Positions 1 through 64,000 of a stretch of 64,000 nt of DNA are shown piece by piece. A program made the translations under genes and the position numbers. The notes below the pieces were generated by a model, which ran no database searches, was not told where the DNA came from, and was given only the letters and a program-made list of their open reading frames with translations. Position 1 is the first letter of the stretch. The number at the start of each line of letters is the position of its first letter. The stretch is from Halomonas qaidamensis (lineage in GTDB: Bacteria; Pseudomonadota; Gammaproteobacteria; Pseudomonadales; Halomonadaceae). The stretch lies in the NCBI RefSeq assembly GCF_025917315.1, contig NZ_CP080627.1, positions 2,976,001-3,040,000 on the forward strand, written 5' to 3'.

Positions 1-359
1 AGCAATTGCGTGACCACCAACACGCCTTCTTTAAGCTGAATGAGGGGCAGGCATTGTGGCGTTTATCACTCCCCCCCAATACGCCACCACTCGCCCTAGA
101 AATTCCTCAAAGCGATCTTTTTTATGACTGGGGCGGCAGCCAACGATGGGTAAAAACTCATATGACGGCTGACACATTGCGCGCGGCTTGCGAGCAAGCC
201 GGTGGCCATGCCACCTGTTTCACTCCTTTCGCTCAAGGCGGAGCAGAATCGCCGTTTACTCCGCTCAACCCTGTAGTTGAAAAGTATCATCGCAATCTGA
301 AGGCCGAGCTGGATGCCTACGGCATTTTCAACCCAGGTCGTCTTTATGCGGCGTTTTAA
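1..359 (+). CDS. glcE: Glycolate oxidase FAD-binding subunit GlcE, C-terminal part
   Basis: Only the last ~119 codons lie in the window; the frame is open to the left edge, so the TTG at 6 is not the real start. GlcE is one of the two flavin-type subunits of glycolate oxidase (GlcDEF), which converts glycolate to glyoxylate. The visible part fits the C-terminal cap of the FAD-binding subunit: a block ending FTPLNPVVEKYHRNLK and the closing motif FNPGRLYAAF, typical of the GlcD/GlcE family. glcF starts 14 bp downstream behind an AGGAGA ribosome site, so the two are co-transcribed. Identity rests on the C-terminal motif and on the neighbour glcF. Confidence 0.88.
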   Translation, partial: QLRDHQHAFFKLNEGQALWRLSLPPNTPPLALEIPQSDLFYDWGGSQRWVKTHMTADTLRAACEQAGGHATCFTPFAQGGAESPFTPLNPVVEKYHRNLKAELDAYGIFNPGRLYAAF

Positions 360-373
360 TCAGGAGAGCTGAC

Positions 374-1606
374 ATGCAGACGCACTTTACCGATGCTGAC
401 CGCCAAAAACCGCATATTCAGGAGGCTGAGCGTATTCTACGCACCTGCGTTCACTGCGGCTTCTGTAATGCCACCTGCCCCACCTATCAGCTATTGGGCG
501 ACGAGCGTGACGGCCCTCGTGGGCGCATCTATTTAATGAAAGAGTTACTGGAGAGCCGCGATGACGATGACCAGGTCACTGAAGAAACGCGTCTACATTT
601 AGACCGCTGCCTTTCCTGCCGCAACTGTGAAACTACCTGCCCATCGGGCGTGGAGTATCACAAACTTTTAGATATCGGCCGTGCAGAAATTGATCGCCGG
701 GTACCTCGCCCAATGGCTGAACGCGCCCAACGCTATGCGCTACGTAAAATGCTGGTGGACCCTAAGCGCTTCAAAGCACTTCTGACATTAGGGCAAACCT
801 TCAAACCCCTGGTGCCTGGCAAACTGCGTAGCAAAATGCCGCCAGCACCAGTAGATGCAGGCCAACGTCCGGATAGCCAGCGCCATCCTCGTAAGGTGTT
901 AATATTAGAAGGGTGCGTTCAACCAGGCCTATCTCCGAATACCAATGCAGCGACCGCTCGACTTTTAGATCGGCTTGGCATTAGCGTAACGCCTATCAGC
1001 GAAGCAGGCTGCTGTGGAGCCATTGATTTCCACTTGAATGCCCAGGATGATGGCCGTGCCCGTATGCGGGCTAATATCGATGCTTGGTGGCCACAGATTG
1101 AACAAGGAGCTGAAGCCATTGTTCAAACGGCCAGTGGCTGCGGTGCCTTTGTTAAAGAGTATGGTGACATGCTCAAAGACGACCCAGCCTATGCAGAGAA
1201 AGCGCAAAAAGTAAGTGCGCTAGCAAAAGATATTGTGGAAATCCTGCGTGATGAGCCAGTAGAGAAGCTACAGCTTAAAGAGCATCAACGTCTCGCGTTT
1301 CACTGCCCGTGTACGCTACAACACGCCCAGAAGCTCAATGGTGCAGTTGAAGGCGTGCTAAGCAAGCTGGGCTTTTCGCTAACACCAGTGAAAGACGCCC
1401 ATTTATGTTGTGGCTCAGCAGGCACCTATTCGGTGACTCAACCAGAACTTGCTACCCAGCTACGCAACAATAAGCTCGATGCGCTTGAAGCGAGTAATCC
1501 TGAGGTTATCGTTACTGCCAATATTGGCTGCCAAACCCATCTAGCTAGCGCCAATCGCACCCCGGTAAGGCACTGGGTAGAAGTGGTTGATGCCGCTCTG
1601 GTATAA
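374..1606 (+). CDS. glcF: Glycolate oxidase iron-sulfur subunit GlcF
   Basis: 410 residues, the usual GlcF length. The protein carries electrons from the flavin subunits of glycolate oxidase towards the membrane quinone pool. Two [4Fe-4S] ferredoxin motifs are visible: C25-x2-C28-x2-C31-x3-C35-P and C79-x2-C82-x2-C85-x3-C89-P. The C-terminal half has two CCG-type domains, with CCGAIDFH in the first and CPCTLQH plus CCGSAGTYS in the second. AGGAGA stands about 8 bp before the ATG. It follows glcE by 14 bp and precedes a GlcG-like gene, matching the glcDEFG order. No feature is missing or broken. Confidence 0.96.
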   Translation: MQTHFTDADRQKPHIQEAERILRTCVHCGFCNATCPTYQLLGDERDGPRGRIYLMKELLESRDDDDQVTEETRLHLDRCLSCRNCETTCPSGVEYHKLLDIGRAEIDRRVPRPMAERAQRYALRKMLVDPKRFKALLTLGQTFKPLVPGKLRSKMPPAPVDAGQRPDSQRHPRKVLILEGCVQPGLSPNTNAATARLLDRLGISVTPISEAGCCGAIDFHLNAQDDGRARMRANIDAWWPQIEQGAEAIVQTASGCGAFVKEYGDMLKDDPAYAEKAQKVSALAKDIVEILRDEPVEKLQLKEHQRLAFHCPCTLQHAQKLNGAVEGVLSKLGFSLTPVKDAHLCCGSAGTYSVTQPELATQLRNNKLDALEASNPEVIVTANIGCQTHLASANRTPVRHWVEVVDAALV

Positions 1607-1620
1607 ACACTAATTCACTT

Positions 1621-1665
1621 TGCCGCGCTAATACGCTTTTACAAGCAACACTGGCGCGGCATTTT
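1621..1665 (+). terminator. Possible weak terminator or attenuator between glcF and glcG-like gene
   Basis: An 8-bp inverted repeat, TGCCGCGC and GCGCGGCA, with a 25-nt loop, followed by TTTT. The loop is long and the T-run short, so it may only reduce read-through into the GlcG-like gene. Confidence 0.35.
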
Positions 1666-1692
1666 ACTCCCCTTGATAAAAAGGAAAGATTG

Positions 1693-2094
1693 ATGCAAAC
1701 CAAAGCTGTTCTCGGCCAAACCGACGTTATTCAAGTGCTAGATGCTGCTCAAAAAGAAGCCGATAACAACGGATGGCCAGTCACCATTGCCGTAACAGAT
1801 GATGGAGGACACTTACTTGCCCTACGTCGTTTAGATAATGCTGCGCCGTTCAGTGCAGAGGTAGCGACCCAAAAAGCACGCAGTGCAGCGTTAGGTCGTA
1901 AAGAAACACAAGTTTTTGAAGAGATGATTAACGGCGGCCGTACTGCATTTTTGTCTGCTCCACTACAAGGCCTATTATCAGGTGGCGTTCCTATCATCGT
2001 AGATGGCAACGTCGTAGGTGCTGTCGGTATTTCAGGCGTAAAACCGGATCAGGATGTACAGATCGCCAAAGCAGGTGTAAGCGTTATAGCTTGA
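1693..2094 (+). CDS. glcG: GlcG/HbpS-like heme-binding family protein (DUF336)
   Basis: 133 residues. The start is the ATG at 1693, with AAGGAAAG four bases upstream; the in-frame TTG at 1690 is too close to that site. It belongs to the GlcG/HbpS (DUF336) family, whose members are often encoded with glycolate oxidase but whose role there is not firmly known; some bind heme. Visible family traits are the N-terminal helix rich in A/K/E, the TIAVTDDGGHLLALRR strand block, the SAxxATQKARSA helix and the GGVPIIVDGNVVGAVGISG glycine-rich block. It lies 86 bp after glcF, with a hairpin between. The function call is by family only. Confidence 0.85.
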   Translation: MQTKAVLGQTDVIQVLDAAQKEADNNGWPVTIAVTDDGGHLLALRRLDNAAPFSAEVATQKARSAALGRKETQVFEEMINGGRTAFLSAPLQGLLSGGVPIIVDGNVVGAVGISGVKPDQDVQIAKAGVSVIA

Positions 2095-2182
2095 TGCTAC
2101 CGTGCAGCCTAATGGCTGCACGTAATGGGCTAAAGGTGCTAATTTATGGGAACTAATTTATAGTTCCTAACTTATACGCAAT

Positions 2183-2213
2183 AAAAAACCCAGATCAATG
2201 ATCTGGGTTTTTT
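2183..2213. terminator. Bidirectional intrinsic terminator
   Basis: A near-perfect hairpin with 14-bp arms: AAAAAACCCAGATC, a 3-nt loop, then GATCTGGGTTTTTT. It has A-run and T-run flanks on both sides, so it can end the glc operon (+) and the tRNA operon (-). Confidence 0.9.
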
Positions 2214-2285
2214 GAATTCGTTCGACTGACACAGCAAGTCGATTACTTTTTTACATCAACAAATCTATAACAATAAACACTTAAA

Positions 2286-2362
2286 TGGCGGACCGGACGA
2301 GACTCGAACTCGCGACCTCCGGCGTGACAGGCCGGCATTCTAACCGACTGAACTACCGGTCC
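2286..2362 (-). tRNA. tRNA-Asp (GTC)
   Basis: 77 nt including an encoded CCA (TGG at 2286-2288 on +). The acceptor begins GGACCGG, the anticodon loop is CTGTCAC (anticodon GTC) and the T arm contains GTTCGAGTC. It is the last gene of a five-tRNA operon read leftward. Confidence 0.97.
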
Positions 2363-2439
2363 ACGTTAAGTGACTTCTTATCTACCATTAAGTTAGCTAT
2401 CTATAAGCGGTTCAGAGGCGCTTAAAATATTAAACCAAA

Positions 2440-2515
2440 TGGTGGGTGGTACTGGGTTCGAACCAGTGACCCCCAGCTTGTAAGGCTGGTGCTCTCCCAA
2501 CTGAGCTAACCACCC
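2440..2515 (-). tRNA. tRNA-Val (TAC)
   Basis: 76 nt with encoded CCA. Acceptor GGGTGGT pairs with ACCACCC; anticodon loop CTTACAA (anticodon TAC); T loop GTTCGAACC. It appears identical to the copy at 2808-2883. Confidence 0.97.
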
Positions 2516-2567
2516 AAGGCACTGCAAGCTTTATGCTTAGCAATGGCACAACTAATGTAAGCTATCG

Positions 2568-2644
2568 TGGCGGACCGGACGAGACTCGAACTCGCGACCT
2601 CCGGCGTGACAGGCCGGCATTCTAACCGACTGAACTACCGGTCC
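2568..2644 (-). tRNA. tRNA-Asp (GTC)
   Basis: 77 nt with encoded CCA, anticodon GTC. By eye it is identical in sequence to the copy at 2286-2362, while the spacers around it differ. Confidence 0.97.
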
Positions 2645-2680
2645 GAATAGCGATAACTTATGCACAGCGATAATTGATGA

Positions 2681-2757
2681 TGGCGGACCGGACGAGACTC
2701 GAACTCGCGACCTCCGGCGTGACAGGCCGGCATTCTAACCAACTGAACTACCGGTCC
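2681..2757 (-). tRNA. tRNA-Asp (GTC), D-loop variant
   Basis: 77 nt with encoded CCA, anticodon GTC. It differs from the other two Asp copies by one base in the D loop (CAGTTGG instead of CAGTCGG). Confidence 0.97.
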
Positions 2758-2807
2758 ACTTAATGCATCAGCTACTACTGTTTCACGTTCCCAAACGACC
2801 AATTAAA

Positions 2808-2883
2808 TGGTGGGTGGTACTGGGTTCGAACCAGTGACCCCCAGCTTGTAAGGCTGGTGCTCTCCCAACTGAGCTAACCACCC
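2808..2883 (-). tRNA. tRNA-Val (TAC)
   Basis: 76 nt with encoded CCA, anticodon TAC. It is the first gene of the leftward tRNA operon, about 20 bp after the predicted -10 box. Confidence 0.97.
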
Positions 2884-2902
2884 GCTGGTCACGTGGCGCT
2901 GC

Positions 2903-2930
2903 ATTCTACAGAAGCTTAGTAATTTGTCAA
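2903..2930 (-). promoter_or_regulatory. Sigma-70-type promoter of the tRNA operon
   Basis: Read on the minus strand: -35 TTGACA (2930-2925), 16-bp spacer, -10 TAGAAT (2908-2903). The stretch after the -10 box is GC-rich, as in stringently controlled stable-RNA promoters. Transcription would start about 2897, just ahead of the first tRNA-Val. Confidence 0.75.
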
Positions 2931-2975
2931 TACGATGCATTTAAATTTTTGATTTAAACCAGCGTAATGGCTTTA

Positions 2976-3734
2976 CTACACAAGTTCTGCAACACCTGCT
3001 TGATGAGCGCGGACGAAGGATGCCGCAAGTAGGGCTGCTTCGTCAATCAAAACCTGCTGATTTAACCCAGAAATACGTCTGGGCTTAAAGTCATGATCCC
3101 CATCCGCCAGCCAAACAACGTTAATATTATTGGGCAAGCTGTAGTCTGAAACATCGCCAACGTTGCCAAAGGGGTCCCGTTCACCTTGTAAAATCTGTAC
3201 TGGGCAACCAATAGCAGGAAAGTGCTCTAAACGACGTTTATCTGGTTTTTTAGGCGGATGAAAAGGATAGCCTGCAACAATAACACCTTGGCAATGCACC
3301 TGATGACCTACCATTTCACTGGCAAATAGTGTCGCAACACGTCCTCCCATCGATTTACCGCCTACCCATAACGGCTGATCGCTTAAAGGCGCGAGCAGTG
3401 TGGCCCATGCAGTGAAGTGAGCTACTGTTTGCTGAATGGGTGGTGGCGGACGACGCTTGCCCTGCTCGTTAATTTGCTGCATGTAAGGAAAATCAATTGC
3501 TAAGACCTGGATTCCTTGCCTTGCCAGTGTCGCGGCAAATTGCCGCATAAACGCAGAGCAATGACCCGCTCCGGCACCATGAGCAAACAGTATTCGGCCA
3601 ACCTTAGGCATACCCAAAACAGTCAGCGGGCCGTGTCCAGCCACCATAAACCGCTGCACGGTAGGCTTAGCTAACGCATTATTCAACGCCTCTGGGGATA
3701 TATCGACAAAACCAGAATCCGCGTAATACGACAC
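2976..3734 (-). CDS. Alpha/beta hydrolase, KANL3/Tex30-like family
   Basis: 252 residues, likely a cytoplasmic alpha/beta-hydrolase. The start is GTG at 3734, with TAGGAG five bases upstream. The serine-hydrolase elbow is visible as GGKSMGGR (GxSxG). The oxyanion-side motif is FAHGAGAGHCSAFM near residue 50, a candidate acid is in ILQGERDPFG, and the catalytic His is in DGDHDFKPRR near the C-terminus. This pattern (HGAGA, GGKSMGG, DHDF) matches the KANL3/Tex30 (COG3571-type) hydrolases, whose substrate is unknown. It is transcribed away from ccoN with ~180 bp between, and nothing nearby points to a pathway. Confidence 0.88.
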   Translation of the reverse strand: MSYYADSGFVDISPEALNNALAKPTVQRFMVAGHGPLTVLGMPKVGRILFAHGAGAGHCSAFMRQFAATLARQGIQVLAIDFPYMQQINEQGKRRPPPPIQQTVAHFTAWATLLAPLSDQPLWVGGKSMGGRVATLFASEMVGHQVHCQGVIVAGYPFHPPKKPDKRRLEHFPAIGCPVQILQGERDPFGNVGDVSDYSLPNNINVVWLADGDHDFKPRRISGLNQQVLIDEAALLAASFVRAHQAGVAELV

Positions 3735-3815
3735 GTTTAACTCCTAATAATTCAGCGTTACTTCTATTGGCGTGTTCAGCTTAGGGCGCGGCTGCGATAG
3801 AATCTAGAACGGATC

Positions 3816-3829
3816 TTGACCTGCATCAT
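3816..3829 (+). promoter_or_regulatory. FNR/ANR-like box upstream of ccoN
   Basis: TTGAC-CTGC-ATCAT matches the TTGAT-N4-ATCAA dyad at eight of ten positions, with both half-sites recognisable. If centred at -41.5, transcription would start near 3864 and the -10 region would be CAAAAT at 3852-3857. The anr gene lies in the same block (14314), which supports oxygen control of the oxidase. Confidence 0.55.
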
Positions 3830-3911
3830 CAAGCGAGTGGTCGCACCCGTGCAAAATGCTAATGCAAAATGCTACGGGTTACCCCCTAACCGCGTTCGAT
3901 GGGAACATGAA

Positions 3912-5339
3912 ATGAGCACAGCACTGGAACACCCGACCTACAACTACAAGGTAGTTCGGCAGTTCGCGATCATGACCGTTGTGTGGGGCATTGTAGGCAT
4001 GACGTTAGGCGTCATCCTTGCCTCCCAGCTAGTTTGGCCGCAACTGAATCTTGGCTTACCTTGGACAAGCTTTGGACGTCTTCGTCCGTTACATACTAAC
4101 GCCGTTATCTTTGCTTTCGGCGGATCGGCACTATTTGCGACGTCATATTACGTCGTACAGCGTACCTGTCAGACACGTCTGTTCTCTGACAAGCTTGCAG
4201 CGTTTACCTTCTGGGGATGGCAAGCGGTTATCCTTTCTGCTGTGGTGTCCCTACCATTGGGCTACACCACGACAAAGGAGTACGCTGAACTCGAATGGCC
4301 TATCAACATTTTGATTGCGGTCGTGTGGATCAGTTACGCGATTGTTTTCTTGATGACGATTAAAAAGCGCACCACGTCACACATCTATGTGGCGAACTGG
4401 TTCTTTGCAGCGTTTATTTTAACCGTTGCAGTACTGCATATCGTTAACAATGCGGCGATTCCGGTCACCCCCATGTACTCCACCTCGATTTATGCGGGTG
4501 CAGTCGATGCCATGGTGCAGTGGTGGTACGGCCATAACGCGGTCGGTTTCTTCCTGACGGCAGGCTTCCTGGGTATGATGTATTACTTCGTGCCAAAACA
4601 GGCCGAACGCCCGATCTACTCCTACCGTCTTTCTATCGTCCACTTCTGGGCGTTAATCATGATTTACATGTGGGCTGGCCCTCACCACCTGCACTACACA
4701 GCGCTGCCTAACTGGGCGCAGTCGCTAGGTATGATCATGTCTATCATTCTTCTGGCACCTTCCTGGGGCGGCATGATTAACGGCATGATGACGCTATCCG
4801 GGGCTTGGCATAAGCTTCGCACCGATCCTACCCTGCGTTTCTTGGTTGTCGCACTTTCGTTCTACGGCATGTCGACCTTCGAAGGTCCGATGATGGCGAT
4901 CAAGACCGTCAACGCGCTATCGCATTATACCGACTGGACCATTGGTCACGTACACTCGGGTGCACTTGGCTGGGTAGCCATGATTACGATCGGGTCTATG
5001 TACCACCTGATCCCGCGCTTATTTGGGCGTACTGAAATGCACTCGGTCAACTTAATTGCCGTGCATTTCTGGCTAGCTACTATTGGCACTGTGCTGTACA
5101 TCGCCGCTATGTGGGTTAATGGCATTATGCAGGGCTTAATGTGGCGCGCAATCAACGCTGACGGCACATTAATGTATACCTTCGTTGAGTCTGTCGAAGC
5201 TAGCGGCCCAGGCTACTTTGTTCGCCTCATAGGCGGCCTGTTCTGGGTTGTCGGCATGCTAATCATGGCATACAACGTTTACATGACCGTCAAGCGTCGC
5301 GAAACGATTAGCAGCTATTCAGCGCCACAGGCCGCTTAA
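3912..5339 (+). CDS. ccoN: Cytochrome c oxidase, cbb3-type, subunit I (CcoN)
   Basis: 475 residues from ATG 3912, the normal CcoN length. An upstream in-frame ATG at 3816 would add 32 residues that do not look like the family and would put the start inside the FNR/ANR-like box. CcoN is the catalytic membrane subunit of the high-affinity cbb3 oxidase, carrying heme b and the b3-CuB site. About twelve membrane segments are visible. Histidine-bearing metal-site motifs include RPLH61[29 protein letters not shown] and [12 protein letters not shown]. It opens the ccoNOQP operon; ccoO follows after 19 bp. A short direct repeat (TGCAAAATGCT, twice, 3850-3873) lies in its leader. Confidence 0.97.
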
Positions 5340-5358
5340 ACCGGGGAAGTTGAGACCA

Positions 5359-5967
5359 ATGAAACACGAGATTGTCGAAAAGAACGTTGGCCTGCTCGCC
5401 GTGTTGATCCTGGTTGCGATCAGCTTTGGCGGCTTGGCCGAAGTGGTGCCGCTGTTCTTTCAAAAGCAAACAACAGAGCCAGTTGAGGGGCTACGCCCCT
5501 TAAGCGCACTGGAGTTGGAAGGACGTGACATTTATCGCCGTGAAGGTTGCGTAGGCTGCCACTCACAAATGGTTCGCCCCTTCCGCGCAGAAACTGAACG
5601 CTATGGCCACTATAACGTAGCCGGCGAGCAAGTTTATGAGCATAACTTCCTATGGGGTTCTAAGCGCACCGGGCCTGACCTTGCTCGCGTGGGAGGACGT
5701 TATAGTGATGACTGGCACCGCGCGCACATGTATAACCCCCGCGATGTGGTACCTGAGTCGGTCATGCCTGCTTATCCTTGGCTATTTGAAAACACTCTGG
5801 ATGGCGAATCTACACCGGCAAAAATGCGCACCCTACAACAGCTAGGGGTGCCCTATGACGATGAAGATATCGCCACTGCGACAGAAGACGTTCGCGGCAC
5901 CCAGGAAATCACTGCACTGGTGGCCTATCTGCAGCAGCTAGGAACCGTGCTCGAGGGCACTCGTTAA
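5359..5967 (+). CDS. ccoO: Cytochrome c oxidase, cbb3-type, subunit II (CcoO)
   Basis: 202 residues from ATG 5359, with GGGGAAG nine bases upstream; an in-frame TTG at 5350 is too near that site. CcoO is the membrane-anchored mono-heme cytochrome c of the cbb3 oxidase and passes electrons to CcoN. It has one N-terminal membrane segment (about residues 10-34) and one heme c site, C64-VG-C67-H68, followed by [10 protein letters not shown] typical of CcoO. The rest is periplasmic. It sits between ccoN and ccoQ and shares their transcript. Confidence 0.97.
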
Positions 5968-5970
5968 GCT

Positions 5971-6195
5971 ATGGATACGGGAACTTTCCGCGGTCTTATC
6001 ACGCTGTTTTTGATCGTCGCTTTTATTGGCATTTTTATATGGGCCTACTCAAAGCGACGCAAACCAGACTTCGAAGAAGCGGCTAACCTGCCCTTCGCCG
6101 ATGAAGATGATGATAAGCAACCGACCCGTGATAAGCATGCTTCGACTAAACACGAAGTGGATTCCCGCCACGACAGGGGAGATAAAAATACATGA
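5971..6195 (+). CDS. ccoQ: cbb3-type oxidase small subunit CcoQ (FixQ)
   Basis: 74 residues. One membrane segment (about residues 7-26, ending IWAYSKRR) is followed by a hydrophilic, charged tail rich in D/E/K/H. This is the normal form of CcoQ, a small subunit that stabilises the cbb3 complex. The start follows the ccoO stop by three bases, and the gene overlaps ccoP by four bases (ATGA), so translation is probably coupled. The long charged tail is not conserved in the family. The call rests on position, size and topology. Confidence 0.92.
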   Translation: MDTGTFRGLITLFLIVAFIGIFIWAYSKRRKPDFEEAANLPFADEDDDKQPTRDKHASTKHEVDSRHDRGDKNT

Positions 6196-7121
6196 ATAAT
6201 TTATGGGGTGACTCCCTATCCAGCTTCTGGAGCGCCTGGATTATTGTCATCACGCTAGGCACTATCGCATTAAGCGTTTGGATTCTATTTGCCAACCGCC
6301 GAACCGATAAAACGCCGGATGCTGATGGTAATGTCGAAACCACTGGCCATGCCGCTGATGGAATTGAAGAGTACGACAACGCATTACCTCGGTGGTGGTT
6401 TCAACTGTTTGTACTCACCGTTATTTTTGCCCTGGGTTATCTAGTGCTTTACCCAGGCTTGGGTAACTACGCCGGCGTTTTGGGCTGGTCTCAAGAAAGT
6501 CAGTGGGAAGAAGAAGTCGCTGATGCTGAAGAGCGTTTCACGCCGATTTTTGCCCAGTACCAGGAAGTACCTATTCCTGAACTGGCTAGAGACGCTGAAG
6601 CAATGCGGGTAGCAGAGCGTGTTTACTTGAACAACTGTGCGGTATGCCACGGCTCGAACGCCCAAGGGGGCTACGGCTTCCCAAATCTGACCGATGATGA
6701 TTGGCTCTATGGTGGCGAACCAGAAAACATCATGATGACGCTAAACAACGGTCGTAATGGGTTAATGCCTGCTTGGCAGCAGCTTGGTGAGAATAATATT
6801 GAAAACCTCACTCAGTACGTGCTCTCGCTCTCTGATCTGGAGCATGATGCAGAGCGTGCGGCTAGCGGTGAAAGTACGTTCCTTGCGGCTTGTGCGGCAT
6901 GCCATACACCAAGCGGAACGGGTAACATCGCATTAGGCGCGCCCAATCTGACAAATGACATTTGGCTTTATCAGGCACCAGGCCAAAGCGTTGCCGACTC
7001 TGTCCGTCAAACGCTGCGTAATGGTCGTAATGGCCATATGCCAGCGCAAGCGGCTTACATTGGTGAAGAACGCGTTCACTTGGTCGCAGCCTATGTCTAC
7101 AGTTTACGCTTCAACGACTAG
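6192..7121 (+). CDS. ccoP: Cytochrome c oxidase, cbb3-type, subunit III (CcoP)
   Basis: 309 residues, normal for CcoP, the di-heme cytochrome c subunit that accepts electrons from soluble cytochromes or the bc1 complex. There are two membrane segments, about residues 10-34 and 68-88. Heme sites are C149-AV-C152-H153 and C234-AA-C237-H238, each followed by the usual NGRNG(L/H)MPA methionine-ligand motif. The start overlaps ccoQ by four bases. A strong terminator follows 34 bp after the stop, closing the ccoNOQP unit. Confidence 0.97.
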   Translation: MNNLWGDSLSSFWSAWIIVITLGTIALSVWILFANRRTDKTPDADGNVETTGHAADGIEEYDNALPRWWFQLFVLTVIFALGYLVLYPGLGNYAGVLGWSQESQWEEEVADAEERFTPIFAQYQEVPIPELARDAEAMRVAERVYLNNCAVCHGSNAQGGYGFPNLTDDDWLYGGEPENIMMTLNNGRNGLMPAWQQLGENNIENLTQYVLSLSDLEHDAERAASGESTFLAACAACHTPSGTGNIALGAPNLTNDIWLYQAPGQSVADSVRQTLRNGRNGHMPAQAAYIGEERVHLVAAYVYSLRFND

Positions 7122-7155
7122 CCTTTCGTTAGCGGTATAGACATTGGTGCATGAC

Positions 7156-7186
7156 AGGGTGCGGTTTCATACCGCACCCTTTCTTC
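7156..7186 (+). terminator. Intrinsic terminator of ccoNOQP
   Basis: A perfect 10-bp stem (AGGGTGCGGT and ACCGCACCCT) around loop TTCAT, followed by TTCTTC. Confidence 0.85.
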
Positions 7187-7336
7187 ATCTATCGCTCATC
7201 CAGACAACTTCTCTATCCGTTACACTATGATTTAGCGACACGGCATACAGTTGCGTTATCTCTAACGTTACGGGTCTTAACGCCACGATATCTATGTTGC
7301 CGCCCACTCCTGCCTTATTGAGCTGTGATCATCGCC

Positions 7337-8770
7337 ATGGAAAAAATACCTAGCCAAGATATTACACCGTCTGTGGGGCACCATACCCCTGGAGAGAGCA
7401 CAACTCAGGATATGTATGCTAAGCGCCGTCATATCTATGTGCGCGAAATTAAAGGTTTATTTCAAAAAGTTAGACGCAGCGCTAACTGGGCGCTCATGCT
7501 CGGCTTTTTTCTGCTCCCTTGGCTAAACTGGGGTGATCGACCGGCGGTTTGGTTTGACCTACCAGGCCGTGAATTCCATATTTTTGCTGCCACCTTTTAT
7601 CCGCAAGAGTTCGTCCTACTTTCCTGGCTACTTATTATCTGTGCCTTTGGGCTGTTTTTTATCACGGTTTTTGCTGGGCGCGTTTGGTGCGGCTACACCT
7701 GCCCTCAAAGCGTCTGGACCTTTTTGTTTATTTGGCTTGAGCATCGTATAGAAGGCTCTAGAAACCAACGTATTAAGCTCGATAAGCAGCCCATGACTGC
7801 TGATAAAATATGGCGAAAAGGGGCCAAACATACCGCTTGGTTATTGATAGCCCTGGCCACTGGCGTCACTTTTGTGGGCTATTTCACCCCCATTCGAACG
7901 CTAGTAATGGAATTACCGACGCTAGAAGCCCATGGCTGGTCCTATTTTTGGGTTGGCTTCTTTTTAGTATTCACCTACTTAAATGCTGGCTGGCTACGCG
8001 AACAGGTGTGCATTTATATGTGCCCCTACGCTCGCTTCCAATCCGTCATGTTTGATCGCGATACATTAATTGTGTCGTATGACGAGGCACGCGGTGAACC
8101 AAGAGGCCGACGTAAAAAATCGCTTAGCCACACCCAGGCAAGAGAAGCTGGCTTTGGCGACTGCATTGACTGCGAACTATGTGTTCAAGTCTGCCCAACG
8201 GGTATCGATATTCGCGACGGGCTGCAATATGAGTGCATTACCTGTGCGGCTTGCATTGATGCCTGCGATAGCGTCATGGATAAAATGGGCTATCCTAAGG
8301 GCCTTATTCGTTACACAACAGAGAATGCGCTAGAAGGTAAAAAAAGCCATATTTTGCGCCCTCGGCTATTGGGCTACTTTGTCGCGCTGATTATCATGGT
8401 GGCAGCATTTGCATGGGCAGTTAATGACCGCATTCCGCTTAGCTTCGATGCCGAACGCGAGCGCACTCAGCTGTATCAAATGACTCGCGAAGGCCAGATC
8501 AGCAATGTTTATAGCATCACAGTACGTAACCTGGATAACGAACCGCATACCTATCAGATCAGCGTGTCAGGTCTGCCTAGCTTAACCCTGGATCATACGT
8601 CGATTAGCGTGCCTGCAGGCGAGTCGCGCATTCAGGTTGTGACCGTACTTGCGAACCCTCAAGACTTAAACCAGCCTAGCCACCCCATTACTTTTGCGCT
8701 TCAAGCAGTGCAAGATGAGCAAATCCGTCAGGAGCGTGAAGCTCGCTTCTTAGGTAATGCCAGGAGATAA
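7337..8770 (+). CDS. ccoG: cbb3 oxidase accessory protein CcoG (RdxA/FixG)
   Basis: 477 residues from ATG 7337; a GTG at 7325 would add four residues and neither start has a strong ribosome site. CcoG is a membrane polyferredoxin that supports cbb3 biogenesis, with a reported role in copper reduction. Visible parts are several membrane segments in the first ~350 residues and the CGYTCPQSVW motif from residue 118. Two [4Fe-4S] clusters are C276/279/282/286 and C300/303/306/310. After a last membrane segment (~residues 340-360) comes an Ig-like FixG C-terminal domain. It leads a ccoG-H-I-S run in which every later gene overlaps or touches its neighbour. Confidence 0.95.
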   Translation: MEKIPSQDITPSVGHHTPGESTTQDMYAKRRHIYVREIKGLFQKVRRSANWALMLGFFLLPWLNWGDRPAVWFDLPGREFHIFAATFYPQEFVLLSWLLIICAFGLFFITVFAGRVWCGYTCPQSVWTFLFIWLEHRIEGSRNQRIKLDKQPMTADKIWRKGAKHTAWLLIALATGVTFVGYFTPIRTLVMELPTLEAHGWSYFWVGFFLVFTYLNAGWLREQVCIYMCPYARFQSVMFDRDTLIVSYDEARGEPRGRRKKSLSHTQAREAGFGDCIDCELCVQVCPTGIDIRDGLQYECITCAACIDACDSVMDKMGYPKGLIRYTTENALEGKKSHILRPRLLGYFVALIIMVAAFAWAVNDRIPLSFDAERERTQLYQMTREGQISNVYSITVRNLDNEPHTYQISVSGLPSLTLDHTSISVPAGESRIQVVTVLANPQDLNQPSHPITFALQAVQDEQIRQEREARFLGNARR

Positions 8771-8777
8771 ATGCGTT

Positions 8778-9302
8778 ATGTCAGATTCACCGATTACACC
8801 CTGGTATAAGCAGTTTTGGCCATGGTTTTTATTAGGCCTACTGTTTTCATCCATTGTTGTCAGCACGACCTTTGCAGTTTTGTCGATCAAAAGCTACGAC
8901 GGTATGGTGGTACAAGAAGATTATTACGAACACGGCAAAGCAATTAACGTGGTGCTCGCAAAACAAGAGCAAGCACGGGCATTAAATTTAAGCGCCGAGC
9001 TACGCATTGATCCGCTGACCAGTGATATCGTTGTTGATCTTGCTGGCGATGCTCGTCCAGACAAGCTCTACCTCGATCTGATCTTTCCCACTGAAGATGA
9101 CCGCGATCAGTCGTTTGTTCTAGAGCATGTCCGCGACGGGCGCTATATCACCCAAGGCCCAGACAATCTACGCTATCGCTGGTATCTACAGCTACAGCCA
9201 GAGCAAGGCGGCGACGCTGACTGGCGACTAATCGGCGAAGCACGCTTCCCTGATGAAAATACTATTGCACTACTACCGGGTGGACGCTCGGAGAACGAAT
9301 GA
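8778..9302 (+). CDS. ccoH: FixH/CcoH family cbb3 assembly protein
   Basis: 174 residues from ATG 8778, with AGGAG inside the end of ccoG. A start at 8757 would overlap ccoG and adds seven residues that do not look like the family. FixH/CcoH is a membrane-anchored periplasmic protein needed for stable cbb3 assembly. It begins PWYKQFWPWFLLG followed by one membrane segment and the YYEHGKAIN motif typical of FixH. The rest is a periplasmic beta-rich domain. It overlaps ccoI by four bases (ATGA). Confidence 0.92.
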   Translation: MSDSPITPWYKQFWPWFLLGLLFSSIVVSTTFAVLSIKSYDGMVVQEDYYEHGKAINVVLAKQEQARALNLSAELRIDPLTSDIVVDLAGDARPDKLYLDLIFPTEDDRDQSFVLEHVRDGRYITQGPDNLRYRWYLQLQPEQGGDADWRLIGEARFPDENTIALLPGGRSENE

Positions 9303-11776
9303 TCAAGACCCCCCTTAGCTGCTATCACTGCGGTAACACGGTGCCCGATGGGGCACCGTGGCGTATTAATATTGACGACACCCCCCAACCACTGTGCTGC
9401 CCCGGTTGCGAAGCCGTCGCTCATGCCATCGTCGATGGTGGTTTGGAAAGCTACTATCGCTATCGCACCGAAATGCCCGAGCGCCCTGATGAGCGCCAAG
9501 CTGCCAAGGCAGAAACTTGGTCAGTATTTGACGACCCTGGTTTACAAGCGCAGTTTGTTCACCCCGAAGGAGATGAAGGAGAAGTAAGGGCCACACTGGC
9601 GATAGACGGTATCACCTGTGCAGCCTGCGCTTGGCTCATCGAACACCGATTGAACGCACTAGAAGGGGTCACATCAAGCGCCGTTAACCTAACCCATCAC
9701 CGCCTTCGCGTTAGCTGGGACCCAGAGGTTATTAACCTTTCTCAATTATTCGCTGAACTAGCGGCCATTGGTTACGATGCGCAGCCCTACGAGCCTGACC
9801 AAGCCCAAATGCGCTTGCAACATGAAGAACGCATGAATGTGCGTCGCCTAATTGTTGCCGCCGTAGGCATGATGCAAGTCATGATGTTCTCTATTCCCAT
9901 TTATGTATCGGGGCCAGGTGAGCTTAGCGAAGACTTTTACGCTCTGTTTCACTGGCTATCATTTGCTCTCGCAACGCCCGTGGTATTTTTCTCAGCGCAG
10001 CCTTTTTTCCGTAACGCATTACGCGACCTGAAAACAGGTGTGCTTGGCATGGATGTGCCCGTTTCATTAGCCATTGGCGGTGCTTATTTGGCAAGTAGTT
10101 ACGCGGTACTGTTTAACGTTGGCGAGGTCTATTTTGACTCAGTGGCCATGTTTACCTTTTTCTTGCTGTTTGGCCGCTACGTGGAAGGCCGGGCCAGACG
10201 GCGCAGCGGCCATAGCGGTAATGCGTTGAGCGGTGTTTTACCTGTGTCTGCCATTCGCTTAGAGCAGGATGGTAGCGAACGCATCCTGCCTGCCAGCGAA
10301 CTCACGGAAGGCGACCGAGTGCTAATTAAACCCGGCCACGGCGTGCCGGCTGATGGCATTATCGAAGATGGCGAGTCCAGCCTCGACGAGTCGATGCTCA
10401 CTGGCGAGTACTTACCAGTGACCCGTCGAGTAGGCGAATGCGTGGTGGGTGGGAGCCAAAACATGGAAAACCCACTCGTCATGCGGGTTACCCATGCAGG
10501 CAACAGCGCCAGGGTTGCTAACATCGTTGACTTAACGGATCGCGCCTTTGCCAGCCGCCCACGCCTTGCCCAAATGGCGGCGCGGATGGCTCACCTGTTT
10601 GTACTACGACTACTGATCGTTACCGCCTGTGTCACCGTCGCGTGGTGGTTTATCGACCCCTCCCGTATGTTATGGGTACTGCTTTCCGTATTGGTAGTGA
10701 CTTGTCCTTGCGCACTTGCACTGGCAACCCCCACGGCACTAACAGCAGGACATGGCCAGCTGCGCCAGCGAGGCGTACTGATTACCCGTGCCGACGCGAT
10801 TGAATCACTCTCCAACGTCACGCGGGTTATTTTTGATAAGACCGGCACATTGACTCGCGGCGAAATGCAACTGACTCAAACTCAACCTATTACCCAACAG
10901 CCTCTCACCCACCACCATACCCCACTCAGTGAGGAGCATGCGCAGGCTATTGCCGCGGCGCTAGAGGCGCATTCAGAGCACCCCATTGCCAGGGCGTTTC
11001 GACCGTTTCGGGATGCCACCCTGCAAGCACGCAACGTTAAAAGCGTGACCGGAAGCGGCCTTGAAGGCACGTTGAACGGCGCAACATGGCGCTTAGGCAA
11101 ACCAGACTTTGCCACGACAGCCGCCCTGGCTCCACCAGGATTTGGTCAGTGGTTGCTACTCAGTGAAGATAATACGCCACGCGCTTGGTTTAAACTGCAC
11201 GATGGCATTCGAGAAGATGCGGCCCAAACCGTTGCTGCCCTTCAAGCCCGCGGGCTTGAAGTGGAGCTGCTCTCCGGCGACACGCAAGAAGCGGTAGAGA
11301 GTTTGGCAGAGCAGCTCAACATCACCACTTGGCACGCTGGTAAATCGCCTGAAGGCAAGCTTGAACGGTTACGTGAGCTGCAAGCCAATGGTGAACGGGT
11401 CGTGATGATCGGTGACGGTATCAATGATGTACCGGTATTGGCTGGCGCTGACGTCGCCATTGCTATGAACGGCGCCACAGACCTTGCCCGCACACGAGCC
11501 GACGCGATATTACTGAGTCCACGTCTAATACGTATTTTTGAAGCCATTGATATTGCCTGCGCCACGCGTCGCATTATGCGTCAAAACATGATGTGGTCGG
11601 TTTGCTACAATTTTTCGGCTTTGCCCTTGGCAGCGATGGGGTTAATTCCCCCTTGGCTGGCCGCAATTGGCATGTCACTAAGTTCCTTGGTGGTGGTAGG
11701 TAACGCATTACGTCTCACGCGCTGGCGCACACCTTCTGTTACTCAGGCTGGCCTATCCACACCGGTGAGTGTATGA
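9299..11776 (+). CDS. ccoI: Copper-transporting P1B-type ATPase CcoI (FixI)
   Basis: 825 residues. CcoI is a heavy-metal P-type ATPase that moves copper to the periplasm for the CuB site of the cbb3 oxidase. The order is: a Cys-rich N-terminal metal-binding region (C8-x2-C11 and CCPGC) and a heavy-metal-associated domain with GITC107AAC110. Then come membrane segments, the actuator motif LTGEYLPV, the CPC transport motif (C469-P-C471), the phosphorylation motif D513-KTGTLTRG, SEHPIARAF and the hinge GDGINDVPVL (from G705). All catalytic motifs are intact. Both ends overlap neighbours by four bases, so ccoH-I-S are translationally coupled. Confidence 0.96.
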   Translation: MIKTPLSCYHCGNTVPDGAPWRINIDDTPQPLCCPGCEAVAHAIVDGGLESYYRYRTEMPERPDERQAAKAETWSVFDDPGLQAQFVHPEGDEGEVRATLAIDGITCAACAWLIEHRLNALEGVTSSAVNLTHHRLRVSWDPEVINLSQLFAELAAIGYDAQPYEPDQAQMRLQHEERMNVRRLIVAAVGMMQVMMFSIPIYVSGPGELSEDFYALFHWLSFALATPVVFFSAQPFFRNALRDLKTGVLGMDVPVSLAIGGAYLASSYAVLFNVGEVYFDSVAMFTFFLLFGRYVEGRARRRSGHSGNALSGVLPVSAIRLEQDGSERILPASELTEGDRVLIKPGHGVPADGIIEDGESSLDESMLTGEYLPVTRRVGECVVGGSQNMENPLVMRVTHAGNSARVANIVDLTDRAFASRPRLAQMAARMAHLFVLRLLIVTACVTVAWWFIDPSRMLWVLLSVLVVTCPCALALATPTALTAGHGQLRQRGVLITRADAIESLSNVTRVIFDKTGTLTRGEMQLTQTQPITQQPLTHHHTPLSEEHAQAIAAALEAHSEHPIARAFRPFRDATLQARNVKSVTGSGLEGTLNGATWRLGKPDFATTAALAPPGFGQWLLLSEDNTPRAWFKLHDGIREDAAQTVAALQARGLEVELLSGDTQEAVESLAEQLNITTWHAGKSPEGKLERLRELQANGERVVMIGDGINDVPVLAGADVAIAMNGATDLARTRADAILLSPRLIRIFEAIDIACATRRIMRQNMMWSVCYNFSALPLAAMGLIPPWLAAIGMSLSSLVVVGNALRLTRWRTPSVTQAGLSTPVSV

Positions 11777-11994
11777 CAATCTTATATTTATTGATTCCAC
11801 TTTCACTGATTTTGCTGGGCCTCGCGGTGTGGGCGTTTTTCTGGGCCGTTAAGCATGACCAGTTTGACGACCTCGAAGGTCCCGCCCACCGTATCCTGTT
11901 TGACGATGATGAGAATGACCTGCCCCCCGAACAACGCGCCGAGCGTAAAAAAAACGTGTCTTCTTCTCAAGACAATCAAGAGCCACCCGTATGA
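11773..11994 (+). CDS. ccoS: cbb3-type oxidase assembly protein CcoS
   Basis: 73 residues. One N-terminal membrane segment (about residues 3-24) is followed by the family signature WAVKHDQFDDLEGPAHRIL and a charged tail. CcoS is a small membrane protein required for cofactor insertion into the cbb3 oxidase. ATG overlaps the ccoI stop (ATGA), and its own stop overlaps the next gene in the same way. Confidence 0.95.
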   Translation: MTILYLLIPLSLILLGLAVWAFFWAVKHDQFDDLEGPAHRILFDDDENDLPPEQRAERKKNVSSSQDNQEPPV

Positions 11995-12686
11995 ATCCCA
12001 CGGGGTTTGATTTACCGCCACTACTCGCTGCGTTTGTCTTTGGCTTAATGGGTGGCGCTCACTGTATCGGCATGTGCGGCGGCATTATGAGCGCACTCAC
12101 GTTTGCCGTACCACCTAGCATGCGGCACCCAGCCCGCATGGGTGGGCTACTGATTAGCTATAACGCGGGACGCATTCTCAGCTATATGGTGGCAGGCGCT
12201 AGTGTAGCGGCACTTGGCACACTGATCTCTCTTTCACCAAACGCACGTATTGCGCTCCAGGCATTCGCCGCAGTAATGCTGATCTTAATGGCGCTCTATA
12301 TCGCTAACTGGTGGAAAGGACTACTAAAAGTAGAGGCAGTCGGACGATATCTTTGGCGTTATATAGAACCGGTGGGAAGACGCCTGATGCCGGTTGTGCA
12401 TCTTCCTCAAGCCTTCGCCCTTGGCGCACTTTGGGGCTGGTTACCCTGCGGTTTAGTTTATTCAATGCTAGCTTGGAGCCTAGCCATTGCAGACCCAATC
12501 GACGGTGCTCTTCTAATGGGGGCTTTTGGCCTCGGCACCCTACCTGCCTTGCTGGCAACCGGCCTAGCAGCACAGCAGCTGAGCCATTTAATTCGTCACC
12601 CTGCCACTCGCAGCATTGCCGCACTGTCAATCATTGGCTTTGCACTTTGGCAGCTGTGGTCTCTAGCACCTTACACTGCGCATTAA
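11991..12686 (+). CDS. Sulfite exporter TauE/SafE-like membrane protein of the cco cluster
   Basis: 231 residues, six or so membrane segments. The N-terminal motif GGAHCIGMCGGIMSAL and the later WGWLPCGLVYSML, each with conserved cysteines, mark the COG2836 branch of the TauE/SafE superfamily. That branch is regularly found at the end of ccoGHIS runs. The two Cys-Gly motifs suggest a part in metal or thiol handling during oxidase assembly, but this is inferred from position; no substrate is known. It overlaps ccoS by four bases. Confidence 0.85.
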   Translation: MNPTGFDLPPLLAAFVFGLMGGAHCIGMCGGIMSALTFAVPPSMRHPARMGGLLISYNAGRILSYMVAGASVAALGTLISLSPNARIALQAFAAVMLILMALYIANWWKGLLKVEAVGRYLWRYIEPVGRRLMPVVHLPQAFALGALWGWLPCGLVYSMLAWSLAIADPIDGALLMGAFGLGTLPALLATGLAAQQLSHLIRHPATRSIAALSIIGFALWQLWSLAPYTAH

Positions 12687-12701
12687 GCAGCCCCCATAGC
12701 T

Positions 12702-12715
12702 TGATATAGCTCAAC
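12702..12715 (+). promoter_or_regulatory. FNR/ANR-like box upstream of hemN
   Basis: TTGAT-ATAG-CTCAA matches TTGAT-N4-ATCAA at nine of ten positions. It is centred 104 bp before the hemN ATG. With class II geometry the start would be near 12750 and the -10 near TAGCAT at 12737-12742. hemN is a known ANR/FNR target in pseudomonads. Confidence 0.65.
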
Positions 12716-12812
12716 GCTTTCAAAGTGCCACTGCACTAGCATAAGGATCAACAGCTGAGCGACATCGCTCAATTTGATTACATCGCTTACTTTTCACTTT
12801 GGAGCGTTCATC

Positions 12813-14255
12813 ATGTCAGCCCATGCTACTGCTGCCTTCTCATCAACATCGTTCTCATCAACACCCACTGAAGTACCTAGCGCAACTGCCTGGAATGAAG
12901 CGCTACTGTGGCGTTACGACAAAAGTGGCCCGCGTTACACCTCCTACCCGACGGCGCTTGCGTTTCATGAGCAGTTTGGCACCGCTGACTTTACCCAGGC
13001 GTTAGAACGCAGTAATGCAAGCCGCCGACCGCTTTCCCTGTATGTACATGTACCGTTTTGTCGAAAAATTTGCTTCTACTGTGCATGCAATAAGATTGCA
13101 ACGAAGAATACCGCTCTTGCCGAGCCTTACCTATCCCGGCTAGATCGAGAGATGGTGCTGACTGCACGCCATTTAGACACATCGCGCCCAGTTCAGCAGT
13201 TGCATTGGGGCGGTGGTACTCCCACGTTTCTTTCTTTAGCACAAATGGGAGACCTGATTGATCGCCTCGACGCCCGTTTTGGTTTATCTGGTTCAGCGGA
13301 CCGCGATTACGCGATTGAAATTGATCCCCGCGAAGCAGACGTCTTTACCCTGCGCCATTTGCAGTCGCTTGGCTTTAACCGCTTAAGCCTGGGCGTACAG
13401 GATTTAAACCCGCAGGTACAAAAAGCGATTAACCGTGTGCAGCCCCGGGTGCTTACTGAAACACTCATGGAAGAAGCGCACCGCCTTGGCTTTCGCTCGC
13501 TCAATCTTGATTTAATCTATGGGCTGCCCTTTCAAACGGAAAAAAGCTTTGCTGAAACACTGGGCCAGATTATCGAATTAAATCCTGCCCGCCTGTCAGT
13601 ATTTAACTATGCCCATATGCCCACCCGTTTTGCCCCTCAGCGACGTATCAATGAAGCAGACCTCCCCAACGCTGACGAGAAGCTGGCAATATTGCATACC
13701 ACCATTGAGATGCTAACTAACGCAGGCTATGTGCATATCGGGATGGATCACTTTGCGCGCCCAGATGATAGTCTTGCAATTGCTCAGCGCAACGGAACCT
13801 TGCAGCGCAATTTTCAGGGTTACTCTAGCCATGCACAGTGCGATTTAGTTGGATTAGGCGTCTCCGCCATTTCACGGATTGACGATGTTTACGCACAAAA
13901 TCCGACTCAGCTTGATCAATACGAAACATCTTTAGATCAAGGTAGGCTGGCAACCGTCAAAGGATTAAGGTTAAATAAGGACGACCTAATACGCAGAGAC
14001 GTCATTGAGCGGCTAATGTGCGATATGTGCATTGATTTAGCAGCCATAGGAAAGCGTTGGAACATTGATGCTAGCGACTATTTTTCCACTGCTCTTGAAC
14101 AGCTGCGTAACGCTGAACAAGATGGATTAGTCACTTTTCATCAGCAAATGATTAGCGCCACCCCTATTGGTCGGCTGTTGATTCGCCATCTAGCAATGGC
14201 CTTTGATGCTCGCCTCGCGGATCAGTCGACCCAACGCTACTCAAAGATTGTGTAA
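12813..14255 (+). CDS. hemN: Oxygen-independent coproporphyrinogen III dehydrogenase HemN
   Basis: 480 residues from ATG 12813, with GGAG eight bases upstream; an earlier ATG at 12774 has no ribosome site. HemN decarboxylates coproporphyrinogen III to protoporphyrinogen IX without oxygen, in the cytoplasm, feeding heme to the oxidase upstream. Radical-SAM cluster cysteines are seen as C83-RKI-C87-FY-C90 followed by A-C92 as in true HemN. HWGGGTPTF is the SAM-binding motif, and the C-terminal HemN domain is present. The N-terminus has an unusual S/T-rich leader of ~25 residues. An ANR-like box lies upstream and anr follows. Confidence 0.96.
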   Translation: MSAHATAAFSSTSFSSTPTEVPSATAWNEALLWRYDKSGPRYTSYPTALAFHEQFGTADFTQALERSNASRRPLSLYVHVPFCRKICFYCACNKIATKNTALAEPYLSRLDREMVLTARHLDTSRPVQQLHWGGGTPTFLSLAQMGDLIDRLDARFGLSGSADRDYAIEIDPREADVFTLRHLQSLGFNRLSLGVQDLNPQVQKAINRVQPRVLTETLMEEAHRLGFRSLNLDLIYGLPFQTEKSFAETLGQIIELNPARLSVFNYAHMPTRFAPQRRINEADLPNADEKLAILHTTIEMLTNAGYVHIGMDHFARPDDSLAIAQRNGTLQRNFQGYSSHAQCDLVGLGVSAISRIDDVYAQNPTQLDQYETSLDQGRLATVKGLRLNKDDLIRRDVIERLMCDMCIDLAAIGKRWNIDASDYFSTALEQLRNAEQDGLVTFHQQMISATPIGRLLIRHLAMAFDARLADQSTQRYSKIV

Positions 14256-14313
14256 GCTTCTTGAGACGTCTTGCCCCAGGGCCTATCATGGCTAACGAGA
14301 AAGGGAGAATGAT

Positions 14314-15066
14314 ATGCCACACCCCGTCAGCCAACGACGCTCACTGTTGCAAGAAGCACGCTGCCAAACTTGTAGCTTAAGCTCACTGTGTCTACCGCTC
14401 GCATTAGAACTTGAAGACATGAGCCAGTTTGATGCGATCATCCGTCGCCGTGCACCACTCAAAAAAGGCGAGCCACTGTTTCGTCAGGGCGACCGTTTTA
14501 CCAGTGTGTATGCCGTTCGCTCAGGCAGTCTAAAACAGGTGACCAGCGAAGGTAATGGCAACGATCAACTGACAAATTTCTACCTGCCCAGTGAACTGGT
14601 CGGATTGGACGGCATCGATGAAGAGCACTACCCCGGTAGCGTGATTGCCCTGGAAACTACCACAGTGTGCGAAATTCCGTTTGATCGTTTGGATCTACTT
14701 TCTGAAGAACTTCCGGAACTGCGTGGACAGCTATATCGCAGTATGAGTAAAGAGCTGCGAGACGATCGGCGCATGATGCGCTTGTTATCACGCAAAACTG
14801 CCGATCAGCGCTTGGCCAGCTTTTTAGTCACGCTTTCAGACCGTTTTCGCCGGCGCGGGTACTCGCCTTACAGCTTCAGGCTTTCTATGTCCCGCGCAGA
14901 CATTGGTAATTACTTAGGCTTAGCGGTAGAAACGGTCAGCCGAATTCTTAGTCGCTTTCAACAGCAAGAAGTGGTCGCAGTTTCGGGGCGCGAGGTTAAT
15001 ATTTTAGATATGCAGCGTCTTATTACACTGGCTGAAGAAGAAGAGCAGCCGACTGCTCTACGCTAA
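14314..15066 (+). CDS. anr: Oxygen-sensing transcriptional regulator Anr (FNR family)
   Basis: 250 residues. This CRP/FNR-family activator senses oxygen through a [4Fe-4S] cluster. The N-terminal cluster cysteines are C17, C20 and C26 ([10 protein letters not shown]), and the fourth is C119 in TTTVCEIPF, so the sensor is complete. A cyclic-nucleotide-binding-like fold and a dimer helix follow. The recognition helix [15 protein letters not shown] holds the E-x-x-SR signature that reads TTGAT half-sites. AGGGAG lies ahead of the ATG. It sits 58 bp after hemN and overlaps ttcA tail-to-tail by four bases. Likely targets in this window are ccoN and hemN. Confidence 0.96.
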
Positions 15067-16055
15067 GACTCAACGCTAAGCGTTTGAATACGGCGCTCCA
15101 TCAGCGCCGCCTGCTTGGCTTCTAGCCCTGTAAAGTCAAACAGCTGGCGATCTGCTAGCTGTGAAGGCGCCACATTGGTCACCGCTTTGAACATGCTTTC
15201 TAGACGCCCTGGGTGCTTTTTATCCCATTCGGCCAACATATCTTTTACAATTTGTCGCTGAAGATTGGGCTGAGAGCCACACAAGTTACAAGGAATAATG
15301 GGGAATTCCATTAGCCTGGAAAATTCCACAATATCAGCCTCTTTGCAGTAGGCAAGGGGTCGAATGACAATATTTTTGCCATCATCTGACAAAAGCTTAG
15401 GTGGCATTGCTTTTAAAGTGCCTCCAAAGAACATATTTAGAAACAGTGTTTCCAAAATGTCTTCACGATGATGCCCTAACGCAATTTTTGTCGCACCAAT
15501 CTCTTCAGCAAAACCATAAAGTGAACCACGCCTTAATCGAGAACAAAGCGCACAGGTCGTTTTGCCCTCTGGGGTTTTCTCTTTCACCACTGAATACGTA
15601 TCACGCTCTAGAATGTGGTACTCAACACCCAATTTATCCAAATACTGGGGCAGCACATGCTCTGGAAAATCTGGCTGCTTTTGATCCATATTGACAGCGA
15701 CCAAAGAGAAGTTAACCGGTGCATTTCGCTGTAGGTTGAGCAGTATTTCCAGCATCGTATAGCTATCTTTGCCACCAGACAGGCACACCATCACCTTGTC
15801 ACCTTCACCAATCATCTGATAGTCAATAATGGCATTGCCGACTTCTCGCCGTAAGCGCTTTTGCAGCTTATTGAATTCACGCTTCTGCTTAGCATCGTGA
15901 TGGTCGGACTGCGCCTGAAGGTGATCAACAGAACACTTGTCTGCAGAAGTATTTTCAGACGCTGCGGGATCAAAATAATCAGGTGATAGCATAATGTGGG
16001 CACTGCCGATGGTAGAAGAAGCAGCGGGCATTCTAACAATACTCGTTCCCTGCAC
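15063..16055 (-). CDS. ttcA: tRNA 2-thiocytidine(32) synthetase TtcA
   Basis: Up to 330 residues. TtcA uses ATP and an iron-sulfur cluster to thiolate C32 of some tRNAs. The PP-loop is SGGKDS (residues 93-98); the two CxxC cluster motifs are [10 protein letters not shown] and [22 protein letters not shown] is also present. The family core begins at [10 protein letters not shown] near residue 61, whereas E. coli has only about 20 residues before it. The true start may therefore be later than the GTG at 16055, for example an ATG at 16031 or 15992; no candidate has a clear ribosome site. It is convergent with anr. Some relatives pair fnr and ttcA, so the neighbourhood is not surprising. Confidence 0.93.
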
Positions 16056-16097
16056 CCAACATAAACGGGCTAATTCAACGTTAATAGGAATAATACG

Positions 16098-16754
16098 CTA
16101 AACGTGCCGAGCTGCCTCACGTTGCAAACGTAGATACAAAAGAGCACTCGCCGTTGCATCCCCCAATACGCCGATCCATTGGAAAACTGGCATTTGCCAG
16201 CAAGCTAATGCTTCTGCAATCTGACTACGCATCTCACTCTGAGGATGTAGCCGGCGTAACTGGCGATAGTGCAGCTTTCCAACATCGACCTGGGCGTTAG
16301 GCAAACCAAATCCTATCCCTACTTTGAACAGATGGTTTAGATGTTCCAACGAGTGCTCTAACTGCCAACCAATTAGCGGCCGATTACCAATAAATTCAGC
16401 CAACGCCCCAAGATGCTCGGCGTTAGGCATGAGCACTTTGTCAGTCGCATACAGCTGCTGGTGTCGCCGCAGCGTAGCGCTGTTGCTTCGCTCATCTGCC
16501 AAGGTTGCCACCCAAGCTTGGCTGGTATGCACTCTACCCGGGCTAAAGATAACCGCAGCTACACTAACCACGGGCGATTGGCCTGGGCTAACCTGACAAG
16601 CAAGCGCTACCATCTCCTCCCCCATGTAGGGCTGAAAAAGCCAAGCGTAGGAAGAGTCTGCCCAGCGTCTACGGTCGCTTTCACGCTGCATTAATGTACG
16701 TAGCGAGCCACTAAATAGTGACATATGCCGGTCTAACAAGCGCATTCCGCTCAC
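16098..16754 (-). CDS. DnaQ-like exonuclease-fold protein with degenerate active site
   Basis: 218 residues from GTG 16754, overlapping the stop of the upstream gene by four bases (GTGA). Genes beside DUF294/CBS proteins are commonly annotated as 3'-5' exonucleases of the DnaQ type. The layout here is compatible: a strand near residue 50, IGWQLEHSLEHLNHLF where motif II normally sits, and a C-terminal GDATASALLYLRL helix. The acidic residues expected in motif I (D-x-E) are replaced by LACQVSPG, and the motif II Asp is not evident. If the family call is right, nuclease activity is doubtful. The call rests mainly on context and weak similarity of pattern. Confidence 0.55.
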   Translation of the reverse strand: MSGMRLLDRHMSLFSGSLRTLMQRESDRRRWADSSYAWLFQPYMGEEMVALACQVSPGQSPVVSVAAVIFSPGRVHTSQAWVATLADERSNSATLRRHQQLYATDKVLMPNAEHLGALAEFIGNRPLIGWQLEHSLEHLNHLFKVGIGFGLPNAQVDVGKLHYRQLRRLHPQSEMRSQIAEALACWQMPVFQWIGVLGDATASALLYLRLQREAARHV

Positions 16755-18568
16755 GAATACTCCAAATGATAACGATGGGAAAGCCGCTGTTTAAAATCTT
16801 TCACGATATGCAGCGCCTCACGCAATAGGTCACGTTCAAGGGATGAAAGTTCTTGCACCACTACACGGTTACTACGCTGCTGATTCGACGCTTCTGCTGT
16901 TTGCAACTGCTGCTTTAAACGTAATTCAGTGAACAGTGCCAACGCTTCGCCCAGGTCATCAGCAAAACGGCGATCAAGACGACCATCTTCTGCTAGAGCG
17001 TCCAAGCGGTCTAGGGTGGACGTAGCGTTAATTCGTCGCTCAAGGGCCATTGTGCGCACCCCGTGGACAATCGGGAAGATGCCGCCTTTTTTGATATCAA
17101 TGCCATGCTGGGGCTTCTTTAAGGAACCGAATAAGGTAAGCGGCGTAGAAAAACGCAGAGCTGCACGAGCAAAATATGACAGCAATAACTCATCACGCGA
17201 GCAGCGTTCAAATAACGCTGTACGCACACTGTTTAGCAATTTCGGATCTCCTGCAACACCATGAGCGTCCAACAAAATTGCTAACTTCATTAGACTATCG
17301 CCATCTCTTGCACTCACCCATTTGGCAATGTTGCTTTTCCACTGCGACACCGTGCCAACCCACTCAGGATTAGACACCATAATATTACCGGGGCATGGAG
17401 GATAACCGAGCTGAATTAACGTTTGAGTCAGCGCATTCATATCTTCGGCAAGCGAAGGCCAGTGACTATCATCAGCTAAAATAAGGCCATTATCTTGATC
17501 TGTTTTGAGGATCTGCTCACCGCGGCCCTCACTTCCCATGACCATCAAACAGCTTTGGGCGTGGTACTGCTCAGGAATGATAAATGACCATGCTTTGCTC
17601 ATGATTCGGCCGTTCAATGCAGCCAATAGATCCATGGCAAAACGCAGCTTGACCCCCTGAGCCATCAGTGCATTGACCAGTTCAGGCGTGCGTTGGCTAG
17701 CAGCTGCCAATGCTTCCAAACTATTAGCCTGCTCCACCTGTAGACTAACCACATAGCTACGGCTAGAAAAATAACTAAGTACATCTGTCAGTTCCACCAC
17801 CCCTTTTAAGGCATCCTGTTCCATGACTACTACACGCGTCACCTTATGACGTGTCATCAATACAAGTGCTTCAAATAGGTACTGGTTCGGCGTAACAGTT
17901 ACCAGTGAAAAATGGGCCACCTTTTCGACGGAAGAAGTGTGATCATAATTGTCGAGCACAATACCATTGAGCAAATCAGTTTTTGTAACGATGCCAAACT
18001 TACCTTGAGTATTGACCAGTAGACTGTCGGCATGGCTATCGTTGAGTTGCCCCACTGCGCTAGCAATATCGGTAGAAGCATCCATAATCAGTGGCTCACG
18101 CATGCATTCACTAACTTTTGCCAGCATGAAGCCCGCCATCGTCACACCGCCTTCCGCTCGCTTCTCGGTCAACAGCCGCGCCTTGTGTGATAATGACTGT
18201 TTAAAGAAGCTTTCAAAGTCAGGATGATGACGGCAAAGCTTTATAAACAGCGCTTTTGGCATCACATAACACAAGCACTCCTGCTCAGCTTGGAAACGGT
18301 ACCGACTCTTGCCATTCAGAATACTAATGGCACCGAACAAATCACCTGACGTGTAATGCCCAATCCGTGCACTAGATGCAGGCAGGGTGGGATCAATTTC
18401 AGCAACTTCACCTTTATGAATTAAAAACACTGACTCACCCGTTTGCCCCATCTCAATGATAATTTCATTGCGGTCAAAATAGGCGATGTCCATACCTCGA
18501 CGAACGTGGTCACGCCCTTCATCATCGATTAATGTAAAAGGGAGCTGGGAAAGATCAACGTCAATCAT
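16751..18568 (-). CDS. cNMP-binding / CBS-pair / DUF294 putative nucleotidyltransferase
   Basis: 605 residues from ATG 18568, with GGGG seven bases upstream (GTG 18580 also possible). Three parts are visible. A cyclic-nucleotide-binding fold lies in about residues 15-130, with ESVFLIHKGEVAEI and GDLFGAISIL. A CBS pair follows at about 150-270. The nucleotidyltransferase-like DUF294 region has GSEGRGEQILKTDQDNGLI, where the GS/R/DxD pattern resembles GlnD-type enzymes, followed by a helical C-terminal domain. The family probably modifies a protein or senses nucleotides, but no target is established. Its neighbourhood next to acetate symporter genes is common in related bacteria. Confidence 0.88.
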   Translation of the reverse strand: MIDVDLSQLPFTLIDDEGRDHVRRGMDIAYFDRNEIIIEMGQTGESVFLIHKGEVAEIDPTLPASSARIGHYTSGDLFGAISILNGKSRYRFQAEQECLCYVMPKALFIKLCRHHPDFESFFKQSLSHKARLLTEKRAEGGVTMAGFMLAKVSECMREPLIMDASTDIASAVGQLNDSHADSLLVNTQGKFGIVTKTDLLNGIVLDNYDHTSSVEKVAHFSLVTVTPNQYLFEALVLMTRHKVTRVVVMEQDALKGVVELTDVLSYFSSRSYVVSLQVEQANSLEALAAASQRTPELVNALMAQGVKLRFAMDLLAALNGRIMSKAWSFIIPEQYHAQSCLMVMGSEGRGEQILKTDQDNGLILADDSHWPSLAEDMNALTQTLIQLGYPPCPGNIMVSNPEWVGTVSQWKSNIAKWVSARDGDSLMKLAILLDAHGVAGDPKLLNSVRTALFERCSRDELLLSYFARAALRFSTPLTLFGSLKKPQHGIDIKKGGIFPIVHGVRTMALERRINATSTLDRLDALAEDGRLDRRFADDLGEALALFTELRLKQQLQTAEASNQQRSNRVVVQELSSLERDLLREALHIVKDFKQRLSHRYHLEYS

Positions 18569-19184
18569 AAATGACCCCACTTAATCGTGATGAAGAATAA
18601 AGATGTTTTAAAATACGGTTATTTGCTTGAAAGTTTCATTTGACCCTTTCACATTATACTTTTAGCTATAGAGCTAACGTCGAAACGACGTTAGCTTATC
18701 GACCAAAGTAGTGACTCTCTTAATTAAGCTTGGCCAATTAACTCTGACGTTTATTAAAAGTAGCAAACATTGCTTTTGACTAACCCATAGACCATCGTCC
18801 TATCACAAGACAAAAAACGCTAAAAAAATATAAAAAAACTTCAAAAACAAGTCGTTATTTACCACATCAAACGTCATAATGTTTCAAAGAAGCTCATTGA
18901 TACCAAAGTCTGGGATTTATTTTTTGCAATTATTGCCCACTATTAACAACGAGCCACACAGGGTAATCATGCGTTATTCGCACGATGCTTACCGATTCAC
19001 TACACAACCGTAATCAATGCCATAATAGGCACTACCGCTTAATCAACAAGGTAATGCGCTTAACCGTGCTAATTCATCACAGATAACTAAAAAAGCGTTT
19101 TTCTATGACGGATTACCCTGATGGATCACACGCTATCCTGAGTTCACTTTCCAACCCTAAAAATCACAACTGGAGAGCAACACA
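18569..19184. other. 616-bp AT-rich intergenic region before the DUF485-symporter operon
   Basis: Divergent control region between the DUF294 gene (-) and the acetate symporter genes (+). I see the palindromes and -10 box given separately and several A/T-rich tracts (for example around 18825-18850 and 18910-18925). I find no convincing ORF, terminator or full promoter for the rightward genes. The length suggests regulator binding sites, probably for CrbR-type control, but I cannot name a site. Confidence 0.6.
18653..18696 (-). promoter_or_regulatory. Candidate promoter with overlapping nested palindromes
   Basis: On the minus strand a perfect -10 box TATAAT lies at 18658-18653, about 85 bp before the DUF294 gene. 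Upstream is a perfect 11-bp inverted repeat (AGCTAACGTCG, loop AAA, 18672-18696). A second 6-bp dyad, TTAGCT-ATAG-AGCTAA (18662-18677), shares its left arm with the first. There is no good -35 box, and the palindromes cover that position, which suggests an operator. Confidence 0.45.
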
Positions 19185-19445
19185 ATGGCAGATGACAAAG
19201 CTAATGCTGCTGAATACTGGAAAGCCAACGTTCGACTAATATTCGGATGTCTAGCCGTTTGGGCATTTGTTTCCTACGGATGCGCTATTCTTTTCCGCCC
19301 CCTGCTAGCTGGTATTCCCGTTGGCGGGACTGACTTGGGCTTCTGGTTTGCTCAGCAGGGCTCCATCCTCACTTTTATCGTGCTGATCTTTTTCTATGCC
19401 TGGAAAATGAACAAGCTTGACGAAAAATTCGGTCTTGGGGAGTAA
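19185..19445 (+). CDS. yjcH: DUF485 membrane protein (YjcH-like)
   Basis: 86 residues, GGAG ten bases before the ATG. Two membrane segments are visible (about residues 18-38 and 58-76) with a short periplasmic loop, and the tail KMNKLDEKFGLGE is typical of DUF485. Such proteins are nearly always encoded directly before an acetate-type sodium:solute symporter, as here (six bases between the genes). They are thought to assist the transporter, although no mechanism is known. Confidence 0.92.
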   Translation: MADDKANAAEYWKANVRLIFGCLAVWAFVSYGCAILFRPLLAGIPVGGTDLGFWFAQQGSILTFIVLIFFYAWKMNKLDEKFGLGE

Positions 19446-19451
19446 GTCAGC

Positions 19452-21233
19452 ATGAGCCAGTTTGCAATTAACTTACTATTTGTTGGCGCTTCATTTGCGC
19501 TCTATATCGGGATTGCGATATGGGCGCGAGCGGGATCGACCAAAGATTTCTATGTCGCTGGTGGCGGCGTTCACCCTATCACGAACGGTATGGCAACGGC
19601 CGCCGACTGGATGTCAGCTGCATCGTTTATTTCCATGGCGGGCCTGCTAGCATCCGGTGGATATGCTAACTCTTCTTTCCTAATGGGTTGGACCGGCGGC
19701 TATGTTATCTTGGCAATGTTGCTAGCGCCTTACCTACGCAAGTTTGGCAAGTTTACGGTGCCTGACTTTATCGGTGACCGCTTTTACAGCAACACAGCGC
19801 GCTTCGTCGCGATTGTGTGCTTGATTGTTGCTTCTGTGACCTACGTTATCGGTCAAATGACCGGTGCAGGCGTTGCTTTCTCACGCTTCTTGGAAGTGAG
19901 CAACACCTGGGGCATCTGGATCGCAGCATTGATTGTTTTCCTATACGCCGTTTTCGGTGGTATGAAGGGCATCACCTATACACAGGTTGCCCAGTACGTA
20001 GTACTTATCATTGCTTACACCATTCCGGCGGTGTTTATTGCCATGCAGCTTACTGGCAACCCGATTCCGATGTTTGGTATGTTCAGTACGCATACTGAAT
20101 CCGGCATTCCGCTACTGACGAAGCTAGACGAAGTAGTTAATGCGCTTGGCTTCCGCGACTATACCGCTGACGTCGACAATAAGCTCAATATGGTGTTGTT
20201 CACACTCTCGCTGATGGTGGGTACAGCAGGTCTGCCACACGTTATTATTCGTTTCTTCACCGTACCTAAAGTTGCTGATGCACGTTGGTCCGCTGGCTGG
20301 GCACTGGTGTTCATTGCACTGCTTTACCTTACCGCGCCTGCGGTTGGTTCCATGGCACGCCTGAACTTGGCGACCACGGTGTTTCCAGAAATGGCGGGGC
20401 AGGTGGAAAACTACGAAGAAGCAGCCAACAATCCGATTCTCTATGAAGATCGTCCGGAGTGGGTGCGCACGTGGGAAGAAACCGGGCTTATCACCTTCAA
20501 CGACCTCAATAACGATGGCCGCATCCAGATGTACAACGATGCTGTCGATTTCTCTGATCGTGGCTGGGAAGGTAACGAGCTAACGGTAAACAATGACATT
20601 CTCGTTCTGGCTAACCCTGAAATCGCTAATTTGCCAGGCTGGGTTATTGGTCTTATCGCTGCCGGTGGTATCGCAGCGGCACTCTCAACCGCTGCGGGTC
20701 TGCTCTTGGCAATTTCATCGGCTATTAGCCATGACTTGATCAAAACAATGATCAATCCGAAGATCTCTGAGAAAGGGGAAATGCTGGCAGCACGTATCTC
20801 TATGGGTGGCGCCATTCTTCTGGCTACCTATCTTGGGCTTAATCCGCCAGGGTTCGCAGCACAGACCGTAGCTCTTGCCTTTGGTATCGCCGGTGCATCG
20901 CTGTTCCCAGCGCTAATGATGGGTATCTTCTCTAAGCGCATGAACAGCAAAGGCGCAATTGCCGGCATGCTGGCAGGCTTAATCTGCACCTTGCTGTATA
21001 TTTTCACTTACCTAGGCTGGTTCTTTGTTCCCGGCACCAACATGCTGGCTAACACACCAGACAACTGGATCTTAGGCATCTCACCACTGTCCTTTGGTGC
21101 AATAGGGGCAATGATCAACTTTGCAGTTGCCTTTGCTGTCTCTAGTGCAACGGAAGAGCCTCCACAAGAGATTCAAGACCTGGTAGAAAGCGTTCGTTAC
21201 CCGAAAGGTGCTGGTGTAGCGGTTGACCACTAA
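19452..21233 (+). CDS. actP: Sodium:solute symporter, acetate type (VC_2705 subfamily)
   Basis: 593 residues, about 13 membrane segments, inner membrane. SSS-family transporters with a DUF485 partner take up acetate or other short organic acids with Na+. The conserved start WARAGSTKDFYVAGGGVHPITNG and ATAADWMSAASFISMAGL are visible. So is the long acidic insertion before helix ~9 that marks the VC_2705 subfamily (about residues 310-390). It contains DLNNDGRI, a dockerin/EF-hand-like calcium loop, at 20502-20540. This subfamily differs from E. coli ActP, so the gene symbol is by analogy. A terminator follows after ~55 bp. The nearby crbS, crbR and acs support acetate as the substrate. Confidence 0.9.
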   Translation: MSQFAINLLFVGASFALYIGIAIWARAGSTKDFYVAGGGVHPITNGMATAADWMSAASFISMAGLLASGGYANSSFLMGWTGGYVILAMLLAPYLRKFGKFTVPDFIGDRFYSNTARFVAIVCLIVASVTYVIGQMTGAGVAFSRFLEVSNTWGIWIAALIVFLYAVFGGMKGITYTQVAQYVVLIIAYTIPAVFIAMQLTGNPIPMFGMFSTHTESGIPLLTKLDEVVNALGFRDYTADVDNKLNMVLFTLSLMVGTAGLPHVIIRFFTVPKVADARWSAGWALVFIALLYLTAPAVGSMARLNLATTVFPEMAGQVENYEEAANNPILYEDRPEWVRTWEETGLITFNDLNNDGRIQMYNDAVDFSDRGWEGNELTVNNDILVLANPEIANLPGWVIGLIAAGGIAAALSTAAGLLLAISSAISHDLIKTMINPKISEKGEMLAARISMGGAILLATYLGLNPPGFAAQTVALAFGIAGASLFPALMMGIFSKRMNSKGAIAGMLAGLICTLLYIFTYLGWFFVPGTNMLANTPDNWILGISPLSFGAIGAMINFAVAFAVSSATEEPPQEIQDLVESVRYPKGAGVAVDH

Positions 21234-21287
21234 GTCATAATCGACCCCTCCTTGGCGCACTGCCATCAGGTTCGGATCGATACTTAT

Positions 21288-21321
21288 CATCGGGCTTCCT
21301 TAGGGAGGCCCGATGTCATTT
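21288..21321 (+). terminator. Intrinsic terminator of the symporter operon
   Basis: A 12-bp stem, CATCGGGCTTCC and GGAGGCCCGATG (one G-T pair), with loop TTAG, followed by TCATTT. Confidence 0.8.
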
Positions 21322-21335
21322 AAGAAGGATAATTT

Positions 21336-21869
21336 ATGATATGGCATCTTGTTGCCGCTGTATTCGCAGGGCTTGCCGCCGCAGGGATAGGCCTACTGCT
21401 TAGAACACTCACTCGCAAGCGGCTACCCAAGTGGATAGTGCCCGTCTTTGGTGGTTTAGGCATGCTGGGGTATCAGGTCTCCACCGAATATAGCTGGTTT
21501 GATCACAAGCGTTCTCAACTGCCCGAAACAGCTATCGTCATTTCCAGTGACACCTCCAGCGCGGTATGGCGGCCTTGGACGTTTGCCTATCCTATGACGA
21601 CTAAATTCAGCATTGTTGATAGCGACAATGTACGCGCGCGCCGCGTTGACAATGAGCTCATCGCTGAGTTTATTCTTTACCAGTTTGAACGTCACCATAC
21701 CGACGTACTGACCACACAGCCTTATATATTGAACTGCACTCACCGCGAACTAATGCCCCTAAATGCGGAGACAGGTGATGCTGAAGTAAGCAGACTACGC
21801 ACATTGCGGGAAACGGCTCCTTTGCTGACAACTGTTTGCCAACTTGCCGCTGACCAGCAGCAGACGTAG
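21336..21869 (+). CDS. Conserved membrane-anchored hypothetical protein
   Basis: 177 residues; I do not recognise a named family. AAGGA lies shortly before the ATG at 21336. Two hydrophobic segments (about residues 5-22 and 34-50, the latter PVFGGLGMLGYQVS) put it in the inner membrane. The remainder is a hydrophilic domain with SWFDHKRSQLPE, two tryptophans (VWRPWTF) and a C-terminal part containing two cysteines (LNCTHREL, TVCQLA). It lies between the symporter and the crbS kinase on the same strand, just after a terminator and 74 bp before crbS, so it is probably transcribed with crbS. A role in acetate sensing can only be guessed. Confidence 0.75.
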   Translation: MIWHLVAAVFAGLAAAGIGLLLRTLTRKRLPKWIVPVFGGLGMLGYQVSTEYSWFDHKRSQLPETAIVISSDTSSAVWRPWTFAYPMTTKFSIVDSDNVRARRVDNELIAEFILYQFERHHTDVLTTQPYILNCTHRELMPLNAETGDAEVSRLRTLRETAPLLTTVCQLAADQQQT

Positions 21870-21943
21870 CGGTCTGCCTTCGCTTAAAATGAAGCGTTTA
21901 TTCGCGTAGTCGCTAAGTGAAGCTTTTAATGTAGGGAGACAAC

Positions 21944-24900
21944 ATGTTCCATGGCGGTCTACTGGTCGCAGTATCGCTGCTTTATATTGCAGTGTTATTT
22001 GGCATTGCCTGGTTTGGTGACCGCCGTGCACGTACCCATGGTGCCAGCCGCCGACGGCCAATTATCTACAGTTTGGCATTGGCAATTTACTGTACCTCGT
22101 GGACGTTCTACGGCGCGGTAGGGCAAGCAGCCACGGCGGGCTGGTCGTTTGCGAGTATCTTTGTTGGCCCGATCTTAACGTTTTTACTGTTTTGGCCTGT
22201 ACTGGCAAAAATGATTCGCGTTGCAAAGCATCAAAACGTTACGTCAATTGCTGACTTTATTGCCTCTCGCTACGGCAAAACGCAATCTCTCGCCGCCTTT
22301 GCCAGCTTAGTCGCCCTTATTGGCACTCTGCCCTACATTGCGCTGCAATTAAAAGCGGTGTCTACCACGTTTAGTGTGCTTACCGACGCTGCGGATATGA
22401 CCCATACGCCGCTGTTTGGCGACACTGCATTTTACGTCGCGATTGTCATGGCGATCTTCGCCATCCTGTTTGGGACACGTCATACCGATGCGACAGAGCA
22501 TCACGAAGGACTAATTCATGCCGTAGCTTTCGAATCTTTGATAAAGCTATTGGCCTTTGTGGTACTCGGCGCTTTTGTTACCTGGGGCATGTTTGATGGC
22601 CTAGGTGAGCTAATGGGCCATGCCGAGAGCCAGTTAGAGCTACAGCGCCAGCTAGCCAACCAAGACTTTGGCCAAAGCTTCTGGGCACAAACGCTGCTTG
22701 CAATGCTCGCCATACTTTGTCTGCCACGCCAATTTCATGTCGCCGTTGTGGAAAATATCCATCCGGATGACGCCACAAAAGCACGCTGGCTATTTCCACT
22801 TTATCTACTCGCGGTCGCCTTTTTTGTTGTGCCTTTAGCGGCGGCCGGCCTGTTACTGTTTTCTGAAAGCGGGGTCGAGCCTGATACCTATGTACTTGCC
22901 CTTTCTATGGCATCCGGCCAGCAGTGGCTGACGCTTCTCACCTTTATTGGCGGTTTTTCTGCCGCCACAGGCATGGTGATTGTGGCGGCAGTGGCGGTTT
23001 CCATTATGATTTCTAATGAAATAGTGATTCCGGCGCTATTTAGACTGCGTTGGTTTGACACCAAAGCACGCGATTATGGGCGCTTGGTGTTACGCGCACG
23101 CCGTCTGACCATTGTCGCTGTCTTGGCGATGGCTTACGGCTTCTATCAACTCATTGCTGAGTTCACTTCTCTAGCGTCCATTGGCATGCTCTCTTTTGCA
23201 GCCGCCGCTCAGTTTGCGCCAGCACTTATCGGTGGTTTGTACTGGAAACGCGGCAACCGACTTGGCGTGATTGTCGGCATGAATGCTGGCTTCGCCATTT
23301 GGACTTACAGCCTGCTAATGCCGGCAATGATCAACGCGGGCGTACTACCACAAGCATGGCTAGCAGGCGGGCCACTAGGACTGACTTGGCTATCTCCCAC
23401 GACCTTATTTGGCCTGAACCTAGGTGATCCATTCACACATGGCGTCATGCTATCGCTGGGAATCAACCTGTTTTGCTATATTTTCGTTTCACAAGTGACG
23501 TCTCAGCGTGTCGTAGAACGTATTCAGGCATCACTGTTTGTTGATAGTGTTGAAACTCGCCAAACCTCGGTTAACCGCCCCTGGACCGGTGCCACCACCG
23601 TTGGTGACCTGAAAGTGCTTTGCGAACGCTTCCTAGGCGCCAGCCAAGTGGAACGAGCATTCGAGGATTATGCACGCCGTGCGGGCAAGCCTATGGAAGA
23701 TAGCTCCCGAGCGTCCATCGACGTTATTCAGTTTACCGAACGTTTTCTTGCCTCAGTGTTAGGCGCATCATCGGCCCGGATAGTGGTTAACTCAGCACTT
23801 CAAGGGCGTGGCATTGGTATCTCAGATGTCATCTCAATTGTTGATGAAGCATCCCAAGTGCTGGAGTTCAATCGCGCATTGCTGCAAGCCACTATTGAAA
23901 ATATCAACCAGGGCATCAGCGTTGTAGACCAGAACTTGCGTCTGGTGGTGTGGAACCAACGGTATTTAGAGCTATTCCGCTTCCCAGACCATTTGATACG
24001 GGTTGGCGCACCGATGGACCGCATTTTTCGTTATAACGCCCATAACGGCGAATATGGCCCCGGCGATCCGGAAGAGCATGTCCAACTGCTGTTAGATAAT
24101 ATTCGTGACGGACAACCCCATCGATACGTGCGCTATCGCCAAGATGGCAGCGTGCTGGAAGTCCAAGGCAACCCGATGCCTGGCGGGGGGTTTGTCTATA
24201 CCTATCAGGATATTACCCAACAGAAGCGAATCGAAGAAGCATTGATACGCTCTGAAAATAATATCCGTATTTACACAGACAATGTACCGGCACTGATTGC
24301 TTACTTTGATAAGGAGTGTCGCTATTTATTCACCAACCGCGCCTATGAACAAGCCTTCGACATAGATCGTAATGCCGTCATTGGGCGGCGCTACGAAGAC
24401 GTATTGCCCGTTAAAAAGGCCGAAGAGCGTATGCCATGGGTACAGCGAACCCTAGCAGGCGAACGGGTAAGTTTTGAAGTCTCGATGCGTGTCAACGACG
24501 CCATGCGCTATATGCTGGTCACCTATACGCCCCACTTTGGCGACAGCCAATCGATCCTAGGCTTCTTCGCACTTTATCAAGACATTACCGAGCGCCGCCA
24601 AGCCGAAATCGCTTTGAAAGAGACCAACGAAACGCTTGAAGAGCGCGTTCGCGAGCGCACTCAGGCGCTTTCCGAGGCCAATGCGGCGTTGCGTCAGGAG
24701 AACCGTGTGCGCGCCGAAGCCGAACAGGCGCTGCGTCAAGCGAAGCAATTAGCCGAAGATGCTAACGCGTCTAAAACACGCTTTTTAGCTGCTGCCAGCC
24801 ATGATTTATTGCAGCCACTTAACGCCGCGCGACTGTTTACTTCTGCGTTAATGCAAAACGTTACTGCCAGCGATACCCAACGCACCATTAGCCATATTGA

Positions 24901-25891
24901 TAACTCACTTCAAGCGGCAGAGGAGCTACTGGGTACGTTGTTAGACATTTCTAAACTTGATGCAGGCGCATTAACGCCCCGCCGCAGCCACTTTGCATTA
25001 GCCGATATCATCCGCCCATTGCGGGCAGAGTTTGAAGTGATGGCAGAAGACAGAGGCCTGGATCTCGTAGTTGTACCAACGCAACAGTGGGTAGACTCAG
25101 ATCCACAAATGCTGCGCAGAATTGTGCAAAACTTTCTCTCTAATGCAATCCGCTATACGCAAGAAGGCCGTGTACTGCTAGGTTGCCGCCGACAAAATGA
25201 CCGCCTTTCTATTGAAGTATGGGATAGCGGGCCTGGCATACCAGAATCAAAGCTTACGGAAATTTTTCAAGAATTCCGGCGTTTGGATCAAGTATCACGC
25301 CATAAAGAGAGTGAGAAAGGCCTAGGCTTAGGGCTTTCTATCGCAGACCGTATGAGCCGCGTACTTGACCACCCTATTAAGGTTCGGTCTTGGGTCGGCG
25401 TGGGGACAGCATTCTGCGTCAGTGTACCTATTGTGGCCGCCCGTGAAGTAACTGTCGCGGATCAAGAACCTCAGAACCGGCGTAGCGGTAATAAGCTAGC
25501 GGGTACTCGCATAGTGTGTATTGATAATGAAACTCTGATTTTAGAAGGCATGACCGCCATGCTGACAGGCTGGGGATGCGAGGTATTTACAGCCACCAGT
25601 ATTGGTGGTGCAAAATCGATTTTGCGTAATATGGACGGTGATCCTGACGCCATCTTGGCAGACTACCACCTAGATAACGAAGTGACCGGCCTAATGGCGC
25701 TTGAAGCCCTTAGTGAGCGCTTTGAAGGAGCGGTACCTGGTATTGTCATCACCGCCGACCGCACCGAAACGGTAGCAGAAGAGATCAAACGTGCGGGTTA
25801 TCAACTGCTACTTAAGCCAGTCAAACCTGCCGCGCTGCGCGCGCTTTTAACTCGCACCCTTCAGGCTAGCCGGGCAGGAGGGAAAACGTAA
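21944..25891 (+). CDS. crbS: Symporter-linked hybrid histidine kinase, CrbS/MxtR type
   Basis: 1315 residues, with AGGGAG ahead of the ATG. The first ~500 residues are an SLC5/SSS-type transporter domain with about 13 membrane segments. A STAC-like linker (~540-620) follows, then PAS domains (about 640-760 and 770-890) and a coiled coil (~890-940). Next are HisKA with SH953DLLQPLNA, HATPase (DSGPGIPE, GLGLGLSIADRM) and a C-terminal receiver with predicted phospho-Asp D1240 (ILADYHLDN) and Lys in LLLKPVK. This is the layout of CrbS (Vibrio) and MxtR (Pseudomonas), which with CrbR/ErdR switch on acs. The cognate-type regulator and acs follow here, which strongly supports that role. Confidence 0.93.
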   Translation: MFHGGLLVAVSLLYIAVLFGIAWFGDRRARTHGASRRRPIIYSLALAIYCTSWTFYGAVGQAATAGWSFASIFVGPILTFLLFWPVLAKMIRVAKHQNVTSIADFIASRYGKTQSLAAFASLVALIGTLPYIALQLKAVSTTFSVLTDAADMTHTPLFGDTAFYVAIVMAIFAILFGTRHTDATEHHEGLIHAVAFESLIKLLAFVVLGAFVTWGMFDGLGELMGHAESQLELQRQLANQDFGQSFWAQTLLAMLAILCLPRQFHVAVVENIHPDDATKARWLFPLYLLAVAFFVVPLAAAGLLLFSESGVEPDTYVLALSMASGQQWLTLLTFIGGFSAATGMVIVAAVAVSIMISNEIVIPALFRLRWFDTKARDYGRLVLRARRLTIVAVLAMAYGFYQLIAEFTSLASIGMLSFAAAAQFAPALIGGLYWKRGNRLGVIVGMNAGFAIWTYSLLMPAMINAGVLPQAWLAGGPLGLTWLSPTTLFGLNLGDPFTHGVMLSLGINLFCYIFVSQVTSQRVVERIQASLFVDSVETRQTSVNRPWTGATTVGDLKVLCERFLGASQVERAFEDYARRAGKPMEDSSRASIDVIQFTERFLASVLGASSARIVVNSALQGRGIGISDVISIVDEASQVLEFNRALLQATIENINQGISVVDQNLRLVVWNQRYLELFRFPDHLIRVGAPMDRIFRYNAHNGEYGPGDPEEHVQLLLDNIRDGQPHRYVRYRQDGSVLEVQGNPMPGGGFVYTYQDITQQKRIEEALIRSENNIRIYTDNVPALIAYFDKECRYLFTNRAYEQAFDIDRNAVIGRRYEDVLPVKKAEERMPWVQRTLAGERVSFEVSMRVNDAMRYMLVTYTPHFGDSQSILGFFALYQDITERRQAEIALKETNETLEERVRERTQALSEANAALRQENRVRAEAEQALRQAKQLAEDANASKTRFLAAASHDLLQPLNAARLFTSALMQNVTASDTQRTISHIDNSLQAAEELLGTLLDISKLDAGALTPRRSHFALADIIRPLRAEFEVMAEDRGLDLVVVPTQQWVDSDPQMLRRIVQNFLSNAIRYTQEGRVLLGCRRQNDRLSIEVWDSGPGIPESKLTEIFQEFRRLDQVSRHKESEKGLGLGLSIADRMSRVLDHPIKVRSWVGVGTAFCVSVPIVAAREVTVADQEPQNRRSGNKLAGTRIVCIDNETLILEGMTAMLTGWGCEVFTATSIGGAKSILRNMDGDPDAILADYHLDNEVTGLMALEALSERFEGAVPGIVITADRTETVAEEIKRAGYQLLLKPVKPAALRALLTRTLQASRAGGKT

Positions 25892-25994
25892 TGATACAGC
25901 ATAACGTCATTCTCAAATGACGCACCAAACCGTCATTCCCAAATGATGCACCAAACTGTCATTCCCAAATGATGCACCAAACTGTCATTCCCGA
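25891..25994. repeat. Four tandem 26-bp repeats after crbS
   Basis: Four head-to-tail units without spacers begin at 25891, 25917, 25943 and 25969. The consensus starts ATGATGCACCAAAC and ends TGTCATTCCCAA. Copy 1 is the most diverged; copies 3 and 4 differ by one base near the end. Copy 1 starts on the last base of the crbS stop codon. Each unit contains TCATT and, across the junction, AATGA, so unit junctions form small palindromes. Confidence 0.9.
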
Positions 25995-26085
25995 GTGGGG
26001 TTATCGGGAATCCAATTTGACCTTATCCGCTGATATGAGTGCCTGCTTCTAAGTAAGATTCCCGCTAAAAGCACGCGGGAATGAC
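25984..26085. repeat. REP-like inverted pair (BIME-like element)
   Basis: 102 bp bounded by inverted ends GTCATTCCCG and CGGGAATGAC. Each end is itself a hairpin: TTCCCGA...TCGGGAA at 25989-26010 and ATTCCCGC...GCGGGAAT at 26058-26082. This is the form of two REP palindromes facing each other. It lies between the convergent crbS and crbR genes, where it may also stop transcription. Confidence 0.75.
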
Positions 26086-26136
26086 AAAGAGGCGAGACAC
26101 GTATTAGCGAAAAAATATATTAATATTAATTAGCTA

Positions 26137-26799
26137 TTAAGAAGAAACTTTCGGCGGCTCTACTTCCAGCTTTTGAGCAGCAATAACCGCCTGAGTGCGC
26201 GAATGAACACCTAGCTTGCGCAGAATAGCCGTTACGTGCGCTTTAATCGTTGCTTCTGAGACGCTAAGCTCATAAGCGATCTGCTTATTGAGCAGCCCTT
26301 CGGTCAGCATATTGAGGACCCGAAACTGCTGAGGTGTCAGCGAGGCAATTGCCTCTGCAAAACGTGACTCTTCTTCGCTGGTTTCATCTAATACATTTGC
26401 CAATGCTTCTGGCAGCCAAACTTCCCCTTCCATAATCTCTCCCACCGCTTCAGCAATTAGCTGTAGCGATGATGATTTAGGAATAAAGCCTGATGCGCCA
26501 TAATCGATTGCGCGTCGTACGACATAGGGCTCATCACTGCCTGACACAACCGCTACCGGAATATCTGGCATCTGACCTCGCAGTTGAATCAATCCCGAGA
26601 AGCCATGCGCGCCAGGCATGTGTAAGTCCAATAAAATCAAATCAGCATCCGGGTGCCGATTGACGACCTCAGTGGTGGCTTCCATAGTATCGGCTTCGAC
26701 AATCTCAGCCTGGGGAGCTAATTGGCGCAACGCCTGGGTAAGCGCTGCACGAAACAGCGGATGGTCGTCAGCGACGATAAACTTATGGGCTACTGCCAT
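26137..26799 (-). CDS. crbR: LuxR/NarL-type response regulator, CrbR/ErdR type
   Basis: 220 residues from ATG 26799, preceded by an excellent GGAGGAAT; a longer frame starting at 26871 has no such site. The receiver domain covers residues ~5-120, with acidic pair D11/D12, phospho-acceptor D58 (LILLDLHMPG) and a conserved SGSDEP block. The GerE-type helix-turn-helix is at ~150-212 (LTPQQFRVLNMLTEG, then NKQIAYELSVSEATIKAHV). It lies tail-to-tail with the CrbS-type kinase and upstream of nothing but the repeats. acs is the next gene on the same strand, as in CrbSR/MxtR-ErdR loci that control acetate use. Confidence 0.92.
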   Translation of the reverse strand: MAVAHKFIVADDHPLFRAALTQALRQLAPQAEIVEADTMEATTEVVNRHPDADLILLDLHMPGAHGFSGLIQLRGQMPDIPVAVVSGSDEPYVVRRAIDYGASGFIPKSSSLQLIAEAVGEIMEGEVWLPEALANVLDETSEEESRFAEAIASLTPQQFRVLNMLTEGLLNKQIAYELSVSEATIKAHVTAILRKLGVHSRTQAVIAAQKLEVEPPKVSS

Positions 26800-26887
26800 G
26801 GATATTCCTCCGGTTCCTCGAGCAGCGGGGTTGTTTGCCGCCGCGACGCTAGGCTCATACGGTTGAAGCATGGTACCCCATGGGCTT

Positions 26888-26899
26888 CGTCATTCCCAA
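26888..26899. repeat. Isolated copy of the CGTCATTCCCAA repeat core
   Basis: The 12-bp core CGTCATTCCCAA of the 26-bp tandem repeat occurs once more, about 90 bp upstream of the crbR start, so the crbR gene is flanked by the motif on both sides. Confidence 0.6.
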
Positions 26900-26940
26900 G
26901 CATCACATGCATAATTTGTCATCGATACGTCATTAGAACC

Positions 26941-26973
26941 AAAATAACAGTGCCGGCTTGATAGCCGGCACTG
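26941..26973 (-). terminator. Second terminator-like hairpin between acs and crbR
   Basis: A perfect 10-bp stem, CAGTGCCGGC and GCCGGCACTG, with a 6-nt loop, followed on the minus strand by TTATTTT. It backs up the acs terminator at 27031-27062. Confidence 0.75.
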
Positions 26974-27030
26974 TAACAGACTGAACTAGTTTGCCCTAAT
27001 TAACATAGCAACCAGTTGACATCCGTCATT

Positions 27031-27062
27031 AAAAAGCACTCCCCCAACAAGGCAGGGGGAGT
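27031..27062 (-). terminator. Intrinsic terminator of acs
   Basis: An 8-bp stem, ACTCCCCC and GGGGGAGT, with a 9-nt loop, then GCTTTTT on the minus strand, directly after the acs stop codon. Confidence 0.85.
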
Positions 27063-27068
27063 AAAACA

Positions 27069-29018
27069 TCACTGGTTGGCACGATGCTCGATGAGTTCAT
27101 CAACTACCGATGGGTCAGCTAGTGTACTGGTATCCCCCAAGCCGTCGCACTCATTCGCAGCAATCTTGCGTAGAATGCGGCGCATAATCTTACCTGAACG
27201 CGTCTTAGGAAGGCCTGGCGCCCACTGGATCACATCTGGCGATGCGATTGGACCAATATCTTTACGCACCCACTGGGTTAGCTCTTTCTTAAGTTCATCG
27301 GTAGGGTCAATACCATCGTTTAGCGTGACATAGATATAGATACCCTGACCCTTAATATCGTGCGGGAAGCCAACAACAGCGGCTTCTGCCACTGCTGAAT
27401 GAGCGACTAAAGACGACTCGATTTCAGCAGTACCCATACGGTGTCCAGAAACGTTAAGTACGTCGTCTACACGGCCTGTAATCCAGTAATAGCCATCCTC
27501 ATCACGGCGGCAACCATCTCCTGTGAAGTACATACCGTCGTAGGTAGAGAAGTACGTTTGTACAAAGCGTTCGTGGTCTCCCCAAATGGAGCGTGCTTGC
27601 CCCGGCCAGGAATCAAGGATCACTAAGTTGCCTTCTGCTTCACCTTCTAGCAGATGGCCTTCGTTGTCTACCAGTGCAGGGTTCACACCAAAGAAGGGCG
27701 TGGTAGCAGAGCCAGGCTTCAGATCAGTAGCGCCAGGCAGGGGCGCGATCATAATGCCGCCTGTTTCTGTTTGCCACCACGTATCCACAATCGGACATTT
27801 CTCATTGCCGATGACGCGATAGAACCACTCCCAAGCTTCTGGGTTGATAGGTTCGCCCACAGATCCTAACAAGCGTAGCGATTCGCGCTTGCTAGAATCC
27901 ATGACGTTGTCGCCATGCGCCATAAGCGCACGGACAGCAGTAGGTGCGGTATAAAGAATATTAACCTGATGCTTATCAACAATTTCGCCCATGCGTCCAT
28001 GGGTAGGATAGCTTGGCACACCTTCAAACATTAACGTGGTAGCGCCATTGGCAAGCGGTCCATACACGATGTAGCTGTGACCTGTCACCCAGCCTACGTC
28101 CGCTGTGCACCAGTATACCTCGCCTTCTTGATAGTCGAAGATATATTGATGGGTCATCGCAGCGTAGGTCAGGTAGCCACCGGTAGTATGCTTCAGACCT
28201 TTCGGCGCGCCCGTAGAGCCGGAGGTATACAGAATAAACAGCGGGTCTTCAGCATTCATGGTTTCGGCAGCACACTCGGTAGACTGCTTATCCACTAGCT
28301 CGTCAAACCAGATATCACGCCCATCCTGCCACTCAATATCACCACCGGTGCGCTTCACCACCAATACGTTTTTGCACACATCCGTGCCATCACGGGTTAA
28401 CGCTGAGTCGACGTTCTCTTTAAGAGGAACGTGTTTGCCACCACGCACCGACTCATCGGCAGTAATCACCAATTTAGAATCAGCACCAATGACGCGCTGA
28501 GCCACTGCGTCCGGCGAAAAACCACCAAACACCACGGAGTGAACGGCTCCAATGCGGGCGCAGGCCAACATGGCCATGGCTGCCTCAGGAATCATTGGCA
28601 TGTACAACGTGACTGTATCGCCTTTCTTAATACCCAGCGATTTCAGCCCGTTGGCCAGCTGGTTCGTGCGCTCGTAAAGCTCACGGTAAGTGATATTTTT
28701 TGAATCGTTGGGATTATCGCCTTCCCAAATAATCGCCGTTTGGTCGCCACGCTTTTCCAAGTGACGATCTAAACAGTTGGCGCTGACGTTAAGCTCACCA
28801 TCTTCAAACCAACGGATATCAACGTTGTCTCGTGAGAATGAGGTATTTTTAATCTTGGTTGGCGTCTTGATCCAATCAAGCCGCTTTGCCTGTTCGGCCC
28901 AGAAACTCTCTGGATCGTTCATGGACTGTTGATACATTGCCGCATATTTATCTTTATCAGCCCATGCACTGGCAGCGATATTATCGCGCACTGGATAGAC
29001 GTTATTATGCTCGCTCAT
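27069..29018 (-). CDS. acs: Acetyl-CoA synthetase
   Basis: 649 residues, the standard length. Acs activates acetate to acetyl-CoA through acetyl-AMP, using ATP, in the cytoplasm. Adenylate-forming motifs are clear: [11 protein letters not shown] near residue 264, the [10 protein letters not shown] block, and [20 protein letters not shown]. The C-terminal catalytic lysine is K610 in [10 protein letters not shown], the site that is usually acetylated. The neighbouring symporter and CrbS/CrbR-type two-component pair give uptake, sensing and activation of acetate in one locus. Two terminator hairpins follow. The ATG at 29018 has AGAGG upstream. Confidence 0.97.
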
Positions 29019-29186
29019 GAAATTGCCTCTGTCCGTGAAAATGCACTTTCTGGAAATGTAGTCGGTATTATTATTAGTCGCACCGATACGTTAAATATTT
29101 ATCTAGCATAAACCTCCCAAGGCCAGCTTCCCTTTAGACATTGGTATTAACATTTTTTAAATTAAAAACAATAGCTTAAATCACTT

Positions 29187-29735
29187 TCATGCTTTTTCAA
29201 AAGAGCTGTAGACCAAGGTCTGATCACAATGGCGGCAGCGATAGCAGCTCCCCTTTGCTACTAAAGCGTGACGCCTAGCGGTAAAACGATGTGTTTGACA
29301 ACCGCATTGATAATAATAAGGGCGCGACTGTGCTTCCTTAATGTCAAAATGATGGGTCACCTTAGGGGTAAGACCAAACAGATCGCGCATGACAACTTGC
29401 CATTCACGTCCATGGGGTTTAAATCGCGCACCATTTGCTAAATGAAAAACCAGCCAATGTGCCATTTCATGAGGAATCACCTCATCAAAAAAGGCTTGCC
29501 GATTATTACTCAGCAAAACAAGATTAAAACGTAGTCCTCCACGCCCCAAATGCGCCTGCCCTGCCGAGGCACCTGTTAGGTCGAACCACAGCATTGGTGC
29601 AGGCAACGTAGGATAGACTTCTTGACAGCGTTTTAAGGCTTCATCAGCCCTTTCTCGCACAGCGTGCTTGAGCGCCTCTGACGATAGCATCGCGAGTTTT
29701 TCAGCAGGCCAAGGGGGCAGTGGTAGCGTCTTCAT
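29187..29735 (-). CDS. sprT: SprT-like zinc metallopeptidase family protein
   Basis: 182 residues. The SprT-like family has the motif HExxH, seen here as H89-E-M-A-H93, with a third His expected in FKPHGREWQVVM. A C-terminal zinc ribbon has YYYQCGCQTHRF and CYRCRHCDQTLV. SPRTN relatives cleave DNA-protein crosslinks in eukaryotes, but the bacterial role is unproven. The ribosome site before the ATG at 29735 is weak. It faces away from the UPF0149 gene and lies upstream of acs on the same strand, with 168 bp between; I see no link to acetate metabolism. Confidence 0.92.
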   Translation of the reverse strand: MKTLPLPPWPAEKLAMLSSEALKHAVRERADEALKRCQEVYPTLPAPMLWFDLTGASAGQAHLGRGGLRFNLVLLSNNRQAFFDEVIPHEMAHWLVFHLANGARFKPHGREWQVVMRDLFGLTPKVTHHFDIKEAQSRPYYYQCGCQTHRFTARRHALVAKGSCYRCRHCDQTLVYSSFEKA

Positions 29736-29825
29736 TAGTGATAAACTAGCTCATAATGATGTCGCCAACGATTGTTGCCGATTAACATCGTTTTCTCAAA
29801 GTCGATTTTTATGATGAGGCCCCCT

Positions 29826-30500
29826 ATGGCAGAGCGCAATAATGTGCCCGCAGCAACGTCGCCCACTACTACCCCGCCTCAGCCGCTGCTTGACGATGAG
29901 CAGCTTGATAGATTGGACGACTTTCTCGATTCAGAGCAAGTGGGCGAAGATGCATTGGATCTTATCTCTGCCCATGGCTTTTTAGTGGCACTGGCAGTCG
30001 CCCCTAGCGAATTACCCTCCCAGCAATGGCTAAATGAGCTATTTCAGGGAGAGCCCAGCTACCGTGACGATGCCGAACGAGACGAGATTACCCAATTACT
30101 AACACTGCTGCGTGATAACGCAGTTGCAGTGCTTGAACAAGGTGGCCTACCAGAACTACCCTTCGAGCTAACGCTAGACGGCATTCCCGCAGAGGAAACA
30201 CCGATCGGAGACTGGTGTGCGGGCTTTATGGAAGGTGTCTTTAGTGATGAAAGCGCTTGGTTTGAGGAAGACGAAGAGGCCGCAGCCACTCTGCTGCTGC
30301 CCTTTATGTCGCTCTCAGGGTTATTCGATGATGAGCCCGAAATGGCAGAAATGGCCCAAGATCAAGCCAGCCAGGAAACCTTTGCCGCTCAACTGCCAGA
30401 ATTAGTACTGGACCTTTATCTACACTACCGCGTGCCTCCTGAAACACCAAAACCCAAGCCACGCAAGAAAACGCCAGCCAAAAATAAAAAGCGTAAATGA
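29826..30500 (+). CDS. UPF0149 (YgfB/YecA-like) family protein
   Basis: 224 residues from ATG 29826, with GAGG seven bases upstream; the earlier in-frame ATG at 29772 has no ribosome site. The protein is acidic and helical. Family motifs are the N-terminal SAHGFLVALAVAPSELPSQQWL and the GDWCAGFMEGV segment. The last ~20 residues are a basic Pro/Lys tail (PKPRKKTPAKNKKRK), which may bind nucleic acid or a membrane surface. The YecA branch usually carries a C-terminal SEC-C zinc motif; none is visible. Function is not known. It is tail-to-tail with clsB, seven bases apart. Confidence 0.85.
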   Translation: MAERNNVPAATSPTTTPPQPLLDDEQLDRLDDFLDSEQVGEDALDLISAHGFLVALAVAPSELPSQQWLNELFQGEPSYRDDAERDEITQLLTLLRDNAVAVLEQGGLPELPFELTLDGIPAEETPIGDWCAGFMEGVFSDESAWFEEDEEAAATLLLPFMSLSGLFDDEPEMAEMAQDQASQETFAAQLPELVLDLYLHYRVPPETPKPKPRKKTPAKNKKRK

Positions 30501-30507
30501 GCGGTCT

Positions 30508-31626
30508 TTATTTAAGGCGGGTGACAATCCCATCTATAACACCATAAACCCACTCTCGGGCCCGCTGCCCCCAGGGCCGTGCGGCCCAGGCAGTGGCATC
30601 GACTTCTTGGCTAGCGGCGAAGTTACGCTCAAATAGCGCCTGAACCTCGCAAGCAAAGGCTGAGCTGTCTATTTCTTGGTTAGCTTCAAGGTTCCAATGC
30701 AGGTTCCAGTGATCGAAGTTACAGGACCCAATGCTGACCCAATTATCTGCTAGCACACACTTGGCATGAATAAACGTAGGTTGAAACTCAAAAATTCGTA
30801 CGCCTGCTTTTAACATTACTTGGTAAAAGCGCTGCCCTGCATAACGCACTCCTGGGTGGTCATGCTTACTCCCTGGCAACAACAAACGAACATCAATGCC
30901 ACGGCGTGCCGCCCGAACAAGGCGTCGGCGTAGCGTGAAGGTCGGGACAAAATAAGGCGTACACAACCAGAGCCGCTGGTTTGCCTTATTTACCTGGGCA
31001 TAAAGCGAGTGGCGAATTGCTTGATAACGATACCCTTGCGCTGACATCACCCGGCCGCATATACCATCAGCATAATGCTCTGCTGTCCGCTGTTTTGGCA
31101 GCGCGCGACACTGCCTATCACCTGCTCGCCGGGTTAGCCGGGAATGCCATAAACGGCGAAAAAGCCTTTCCCAATCGGCCACTACCGGGCCTTCAATACG
31201 CAGCGCAATTTCATACCATGCTTCCAAAAACTCATCTACCGCGCCAAACCCGCCAGTAAAAGCAATCTCCCCATCAACGACAACAATTTTGCGGTGGTCA
31301 CGACTTAAGTTGCGAGCTAACGAGTGAAAACCGATAGGATTGAAGAACCTTAACACGACACCTGCTTGCTCTAGGCGTTTACGGTCATGATGCTCCAACC
31401 CCATTGAGCCATAGCCGTCGAGCAATAAATACACCTCCACGCCGCGCTCGGCAGCGTTAATCAGCGCATCACTTACTTGGCTCGCTAGTTTACCTGACTC
31501 CATCAAATAGAGTTCTACCAGCACATAGTGCTGCGCCTGGTTAACAGCTTCAAACATAGCAGGCAAAAACCGAGTCGCTTCTGGCAGCAGGGCAATACGG
31601 TTGCCTTCTCGCCACACGTGCTGCAT
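30508..31626 (-). CDS. clsB: Cardiolipin synthase ClsB-type phospholipase D
   Basis: 372 residues. Cardiolipin synthases of the PLD type join two phosphatidylglycerol molecules, or PG and PE, at the inner membrane. Two HKD motifs are intact: H111-R-K113-x4-D118 (HRKIVVVD) with GGFG, and HAKCVLAD followed by IGSCNFD. There is no N-terminal membrane segment, and the length fits ClsB rather than ClsA. GGGAG precedes the ATG at 31626. It follows rsmJ by 27 bp, so it is probably the last gene of a tsaB-rsmJ-clsB unit. ClsC cannot be excluded. Confidence 0.88.
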   Translation of the reverse strand: MQHVWREGNRIALLPEATRFLPAMFEAVNQAQHYVLVELYLMESGKLASQVSDALINAAERGVEVYLLLDGYGSMGLEHHDRKRLEQAGVVLRFFNPIGFHSLARNLSRDHRKIVVVDGEIAFTGGFGAVDEFLEAWYEIALRIEGPVVADWERLFRRLWHSRLTRRAGDRQCRALPKQRTAEHYADGICGRVMSAQGYRYQAIRHSLYAQVNKANQRLWLCTPYFVPTFTLRRRLVRAARRGIDVRLLLPGSKHDHPGVRYAGQRFYQVMLKAGVRIFEFQPTFIHAKCVLADNWVSIGSCNFDHWNLHWNLEANQEIDSSAFACEVQALFERNFAASQEVDATAWAARPWGQRAREWVYGVIDGIVTRLK

Positions 31627-31653
31627 AGAGACTCCCTCTCTTGATGAAACGGC

Positions 31654-32373
31654 TTAGCGGCGAATCAACGAACGATGTACGTACAAATCGTAACGGCTCG
31701 TTTTACCTTCTAGCGTATGCTGTGGTGCAGGCCCAGCAATCGGAGGCGCTTTACGAGGTCGTTTAACCACCACGCGATGTGTCGCTACATCCAGCGCGGC
31801 TTCTAATAAGCGCGGAGCATCAGCATCATCCCCCGCCAGCTCTCGAAACAAACGCATCTCTTTTTTGACTAATGCCGATTTTTCACGGTGTGGAAACATC
31901 GGATCAAGATGAATAACGTCAGGAGCAAAAGCTGCGCTTGCTACAATAGCAGCAAGCTGCTCGGCTGCATCGCCATGGCGAAGCGTCATACGCGATGCAA
32001 TCTCTGCTGTCGCGTCTGTTTTTGCGGCACGGGCGAGGCCATCTTGAAGCAACGCGGCAATCGCTGCGACGCGCTCAATCAATAACACCTGAGCGCCCAA
32101 GCTGGCTAACACAAAGCTATCACGCCCTAACCCCGCAGTGGCATCCACAACACAAGGGGTAATACCTTTAGCCAGCCCACAGGCTTTTGCCACTAGCTGC
32201 CCGCGCCCGCCACCAAACTGACGCCGATGAGCCGCTTTACCAGCGGCGAAATCGACGCTTAGGGGATTTCCGTATTGGCGATCATCCCCTGACAGGGCCA
32301 ACTGGCCATTCACATAGCTAAGCGCTAACCCCGTCGGCAACGCAAGCGAGGAGGGATTCACCACCTGACTCAT
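31654..32373 (-). CDS. rsmJ: 16S rRNA (guanine(1516)-N(2))-methyltransferase RsmJ
   Basis: 239 residues. RsmJ methylates G1516 of 16S rRNA using SAM. Visible motifs are the SAM-binding [19 protein letters not shown], the acidic ring-binding LLIERV, and the catalytic-type [12 protein letters not shown], all diagnostic of RsmJ. The fold covers the whole protein. The start overlaps the tsaB stop by four bases (ATGA), so translation is coupled. Confidence 0.95.
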
Positions 32374-33071
32374 GTTGACTTTTTCCAGGCAACGTCATTG
32401 CGCAAATAAACCGGCTGTACCTCATGGGCCGCTTGGCCCAAACCCGCTTCTAAATCGCGAATGGCCAACCATGCCATCTCTTCCGCCCGAGGTTCAAGAT
32501 CAGTGAGGTGCTGAGACATCGCCGTTTGCGTGCTTAACGTAAACTCATCCCACAGTGTAAAACCTGACCCCACACCTACCCAGTCGGTTTCGCTGGCAGG
32601 TAAGCAAAAATTTGTCGGCGCGATGACAATCTCATCGCTTTTTAAGCTAAGGGTGTCGTTAAGGCAGTGCCAAGTAGCCGCATAAACTTCTCCCATTCGG
32701 GCATCTAACGCGGTGACTACATGGCGAAAATGGTAGCGGCGGTGGGCCTGCAGAGCGAGTGCTTCTAAGGTAGAGATACCCAGCAATGGACAATCCAACC
32801 CAAACGCCAAGCCTTGCGCTGCACCCGCAGCAATACGCAAGCCAGTAAATGAACCGGGCCCACGCCCAAACGCGACAGCATCTAACTGCTGGGCCGATAT
32901 ATTGGCTTCAGCAAGTATGTCATCCACCATCGGCATCAAACGCCGAGTATGAGCTCGCGGTGTCATCTCAAAACGCGCCAAACAGTCACGCTGATTACCC
33001 TGTTGACGCAACAAAGCCGCTGAGCAGGCACTAGAAGATGCATCCAGTGCGAGAAGGTATAACGATGACAT
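32370..33071 (-). CDS. tsaB: tRNA threonylcarbamoyladenosine biosynthesis protein TsaB
   Basis: 233 residues. TsaB is the scaffold partner of TsaD in making t6A37 on tRNAs. It is an ASKHA-fold protein without its own catalysis. Visible traits are [16 protein letters not shown] at the N-terminus and the diagnostic [23 protein letters not shown] block (residues ~70-93), then [14 protein letters not shown]. It is followed by rsmJ with a four-base overlap. A 15-bp perfect hairpin lies between adk and tsaB. Confidence 0.96.
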
Positions 33072-33125
33072 CGGTTCTGCACTCCCTAAAATAGTCGGCC
33101 ATTATACCTTTACACAGCTCCAACG

Positions 33126-33158
33126 ACGATGGCCCGCAGGAAACCTGCGGGCCATCGT
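33126..33158. terminator. Perfect 15-bp hairpin between adk and tsaB
   Basis: ACGATGGCCCGCAGG and its exact complement around loop AAA, 22 bp after the adk stop. It is a very stable hairpin but has no T-run on the minus strand, so it may be a terminator needing help, or an mRNA-stabilising structure. Confidence 0.65.
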
Positions 33159-33180
33159 ACAAATCACTAGCAACCGTTAC

Positions 33181-33852
<672 letters not shown>

Positions 33853-34029
33853 TTAGTCGTTAGATATAAGTAATGTTGAACAATGGACTGACAATAACCG
33901 TGCCGTTCGGACGACACAACTCCCCAAAAGCCTGATAATGCATTTTTTTAACATTTTCTTAAGCAAAAACAGTGAACTGGCAACTCCTTGTACTTTGGTC
34001 ACCCCTGCTTCGCTGACCTATCGAACCGT

Positions 34030-34067
34030 TTTAAACACAAGCGGCGCCCTAGTGGGCGCCGCTTGTG
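34030..34067 (-). terminator. Intrinsic terminator of aceEF
   Basis: A 14-bp perfect stem (CACAAGCGGCGCCC and GGGCGCCGCTTGTG) with loop TAGT. On the minus strand it is followed by TTTAAAA, 17 bp after the aceF stop. Confidence 0.85.
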
Positions 34068-34083
34068 GCTTACTGTGAGACGA

Positions 34084-36117
34084 TTACAGTAGTAACCGGC
34101 GAATATCCGTCAGCACATCGGCCAGGAAGGCCGTAAAGCGGGCGGCATCCGCACCGTTAATTGCGCGGTGATCGTAGGAGAGCGACAACGGCATCATCAG
34201 ACGCGGCTGGAAGGTACTGCCATCCCATACCGGTTTCATCTGCGCTTTCGACACCCCCAAGATCGCCACTTCCGGCGCATTAACGATCGGCGTGAACGCG
34301 GTTCCACCAATTGAGCCAAGGCTCGAAATGGTGAAGCAGCCACCGGTCATCTCATCACGCTTAAGCTTCTTGGTTTGCGCTTTCTTACCTAGCTCCGCCA
34401 TCTCCTTGGCAATCTCAATCAAGGATTTTTTATCGGCATTGCGCACTACCGGCACCATCAGACCATCAGGCGTATCCACGGCAATCCCAATATGCACGTA
34501 GTTTTTCCATACCAGCGTTTCGCCGTCGCCTTTGAGGCTAACGTTAAACTGGGGGAACTTACGCAGTGCAAAGGCACAGGCTTTGACCATAAACGGCAAC
34601 GGTGTCAGCTTGGCACCTTGGGCTTCGGCCTCGGCTTTCATAGCTTTACGGAAGCTTTCAAGCTCGGTAATGTCGGCCTCGTCGAACTGCGTCACGTGAG
34701 GTACATTGAGCCAGCTGCGGTGCAGATTGGTCGCGCCCATTTTCAGCAGGCGGCCCATCGGCTTCTCTTCCACTTCGCCAAACTGACTGAAGTCGACTTC
34801 TGGGATCGCAGGAATACCCGTACCACCACTCGCTGCAGGAGCAGCAGCCGGTTGCGCTTTACCCTGGCTAGCAATCGCCTGTTTCACGTAAGCATGGACG
34901 TCTTCTTTCAGCACGCGCTCTTTCGGGCCACTAGGCTTAACAAGACCAAGGTCAACGCCAAGCTCACGAGCCAGCATGCGCACCGCAGGGCCTGCGTGCA
35001 CCAGTTTACCATCGCGAGGCTTATGGGCAGCCATCTGCGCTTCTGGGCTAGGCGTTCCTTCTGGTGAAGCTGCTGGCCTAGCACTTGATTGACTGGTACT
35101 TGACTGACTGGTGCTTGACTGATTAGCACTAGAGGACTGAGCTTTCTCCGGCGCCGCTTTCTTAGCGGCAGCCTTTTTGGCACCAGCCACTTCCATATAG
35201 CCAATCACATCGCCTTCAGAAACGGTGTCACCCTCTTTCACGGTAAGCTCTAAGAGCTTGCCTTTGTAAGGGCTAGGCACGTCCATAGAGGCCTTGTCAG
35301 ACTCCAGGGTGATCAGCGGGTCTTCTTCGTTGACCTCATCCCCTGCCGCGACACCAATTTCGATAATCGGCACGTCAGAAGAACCTGACAGATCAGGTAC
35401 GCGAATCTCTTTGCGCTCAGGCTCACCGCTACCGCTATCTTCTTCAACGGCAGACTCTTCTTCCGACGCGCTGCTGGCTTGGCTAGCGGCTTGCGGCGCG
35501 TCTTCTTCAGCCGATGCATCACCGCCTTCGTCCGCGATTTCCATCTGGCCGATCACGTCGCCTTCCGAGACGGTATCGCCTTCTTTCACCGTGAGCGCAA
35601 CGATCTTACCGCCGTGCGGGCTGGGTACATCCATCGAGGCTTTATCCGACTCGAGGGTGATCAGGGTGTCTTCGGCGTTGACGTCATCGCCGGCGCTGAC
35701 CGCCACTTCGATGATTTCAACGTTGTCTGAACCACCCAGGTCCGGCACTTTAATATCGACCGTTTGTTTACCGCCACCGGCTTTCTTCGCTGCCGGTGCG
35801 GGGGCGTCTTCCTGCTTCGGTGCGGGGGCTTCGTCGGAGGAGCTGTCAGCCGCTGCTTCCGGCTTGGCATCGCCACCGCCTTCAACCTCCAGCTCAACGA
35901 TGTCGTCACCTTCCGAGACGGTATCGCCTTCTTTGACCAGCACTTTGAGCACCTTGCCGCCTTTCGGGGCCGGGACGTCCATGCTGGCTTTGTCAGATTC
36001 CAGGGTGATTAGGGTGTCTTCCGCTTCAATGACGTCGCCTTCTGACACCGCAATCTCGATGATTTCGACATCGGTGTCGCCACCGATATCGGGAACTTTG
36101 ATGATTTCGCTACTCAA
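34084..36117 (-). CDS. aceF: Pyruvate dehydrogenase E2, dihydrolipoyl acetyltransferase AceF
   Basis: 677 residues from a TTG at 36117, chosen because AAGGAG lies seven bases upstream and because family proteins begin SSEIIKVPDIGG. The ATG farther out (36156) would add an unrelated 13-residue leader. AceF is the core acetyltransferase of the pyruvate dehydrogenase complex. Three lipoyl domains are visible, each with ESDKASMDVP (first lipoyl Lys K43), separated by Ala/Glu/Ser-rich linkers. A peripheral-subunit-binding domain (VRMLARELGVDLGLV) follows. The catalytic domain ends with DHRAINGADAARF. It follows aceE by about 58 bp. Strong similarity between lipoyl repeats suggests internal duplication. 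Confidence 0.96.
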   Translation of the reverse strand: MSSEIIKVPDIGGDTDVEIIEIAVSEGDVIEAEDTLITLESDKASMDVPAPKGGKVLKVLVKEGDTVSEGDDIVELEVEGGGDAKPEAAADSSSDEAPAPKQEDAPAPAAKKAGGGKQTVDIKVPDLGGSDNVEIIEVAVSAGDDVNAEDTLITLESDKASMDVPSPHGGKIVALTVKEGDTVSEGDVIGQMEIADEGGDASAEEDAPQAASQASSASEEESAVEEDSGSGEPERKEIRVPDLSGSSDVPIIEIGVAAGDEVNEEDPLITLESDKASMDVPSPYKGKLLELTVKEGDTVSEGDVIGYMEVAGAKKAAAKKAAPEKAQSSSANQSSTSQSSTSQSSARPAASPEGTPSPEAQMAAHKPRDGKLVHAGPAVRMLARELGVDLGLVKPSGPKERVLKEDVHAYVKQAIASQGKAQPAAAPAASGGTGIPAIPEVDFSQFGEVEEKPMGRLLKMGATNLHRSWLNVPHVTQFDEADITELESFRKAMKAEAEAQGAKLTPLPFMVKACAFALRKFPQFNVSLKGDGETLVWKNYVHIGIAVDTPDGLMVPVVRNADKKSLIEIAKEMAELGKKAQTKKLKRDEMTGGCFTISSLGSIGGTAFTPIVNAPEVAILGVSKAQMKPVWDGSTFQPRLMMPLSLSYDHRAINGADAARFTAFLADVLTDIRRLLL

Positions 36118-36175
36118 GGTCGCGCTCCTTCCAAATCGGATCGAGCCGGCGGGCATCTGCCCGCCGGGCAGCGGT

Positions 36176-38848
36176 TTAGCTGGTCAGCGGGTTCGGCTTG
36201 TTGGCATCAATACCATATTTCTTCAGCGCTTCGCCGACATGCTTACGATCAAGCTCACCGCGGTCTGCCAGCGCACGTAGCGACGCGACGGTGACGAAGT
36301 AGCGGTCTACTTCAAAGAAGTAGCGCAGCTTCTCGCGGGTGTCGGAACGGCCGAAGCCGTCTGTACCCAGCACGGTGTACTCGCTCGGCACCCAGGCACG
36401 CACCTGGTCAGCGTAGAGCTTCATGTAGTCGGTGGAGGCAATCACCGGACCGTCACGACCTTCCAGGCACTTCGTGACGTGGGGCTTGGTGGCCTCAACG
36501 TCCGGGTTTAAGAAGGCTTCACGCTCCAGCAGTAGTGCTTCGCGGCGCAGTTCGTTAAAACTGGTGACGCTCCAGATATCTGCGCCAATGCCCCAATCGT
36601 TGGCCAGCAGTTCTGCGGCGGCTTCGACTTCGCGCAGGATGGTGCCGGAGCCCATCAGCTGTACGCGGCCTTTATCGCCCTGCGTTTCGTTGAGCAGGTA
36701 CATGCCTTTGACGATATCGTCGGTGGGCACGTTGTCGATGACCGGATGCTCGTAGTTTTCGTTCATCACCGTCAGGTAGTAGAAGCAGTTCTCTTTGTCG
36801 GTGAACATGCGCTTCAGACCATCCTGGAGGATGACCGCCACTTCGTGGGCATAGGTGGGGTCATAGCTGCGGCAGTTGGGGATGGTAGAGGCTTGAATCA
36901 AGCTGTGGCCATCCTGGTGCTGCAGACCTTCGCCGTTGAGCGTGGTACGCCCGGCGGTGCCGCCGACCATAAAGCCGCGGGCTTGCAGGTCACCGGCGGC
37001 CCAGGCCAAATCACCAATCCGCTGGAAGCCGAACATCGAGTAGTAGATGTAGAACGGCAGCAGGGTGACGTTGTTGTTGCTGTAGGACGTCGCGGCGGCA
37101 ATCCACGCGGACATCGCGCCGGCCTCACTAATCCCCTCTTCGAGGACCTGACCTTTCTGGTCCTCGCGGTAGTACATGATCTGGCCTTTATCGACCGGCT
37201 CGTACTTCTGCCCTTCGGAGGTGTAAATGCCCAACTGGCGGAACATGCCTTCCATGCCGAAGGTACGTGCTTCGTCTGGAATAATCGGCACCACGTGCTT
37301 GCCAAGCTTCTTATCCTTCACCAGGCCGTTGAGCACGCGCACAAACGCCATGGTGGTCGAGACTTCGCGCCCTTTGGAACCGCCCATTTGCGAGGCAAAG
37401 GTTTTGTCTTCCAGGCTGGGGATTTCCAGCGCCTCAAAGTCACTGCGGCGGCTGGGCAGGTAGCCGTTGAGGCGTTCGCGCTGCAGGTGCATGTACTTAA
37501 GCTCGGGGGAGTCTTCTTCCGGCTTGTAGTAGGGCACGTCTTTGAGCTGCTCGTCGCTGATCGGAATACCAAAGCGATCGCGGAATTTACGCAGCGCTTC
37601 GTACTCCATGCTCTTGACCTGGTGGGCTTCGTTGGCGGCTTCGCCATCGCCGCTGCCCATGCCGTAGCCTTTGACGGTGTGCGCCAGAATGACTGTGGGC
37701 TTGCCGTTAGTCTGGTTGACCGCTTCATGGTAGGCCGCATAGACCTTGAACGGATCGTGACCACCGCGGTTGAGCTTCCAGATGTCTTCGTCAGACAGGT
37801 CGTTGACCATCGCTTCGGTTTCAGGGTACTTACCAAAGAAGTGCTCACGGGTGTAGGAACCGCCGTTAGCCTTGTAGTTCTGGTACTCACCGTCGACCGC
37901 TTCATCCATGCGTTTTTGCAGGATGCCTTTCTTGTCCTTCTCGAACAGCGGGTCCCAGTGACGTCCCCAGACGACCTTGATGACGTTCCAACCGGCACCA
38001 CGGAACACGCCTTCGAACTCGTCCATCACGCGGGAGTTACCGCGCACCGGACCGTCCAAGCGCTGCAGGTTGCAGTTGATGACGAAGATCAGGTTATCGA
38101 GGTTCTCACGTCCCGCCAGGGAAATCGCGCCCAGTGACTCCGGCTCATCACACTCGCCGTCGCCCATAAAGCACCAGATCTTGCGGTCGTACATATCTTT
38201 CAGCTCACGGTGATGCAGGTACTTCATCACGTGGGCTTGATAGATGGCCTGAATCGGGCCGAGCCCCATAGACACCGTGGGGAACTGCCAGTAGTCCGGC
38301 ATCAGCCACGGGTGCGGGTAGGAAGAGAGGCCATCGCCGTCGACTTCGCGACGGAATTTGTCCATCTGCTCTTCTGACAACCGGCCTTCCAAGTAAGAAC
38401 GCGCGTAAATACCCGGGGCGACGTGGCCCTGGATGTAAATCAGGTCGCCTTCAAAATCGCCCTTGGGCGCGCGGAAGAAGTGGTTAAAGCCGACGTCGTA
38501 GAGCGTGGCCGACGACATAAAGCTGGCGATATGGCCGCCCAACCCGGGGTTGGCGCGGTTATTACGGATGACCTGAGCAATGGCGTTGTAACGGATCAAT
38601 GACCGAATGCGGCGCTCCATAAACAGATCGCCAGGCATCGGTGCTTCACGATGCACAGGGATCGTATTCCGGTGCGGGGTTGTCACCGAGAAGGGCACCT
38701 TCATCCCGTCCCGGCGCAGGCGATCCGCCAGGCGGGTCATCAGGTAGCGGGCACGATCTTCGCCCTCACGATCCAGGACTGATTCCAGGGAATCCAACCA
38801 TTCCGTGGTTTCGAGTGGATCGAGATCTTCTCTTGTCTCCAGACTCAT
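36176..38848 (-). CDS. aceE: Pyruvate dehydrogenase E1 component AceE (homodimeric)
   Basis: 890 residues, the standard length of the homodimeric E1. It decarboxylates pyruvate with thiamine diphosphate and passes the acetyl group to AceF. The ThDP-Mg motif is GDGECDEPE, with the paired Asn about 30 residues on in FVINCNLQRLDGPV. VSMGLGPIQAIYQAHVMKYL and TAGRTTLNGEGLQHQDGHS are also typical. Start ATG 38848 with GAGAGA upstream. It leads an aceE-aceF operon closed by a terminator. The 423-bp region upstream has two matching palindromes. Confidence 0.98.
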   Translation of the reverse strand: MSLETREDLDPLETTEWLDSLESVLDREGEDRARYLMTRLADRLRRDGMKVPFSVTTPHRNTIPVHREAPMPGDLFMERRIRSLIRYNAIAQVIRNNRANPGLGGHIASFMSSATLYDVGFNHFFRAPKGDFEGDLIYIQGHVAPGIYARSYLEGRLSEEQMDKFRREVDGDGLSSYPHPWLMPDYWQFPTVSMGLGPIQAIYQAHVMKYLHHRELKDMYDRKIWCFMGDGECDEPESLGAISLAGRENLDNLIFVINCNLQRLDGPVRGNSRVMDEFEGVFRGAGWNVIKVVWGRHWDPLFEKDKKGILQKRMDEAVDGEYQNYKANGGSYTREHFFGKYPETEAMVNDLSDEDIWKLNRGGHDPFKVYAAYHEAVNQTNGKPTVILAHTVKGYGMGSGDGEAANEAHQVKSMEYEALRKFRDRFGIPISDEQLKDVPYYKPEEDSPELKYMHLQRERLNGYLPSRRSDFEALEIPSLEDKTFASQMGGSKGREVSTTMAFVRVLNGLVKDKKLGKHVVPIIPDEARTFGMEGMFRQLGIYTSEGQKYEPVDKGQIMYYREDQKGQVLEEGISEAGAMSAWIAAATSYSNNNVTLLPFYIYYSMFGFQRIGDLAWAAGDLQARGFMVGGTAGRTTLNGEGLQHQDGHSLIQASTIPNCRSYDPTYAHEVAVILQDGLKRMFTDKENCFYYLTVMNENYEHPVIDNVPTDDIVKGMYLLNETQGDKGRVQLMGSGTILREVEAAAELLANDWGIGADIWSVTSFNELRREALLLEREAFLNPDVEATKPHVTKCLEGRDGPVIASTDYMKLYADQVRAWVPSEYTVLGTDGFGRSDTREKLRYFFEVDRYFVTVASLRALADRGELDRKHVGEALKKYGIDANKPNPLTS

Positions 38849-39010
38849 AGAGGTCTCTCCGAATGACGATAAATGACAATTAGCCCCGCTACCCCTCAGG
38901 GCCTGGGGCGGCTGCGGTGTTATTTAGTCACCACTAGCCAATAAGATGTTGGCGCCAAAGCACCCTGCAGAAGTTTTCGTTCTACATTCAACAAGCTACG
39001 TTCTTTTTGA

Positions 39011-39025
39011 TGTAGTAAAGCTACA
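39011..39025. promoter_or_regulatory. TGTAG-N5-CTACA palindrome (candidate operator)
   Basis: Perfect dyad TGTAG-TAAAG-CTACA, about 165 bp upstream of the aceE start. The same architecture recurs at 39185-39199. The regulator is not identified. Confidence 0.45.
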
Positions 39026-39184
39026 TAATTGTCATGAAAGTTAGCCTTTTGTATAGGCGAAGATACCGCAAAGTCATCACTCTGCCAATTCTAGAAAGCG
39101 CTAAAAGGCTATCGAAAACAAACTATTGCACCGCAACATAATGAACATTGTATACTTTAGATGAACCTACTAACCGCCAAAAAA

Positions 39185-39199
39185 TGTAGCTAAACTACC
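39185..39199. promoter_or_regulatory. Second TGTAG-N5-CTACC palindrome
   Basis: TGTAG-CTAAA-CTACC, identical to the first site in nine of its ten arm bases. It is 174 bp from the other site, about 35 bp upstream of the possible aceE -10 box. Confidence 0.4.
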
Positions 39200-39271
39200 G
39201 TTTTATTTACTTACGACTTAAGCACTTAATTAGTTTTTTTAACTTTCTTAGGTGACTTAAGTACCCTAGGA

Positions 39272-39838
39272 CTACCTGCTTAATTCTTGGTAATAATAAG
39301 CCCAATCAAAAGCTGGGCCTGGGTCGGTTTTACGCAGAGGTGCCACATGCGCATGGCTTGTGATACGCGTTTTATCCAGCAGTGGATAGCGTGCGATCAA
39401 CCACTGGGTCACGGCTACCAGCGCCTGATACTGTGCGCGGGTAAACGGCGTCTCATCATCGCCCTCTAATTCGATTCCGACCGAAAAATCATTGAGAGCT
39501 GTGCGCAATATCTGCTGATACGGGTCTAACCATGATGAACGCCCGGCATGCCAGGCACGTTGATTCGTGTCAACAAATTGAACGCAGTGGCCATCGCGGC
39601 GAATCAGAAAGTGTGCCGACACCCTAAGGTGGGCAATCTCAGCAAAAAAAGGATGCTCTTTTGACTTTAACTGGTTAGTAAACAGCGCCTCAATGGCGTC
39701 ACCGCTAAACTGACCTGGTGGCAAGCTAATTGCGTGGATAAGTAACAGCGACACCTCTCCATGGGGACGCTGATCATGATTGGGCGATATCACTTGTCTT
39801 GCTGTTGACCACTGGCCGTCACAAATTTCACTTTTCAT
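39272..39838 (-). CDS. ampD: 1,6-anhydro-N-acetylmuramyl-L-alanine amidase AmpD
   Basis: 188 residues from ATG 39838, with GGAGAG ten bases upstream. A longer frame starting GTG 39892 adds 18 residues outside the family. AmpD recycles cell-wall muropeptides in the cytoplasm and thereby keeps ampC-type beta-lactamases repressed where present. Zinc and catalytic motifs are visible: LLIHAISLPPG (His), SAHFLIRRDG, NQRAWHAGRSSW and SHAHVAPLRKTDPG (His and Asp). NDFSVGIELEG is also typical. It is divergent from nadC, as in many gammaproteobacteria. Confidence 0.96.
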   Translation of the reverse strand: MKSEICDGQWSTARQVISPNHDQRPHGEVSLLLIHAISLPPGQFSGDAIEALFTNQLKSKEHPFFAEIAHLRVSAHFLIRRDGHCVQFVDTNQRAWHAGRSSWLDPYQQILRTALNDFSVGIELEGDDETPFTRAQYQALVAVTQWLIARYPLLDKTRITSHAHVAPLRKTDPGPAFDWAYYYQELSR

Positions 39839-39877
39839 TACACGCACGCTCTCCTCTACGTTGGCGTTCTCTTTCAC

Positions 39878-39883
39878 TATAAT
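39878..39883 (+). promoter_or_regulatory. Possible -10 box of nadC
   Basis: A perfect TATAAT 39 bp upstream of the nadC ATG, giving a leader of roughly 32 nt. No good -35 box is seen, so this is tentative. Confidence 0.35.
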
Positions 39884-39921
39884 GCTTATCACATTTGTTG
39901 ACGCCCAGAGAAAGCAACACC

Positions 39922-40776
39922 ATGCATTATGAAACCGCTCTTGCCGAAGAAGTCCGTGCTAGCGCCGCCCGCCTGTTGGCTGAGGATGTTGGGCCTGGCG
40001 ATATTACCGCACAGTTGATTCCCGAAAATCAGTGGGCAACTGCTAACATTATTACCCGCGAGCCAGCGGTGCTGTGTGGCGTTGCCTGGGTAGACGAAAT
40101 TTTTCGTCGCTTGGACAACCGCGTGACACTGCGCTGGCAAGCTGCTGATGGCGATCGCCTGGAAGCAGACCAGTGTTTTTTAGCGTTAGAAGGGCCTGCG
40201 CGTAGCCTTTTGACCGGAGAGCGGGCCGCGCTAAACGTACTACAAACATTGTCCGCCACTGCAACCGCAACGCGTCACTACGTTGATTTAATCGAGGGCA
40301 CCGGCGTTCGTTTACTCGACACCCGTAAAACACTGCCGGGCATGCGCCTAGCCCAAAAGTACGCGGTAACTTGCGGCGGTGGCCATAACCACCGTATTGG
40401 CTTATGGGATGCTTTTTTGATTAAAGAGAACCATATAGCTGCCTGCGGCGGCATTCAGGCTGCTGTATCTCAAGCGCGCAAGCTAGCAAGCGACCTTCCC
40501 GTCGAAGTAGAAGTTGAAACGTTTGAAGAACTCGATCAAGCATTGGCGGCAGGTGCAGACATTATCATGCTTGATAATTTCGCTTTGGAAGATCTATACG
40601 TTGCTGTCGAAATAAACGGCGGGCGATCAACCCTAGAAGCCTCTGGCAACGTCGATGCCACTACGTTAAAAGCGATTGCAAACACTGGCGTTAACTGCAT
40701 CTCCAGCGGCGCGCTCACCAAAGATGTAGCATCGATTGATCTTTCAATGCGTATTACTAAAACTTACAACGTCTAA
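39922..40776 (+). CDS. nadC: Nicotinate-nucleotide pyrophosphorylase NadC
   Basis: 284 residues from ATG 39922, with AGAGAAAG upstream; the longer frame from 39895 has no ribosome site. NadC (quinolinate phosphoribosyltransferase) makes nicotinate mononucleotide from quinolinate and PRPP in NAD synthesis. Signature parts are the N-terminal [61 protein letters not shown] and the C-terminal [17 protein letters not shown]. It is divergent from ampD and convergent with a GNAT gene. Confidence 0.97.
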
Positions 40777-40781
40777 TGGCG

Positions 40782-41315
40782 CTAGGTTTCGATGGCGCTG
40801 AGCTCTTTGACGAGGCGATAGCGCTTTAATCGTTCTCCACTGCGCTCTACCCACTGCTCGCCGAGGTTTTTAAAGCCTCGGCGAAGCAGGCGTTCGTAAA
40901 GCATGGTACTTGCCTCAATTTCGACACGAGAAACTCCCTCTTCCAGCAGCAGACGCTCAGCATGAATAAGCAGCGTCGTGCCAATGCCGCGACCTGCTAA
41001 AGAGGGCCATACATAAAGCGTCTCGATACGCCTAGCAGCAACATCTAGCTCTAAAAAACCGACACATCTCCCATCGCAGCTTGCAACTAGAGTCGTATAA
41101 AGCGCTTGACGAGCAGCCCAAGCACTGGCCTCTCGAGGTAGAGCATTGGCCCATGCATGTCGCTCTTCCACACCATAATGGGTAGCCGCTCCCTGCATAA
41201 CGGCATGATAAAATACTTCGGCTTGGTCAGCGGCATCCCGAACAAGCCCAGCACGGTAGGTGATTCTTGGCGTACTGGGCGTAGGCGCTGCTGTGATCAC
41301 GTCAGTATTAAGCAT
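40782..41315 (-). CDS. GNAT family N-acetyltransferase
   Basis: 177 residues. GNAT enzymes move an acetyl group from acetyl-CoA to an amine; the substrate here is unknown. The N-terminal part is ITYRAGLVRDAADQAEVF (a typical first strand and helix). The acetyl-CoA site is the block LYVWPSLAGRGIGTTLLIHAERLL (R/Q-x-x-G-x-G/A form at RGIG), and the final strand region is GFKNLGEQWVERSG. The ATG at 41315 has AGAGGT upstream. It ends five bases from nadC on the opposite strand. Confidence 0.88.
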   Translation of the reverse strand: MLNTDVITAAPTPSTPRITYRAGLVRDAADQAEVFYHAVMQGAATHYGVEERHAWANALPREASAWAARQALYTTLVASCDGRCVGFLELDVAARRIETLYVWPSLAGRGIGTTLLIHAERLLLEEGVSRVEIEASTMLYERLLRRGFKNLGEQWVERSGERLKRYRLVKELSAIET

Positions 41316-41481
41316 CTGTTACCTCTAAGCTGTTTATTGCTGGCCTACTTTAAGCACTGATTTACGTACATTTTCATGCACTGAACCACCACACACGTAT
41401 GGCTTCTATCACTTCGCAATGTATGTCTAGATAGACTCTTTGCTTTATACTTTTATCTTAATTGGATACACAAGGTATATG

Positions 41482-42213
41482 ATGCGCAATACACCTCTCA
41501 ATGAGTCATTTGCCCTCACCCCCCTAGGCTACATCGAAAGTGACTATCCTGATAAGTTTGGCGTGCCCCGCCAGCCAGGGCTTGCGACAGCAGCAAAAGC
41601 CACGCTAGTCCTAACACCGCCGTTTAATTCACCGCTGTGTGTAAGAGGGTTGGAGGCATTTAGCCACTTATGGCTCAGTTTTATTTTTCATCGCAGCCCG
41701 CAGGAATGGTCCCCTTTAGTACGTCCGCCTCGGCTGGGTGGCAATAAGAAAACCGGGGTATTCGCTAGCCGTAGCACACACCGGCCTAATCGCTTGGGGC
41801 TGTCGCTTGTTGAGTTGGTGGATATTAATACACAGGGTGGGGTTTGCTTACTTTTAAAAGGCGCCGATCTAGTCACTGGAACTCCGGTAGTAGATATCAA
41901 ACCATACTTACCATGGGCCGAAGCGCTCCCCGATGCACGTTCAGGCTTTGCGCCAGAACCGCCTTCCGTTTATCCCGTCGAGTTTTCAATAGCTGCAAAC
42001 AGTACGCTCAAGCAGCACTCTGATGCTGATGGGCTTCGGCAACTGATCGTCCAAGTGGTAGGCCAAGATCCTCGACCTGCTTACCACAGCAATGGGCTGT
42101 CACGAGAGTACGGCATGCAGTTAAGAGACGTGAATATTCGTTTTCAAAGCCGGCAACTCACGGATAATACAGCCATTATGTTTATCATCGACATTCAGAA
42201 TATAGACGTTTAA
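41482..42213 (+). CDS. trmO: tRNA (N6-threonylcarbamoyladenosine(37)-N6)-methyltransferase TrmO
   Basis: 243 residues from ATG 41482, with AAGG six bases upstream; a start at 41440 is within AT-rich leader DNA. TrmO (formerly TsaA/YaeB) methylates t6A37 in tRNA-Thr. Family motifs are clear: LTPLGYIESDYPDKFGVPRQPGL, SHLWLSFIFH, FASRSTHRPNRLGLSLVEL and GTPVVDIKPYLPWAEALPDARSGF. The C-terminal part has DPRPAYHSN. It is convergent with the CHASE2 kinase gene, seven bases apart. tsaB in this window makes the t6A that TrmO uses. Confidence 0.95.
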   Translation: MRNTPLNESFALTPLGYIESDYPDKFGVPRQPGLATAAKATLVLTPPFNSPLCVRGLEAFSHLWLSFIFHRSPQEWSPLVRPPRLGGNKKTGVFASRSTHRPNRLGLSLVELVDINTQGGVCLLLKGADLVTGTPVVDIKPYLPWAEALPDARSGFAPEPPSVYPVEFSIAANSTLKQHSDADGLRQLIVQVVGQDPRPAYHSNGLSREYGMQLRDVNIRFQSRQLTDNTAIMFIIDIQNIDV

Positions 42214-42220
42214 CACCATC

Positions 42221-44533
42221 TCAATCGACGCAGGCAGGCAGTGTCAATGTAAAAGTACTTCCTTTTCCCAGCTCACTTTCACACTTTACTGTACCATGAT
42301 GCTTCGTGACGACTGTTTTAACTAATGCCAGACCCAAACCATGCCCGCTAGCAACATTTCCTTCATCACTACGCTGATAATCATCAAAAATGCTATCAAT
42401 ATTCTGAGCTGAAATTCCAACGCCATTATCAGATATTATTAATACAACACTCTCACCTTCTCTGTAAAGACGTACACTAACAGAACCATAAGGATGCGTA
42501 TATTTAACAGCATTCTCTATAACATTAAAGACCGCTCTTGCAAGATAGCTTTTATCTCCAATTACAGGCAAACCATCATCACCCTGCAAATCATTTAACA
42601 ACTTAATTTTTTTCATTTTTGCAATAGGCTGCACTTGATCCAACACTTCAATAACGACATCTTCAAATAATAAAAACTGCTTATTCAGGTCGAATGACCT
42701 AGCTCGATTCAAACTAATAAAATCGTTAATCATATCAAGCCCTGTCGTGAGACACTGACCTAACCCTTCATAGAAATCAGCTTGTGACATTGCGGAGCTA
42801 GGGTCTTTTTGTGCATCTAAAAGCGCTAACGCTCTAGCTTGAGGTGCTTTCATATCATGCGATAAAAAGCTCAGCATACTAGAGCGCTGAGCCTCCGCAT
42901 CAACCTCACTGGTCAAATCCACCATCCATATTAACCAACCGCCCGCCACACTATTCGCAGTAGTCGTTAACTCATCCATTTCCAGACGATAAGTACGGCC
43001 TTGTTGATCGGTACACAACCCGCTAACTTTAACATTAGTGAATTCATTAGTACCTTTTGGGCGGGGTGGCCAAAATGACGCAAAAGCATTTTCGTTTTCA
43101 AAGTTAAGTATTTTCGGAAGATCGCCAATGTGGCTAATAGCTCTCTGATTACTCTCCCAGCAAACTTGTTGAGCTTTTCTATTTGCTAGCAAAACTTCGC
43201 CTTGTTTATTAAGTACAAAAATGGCAAGAGGTAGAGAGTTTACCGCGTCAAGAATAAATCTACGCCCTTCAACAATACGCCCTAAAGCAAACTCTAGCGC
43301 CCTGGACTGCTGTTGCAGCTTACCACCTTCTCCAGGCGGTAAAGTAGGTTCTTGAAATGGCAAAATAGAAGGCTCTTGATAGAGCTTTTCAAGCCCCCGT
43401 TTAAACCACGCCAATAGCGCCGACTGGCTCTGCCAGACAATAAGAACGAAAGCAACGCCAAGGGTTATCAAACTAGCGGAGGGCGGCCACCACCACCTAA
43501 AACTCAGCGCTAGGATAGAGGAAAGAAGAACACATATACCCAAAGCAATAACGATGACCAATAAATAACGAAAATGAAACCACCACGCTAGTAACATGAG
43601 AAAAAGAATAGGAGCAACTGACAAAAAGGCCCCCACCCGGCTCTCAACATTTCTGATATAACTATTATCTCTTAACGCATCAAGCAGATGCGCATGTATT
43701 TCAACGCCTGGCATTAACCCCGTTGGCAATAAAGAAACACTATAGCGATCACCTAAGCCTGCAGCGGTCATACCAACTAATACGGTGCGGTCACGTAGTA
43801 GTGAAGCAGGGACATATCCCATCAGAACATCACTATAAGAAACAGTAGGATAAGTACCTTCCGGTCCCTTAAACGGTATTCTAACAGTATTATGCGGCCA
43901 CCGACGGAAAGAAACGTCTTTACTATCCTGATGCGTCTTTTCAACTAATAGAGCCATTAGCTGTGGCCATGTTTCTCCCCGGCGCATTTCAACAAGATTA
44001 ACCGAGCGTGCTGTACCATCATCGTCAATGCTCACATTAATATGCCCCACCCCTTTTGCTGCCGCTAATAATGGGGAGGAAGGCATTAAAATATCGCGCA
44101 TCCCGTATTCGGAAATATGCTCAGACAGAAGGGCAATAGGTATATAGACATTTCCATTATGCCGCATTGCCTCAGCCAGTAACGTATCTTCTTCAGGAAA
44201 ACGACTAGGCTCAATGAGGAGAACATCAAGCACAATAGTCTTAACATCAGCTTCGTCTAGCCGCTGAATGAGCTTTGCGTGTACATCTCTAGACCAAGGC
44301 CAACGCCCTAGTGCATGTAGGCTTGGCTCATCAATCGCAACAATCAAAATATCTGAAGAGGGTGGAGTGACGTGCCTCGACAGCCACGTATCATAAAAAA
44401 AATTATCGAACAGTAAAGGAGACAAACTATAAACACAAAAAGCAATGGGCAGTAATAAGCCGCCCATTGCACACCATGTCAGCATTAACCGACGGCGTAA
44501 TGCTTTAGAAAGGCTACCGCTAACTTGAGTCAT
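42221..44533 (-). CDS. CHASE2-domain sensor histidine kinase
   Basis: 770 residues. Order: an N-terminal membrane anchor (~18-38), a periplasmic CHASE2 domain (~40-300; IVAIDEPSLHALGRWPWSRD and the FFYDTWL start) and three membrane segments (~305-375). A coiled stretch and a PAS-like domain (~430-540) follow. HisKA has SFLSHDMKAPQ (His near residue 560), and HATPase has NVIENAVKYTHP, DNGVGIS and GHGLGLALVK. All catalytic boxes are intact. Its first 14 bases overlap the stop of the LysM-FecR gene, so both are co-translated. No response regulator is beside it, so it is an orphan kinase. It is the last gene of the adhesin-side cluster. Confidence 0.9.
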   Translation of the reverse strand: MTQVSGSLSKALRRRLMLTWCAMGGLLLPIAFCVYSLSPLLFDNFFYDTWLSRHVTPPSSDILIVAIDEPSLHALGRWPWSRDVHAKLIQRLDEADVKTIVLDVLLIEPSRFPEEDTLLAEAMRHNGNVYIPIALLSEHISEYGMRDILMPSSPLLAAAKGVGHINVSIDDDGTARSVNLVEMRRGETWPQLMALLVEKTHQDSKDVSFRRWPHNTVRIPFKGPEGTYPTVSYSDVLMGYVPASLLRDRTVLVGMTAAGLGDRYSVSLLPTGLMPGVEIHAHLLDALRDNSYIRNVESRVGAFLSVAPILFLMLLAWWFHFRYLLVIVIALGICVLLSSILALSFRWWWPPSASLITLGVAFVLIVWQSQSALLAWFKRGLEKLYQEPSILPFQEPTLPPGEGGKLQQQSRALEFALGRIVEGRRFILDAVNSLPLAIFVLNKQGEVLLANRKAQQVCWESNQRAISHIGDLPKILNFENENAFASFWPPRPKGTNEFTNVKVSGLCTDQQGRTYRLEMDELTTTANSVAGGWLIWMVDLTSEVDAEAQRSSMLSFLSHDMKAPQARALALLDAQKDPSSAMSQADFYEGLGQCLTTGLDMINDFISLNRARSFDLNKQFLLFEDVVIEVLDQVQPIAKMKKIKLLNDLQGDDGLPVIGDKSYLARAVFNVIENAVKYTHPYGSVSVRLYREGESVVLIISDNGVGISAQNIDSIFDDYQRSDEGNVASGHGLGLALVKTVVTKHHGTVKCESELGKGSTFTLTLPACVD

Positions 44534-45851
44534 TTAGCGTTCCCGTATCTATCACCTCTGAGATACCCGTCAGGTTGTCTGTACTGACCACTCGCCAGTA
44601 AATATCGTTTGCAGGTAAACGACTTACCCGTAACGGCCCATTGTGCTGTGATACATGATCTAATAGTACTCTGTTAAATTCGCTATCAGCGGCTAGTTGT
44701 AAACGATAACTTGTCTGCGCTTGATGAGACCACTCGAATAACCATTGGCTGCCCTCTTGATGCCCCTCACTACTTTCCCTAATAACGGCTACATGACGGT
44801 CATTATGATGCACAACAAAGAAAGCGCTACGGCCCTCAATACCTAATCTATCAACCGCAGATAAACGCAAATGATAAAACCCCGGCTGAAGCCCTGTGAA
44901 ACGCAGCTGTCCATCCAGTGATCGCTGGTCACGAAGTATGTTTAAAAAGTGAGGATCTTTTGCTATTTGCGCTCGATAAGTGACATTTTGGCTTGGATAT
45001 AAGACTTCAATCTGCACATCGTCAAGAAGCAGCGAGGTAATCCTTACCTCTTCGGGCGGTGGTAGAAGTTGAACAACCTGGACATCGCCACCGATGCCAA
45101 TACGTGCGCCTTCACCGTTATCTACTGCAGCTTGTTCAACACCAACTCGGCTTTGAGCGGTAACTTGACCATCGTAGACAGAGGTTAATAACGTATTATC
45201 TTCATAGCGTGCTTGAAAATGCGTACCGCGGACGCCTAAAAAACCGGTTTTTGTTTCTATGGTGTAAGCTCGGCCTGGCGAGCGCTGTGTTGGCACATAA
45301 GACTCAACCTCCCCTTCCTCTAACCGAAACGTGATACCTCGCTCACCTTCTCGTTGTAAGACAACTCGCGAGTTTGAAGGTAAAACAGCTCTGGCACCAT
45401 CACGCATTTGCAAAGTGATAGATCCCGCTCCAGTTTGCACCACATCGCCGACATTAACCGTATCGCCATTTTGTAATGTAAATTGATTATCCCCTTCAAT
45501 CAGCCATGCTTCACCTGCACGATAAAGCACTGTTAATGGAAAAGGATCAGAGGTTCCAAGATCAACCAGCGTATTTGGCAGTAGCTGTGTGGGCTGTGCG
45601 ATAGCATTTAGCTGCTGTAAGTGAGGCCACTTATCCGGCGTGCCATAGTAACGTTCAGAAATATCCCACAACGTGTCACCAGGAACTACACGGTAATAAT
45701 CGTTAGATACCTCAGCCGCATTGGCGGCTGTTCCCACAAGCACTGCAATACTTGCCAGCACCACATAATGTGTCAAAGAAACTTCGACCCGCTTGAAGCA
45801 ATGTACCAATATGCTAATTAGTTGCCCATGCAGACTGTAGTTGCTCTTCAT
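44520..45851 (-). CDS. LysM and FecR domain periplasmic protein
   Basis: 443 residues. A hydrophobic segment (~28-46) ending NAAE works as a signal peptide after a longer than usual N-terminal tail. A LysM domain (~52-100; YYRVVPGDTLWDISERYYG) binds peptidoglycan. A FecR domain (~125-235; GDVVQTGAGSITLQMRDGARAVLP, with GFLGVRGTHFQ) follows. The last ~180 residues are Ig-like beta segments (LQPGFYHLRLSAVDRLGIEG). It is transcribed with the CHASE2 kinase (14-bp overlap). FecR-type periplasmic proteins can pass signals to membrane partners. A link with the kinase's CHASE2 domain is likely, but by analogy. Confidence 0.86.
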   Translation of the reverse strand: MKSNYSLHGQLISILVHCFKRVEVSLTHYVVLASIAVLVGTAANAAEVSNDYYRVVPGDTLWDISERYYGTPDKWPHLQQLNAIAQPTQLLPNTLVDLGTSDPFPLTVLYRAGEAWLIEGDNQFTLQNGDTVNVGDVVQTGAGSITLQMRDGARAVLPSNSRVVLQREGERGITFRLEEGEVESYVPTQRSPGRAYTIETKTGFLGVRGTHFQARYEDNTLLTSVYDGQVTAQSRVGVEQAAVDNGEGARIGIGGDVQVVQLLPPPEEVRITSLLLDDVQIEVLYPSQNVTYRAQIAKDPHFLNILRDQRSLDGQLRFTGLQPGFYHLRLSAVDRLGIEGRSAFFVVHHNDRHVAVIRESSEGHQEGSQWLFEWSHQAQTSYRLQLAADSEFNRVLLDHVSQHNGPLRVSRLPANDIYWRVVSTDNLTGISEVIDTGTLNDSS

Positions 45852-45935
45852 AACCCCACCATCCCTTTTTTACATCGGCATACCCACTTCGTATAGTTAT
45901 TCTTTAACAGAAGTTCTATTGCCGAACGCCCATCA

Positions 45936-46853
45936 TTATTCAATGAGCGTATTAGATACCCAGCCTAATGTAGGTAAGCCATTATCCTGAAAATAAACTT
46001 GGCTCCACCCATCCATACTCCCCAGCACATAGACGGATGTACCTCTTGTCAACGATGCAATACGATCAAAGTTAGTGCTTGCTCCGCTACGAATATTGAC
46101 GCTAGACCCCACTATTTTTTTCTCTTCTAAGTTAGGCAAGCTAGCTTCGATGTTCTCTCTCGCGACATCATTTCCACCTTGAGCTGCCATAACGAACCAG
46201 AAAACTGCCCAGGCATGATTTCGCTCTACCCCTTGCCCTCTGGCATGCATCGCACCGAGATTATTTTGTGCAAAAGGGTCGTTCTGTTTGGCAGCCTGCT
46301 CATACCACTCGAAGGCACGGGTGAAGCTTTGTTCTACGCCACGGCCTGTTTCATAAAGGCTACCAATATTATTTTGTGCTGCCACATGCCCCTGTTCAGC
46401 GGCTAGTTCAAACCAGCGCGCGGCAATACTAGAGTCAGCGTCAACGCCTTCACCTTCTAAGTACAATAGGCCTAGCTGAAACTGTGCTGCTGCACTTCCT
46501 GATGTCGCTGCTCTTTCAAACCATTGAGCGGCTGAGCTAGGCTCACCTTCAAGACGTCCAAGCAAGTAAAGTTCTGCCAGCCTGACCTGTGCATCTGCTA
46601 GGCCATTATCCGCCGCAAGCCGATACCATTTATAAGCTTCATCTATACTAGCGCCTACTCCCTGGCCGCGCTCAAACATCATACCTAATGCAAACTGGGA
46701 GTCTGCGTTACCTCGCTCGGCCGCCGTCCGCCACTCGTGGATAGCCGAGGCATAATGGCCACGCTGGTACTCTTGCAGTCCCGTCTCATAATTGGCACTG
46801 GCCAGCGCGCTCGCCCCTAAGAAAACAAAACCAACCAAGGGTAACCATTTCAT
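45936..46853 (-). CDS. Sel1-repeat protein with C-terminal SH3-like domain
   Basis: 305 residues from ATG 46853, with GGAAGAG just upstream; the longer frame from 46871 starts inside the hairpin flank. A signal peptide (MKWLPLVGFVFLGASALASA) sends it to the periplasm. Six Sel1-type repeats of ~36 residues follow (for example DSQFALGMMFERGQGV and AAQNNIGSLYETGRGV, ~25-235). A bacterial SH3 domain with SVNIRSGAS and GWSQVYF follows, ending GWVSNTLIE. Sel1 repeats mediate protein contacts and SH3b domains often bind peptidoglycan peptides. It stands directly behind a terminator-like hairpin and 84 bp before the LysM-FecR gene. Confidence 0.88.
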   Translation of the reverse strand: MKWLPLVGFVFLGASALASANYETGLQEYQRGHYASAIHEWRTAAERGNADSQFALGMMFERGQGVGASIDEAYKWYRLAADNGLADAQVRLAELYLLGRLEGEPSSAAQWFERAATSGSAAAQFQLGLLYLEGEGVDADSSIAARWFELAAEQGHVAAQNNIGSLYETGRGVEQSFTRAFEWYEQAAKQNDPFAQNNLGAMHARGQGVERNHAWAVFWFVMAAQGGNDVARENIEASLPNLEEKKIVGSSVNIRSGASTNFDRIASLTRGTSVYVLGSMDGWSQVYFQDNGLPTLGWVSNTLIE

Positions 46854-46871
46854 ATTAGGCTCTTCCTTCAC

Positions 46872-46901
46872 AAAAGCCCGGTAGGCTTTCGCCTACCGGG
46901 C
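46872..46901 (-). terminator. Intrinsic terminator or attenuator between the DUF6447 and Sel1 genes
   Basis: Perfect 11-bp stem GCCCGGTAGGC and GCCTACCGGGC with a 4-nt loop, followed by TTTT on the minus strand. It lies only 18 bases before the Sel1 start, leaving no room for a promoter in between; only the Sel1 ribosome site fits. Confidence 0.8.
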
Positions 46902-46937
46902 ATTCAACGGTGCAGTGTATTACGCCAGCGAAATAAG

Positions 46938-47306
46938 TTATTTCACTGGTGTCACCGTTTTGGTTACTTCTGCCAGTATGCGAGCATAAGTATTACGTGC
47001 TGTTTGGGTGATCGCTAGTTGATCTTGTAAACGCTGTAGTTCTTGATCAGTAACGCGCAGATTTTGTAACTGCTCGCGTCCCTGCTGCCCCAGACTTTCA
47101 AGGGTATATACTTGGCCATCAATAGTGATCGTTGGCGCTGATACTTGATCACCGACGGCAACAGCCGACTCACTTTCTGAATGACTCATTTCTTGTTCAG
47201 TAGCGTTTACTGCTTTTTCGATAGCATCTGCTGCTTTTTCAGTAGTGCTTGTTTTACTGGCGCTTCTGCTTTTTGCTGAAACGGTGGGACGCTGTTTGCT
47301 CATCAA
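46938..47306 (-). CDS. Small protein with DUF6447-like C-terminus
   Basis: 122 residues. The first ~50 are low-complexity (Ser, Ala, Lys, Thr, Glu) and look disordered. The C-terminal ~70, TITIDGQVYTLESLGQQG, LRVTDQELQRLQDQL and AITQTARNTYARIL, resemble DUF6447, a small conserved domain of unknown function; this is from memory of the pattern. There is no signal peptide or membrane segment, so it is probably cytoplasmic. It is the last gene before the terminator hairpin, downstream of the adhesin and TpgA-like genes. Confidence 0.7.
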   Translation of the reverse strand: MMSKQRPTVSAKSRSASKTSTTEKAADAIEKAVNATEQEMSHSESESAVAVGDQVSAPTITIDGQVYTLESLGQQGREQLQNLRVTDQELQRLQDQLAITQTARNTYARILAEVTKTVTPVK

Positions 47307-47375
47307 AGTTTACCTCTATAGCTAAGTAGTTTCTCAAAACAACGTTAATAATTATTAATCGCTGCGTTACACGTT

Positions 47376-47822
47376 TTATTCAGCTGACTCTGTAGCCTCG
47401 TCACTGTCGAGTTCGACAGAGCCACTTGCTTCAATAGAGTCATCAACTTCGATAGTGTCACCGTTTTCAGGAGGTGTACCAATACGCTCGTGGGTCAATA
47501 CACACAGCACACCTGTGAGAGTATGCTGAATATCAAAATTCGTATCACAGTAGAGTGCCATCGTGTTAAGTAGGCGGCTTTCAAGTATTAATGGGTTTTG
47601 CAGGTCAGTTTCATTAATTGCTAGCCTTGCCATAAATAAACTTCCAGCAGGACACTCTAACGCTTGCTCGTCACTGGCGGCCACACACACTGAGCTTTGG
47701 TCCACGGTGGGGAGAGAAGGTACCTCTTGAGGCTCGGCCATCACGCTCATACTAAACACAGCAAGGCTTACGGCCGTCACAACTGAGGCGGCGAAAGTAG
47801 CAATGTAACCAACATACTTCAT
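47376..47822 (-). CDS. Small exported protein of unknown function
   Basis: 148 residues from ATG 47822, with AGGA eight bases upstream. A signal peptide (KYVGYIATFAASVVTAVS and on to VMAEP) predicts export to the periplasm. The mature part has five cysteines (SVCVAA, ALECPAGS, LYCDTNF, GVLCVLT), and the C-terminal ~35 residues are Glu/Asp/Ser-rich (DDSIEASGSVELDSDE). I do not recognise a family. Its place between the TpgA-like and DUF6447-like genes suggests a role with the adhesin. The odd number of cysteines could mean disulfides within a partner complex. Confidence 0.7.
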   Translation of the reverse strand: MKYVGYIATFAASVVTAVSLAVFSMSVMAEPQEVPSLPTVDQSSVCVAASDEQALECPAGSLFMARLAINETDLQNPLILESRLLNTMALYCDTNFDIQHTLTGVLCVLTHERIGTPPENGDTIEVDDSIEASGSVELDSDEATESAE

Positions 47823-47852
47823 TATCAAGTGTCCTATTTTTAAGTTTCTTAA

Positions 47853-47871
47853 GGGGGGCATTAATCCCCCC
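47853..47871. repeat. Short GC-only hairpin after the TpgA-like gene
   Basis: GGGGGG, a 7-nt loop, then CCCCCC, lying between the TpgA-like gene and the next gene. On the minus strand it is followed by TTAAG, so it is at best a weak terminator. Confidence 0.4.
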
Positions 47872-47921
47872 TGTTTTCACATGCATGTTTTACTTAGCAG
47901 TAAAACCATTTAGCCACACAA

Positions 47922-48755
47922 CTATTGAGCAGTTTCTGTCACCGTAATTTCTACACGCCTATTCGGCCTTAAACACTCAGTAACACTTGGTATTGCAGTT
48001 CTACCGGGGCACTCTACAACAGGGTCTGCCATACCACGCCCTGCTGTCATAACACTTGAGCGACTGATCCCTTGGTTAACCATACGCTCCCCGACTGTCT
48101 CAGCACGAGAATTAGATAGCGCTAAGTTATAAGCCTCACTACCAAAGCGGTCGGTATAACCGATAATCAGTATATTAGGGCTTACAAAATCCTCATTAAT
48201 CGTTTGGGTGACCATATCTACAACACGACGGCCTTCTAAGGTTAATTTATCACTATCAAAATCAAATAATACATCACCCGATAGTGTTAACTTTTCTTGT
48301 CGTGGCTCGGCGGCAACTTCCTCTACTTCAATAGGCACTAAAAGAGCGGGACACTGAGCATCTCGCCAACGTGTGCTTTCTAACGCCATATCGTCGTCAT
48401 AATGCACTTGGTATTGGCATGTGATGTAATCCTGACCATTACCCGTATAGAGGTTAAAGACGTAGTTCCATTCGCGAACCCCAAAGAATCCTTCTGCATA
48501 ATGGGGGTTACCGATTAACTGGCGTACCTGATCCTTGGTTTGACTTTCCCTGATACGTAGGATGCTTTCAGGGTCAACGAACTTACCCCCGTCATACCAG
48601 TTACCTGCCAGTGCAGGAAAGCCATCGCCTGCCTCGCGTAGCTCAGTACGGTCGTTGTTGGGTGGACTGGCACAGCCCGCCAACATGAGAACGCCGGCCA
48701 TACTGGCGGCCCCAAGGGCCGCCTTTTTCATCATCTTATTACGAAGATTTCTCAC
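47922..48755 (-). CDS. tpgA: TpgA-like lipoprotein: SmpA/OmlA plus OmpA-type domains
   Basis: 277 residues from GTG 48755, chosen because AAGGAG lies six bases upstream and overlaps the adhesin stop codon (TAAAGGAG). Lipobox LAGC gives an outer-membrane lipoprotein. The first domain (about residues 55-140) looks SmpA/OmlA (BamE)-like: ESILRIRESQTKDQVRQLIG and EWNYVFNLYTG. The second (~165-277) is OmpA-type peptidoglycan-binding: LFDFDSDKLTLEG, IIGYTDRFGSEAYNLALSNSRA and RPNRRVEI. This two-domain form next to a giant trimeric autotransporter matches TpgA of Acinetobacter sp. Tol 5. TpgA links the AtaA adhesin to peptidoglycan. The match is by architecture and context. Confidence 0.88.
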   Translation of the reverse strand: MRNLRNKMMKKAALGAASMAGVLMLAGCASPPNNDRTELREAGDGFPALAGNWYDGGKFVDPESILRIRESQTKDQVRQLIGNPHYAEGFFGVREWNYVFNLYTGNGQDYITCQYQVHYDDDMALESTRWRDAQCPALLVPIEVEEVAAEPRQEKLTLSGDVLFDFDSDKLTLEGRRVVDMVTQTINEDFVSPNILIIGYTDRFGSEAYNLALSNSRAETVGERMVNQGISRSSVMTAGRGMADPVVECPGRTAIPSVTECLRPNRRVEITVTETAQ

Positions 48756-48766
48756 GTCGTTCTCCT

Positions 48767-51700
48767 TTACCAATGCCAGCCAGCGCCAATGCCTGCGCCG
48801 AAGTTGCTTTGCGAGTCGCCGGTGATCTTACCTTGGATAATCCAACGGCCATTATCAGAGAGGCGCGACACACCTACCGAGATAGCAGACTCACCGCCAT
48901 AGGTACCTGCACCAACCCCTATCATGCTCTTACCAGGCATCCAGGCTTGCGGCACAGTTGACGCCGCGATTGCGCTGGCAGAGCCGGCATTAGCATTACG
49001 TTCAACGCTATCAATACGGCCATGCACGTTGTTGATCTCGTTAGTGAAGCGACGACCAAGCTCATTCATCTGGCCTACATTCACCGCGTCTGTTTCATTA
49101 ATACCAGGGGCTACGTTGGTAATAGTGGTACCTTCTTCTCCTCTCAGTGTGATGGTGTTGTAATTCACATTGCCATCTTCGTCACGGTCGTAGTTCACCG
49201 CGCCACGCTGTACCGCTTCTAGCTGACGAACGTTAACTGCATCGGTAGCCTGGGTACCGCCCGCCACATTGGTAATCTGGCGCTCGTTACCGGCACTACC
49301 TACAGAAACAGCCCCTTGGGTAGACGCCACCGCTTCATTAGAGAAGCGCTCGCGCTCACCATTCATACCTTCACGGTCTGCAACAGATCCTGCACCTAGT
49401 GCAACGCTACCTTCCGTATTGGCCTGGGCGCCGGCACCAGAGGCAACGCTACGGTCACCCGCAGCAACACTGCTTGGCCCCATCGCAATGCTGTCAGCGC
49501 CTTGCGGGTTGGCAGCAGGTCCTTCACTGTTAGCGCGGAAGTACTTAGAGCCACCCTGCTCAATGTTGGTGATTTGATTACTCACCTCCCACAGCTGGCT
49601 ACCATTCACCGCATCCATGCTGTCTTTGGTGACATCACCCGGTGCTACATTAGTAATGGTGGTGCCGTTGTCGCCCGCTAGGGTAATGGTGCTGTAATCA
49701 ACGCTGTTATCGTCGTTGCGGTCATATTTCACCGCTCGGTCATCCAGATCCGCCAAGTCGTTGGTGATATTACTGATATCGCCTTCAACGTTGGTAACGC
49801 GGCTGTCTAACGCGCCGACCGCTTGATTAGTGGCATAAAGCTGGCTGCCATTAATTGCATCGGTACTTTCGGCAGAAATCCGACCTGCCGCCACGTTAGT
49901 CACAGTGCGCTCGTTACCCTCACTTCCCACACTGACCGTTGACACCACACCTTCACCAGCACCGGCAAACTGATACGTTGTGCCTGCAATAACTACCGAG
50001 GTCGTGCGTACAGTGTCGGCAGTCACAGACCCTTCACCTAACGCCACGCTACCTTGATGCGATGCCACTGCCTGATAACCCAGAGCCAGCGCACGGTCGG
50101 CGGCAGCGCGTGCTTCGTAACCGACTGCCGTTGAGCCTTGCCCTTGAGCAAAAGCATCACTGACACTCAACCCACGATCATTGGTGCGCACATAACGAAT
50201 ACCCAGGCCATTGTCAGTAACGTATTCATTACTAATATCGCCAGTCACGTTCGTCACGATGCTTTCCAACTGATACAGCTGAGAGCCGTTGATCGCATCT
50301 TTACTATCAGCCGATACGTCACCATCAGCCATATTGGTGATTTTGTTATCACCCATGCTGATGCCATCAGCACTGATCACCGGGCCACTATCACCGACGC
50401 TAATGCTGTTACCGATCTCCAGGTCATCATTCAGCGCTAGTGCTAATGTTTGTTTATCAGTCAGTTTGGTAACGATATTGCGGTTACCCTTTTCATCTGC
50501 TTCACCCACGATATCTAGACGCTCACCGAGGCGGCGCTGGGTATCTTCACCTTCGTCAGCACCGAAGGTCAGCGGATTAGTAGCAATTAACTGATCACCC
50601 GCGTTGTCAACATAGTCTTTGTTAACAACTTGGTTACCTTCGGTGATGCCCTCTGGCGCGATGTTGTAGGTGACTTGATCACCGTTCACTACGAAACGAT
50701 CGCCCAGTTTGGTCTCACCCGTGACAGTGAGGTTATTGCTGGTGATGTTTTCTAGCCCCGTCAGGTTATTGGCTAGCTGTACCTTCAGGCCGCCTTCACC
50801 ATTGTGAGTGATGCCGATGTTGTTTTCGCTCAACTCACCCGTTGCACCACCCGTTAGGCTCAGCGTTTCGTTAAGGTTACGAAGAACCGATACCTCATCA
50901 TCGCCCTCAAAGATCAAACCATCACTCAGTGTTGCAATCGTTTCTTCGATAGGGTTGCCATCCGCATCATCTCTGATGTAGGCAATACGAGAGAGGCCAT
51001 CTTCACCATCAATACCCCGCGAGCCCGTTGCTCCATCAATACCGTAGAACGACAGGCCGTTGTTACCATCATTGAGAACAACCGTGTCAAACGTTGGGTC
51101 CTTATCTATCATCACCATGAGGTTGCCCTCGGCATTCACCATGGTTTTGATGTTGTCAGCTGAGTAGGAGGCATCTGCTTTATCACCGTTGCCCAAAATA
51201 CTAACCGTTTCACCCAGGCGTTTTTGGATGCTGTTAGTGTTACCTGCAAAGGTCAGCGGAGCATTGGCTTGATCACTCACCGCCTGCAGTTGACTTCCGT
51301 TGATCGCATCCGTGCTCGTCGCACTCACCTCGCCTGGCGCCACGTTGGTAATCGTTTGATTACCCGCGTCAATGCCTCCGATAGTGATGCTCGGCGTATT
51401 GGCCACCTGACTACCAGTTCCATCAATGAACTGAGCACCAATGTCATTGATGGTGAAGAACGTATCACCAGTAATGTCACCGAAGGTGGCGCTATTTAGG
51501 CCAGTAAGATCTCTGGCCAGGGCAACGGTGATGTTGTTACCGTCGACCTGCGTCATGATGTTCTGGCCTTCATCGAACGCTGACCAATCGGTATTGCCTG
51601 CAGCACCAGTGATATCGACCTGGGTATTCAGCTTGGCATTGTGGACATCGCCGTCATTCGCGCCGAATTTCAGGCCGTCGTTCAGCGTGGCGACTTCCTG

Positions 51701-54700
51701 GTCGTCATAAACGATGCGGGTAATGCTTTCACCGTCGACACCATCGCTGCCATTCGTACCGTCAATACCAATCGTGGTGCTGCCAGCCGGACCAGTCAGG
51801 CCGATTGTGCCGTCTTTGCCGTTAAGCACAACGCTGGAGCCGTCTTTGCCGTTAACACCGATAGTGCCGTCGACGCCATCTTGGCCTGCTTGACCAACGC
51901 TTAGGTTATTGCCCAGCGCGAAGTCGATGGCGTTATCGCTCACCGTGGTGATGATGCTGCCATCTTCACTGGTGTAGGCAACGGTCTCGCCCAGCTGGAC
52001 GTTGTCGTCGGCACCGTTATCCGCGGCAATGTTGAAGCCTTGGTTGGCAATCGCTTCGACGTCATTCAGCTGATCGACATTCACTGCATCCGTGCCGTCT
52101 GTGCCCGGGGCGAGGTTGGTGATCTTCGTATCACCCATGTCGATGCCGCCGTTGTTGATCGTCGGGCCATCGGTAATCGCCACTTCGGTCAGGCCGCTTA
52201 GGTTCTGAGCCAGCTGAACCCTTAGGCTGCCATCGCTATCTTTGGTGATGCCGATATTGCCGTCCGTCAGGGCGTTCACATCAGCGCCGCCAGTCAAGCC
52301 AAGCGTTTCATTCAGCTTGCGCGTTACCACTTCGCCGTCGTCGCCCTGGAACTTCAGGCCGTCGTTCAGCGTGGCAACTTCTTGATCATTGCCTTCCGGG
52401 TCGGTGTAAACGATGCGTGTCACGCCGTCTACGCCATCAACGCCCGGTGCACCGTCCTGGATCGAGATGGTGGTTAGGCCATCCGTGCCGTTGGGGCCCG
52501 CCGGACCGGCTAGGCCGATCGTGCCGTTCTCGCCATCGATAGCAACGCCGTCTTTACCATCCTTGCCGTTGACGACAATGCTGCCTGGGGTGGTGTCATC
52601 TCCCACGATCAGATCACTGCCCAGGGCGAAGTCGATGGCGTTATCGCTCACCGTGGTGATGATGCTGCCATCTTCACTGGTGTAGGCAACGGTCTCGCCC
52701 AGCTGGACGTTGTCGTCGGCACCGTTATCCGCGGCAATGTTGAAGCCTTGGTTGGCAATCGCTTCGACGTCATTCAGCTGATCGACATTCACTGCATCCG
52801 TGCCGTCTGTGCCCGGGGCGAGGTTGGTGATCTTCGTATCACCCATGTCGATGCCGCCGTTGTTGATCGTCGGGCCATCGGTAATCGCTACTTCGGTCAG
52901 GCCGCTTAGGTTCTGAGCCAGCTGAACCCTTAGGCTGCCATCGCTATCTTTGGTGATGCCGATATTGCCGTCCGTCAGGGCGTTCACATCAGCGCCGCCA
53001 GTCAAGCCAAGCGTTTCATTCAGCTTGCGCGTTACCACTTCGCCGTCGTCGCCCTGGAACTTCAGGCCGTCGTTCAGCGTGGCAACTTCTTGATCATTGC
53101 CTTCCGGGTCGGTGTAAACGATGCGTGTCACGCCGTCTACGCCATCAACGCCCGGTGCACCGTCCTGGATCGAGATGGTGGTTAGGCCATCCGTGCCGTT
53201 GGGGCCCGCCGGACCGGCTAGGCCGATCGTGCCGTTCTCGCCATCGATAGCAACGCCGTCTTTACCATCCTTGCCGTTGACGACAATGCTGCCTGGGGTG
53301 GTGTCATCTCCCACGATCAGATCACTGCCCAGGGCGAAGTCGATGGCGTTATCGCTCACCGTGGTGACGATGCTGCCGTCGCCACTGGTGTAGGTAACGG
53401 TCTCGCCCAGCTGGACGTTGTCGTCGGCACCGTTATCCGCGGCGATATTGAAGCCTTGGTTGGCAATCGCTTCGACGTCATTCAGCTGATCGACATTCAC
53501 TGCATCCGTGCCGTCTGTGCCCGGGGCGAGGTTGGTGATCTTCGTATCACCCATGTCGATGCCGCCGTTGTTGATCGTCGGGCCATCGGTAATCGCTACT
53601 TCGGTCAGGCCGCTTAGGTTCTGAGCCAGCTGAACCCTTAGGCTGCCATCGCTATCTTTGGTGATGCCGATATTGCCGTCCGTCAGGGCGTTCACATCAG
53701 CGCCGCCAGTCAAGCCAAGCGTTTCATTCAGCTTGCGCGTTACCACTTCGCCGTCGTCGCCCTGGAACTTCAGGCCGTCGTTCAGCGTGGCAACTTCTTG
53801 ATCATTGCCTTCCGGGTCGGTGTAAACGATGCGTGTCACGCCGTCTACGCCATCAACGCCCGGTGCACCGTCCTGGATCGAGATGGTGGTTAGGCCATCC
53901 GTGCCGTTGGGGCCCGCCGGACCGGCTAGGCCGATCGTGCCGTTCTCGCCATCGATAGCAACGCCGTCTTTACCATCCTTGCCGTTGACGACAATGCTGC
54001 CTGGGGTGGTGTCATCTCCCACGATCAGATCACTGCCCAGGGCGAAGTCGATGGCGTTATCGCTCACCGTGGTGACGATGCTGCCGTCGCCACTGGTGTA
54101 GGTAACGGTCTCGCCCAGCTGGACGTTGTCGTCGGCACCGTTATCCGCGGCGATATTGAAGCCTTGGTTGGCAATCGCTTCGACGTCATTCAGCTGATCG
54201 ACATTCACTGCATCCGTGCCGTCTGTGCCCGGGGCGAGGTTGGTGATCTTCGTATCACCCATGTCGATGCCGCCGTTGTTGATCGTCGGGCCATCGGTAA
54301 TCGCTACTTCGGTCAGGCCGCTTAGGTTCTGAGCCAGCTGAACCCTTAGGCTGCCATCGCTATCTTTGGTGATGCCGATATTGCCGTCCGTCAGGGCGTT
54401 CACATCAGCGCCGCCAGTCAAGCCAAGCGTTTCATTCAGCTTGCGCGTTACCACTTCGCCGTCGTCGCCCTGGAACTTCAGGCCGTCGTTCAGCGTGGCA
54501 ACTTCTTGATCATTGCCTTCCGGGTCGGTGTAAACGATGCGTGTCACGCCGTCTACGCCATCAACGCCCGGTGCACCGTCCTGGATCGAGATGGTGGTTA
54601 GGCCATCCGTGCCGTTGGGGCCCGCCGGACCGGCTAGGCCGATCGTGCCGTTCTCGCCATCGATAGCAACGCCGTCTTTACCATCCTTGCCGTTGACGAC

Positions 54701-57700
54701 AATGCTGCCTGGGGTGGTGTCATCTCCCACGATCAGATCACTGCCCAGGGCGAAGTCGATGGCGTTATCGCTCACCGTGGTGACGATGCTGCCGTCGCCA
54801 CTGGTGTAGGTAACGGTCTCGCCCAGCTGGACGTTGTCGTCGGCACCGTTATCCGCGGCGATATTGAAGCCTTGGTTGGCAATCGCTTCGACGTCATTCA
54901 GCTGATCGACATTCACTGCATCCGTGCCGTCTGTGCCCGGGGCGAGGTTGGTGATCTTCGTATCACCCATGTCGATGCCGCCGTTGTTGATCGTCGGGCC
55001 ATCGGTAATCGCTACTTCGGTCAGGCCGCTTAGGTTCTGAGCCAGCTGAACCCTTAGGCTGCCATCGCTATCTTTGGTGATGCCGATATTGCCGTCCGTC
55101 AGGGCGTTCACATCAGCGCCGCCAGTCAAGCCAAGCGTTTCATTCAGCTTGCGCGTTACCACTTCGCCGTCGTCGCCCTGGAACTTCAGGCCGTCGTTCA
55201 GCGTGGCAACTTCTTGATCATTGCCTTCCGGGTCGGTGTAAACGATGCGTGTCACGCCGTCTACGCCATCAACGCCCGGTGCACCGTCCTGGATCGAGAT
55301 GGTGGTTAGGCCATCCGTGCCGTTGGGGCCCGCCGGACCGGCTAGGCCGATCGTGCCGTTCTCGCCATCGATAGCAACGCCGTCTTTACCATCCTTGCCG
55401 TTGACGACAATGCTGCCTGGGGTGGTGTCATCTCCCACGATCAGATCACTGCCCAGGGCGAAGTCGATGGCGTTATCGCTCACCGTGGTGACGATGCTGC
55501 CATCTTCACTGGTGTAGGCAACGGTCTCGCCCAGCTTGACGGTGTCTTCGGTCGCCGCTGGATCTGCCAGATCGGCATTGTCTGCGGTGATGTTGAAGCC
55601 TGTAGTGACCAGGGTGTTATTGGCGTTCTGAAGATCGCCCACGTTCACCGCATTGGTGAGGTCATCACCGGTGGCGGTCTCTAGGGTGGTGCCGGTCAGG
55701 CCGCTTTCCACGCTGGTGATTTGCTTGTCACCCATGTCGGCACCCTGGAAGTTCGGGGTGTCGGCAAACTGGATTTCAATACCACCGGCTTGGGTTGCGA
55801 CGGTCTTGACGTTGCCTGAGGAGTAGGCAATCGGGTCGCCCGCTGCATCGGTGTCGGCGCCGGTGCCCACAATCTGCAGTTCGTCGTTCAGATTACGGGT
55901 GACGTAACCCGCCGTCGTGCCGGTGTTGTCGTTGCCTGAGAAGCGCAGGCCGTCATCTTCTAGCGTGGCCACGGTCTTGTTGTTGCCATCGCCGTCTTCG
56001 AAGGTCAGACGTGTCACGTCAGTGGCGTCGGCCATGACGTCGCCCGGTAGGATCTGCGGACGCAGGATGGTTTGTGGGCTGATGCCATTCTGACCCGCCG
56101 GACCTGTCAGGCCGATGGAGCCGTCTGCGCCGTTGATCGCAACGCCACTCACGCCGTCGGCACCGTCAACCCCTAACGTGCCGTCCACCCCTGGCTCGCC
56201 AGGCGCGCCCGGGCCACCAATGGTGAGGTCGGTGTTCAACGCGAAGTCGATTTCGTTGTCACGCACCGTGGTGATGATGTTGCCATCGTCACTGGTGTAG
56301 GCAACGGTCTCGCCCAGGGCAACGGTGTCTTCCGTCGCCGCTGGATCGGCTAGATCGGCATTGTCTGCGGTGATGTTGAAGCCTGTAGTGACCAGGGTGT
56401 TATTGGCGTTCTGAAGATCGCCCACGTTCACCGCATTGGTGAGGTCATCACCGGTGGCGGTCTCTAGGGTGGTGCCGGTCAGGCCGCTTTCCACGCTGGT
56501 GATTTGCTTGTCACCCATGTCGGCACCCTGGAAGTTCGGGGTGTCGGCAAACTGGATTTCAATACCACCGGCTTGGGTTGCGACGGTCTTGACGTTGCCT
56601 GAGGAGTAGGCAATCGGGGCGCCCGCTGCATCGGTGTCGGCACCGGTGCCCACAATCTGCAGTTCGTCGTTCAGATTACGGGTGACGTAACCATCCGCGG
56701 TACCGGTGTTGTCGTTACCCGAGAAGCGCAGGCCGTCATCTTCCAGCGTGGCCACGGTCTTGTTGTTGCCATCGCCGTCTTCGAAGGTCAGACGTGTCAC
56801 GTCAGTGGCGTCGGCCATGACGTCGCCCGGTAGGATCTGCGGACGCAGGATGGTTTGTGGGCTGATGCCATTCTGACCCGCCGGACCTGTCAGGCCGATG
56901 GAGCCGTCTGCGCCGTTGATCGCAACGCCACTCACGCCGTCGGCACCGTCAACCCCTAACGTGCCGTCCACCCCTGGTTCGCCAGGCGCGCCCGGACCAC
57001 CAATGGTGAGGTCGGTGTTCAACGCGAAGTCGATTTCGTTGTCACGCACCGTGGTGATGATGTTGCCATCGTCACTGGTGTAGGCCACGGTCTCGCCCAG
57101 CTTGACGGTGTCTTCGGTCGCCGCTGGATCTGCCAGATCGGCATTGTCTGCGGTGATGTTGAAGCCTGTAGTGACCAGGGTGTTATTGGCGTTCTGAAGA
57201 TCGCCCACGTTCACCGCATTGGTGAGGTCATCACCGGTGGCGGTCTCTAGGGTGGTGCCGGTCAGGCCGCTTTCCACGCTGGTGATTTGCTTGTCACCCA
57301 TGTCGGCACCCTGGAAGTTCGGGGTGTCGGCAAACTGGATTTCAATACCACCGGCTTGGGTTGCGACGGTCTTGACGTTGCCTGAGGAGTAGGCAATCGG
57401 GGCGCCCGCTGCATCGGTGTCGGCACCGGTGCCCACAATCTGCAGTTCGTCGTTCAGATTACGGGTGACGTAACCATCCGCGGTACCGGTGTTGTCGTTA
57501 CCCGAGAAGCGCAGGCCGTCATCTTCCAGCGTGGCCACGGTCTTGTTGTTGCCATCGCCGTCTTCGAAGGTCAGACGTGTCACGTCAGTGGCGTCGGCCA
57601 TGACGTCGCCCGGTAGGATCTGCGGACGCAGGATGGTTTGTGGGCTGATGCCATTCTGACCCGCCGGACCTGTCAGGCCGATGGAGCCGTCTGCGCCGTT

Positions 57701-60700
57701 GATCGCAACGCCACTCACGCCGTCAGCACCGTCAACTCCAATCTTACCGTCGACGCCTGGCTCGCCAGGCGCGCCCGGGCCACCAATGGTGAGGTCGGTG
57801 TTCAACGCGAAGTCGATTTCGTTGTCACGCACCGTGGTGATGATGTTGCCATCGTCACTGGTGTAGGCCACGGTCTCGCCCAGGGCAACGGTGTCTTCCG
57901 TCGCCGCCGGATCGGCTAGATCGGCATTGTCTGCGGTGATGTTGAAGCCTGTAGTGACCAGGGTGTTATTGGCGTTCTGAAGATCGCCCACGTTCACCGC
58001 ATTGGTGAGGTCATCACCGGTGGCGGTCTCTAGGGTGGTGCCGGTCAGGCCGCTTTCCACGCTGGTGATTTGCTTGTCACCCATGTCGGCACCCTGGAAG
58101 TTCGGGGTGTCGGCAAACTGGATTTCAATACCACCGGCTTGGGTTGCGACGGTCTTGACGTTGCCTGAGGAGTAGGCAATCGGGGCGCCCGCTGCATCGG
58201 TGTCGGCACCGGTGCCCACAATCTGCAGTTCGTCGTTCAGATTACGGGTGACGTAACCATCCGCGGTACCGGTGTTGTCGTTACCCGAGAAGCGCAGGCC
58301 GTCATCTTCCAGCGTGGCCACGGTCTTGTTGTTGCCATCGCCGTCTTCGAAGGTCAGACGTGTCACGTCAGTGGCGTCGGCCATGACGTCGCCCGGTAGG
58401 ATCTGCGGACGCAGGATGGTTTGTGGGCTGATGCCATTCTGACCCGCCGGACCTGTCAGGCCGATGGAGCCGTCTGCGCCGTTGATCGCAACGCCACTCA
58501 CGCCGTCAGCACCGTCAACTCCAATCTTACCGTCGACGCCTGGCTCGCCAGGCGCGCCCGGGCCACCAATGGTGAGGTCGGTGTTCAACGCGAAGTCGAT
58601 TTCGTTGTCACGCACCGTGGTGATGATGTTGCCATCGTCACTGGTGTAGGCCACGGTCTCGCCCAGGGCAACGGTGTCTTCCGTCGCCGCCGGATCGGCT
58701 AGATCGGCATTGTCTGCGGTGATGTTGAAGCCTGTAGTGACCAGGGTGTTATTGGCGTTCTGAAGATCGCCCACGTTCACCGCATTGGTGAGGTCATCAC
58801 CGGTGGCGGTCTCTAGGGTGGTGCCGGTCAGGCCGCTTTCCACGCTGGTGATTTGCTTGTCACCCATGTCGGCACCCTGGAAGTTCGGGGTGTCGGCAAA
58901 CTGGATTTCAATACCACCGGCTTGGGTTGCGACGGTCTTGACGTTGCCTGAGGAGTAGGCAATCGGGGCGCCCGCTGCATCGGTGTCGGCACCGGTGCCC
59001 ACAATCTGCAGTTCGTCGTTCAGATTACGGGTGACGTAACCATCCGCGGTACCGGTGTTGTCGTTACCCGAGAAGCGCAGGCCGTCATCTTCCAGCGTGG
59101 CCACGGTCTTGTTGTTGCCATCGCCGTCTTCGAAGGTCAGACGTGTCACGTCAGTGGCGTCGGCCATGACGTCGCCCGGTAGGATCTGCGGACGCAGGAT
59201 GGTTTGTGGGCTGATGCCATTCTGACCCGCCGGACCTGTCAGGCCGATGGAGCCGTCTGCGCCGTTGATCGCAACGCCACTCACGCCGTCGGCACCGTCA
59301 ACCCCTAACGTGCCGTCCACCCCTGGTTCGCCAGGCGCGCCCGGACCACCAATGGTGAGGTCGGTGTTCAACGCGAAGTCGATTTCGTTGTCACGCACCG
59401 TGGTGATGATGTTGCCATCGTCACTGGTGTAGGCCACGGTCTCGCCCAGCTTGACGGTGTCTTCGGTCGCCGCTGGATCGGCCAGATCGGCATTGTCTGC
59501 GGTGATGTTGAAGCCTTGGTCAACGACGTTGTTCAAGGCCTTCAGCTGCGCGACGTTAACGGCGTCGCTATCAGCGGTACCTGCAGCAACGCCGGTGACT
59601 TGACGATATAAGCCAACGCCTTCATCACCAACCGCCACGGCACCATAGGTTGATTTGGTGGCCGTAATCGCTGGATCATTATCATCCGCGATACCCGTCA
59701 ACGGGTTATAACCGGAAATACCCGCTCCAGTATTGGCGTTGGAAGCGGTACCAATGGCAACGCCGCCTTCTACGCTAACATCAGCAAAGTTACCAAGCAC
59801 AAAGGCGTTATCTTGATCAATATTGTTAACCGCACCGATCACTGAGGAGAGATTACCGCTAACGGTATTTTGACCACCTAACGCTGTTGAGAGCTTGCCA
59901 GAAACTTCATTTTGGTAGCCGATCGCCCGCGAGAAACCACCGCCGGTTACCTTGTTCTCGAAGCCCATCGCAACAGACGTTCGTCCTTCCACTTGGTTAC
60001 GAATACCAAATGCGGTGGAGTTTTCACCGGAAATGTTGTTCGTGAAACCGAAGGCTGAAGAAAAACGGCCGGAAACTTCGTTCAGCTGCCCAATTACCGT
60101 CGTATTTTGTGCCTGCAACTTGTTTTCGCGGCCAATGGCAATAGCGGTAAATGAGTCCCCTGGTGTGCCTGCACCCAGTACGTTATTTGCACCTATAGCA
60201 ATCTGACTTTGACTGTTTGTATTGTTATTGAAACCTAAGGCTACTGAACGTTCTCCCTCCGCCGTGTTTCCAGTACCCACTGCCGTCGCATTATTGGCAG
60301 ATGCAGAGTTGTTATTCCCTACGGCGGTAGCAGAATTGCCAGCCGCTAACGCGTTGGTACCTGCTGCAAGAGCATTGACACCTGTTGCACCGTCGTTGTT
60401 GAAGTTGCCTTGCTGGGTGCCATTATCATTGACGCTGTAGTAGCGAATTCTCTGTGCTGCTAATTGATTAACGTTGACAGCATCGGTGCCAGCGACACCA
60501 GGTGCCAGGTTGGTGATGGTGTTCCCCCCCATGTTGATGCCGGTGTTATTAATCACCGGACCACCGTTAATGGTGAGGCTGTCAGCCGTCAGATCTGGCG
60601 ACGTGGCAACCGTAATATCGGTGCCCGTACGCGTAATATCGATGTTTTGACCATCTATGAATTGGACGGTGGCATTGGGTGCAACGTTTGTCGCTGTATC

Positions 60701-63700
60701 GCCGTTGGTCTGCACGTTCCAACCAGCATTGGCAACATTGCTAACGCTTGTCAGCTGCTCCTGTGTCGCTGCTTGGCCACCAGTGTAAGTGACGTTCGGG
60801 TCGAAGGTGGTGTTGGTCAGGCCACTGATCGTGCCGGCATCGCCATCAATCGAGACAGGGTTGGTAGACCCCACGCTGAGCACGTCCGCTAGGCCAAGCT
60901 GTACACCGTCTGCCGTGGTGGTAGAGGTAACGTTGGCATCACCGTTAACATTAATGGTGTCGCCTAACGCGTAGTTATTTGACGTCGCACCGTCACCAAA
61001 GTTGAGACCTTTATTGATCTCGGTGGTGTTGTTCGTCACGTTGGTATTCGTCGCGAACAACTGGCTGCCGTTGACGGCGTCCGTCGAGGTCGCGCTGAGA
61101 TCACCCGCTTGCACGTTGGTGATCTTGTCACCCCCTACGTCCAGGCCATCCACCGTACTGGTGATCACGGTGTTATTGGTAGCATCACCAATTGTTACCT
61201 GAGTGAACTCAACTTCGTCAGCAGTCGCAACTTCAATCACCTGATCGGCATTGCGGCTTATCTCGATATTCTTGCCATCGATAAACTGAACCGTTTCACC
61301 CGGTGCGACGTTATCCGCGGTTTCAGCATTAACCTGAACATCCCAGCCAGCATTGGCAACATTGCTAACGCTTGTCAGCTGCTCCTGTGTCGCTGCTTGG
61401 CCACCAGTGTAAGTGGCGTTCGGGTCAAAGGTGGTGTTGGTCAGGCCACTAATCGTGCCGGTATCACCGTTGATCGTGACAGGATTGGTAGACCCCACAC
61501 TGAGCACGTCCGCTAGGCCAAGCTGTACACCGTCTGCCGTGGTGATAGAGGTAACGTTGCTATCACCGTTCACATTAATGGTGTCGCCTAACGCGTACTT
61601 GTTCGACGTAGCACCGTCGCCAAAGTTAATGCCTTTGTCGATCTCGGCAGCATTGTTGGTGATGTTGGTCGTGTTGGTCGTGACATTTTCATTCGTCGCG
61701 AACAGCTGGCTGCCGTTGACGGCGTCCGTCGAGGTCGCGCTGAGATCACCCGCTTGCACGTTGGTGATCTTGTCACCCCCCACGTCCAGGCCATCCACCG
61801 TACTGGTGATCACGGTGTTATTGGTAGCATCACCAATTGTTACCTGAGTGAACTCAACTTCGTCCTCGGTGGCAAAGGTGATCTTGTTTGCATCACGGCT
61901 AACGTCAATATTCTTGCCTTCAGCAAAAATCGCCGTTTCACCCGGGCCGATGTTTTCGGACATAAGTTCAGTGTTGGCTTGGAGGCTCCAACCGCTGTTA
62001 GCCAACTCATTCACTGCTTTCAACTGGCTGACGTTGACCGCATCGGTATCTGTCGCACCGGCAGCCACGTTGGTGATACGACGCTCACTACCACTGGTGC
62101 CGACGGAAACTTCGCTAGCTGCTGAATCAGCTGCCACAGACGTCGCGCCTGTGGGTACATAGGCTGTTGCTGTTAGGGTGCTACCATTAGCAACAGAGCC
62201 GCTACCCAGCGCAACACCCGCGTCATAAGTAACATCCGCATTTTTGCCAAGTGCAACACCATCGCTCTCGCCGACCGTCGAGGCCTTAGCACCGTCACCA
62301 ATCACCACATTACCTGCACCATTGGCTTGAGCATTCATACCAATGGCAATATCACCTTGGCCAAAAGTGGTAGCGTCATTACCGATGGCTACCTGGCCAC
62401 TTCCAAAGACCTGTGTTGTAGCGCCATCACCCACAGCAACTGAAGAATCGCTCGCGGCTAACGCGTTGGTACCTGCTGCAAGAGCATTGACACCTGTTGC
62501 ACCGTCGTTGTTGAAGTTGCCTTGTTGGGTGCCATTATCATTGACGCTGTAGTAGCGAATTCTCTGTGCTGCTAATTGATTAACGTTGACAGCATCGGTG
62601 CCAGCGACACCAGGTGCCAGGTTGGTGATGGTGTTCCCCCCCATGTTGATGCCGGTGTTATTAATCACCGGACCACCGTTGATGGTGAGGCTGTCAGCCG
62701 TCAGATCTGGCGACGTGGCAACCGTAATATCGGTGCCCGTACGCGTAATATCGATGTTTTGACCATCTATGAATTGGACGGTGGCATTGGGTGCAACGTT
62801 TGTCGCTGTATCGCCGTTGGTCTGCACGTTCCAACCAGCATTGGCAACATTGCTAACGCTTGTCAGCTGCTCCTGGGTCGCTGCTTGGCCACCGGTGTAA
62901 GTGGCGTTCGGGTCGAAGGTGGTGTTGGTCAGGCCACTAATCGTGCCGGCATCGCCATCAATCGAGACAGGGTTGGTAGACCCCACACTGAGCACGTCCG
63001 CTAGGCCAAGCTGTACACCGTCTGCCGTGGTGGTAGAGGTAACGTTGGCATCACCGTTAACATTAATGGTGTCGCCTAACGCGTACTTGTTCGACGTAGC
63101 ACCGTCGCCAAAGTTAATGCCTTTGTCGATCTCGGCAGCATTGTTGGTGATGTTGGTCGTGTTGGTCGTGACATTTTCATTCGTCGCGAACAGCTGGCTG
63201 CCGTTGACAGCGTCCGTCGATGTCGCGCTGAGATCACCCGCTTGCACGTTGGTGATCTTGTCACCCCCTACGTCCAGGCCATCCACCGTACTGGTGATCA
63301 CGGTGTTATTGGTAGCATCACCAATTGTTACCTGAGTGAACTCAACTTCGTCAGCAGTCGCAACTTCAATCACCTGATCGGCATTGCGGCTTATCTCGAT
63401 ATTCTTGCCATCGATAAACTGAACCGTTTCACCCGGTGCGACGTTATCCGCGGTTTCAGCATTAACCTGAACATCCCAGCCAGCATTGGCCAATTCATTC
63501 ACTGCTTTTAATTGGCTGACGTTAACCGCGTCAGTGTCAGTTGCACCAGCAGCCACATTAGTAATGCGACGCTCGTTACCAGCACTACCGACTGAAACTT
63601 CGCTATCCGCCGTGGGCGCTGCAACAGCGATCGGGTTGCCGTTAACATCCAGCGGTTGGTAAGCCGCTGTACTCAACGTGCTGCCGTCGGCAACGGAGTT

Positions 63701-64000
63701 GGAACCCAGAGCAATGCTGTTGGTTGCTGAGGCTTGGGCCCCTCGACCAATAGCAACAGCATTTGCGTTGCTTGCTTCTGCATTGCGGCCTATCGCGTTT
63801 GAAGAGTTGCCAGAAGCAATAGCCTGGAATCCCATCGCATTTGAAGAGCCACCTGATGCAGTCGCCTGGAAGCCCATCGCATTTGTGTAATCCGCAGAAG
63901 CGGTTGCGTCACGACCAATTGCATTTGAGAACTCTCCAGAAGCAATTGTCTGATGGCCTATCGCATTTGAAACACGAGCAGAAGCCGTTGCGTTACGGCC
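48767..64000 (-). CDS. Giant trimeric autotransporter adhesin (partial; N-terminus beyond window)
   Basis: The frame is open from the right edge (5077 codons here plus stop), so the start codon and signal peptide lie outside. From the N-terminal side: YadA head 14-mers (SNAIGR, NAMGFQ), HANS-type neck blocks (ERRITNVAAGATDTDAVNVSQLK) and Ala/Asn-rich head modules. A stalk with two perfect-looking arrays follows (55511-59425 and 51971-55510). More stalk and two C-terminal heads come next, then a coiled-coil and the YadA membrane anchor (SAISVGVSRL and ending GAGWHW). Collagen-like Gly-x-y runs occur in the arrays (GAPGEPGVDG, DGKDGVAIDG). The protein should form a surface fibre for adhesion. 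It is followed by tpgA with an overlapping ribosome site. Repeat identity makes the true length uncertain in short-read assemblies. Confidence 0.95.
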   Translation of the reverse strand, partial: GRNATASARVSNAIGHQTIASGEFSNAIGRDATASADYTNAMGFQATASGGSSNAMGFQAIASGNSSNAIGRNAEASNANAVAIGRGAQASATNSIALGSNSVADGSTLSTAAYQPLDVNGNPIAVAAPTADSEVSVGSAGNERRITNVAAGATDTDAVNVSQLKAVNELANAGWDVQVNAETADNVAPGETVQFIDGKNIEISRNADQVIEVATADEVEFTQVTIGDATNNTVITSTVDGLDVGGDKITNVQAGDLSATSTDAVNGSQLFATNENVTTNTTNITNNAAEIDKGINFGDGATSNKYALGDTINVNGDANVTSTTTADGVQLGLADVLSVGSTNPVSIDGDAGTISGLTNTTFDPNATYTGGQAATQEQLTSVSNVANAGWNVQTNGDTATNVAPNATVQFIDGQNIDITRTGTDITVATSPDLTADSLTINGGPVINNTGINMGGNTITNLAPGVAGTDAVNVNQLAAQRIRYYSVNDNGTQQGNFNNDGATGVNALAAGTNALAASDSSVAVGDGATTQVFGSGQVAIGNDATTFGQGDIAIGMNAQANGAGNVVIGDGAKASTVGESDGVALGKNADVTYDAGVALGSGSVANGSTLTATAYVPTGATSVAADSAASEVSVGTSGSERRITNVAAGATDTDAVNVSQLKAVNELANSGWSLQANTELMSENIGPGETAIFAEGKNIDVSRDANKITFATEDEVEFTQVTIGDATNNTVITSTVDGLDVGGDKITNVQAGDLSATSTDAVNGSQLFATNENVTTNTTNITNNAAEIDKGINFGDGATSNKYALGDTINVNGDSNVTSITTADGVQLGLADVLSVGSTNPVTINGDTGTISGLTNTTFDPNATYTGGQAATQEQLTSVSNVANAGWDVQVNAETADNVAPGETVQFIDGKNIEISRNADQVIEVATADEVEFTQVTIGDATNNTVITSTVDGLDVGGDKITNVQAGDLSATSTDAVNGSQLFATNTNVTNNTTEINKGLNFGDGATSNNYALGDTINVNGDANVTSTTTADGVQLGLADVLSVGSTNPVSIDGDAGTISGLTNTTFDPNVTYTGGQAATQEQLTSVSNVANAGWNVQTNGDTATNVAPNATVQFIDGQNIDITRTGTDITVATSPDLTADSLTINGGPVINNTGINMGGNTITNLAPGVAGTDAVNVNQLAAQRIRYYSVNDNGTQQGNFNNDGATGVNALAAGTNALAAGNSATAVGNNNSASANNATAVGTGNTAEGERSVALGFNNNTNSQSQIAIGANNVLGAGTPGDSFTAIAIGRENKLQAQNTTVIGQLNEVSGRFSSAFGFTNNISGENSTAFGIRNQVEGRTSVAMGFENKVTGGGFSRAIGYQNEVSGKLSTALGGQNTVSGNLSSVIGAVNNIDQDNAFVLGNFADVSVEGGVAIGTASNANTGAGISGYNPLTGIADDNDPAITATKSTYGAVAVGDEGVGLYRQVTGVAAGTADSDAVNVAQLKALNNVVDQGFNITADNADLADPAATEDTVKLGETVAYTSDDGNIITTVRDNEIDFALNTDLTIGGPGAPGEPGVDGTLGVDGADGVSGVAINGADGSIGLTGPAGQNGISPQTILRPQILPGDVMADATDVTRLTFEDGDGNNKTVATLEDDGLRFSGNDNTGTADGYVTRNLNDELQIVGTGADTDAAGAPIAYSSGNVKTVATQAGGIEIQFADTPNFQGADMGDKQITSVESGLTGTTLETATGDDLTNAVNVGDLQNANNTLVTTGFNITADNADLADPAATEDTVALGETVAYTSDDGNIITTVRDNEIDFALNTDLTIGGPGAPGEPGVDGKIGVDGADGVSGVAINGADGSIGLTGPAGQNGISPQTILRPQILPGDVMADATDVTRLTFEDGDGNNKTVATLEDDGLRFSGNDNTGTADGYVTRNLNDELQIVGTGADTDAAGAPIAYSSGNVKTVATQAGGIEIQFADTPNFQGADMGDKQITSVESGLTGTTLETATGDDLTNAVNVGDLQNANNTLVTTGFNITADNADLADPAATEDTVALGETVAYTSDDGNIITTVRDNEIDFALNTDLTIGGPGAPGEPGVDGKIGVDGADGVSGVAINGADGSIGLTGPAGQNGISPQTILRPQILPGDVMADATDVTRLTFEDGDGNNKTVATLEDDGLRFSGNDNTGTADGYVTRNLNDELQIVGTGADTDAAGAPIAYSSGNVKTVATQAGGIEIQFADTPNFQGADMGDKQITSVESGLTGTTLETATGDDLTNAVNVGDLQNANNTLVTTGFNITADNADLADPAATEDTVKLGETVAYTSDDGNIITTVRDNEIDFALNTDLTIGGPGAPGEPGVDGTLGVDGADGVSGVAINGADGSIGLTGPAGQNGISPQTILRPQILPGDVMADATDVTRLTFEDGDGNNKTVATLEDDGLRFSGNDNTGTADGYVTRNLNDELQIVGTGADTDAAGAPIAYSSGNVKTVATQAGGIEIQFADTPNFQGADMGDKQITSVESGLTGTTLETATGDDLTNAVNVGDLQNANNTLVTTGFNITADNADLADPAATEDTVALGETVAYTSDDGNIITTVRDNEIDFALNTDLTIGGPGAPGEPGVDGTLGVDGADGVSGVAINGADGSIGLTGPAGQNGISPQTILRPQILPGDVMADATDVTRLTFEDGDGNNKTVATLEDDGLRFSGNDNTGTTAGYVTRNLNDELQIVGTGADTDAAGDPIAYSSGNVKTVATQAGGIEIQFADTPNFQGADMGDKQITSVESGLTGTTLETATGDDLTNAVNVGDLQNANNTLVTTGFNITADNADLADPAATEDTVKLGETVAYTSEDGSIVTTVSDNAIDFALGSDLIVGDDTTPGSIVVNGKDGKDGVAIDGENGTIGLAGPAGPNGTDGLTTISIQDGAPGVDGVDGVTRIVYTDPEGNDQEVATLNDGLKFQGDDGEVVTRKLNETLGLTGGADVNALTDGNIGITKDSDGSLRVQLAQNLSGLTEVAITDGPTINNGGIDMGDTKITNLAPGTDGTDAVNVDQLNDVEAIANQGFNIAADNGADDNVQLGETVTYTSGDGSIVTTVSDNAIDFALGSDLIVGDDTTPGSIVVNGKDGKDGVAIDGENGTIGLAGPAGPNGTDGLTTISIQDGAPGVDGVDGVTRIVYTDPEGNDQEVATLNDGLKFQGDDGEVVTRKLNETLGLTGGADVNALTDGNIGITKDSDGSLRVQLAQNLSGLTEVAITDGPTINNGGIDMGDTKITNLAPGTDGTDAVNVDQLNDVEAIANQGFNIAADNGADDNVQLGETVTYTSGDGSIVTTVSDNAIDFALGSDLIVGDDTTPGSIVVNGKDGKDGVAIDGENGTIGLAGPAGPNGTDGLTTISIQDGAPGVDGVDGVTRIVYTDPEGNDQEVATLNDGLKFQGDDGEVVTRKLNETLGLTGGADVNALTDGNIGITKDSDGSLRVQLAQNLSGLTEVAITDGPTINNGGIDMGDTKITNLAPGTDGTDAVNVDQLNDVEAIANQGFNIAADNGADDNVQLGETVTYTSGDGSIVTTVSDNAIDFALGSDLIVGDDTTPGSIVVNGKDGKDGVAIDGENGTIGLAGPAGPNGTDGLTTISIQDGAPGVDGVDGVTRIVYTDPEGNDQEVATLNDGLKFQGDDGEVVTRKLNETLGLTGGADVNALTDGNIGITKDSDGSLRVQLAQNLSGLTEVAITDGPTINNGGIDMGDTKITNLAPGTDGTDAVNVDQLNDVEAIANQGFNIAADNGADDNVQLGETVAYTSEDGSIITTVSDNAIDFALGSDLIVGDDTTPGSIVVNGKDGKDGVAIDGENGTIGLAGPAGPNGTDGLTTISIQDGAPGVDGVDGVTRIVYTDPEGNDQEVATLNDGLKFQGDDGEVVTRKLNETLGLTGGADVNALTDGNIGITKDSDGSLRVQLAQNLSGLTEVAITDGPTINNGGIDMGDTKITNLAPGTDGTDAVNVDQLNDVEAIANQGFNIAADNGADDNVQLGETVAYTSEDGSIITTVSDNAIDFALGNNLSVGQAGQDGVDGTIGVNGKDGSSVVLNGKDGTIGLTGPAGSTTIGIDGTNGSDGVDGESITRIVYDDQEVATLNDGLKFGANDGDVHNAKLNTQVDITGAAGNTDWSAFDEGQNIMTQVDGNNITVALARDLTGLNSATFGDITGDTFFTINDIGAQFIDGTGSQVANTPSITIGGIDAGNQTITNVAPGEVSATSTDAINGSQLQAVSDQANAPLTFAGNTNSIQKRLGETVSILGNGDKADASYSADNIKTMVNAEGNLMVMIDKDPTFDTVVLNDGNNGLSFYGIDGATGSRGIDGEDGLSRIAYIRDDADGNPIEETIATLSDGLIFEGDDEVSVLRNLNETLSLTGGATGELSENNIGITHNGEGGLKVQLANNLTGLENITSNNLTVTGETKLGDRFVVNGDQVTYNIAPEGITEGNQVVNKDYVDNAGDQLIATNPLTFGADEGEDTQRRLGERLDIVGEADEKGNRNIVTKLTDKQTLALALNDDLEIGNSISVGDSGPVISADGISMGDNKITNMADGDVSADSKDAINGSQLYQLESIVTNVTGDISNEYVTDNGLGIRYVRTNDRGLSVSDAFAQGQGSTAVGYEARAAADRALALGYQAVASHQGSVALGEGSVTADTVRTTSVVIAGTTYQFAGAGEGVVSTVSVGSEGNERTVTNVAAGRISAESTDAINGSQLYATNQAVGALDSRVTNVEGDISNITNDLADLDDRAVKYDRNDDNSVDYSTITLAGDNGTTITNVAPGDVTKDSMDAVNGSQLWEVSNQITNIEQGGSKYFRANSEGPAANPQGADSIAMGPSSVAAGDRSVASGAGAQANTEGSVALGAGSVADREGMNGERERFSNEAVASTQGAVSVGSAGNERQITNVAGGTQATDAVNVRQLEAVQRGAVNYDRDEDGNVNYNTITLRGEEGTTITNVAPGINETDAVNVGQMNELGRRFTNEINNVHGRIDSVERNANAGSASAIAASTVPQAWMPGKSMIGVGAGTYGGESAISVGVSRLSDNGRWIIQGKITGDSQSNFGAGIGAGWHW
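48770..49010 (-). other. YadA-type C-terminal membrane anchor of the adhesin
   Basis: The last ~80 residues begin after a coiled-coil (RFTNEINNVHGRIDSVERN). They continue with VPQAWMPGKSMIGVGAGTYGGESA and end WIIQGKITGDS...GAGIGAGWHW, the four-strand anchor that trimerises into a 12-strand pore. Confidence 0.88.
51971..55510 (-). repeat. Tandem array A: five 708-bp units in the adhesin
   Basis: Units start at 51971, 52679, 53387, 54095 and 54803, landmarked by the TAGGCAACGG / TAGGTAACGG site. Each codes 236 residues with collagen-like DGKDGVAIDGENGTIG, a GTDGTDAVNV neck and a QGFNIAADNGADD linker. Copies differ by only a few bases, for example TCTTCACTGG against CGCCACTGG at unit ends. Confidence 0.95.
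55511..59425 (-). repeat. Tandem array B: five 783-bp units in the adhesin
   Basis: Units start at 55511, 56294, 57077, 57860 and 58643, directly after array A. Each codes 261 residues, with GGPGAPGEPGVDG, SGVAINGADGSIG and GQNGISPQTILRP. The GVDGTLGVDG / GVDGKIGVDG and KLGET / ALGET variants mark the units, as does NTGTAD against NTGTTA. Both arrays share the LGETVAYTS module. Confidence 0.95.
60345..61357 (-). repeat. Duplicated ~1-kb block, copy 1
   Basis: Near-identical to 62457-63490 (offset 2112 bp, then 2133 bp after a 21-bp difference near 61050). It codes heads and stalk modules with VNALAAGTNALAA and TPxxTAD necks. A third related module lies at 61358-61850. Confidence 0.85.
62457..63490 (-). 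repeat. Duplicated ~1-kb block, copy 2
   Basis: Second copy of the block at 60345-61357. It carries 21 extra bases (seven residues, around NVTTNTTNIT). Confidence 0.85.

Follow-up and report, generated by a model that had tools for sequence, protein, structure and literature searches.

A BiofilmReg-type two-component system brackets, and probably controls, a TpgA-anchored giant adhesin gene in Halomonas qaidamensis

A giant adhesin gene followed on its own strand by envelope-protein genes and a histidine kinase gene raises the question of whether the kinase belongs with the adhesin and, if so, through which regulator it would act. We studied this at a locus in a 64,000-nucleotide stretch of Halomonas qaidamensis contig NZ_CP080627.1, hereafter the window. 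The initial annotation had described seven consecutive minus-strand genes at 42221-64000, and each of them was confirmed by open frames and Pfam. The seven-gene order was kept across the Vreelandella loci compared. An Rfam scan identified five tRNAs and nothing else, and a sigma-70 promoter scan found 12 candidates against 12.3 expected from shuffles. The features are as follows, in window positions unless the contig is named.

48767..64000 and on to contig 3046441, minus strand: giant trimeric autotransporter adhesin (TAA), with 5,077 C-terminal codons, out of about 7,224, inside the window (open frame, YadA_anchor, structure matches, start type)
47922..48773, minus strand: TpgA-like BamE + OmpA protein (Pfam, 9vnj_B match, NCBIfam score under cut-off)
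47376..47861, minus strand: small exported protein with four conserved cysteines (alignment; no family match)
46938..47306, minus strand: DUF6447 protein (Pfam DUF6447)
46876..46901, minus strand: conserved hairpin with TTTT in the gap between the DUF6447 and Sel1 genes, probable attenuator or partial terminator (scan, covariation)
45936..46871, minus strand: exported-looking Sel1-repeat (5) and SH3 protein, adhesin-linked accessory (Pfam, TpgA linkage)
44520..45851, minus strand: periplasmic LysM-FecR protein, proposed co-sensor (Pfam, AF2/Foldseek)
42221..44533, minus strand: CHASE2-(PAS)-histidine kinase (Pfam, aligned motifs; PAS under cut-off)
Contig 3047889-3048629, outside the window, divergent to the adhesin: OmpR-family response regulator (RR) (REC + Trans_reg_C)

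The adhesin gene starts 6.4 kb beyond the window (L002:8442, contig 3046441), and its product of about 7,224 residues begins with MNNVFRLIWNR, an extended-signal-peptide-type start. A YadA-type anchor was identified at the C-terminus of the open frame of 7,225 aa (YadA_anchor 67.3 bits, cut-off 22.7; contig 3024770-3024952), and this C-terminus matched the membrane-anchor structures of Hia and AtaA (3emo, E=3e-25; 9vnj_A, E=4e-15). With a TTG start, the next gene would overlap the end of the adhesin frame by 7 nt; it encodes a protein with a BamE N-domain (Pfam E=1e-13), an OmpA C-domain (E=4e-17) and a visible lipobox-like LAGC. This protein matched the solved TpgA-N chain 9vnj_B (E=8e-16) and scored 159.5 bits against the NCBIfam TpgA equivalog NF047726, under the cut-off of 350, indicating that it is a homologue and not an equivalog. 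With a YadA anchor on a giant repeat protein and a BamE/OmpA protein downstream, the pair fits the AtaA/TpgA type; in Acinetobacter sp. Tol 5, tpgA lies next to the AtaA gene.

We then considered whether the five remaining genes form one system, as the initial annotation had supposed, and compared gene order as it had proposed. In the TpgA scan, among the matches listed, the Sel1/SH3 gene lay near TpgA in 18/18 Halomonadaceae genomes, the four-cysteine gene in 14/18 and the DUF6447 gene in 11/18, whereas the LysM-FecR/CHASE2 pair lay within 10 kb of TpgA in only 9/18. The idea of one system was thus not borne out: the Sel1/SH3, four-cysteine and DUF6447 genes track the adhesin, and among these matches the adhesin does not need the kinase pair, since half of the genomes lack it within that distance, a point against the reading favoured below. 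The expectation that genes travel with the adhesin held for Sel1 but not for the pair, and Sel1/SH3 belongs with the adhesin rather than with the kinase. The Sel1/SH3 protein gave strong Pfam matches (Sel1, five repeats, E=4e-45; SH3_3, E=2e-10), and the DUF6447 protein scored 30.1 bits (cut-off 27). The four-cysteine protein, in which C46, C57, C92 and C107 are invariant across 50 sequences, matched no Pfam or NCBIfam family, and its AF2 model (pLDDT 77) resembled no PDB fold at E<=0.001. It has at least 61 homologue clusters among the matches listed, the named ones being Halomonadaceae except one Guyparkeria. NCBIfam also matched P0004 to MerG/ExoR/MotX and P0005 to Lsa33/LapA retention, far under the cut-offs, and these matches were put down to shared repeats or folds.

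A hairpin followed by four T lies at 46901-46876, between the DUF6447 and Sel1 genes. It was found in 9/15 loci scanned, that of Halomonas qaidamensis included, and 3 of its 11 pairs carried both-sided changes (8 distinct sequences). Because the hairpin and T-run precede Sel1, one transcript for all seven genes is an unsafe assumption, and the Sel1, LysM-FecR and kinase genes could form a transcript separate from the adhesin operon with a role of its own. Conservation of the hairpin favours this alternative, which we nevertheless consider unlikely, given that the T-run has just four T, that Sel1 travels with the adhesin and not with the kinase, and that the Sel1 ATG follows the hairpin end after only about 22 nt. 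This short distance makes partial read-through or attenuation likelier than a clean operon break, and the hairpin is probably an attenuator or partial terminator.

The kinase carries strong CHASE2 (E=3e-53) and HATPase_c (E=2e-26) matches. Its HisKA match stayed under the Pfam cut-off (13.9 bits vs 26.9), and the SHDMK (H-box) histidine and HATPase motifs were invariant in 10 aligned sequences. The LysM-FecR gene overlaps the kinase gene by 14 nt, and its product (LysM, 1e-5; FecR, 2e-15) is predicted to end in two Ig/FN3-like beta domains, as suggested by an AF2 model (pLDDT 71) whose Foldseek matches were FN3 proteins with low TM-scores. A CHASE2 protein adjoined LysM-FecR in 47/48 LysM-FecR loci read. 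At the exception, Rhodanobacter L121, the neighbour of LysM-FecR is a hybrid kinase, and TAA-TpgA lies divergent to them; the kinase has no CHASE2 match, so L121 was set aside as an independent adhesin linkage and kept as a lead only. Kinase-profile matches in L082 and L129 appear to be kinase-core matches, and a weak partial LysM or FecR match in G077:C2 had no CHASE2 match on the same contig. A CHASE2 kinase with a LysM-FecR partner is already known in Burkholderia, where the available part of PMC5192318 describes it within a biofilm regulator, BiofilmReg.

The proposed output regulator had been reported as absent from the window, which was correct: an OmpR-type RR was found just outside it, and it co-occurs with the kinase pair. 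The RR gene adjoins purC and lies 1.4 kb past the adhesin start, divergent to it, and the RR on one flank and the LysM-FecR/CHASE2 kinase on the other bracket the adhesin operon. In each of nine further Vreelandella genomes (9/9) for which a single stretch covered RR and adhesin, the arrangement was the same; in G016, TpgA fragments and inserted genes stand between the two. Footprinting of 10 RR-adhesin intergenic regions found no motif common to all, the motifs varying by subclade, and we count this against the reading favoured below. Two palindromes chosen by eye after alignment, AGTAAGTGCTTACT (0-1 mismatches) and a GTTAACAATTGTTAAC-like one (0-4 mismatches), each occur in 5/10 regions; as neither is common to all regions, a binding site for the RR was not proposed from either.

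To place the RR, we built a tree with the locus RR and 12 own-genome paralogues, which replaced six earlier outgroup RRs (two L158 rows, L129, L130, L090 and L172_278); the Burkholderia BiofilmReg sequences and a 14th own-genome Trans_reg_C match (L191, a 936-aa frame) were left out. The locus RR grouped with the RRs of RR-LysM/FecR-CHASE2-kinase operons, apart from 11/12 own-genome OmpR-type RRs, with support of 100/100. The trio RRs were joined by a paralogue from the same genome as the locus RR (L189) and by two RRs from betaproteobacteria, which counts against our reading; constraining the trio RRs and the locus RR together without these three gave an AU p of 0.068. The kinase tree showed the same subgroups as the RR tree, with a distance correlation of 0.97. 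The locus RR shares descent with the RRs of contiguous trios. Collimonas L080 and the Burkholderiaceae MAG L087 have RR genes following TpgA; these RRs fell near the locus RR on long branches, and their placement is unsure.

The RR was present in 24/24 LysM-FecR genomes found in two genera (11 + 13). Among 14 genomes with a TpgA match and no LysM-FecR, 12 had no RR match at E<=1e-40; of the other two, G170 gave a weak match (37%) and G055 carries the RR (65%). At family level co-occurrence gave p 2e-18, a value that ignores the relatedness of the genomes and is given no weight here. In 9/9 Halomonas and 12/14 Vreelandella loci the kinase pair had a TpgA-like gene no more than about 4 kb away, and the linkage outlives rearrangement in the two genera: the order differs, and the partners stay. 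Two genomes count against the favoured reading: G055 keeps the RR and adhesin with no LysM-FecR or kinase, and G021 keeps a truncated RR, LysM-FecR and kinase with a transposase gene in place of the adhesin. These cases show that parts of the locus can persist apart. Outside Halomonadaceae no TAA was found near LysM-FecR/CHASE2 in any of 20 loci read, 11 of them RR-LysM/FecR-kinase operons built like Burkholderia BiofilmReg. The initial annotation had stated that its proposal would fail if the pair usually occurred without the adhesin; this is what we see outside the family, but within it the pair is linked to the adhesin. Contiguous RR-LysM/FecR-kinase order on one strand was found at 13 loci outside Halomonadaceae and not at the Halomonas locus. 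In support of our reading, an OmpR-type RR adjoined 13/13 plain CHASE2 kinases next to LysM-FecR outside both genera, and 0/9 GGDEF-type CHASE2 proteins, two of whose stretches start only 0.1 and 1.1 kb before LysM-FecR.

From gene content, order, co-occurrence and ancestry, which are observed, we infer which RR the kinase pairs with, which promoter is targeted and in which direction control runs. The bracketing of the adhesin genes by a sensor-regulator pair suggests that the cell controls the fibre from an envelope sensor, and a BiofilmReg-type two-component system wrapped round the TpgA-anchored giant adhesin probably controls it. The LysM-FecR protein on the wall and the CHASE2 domain would form a periplasmic sensor, and the CHASE2 histidine kinase would phosphorylate the divergent OmpR-family RR, which may act at the shared intergenic region to set expression of the adhesin and of itself. 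TpgA would hold the adhesin barrel to the wall, with the Sel1/SH3 and four-cysteine proteins as putative adhesin accessories.

Alternatively, an ancestral envelope two-component system may have become fixed beside the adhesin while regulating c-di-GMP, polysaccharide or chaperone-usher pili genes. An usher gene close to the RR in the Halomonas genome L141, candidate fimbria-like frames after the kinase in another (L139), the lack of a TAA near the pair outside the family and the separate persistence of parts in G021 and G055 point that way; the linkage surviving rearrangement in two genera, and an RR divergent to the adhesin in every Vreelandella stretch with both read, make it improbable. That TpgA or LysM-FecR reports the assembly or load of the wall-linked adhesin, with the CHASE2 kinase relaying this to the RR, seems quite unlikely. 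In its favour, the adhesin operon ends with the LysM-FecR and kinase genes; the kinase has a BamE/TpgA-like gene as its immediate convergent neighbour in 6/9 Halomonas loci, among them all three that have no adjacent adhesin gene (G200, G219 and G286); and TpgA-N grips the AtaA barrel in the solved complex 9VNJ, according to the part of PMC13082670 available. Against it, the pair occurs without a nearby TAA in many lineages (a TAA in 0/20 loci read), so that sensing is unlikely to have evolved for the adhesin, and the adhesin genomes lacking a nearby pair argue likewise. Control of the adhesin by the kinase is better supported than signalling from adhesin state to kinase, and monitoring of the adhesin's wall link by the kinase is speculation. 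Most doubtful is a mechanosensory circuit in which a fibre of 7,000 residues, bolted to the wall, would under load shift TpgA/LysM-FecR against peptidoglycan, the CHASE2 kinase reading this in the periplasm and the RR tuning the fibre gene, taken jointly with a more general role of LysM-FecR as a constant partner in wall contact for CHASE2 sensors whose outputs (kinase, GGDEF, GGDEF-EAL) would be exchangeable.

Compared with known systems, the locus resembles the Burkholderia BiofilmReg operon (RR, LysM/FecR 'PBP', CHASE2 kinase, DUF4136), as far as the available text of PMC5192318 describes it, in having an OmpR/CreB-like RR, a periplasmic LysM+FecR protein and a CHASE2-PAS kinase, with LysM-FecR and kinase genes adjacent. 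It differs in its RR gene, which stands apart on the opposite strand, beyond the adhesin operon and about 14-50 kb away from the kinase, and in that no DUF4136 gene was found by Pfam at the locus; an adhesin link is not described for the Burkholderia system in the available parts of PMC5192318 and PMC4324302. In those parts, an insertion in the trio RR, polar on the operon per the authors, removed biofilm (PMC5192318), and mutations in the RR Bcen2424_1436 lowered it (PMC4324302); Bcen2424_1436/1438 looks like the same system. As far as these parts go, the Burkholderia signal and direct targets were not identified, and the CHASE2 input is called unknown (PMC5192318). In environmental halophiles, our locus supplies one specific candidate for such a target, the gene of a giant wall-anchored adhesin, whose divergent promoter region is shared with the RR. 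It also ties CHASE2 to a LysM-FecR partner across output types, and both points open these questions to direct testing. Gammaproteobacterial sensors whose output is a GGDEF protein, a GGDEF-EAL protein or a hybrid kinase share the adjacent LysM-FecR and the CHASE2 input; the first two differ in their output protein and in that no adjacent OmpR-type RR was seen, and the last in its hybrid kinase, with weak RR-like frames upstream. Like AtaA-TpgA of Acinetobacter sp. Tol 5 (PDB 9VNJ; PMC13082670, available part), the Halomonas locus pairs a giant TAA with a BamE+OmpA protein encoded downstream of it, and the two match both chains of 9VNJ. Unlike it, the Halomonas TpgA-like protein stays under the NCBI equivalog cut-off, and the locus adds four-cysteine, DUF6447 and Sel1/SH3 genes and linkage to a two-component system. 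Both kinds are known, and it is their combination, a TpgA-anchored adhesin with a BiofilmReg-type system, that is new.

We confirmed the run of seven minus-strand genes, which encodes a giant trimeric autotransporter adhesin (TAA), a TpgA-like protein with BamE and OmpA domains, a small exported protein with four conserved cysteines (4-Cys), a DUF6447 protein, a Sel1/SH3 protein, a LysM-FecR protein and a CHASE2 histidine kinase. Among the matches listed in a contig scan with one genome per species, the best for the TpgA-like protein was 99% identical and came from Halomonas alkaliantarctica FS-N4; the host belongs to Vreelandella/Halomonas. The adhesin frame extends past the window to contig position 3046441 (~7,224 aa; frame 7,225 aa), and its N-terminus carries an extended-signal-peptide-like motif. 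The initial annotation had stated that the proposed output regulator is not in the window; a candidate was found just beyond it. The genes at the two ends of the run are as follows:

41440-42213, trmO, convergent with the CHASE2 histidine kinase gene, beyond the kinase end of the run
Outside the window, next gene past the adhesin start, divergent from the adhesin: P0008, an OmpR-family response regulator (RR; Response_reg E=3e-20, Trans_reg_C E=2e-18)

Past the RR, purC is followed by a bamC-like gene (bamC match slightly under the Pfam cut-off). The initial observation holds, and the locus is more complete than the window alone shows. Our best reading is that a system of the type of BiofilmReg, a Burkholderia operon, was rearranged around the TpgA-anchored adhesin and most likely controls it.

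A LysM-FecR orthologue was found in 11 of the 61 Vreelandella genomes searched, our own included, with the G049 copy cut by the contig end; YadA-anchor adhesins were also present in 8 of these 11, again counting our own. The order TAA-TpgA-4-Cys-DUF6447-Sel1-LysM-FecR-CHASE2 was kept in G004, G044, G011, G035, G018, G226, G242 and G277. Two further genomes of the 11, G049 and G058, have adhesin starts on other contigs; the G058 contig begins within TpgA, and DUF6447 was not found in the G043 locus. In G021, no adhesin was found at the RR/LysM-FecR-kinase locus, and a transposase gene with HTH_38 and rve domains, which we take to be IS30-like, lies between a truncated RR and the LysM-FecR-kinase pair. 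The adhesin and CHASE2 kinase frames of G016 are broken, with genes inserted, which reflects either co-decay or an assembly error; a repeated inserted ORF pair lies between its TpgA and 4-Cys genes (L041:8287-18046, L052). The divergent RR sits between purC and the adhesin in the Vreelandella stretches covering all three genes, with inserted pieces between RR and adhesin in G016; the G018 contig stops short of any adhesin start. By BLAST, trmO was located at the far end in G043, G055, G226, G242, G277 and the Halomonas genome G262. TpgA genes number three each in G044, G011, G242 and G277 and two in G226, with a single set of kinase-side genes in all five.

Of 250 Halomonadaceae genomes, 26 carry LysM-FecR (E<=1e-30) and 36 carry TpgA; 22 have the two together. 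The LysM-FecR genomes without a TpgA match were G049 (contig cut), G219, where a sub-threshold TpgA-like gene adjoins the kinase, G138 and G169; the match of G021 is a different TpgA, beside a BapA-like adhesin. In Halomonas proper, the CHASE2 kinase adjoins LysM-FecR, with a TpgA-like gene within ~4 kb, in 9/9 loci of varying order. This TpgA-like gene is the direct convergent neighbour of the kinase in six of the nine (G165, G174, G200, G219, G265, G286), and such kinase-adjacent genes had a BamE match and no OmpA match in 4/4 tested. An adhesin gene adjoins the set in six loci (G165, G174, G236, G262, G265, G288) and no adjacent one is present in three (G200, G219, G286). In G138 and G169, from another genus-level group, the neighbour of LysM-FecR is a CHASE2-GGDEF-EAL protein, and neither an RR nor a TAA nor a convincing TpgA lies close by. 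At E<=1e-40, the RR was present in 24/24 LysM-FecR genomes of the two genera (13/13 plus 11 more) and in 0/2 of that third group. Fourteen genomes have a TpgA match and no LysM-FecR; 12 of them gave no RR match at this threshold, the others being G170 (37% match) and G055 (65% match); in G055, the adhesin, TpgA, 4-Cys, DUF6447 and Sel1 genes are followed by trmO with no LysM-FecR or kinase in between. The incomplete genome G041 has the RR and no LysM-FecR match. One Halomonas genome has an usher gene (Pfam) close to the RR (L141:12994-17444), and in another, frames judged fimbria-like by eye alone follow the kinase (L139:16210-20000).

We then compared the flanks (up to 10 kb per side) of the nearest TpgA relatives, the best 80 of 223 places in contigs of one genome per species, which gave 77 distinct loci, 22 of them in 18 genomes of Halomonadaceae and the other 55 outside the family. 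The initial annotation had grouped Sel1, LysM-FecR and CHASE2 genes with the adhesin. Within these best 80 places this stood for Sel1/SH3, present in 18/18 Halomonadaceae genomes, and only in part for LysM-FecR with the CHASE2 kinase (9/18); 4-Cys was near TpgA in 14/18 and DUF6447 in 11/18. Among the 55 other loci, Sel1/SH3 was clear in one (Salinisphaera, L083) and weak in two (L088, L091), and LysM-FecR was near in one (Rhodanobacter, L121). Therefore, Sel1/SH3 and 4-Cys belong to the adhesin module, to which the kinase pair has been added as a regulator in a subset. That the kinase system monitors the adhesin's wall link, as first proposed, is possible and is not the reading we favour. Rhodanobacter sp. 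PCA2 (L121:1-10810) has LysM-FecR together with a hybrid kinase that gave no CHASE2 match, both divergent from a TAA-TpgA pair; this is perhaps an independent linkage. A TpgA-like gene also lies directly upstream of giant adhesin-like frames in G021 (L053:383-11609, 3,354 aa) and G043 (L055:3040-11866, 2,598 aa); Pfam found an OmpA domain on the former TpgA-like gene and a BapA prefix with Big_6 repeats on its adhesin-like frame, hinting that such anchors also serve non-autotransporter adhesins.

In 321 genomes of the class, LysM-FecR matches (E<=1e-15) occurred in 28 besides our own, at 30 places, 20 of which were examined over 10-18 kb each. A CHASE2 gene directly follows LysM-FecR in 20/20 of these loci outside Halomonadaceae, and a search aimed at the TAA C-terminus as the adhesin marker found it in 0/20 of the stretches. 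Their outputs were a plain histidine kinase with an adjacent OmpR-type RR (11), a hybrid kinase (2; L158 and L159, with weak RR-like frames upstream), GGDEF-EAL (5; L164 and L167 start close to LysM-FecR, where an upstream RR could be missed) and GGDEF (2). G063 and G079, of the host's order, carry RR-LysM-FecR-kinase with no TAA within the stretch. Altogether, 47 of the 48 loci read have LysM-FecR next to CHASE2 (counting 14 Vreelandella, 9 Halomonas, 2 of the third group, 20 from other families, G063, G079 and L121), the exception being L121. Across L158-L177 and the Halomonadaceae loci, the output is seen swapped among a kinase, a hybrid kinase, a GGDEF and a GGDEF-EAL type.

In the RR tree, our RRs fall into one clade (99/96) and group with RRs of contiguous trios, apart from 11 of the 12 other OmpR-type RRs of our own genome (100/100). 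The larger group also takes in one paralogue from our genome (L189) and two betaproteobacterial RRs on long branches; keeping our RRs and the trio RRs together without these gave an AU p of 0.068. The kinase tree shows the same subgroups. Over 29 taxa, the correlation between RR and kinase distances is 0.97 (reached by 0/2000 permutations), a value that a common species history could also produce. OmpR-type RR genes also lie downstream of TpgA in Collimonas silvisoli (L080:4498-7622, ~30 bp) and at L087:8796-10492 (~220 bp); these two betaproteobacterial RRs are long-branched and fall close to the Halomonadaceae RR.

In 11 of the 12 Vreelandella loci compared, the LysM-FecR frame overlaps that of the kinase. 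A hairpin, GCCCGG..CCGGGC with TTTT, lies ahead of Sel1 in 9 of the 15 loci we scanned; 3 of its 11 pairs show changes on both sides, and 98.9% of cells are paired. After TpgA, hairpins that differ in sequence occur in 11 of the 14 gaps inspected, with none in the window's own locus. These hairpins are consistent with stepped expression, much anchor and little sensor; separate operons are not proven by them.

Among titles and abstract starts of the open-access literature, we found no paper joining a TpgA-anchored adhesin with a LysM-FecR/CHASE2 system, which does not prove absence. The parts are known separately. As described in passages of PMC5192318, the Burkholderia BiofilmReg operon comprises an RR, a LysM-FecR protein, a CHASE2-PAS kinase and a DUF4136 protein; insertion in the RR removed biofilm and, according to the authors, stopped transcription of all four genes. 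Passages of PMC4324302 report that six suppressor mutants were affected in the RR Bcen2424_1436 and that their biofilm was much reduced; the partner named for this RR is Bcen2424_1438, which carries Chase2 and PAS domains. We infer that the pair is the BiofilmReg system. The AtaA-TpgA complex is recorded as 9VNJ in PMC13082670, and its chains are matched by the TAA and TpgA-like proteins of this locus.
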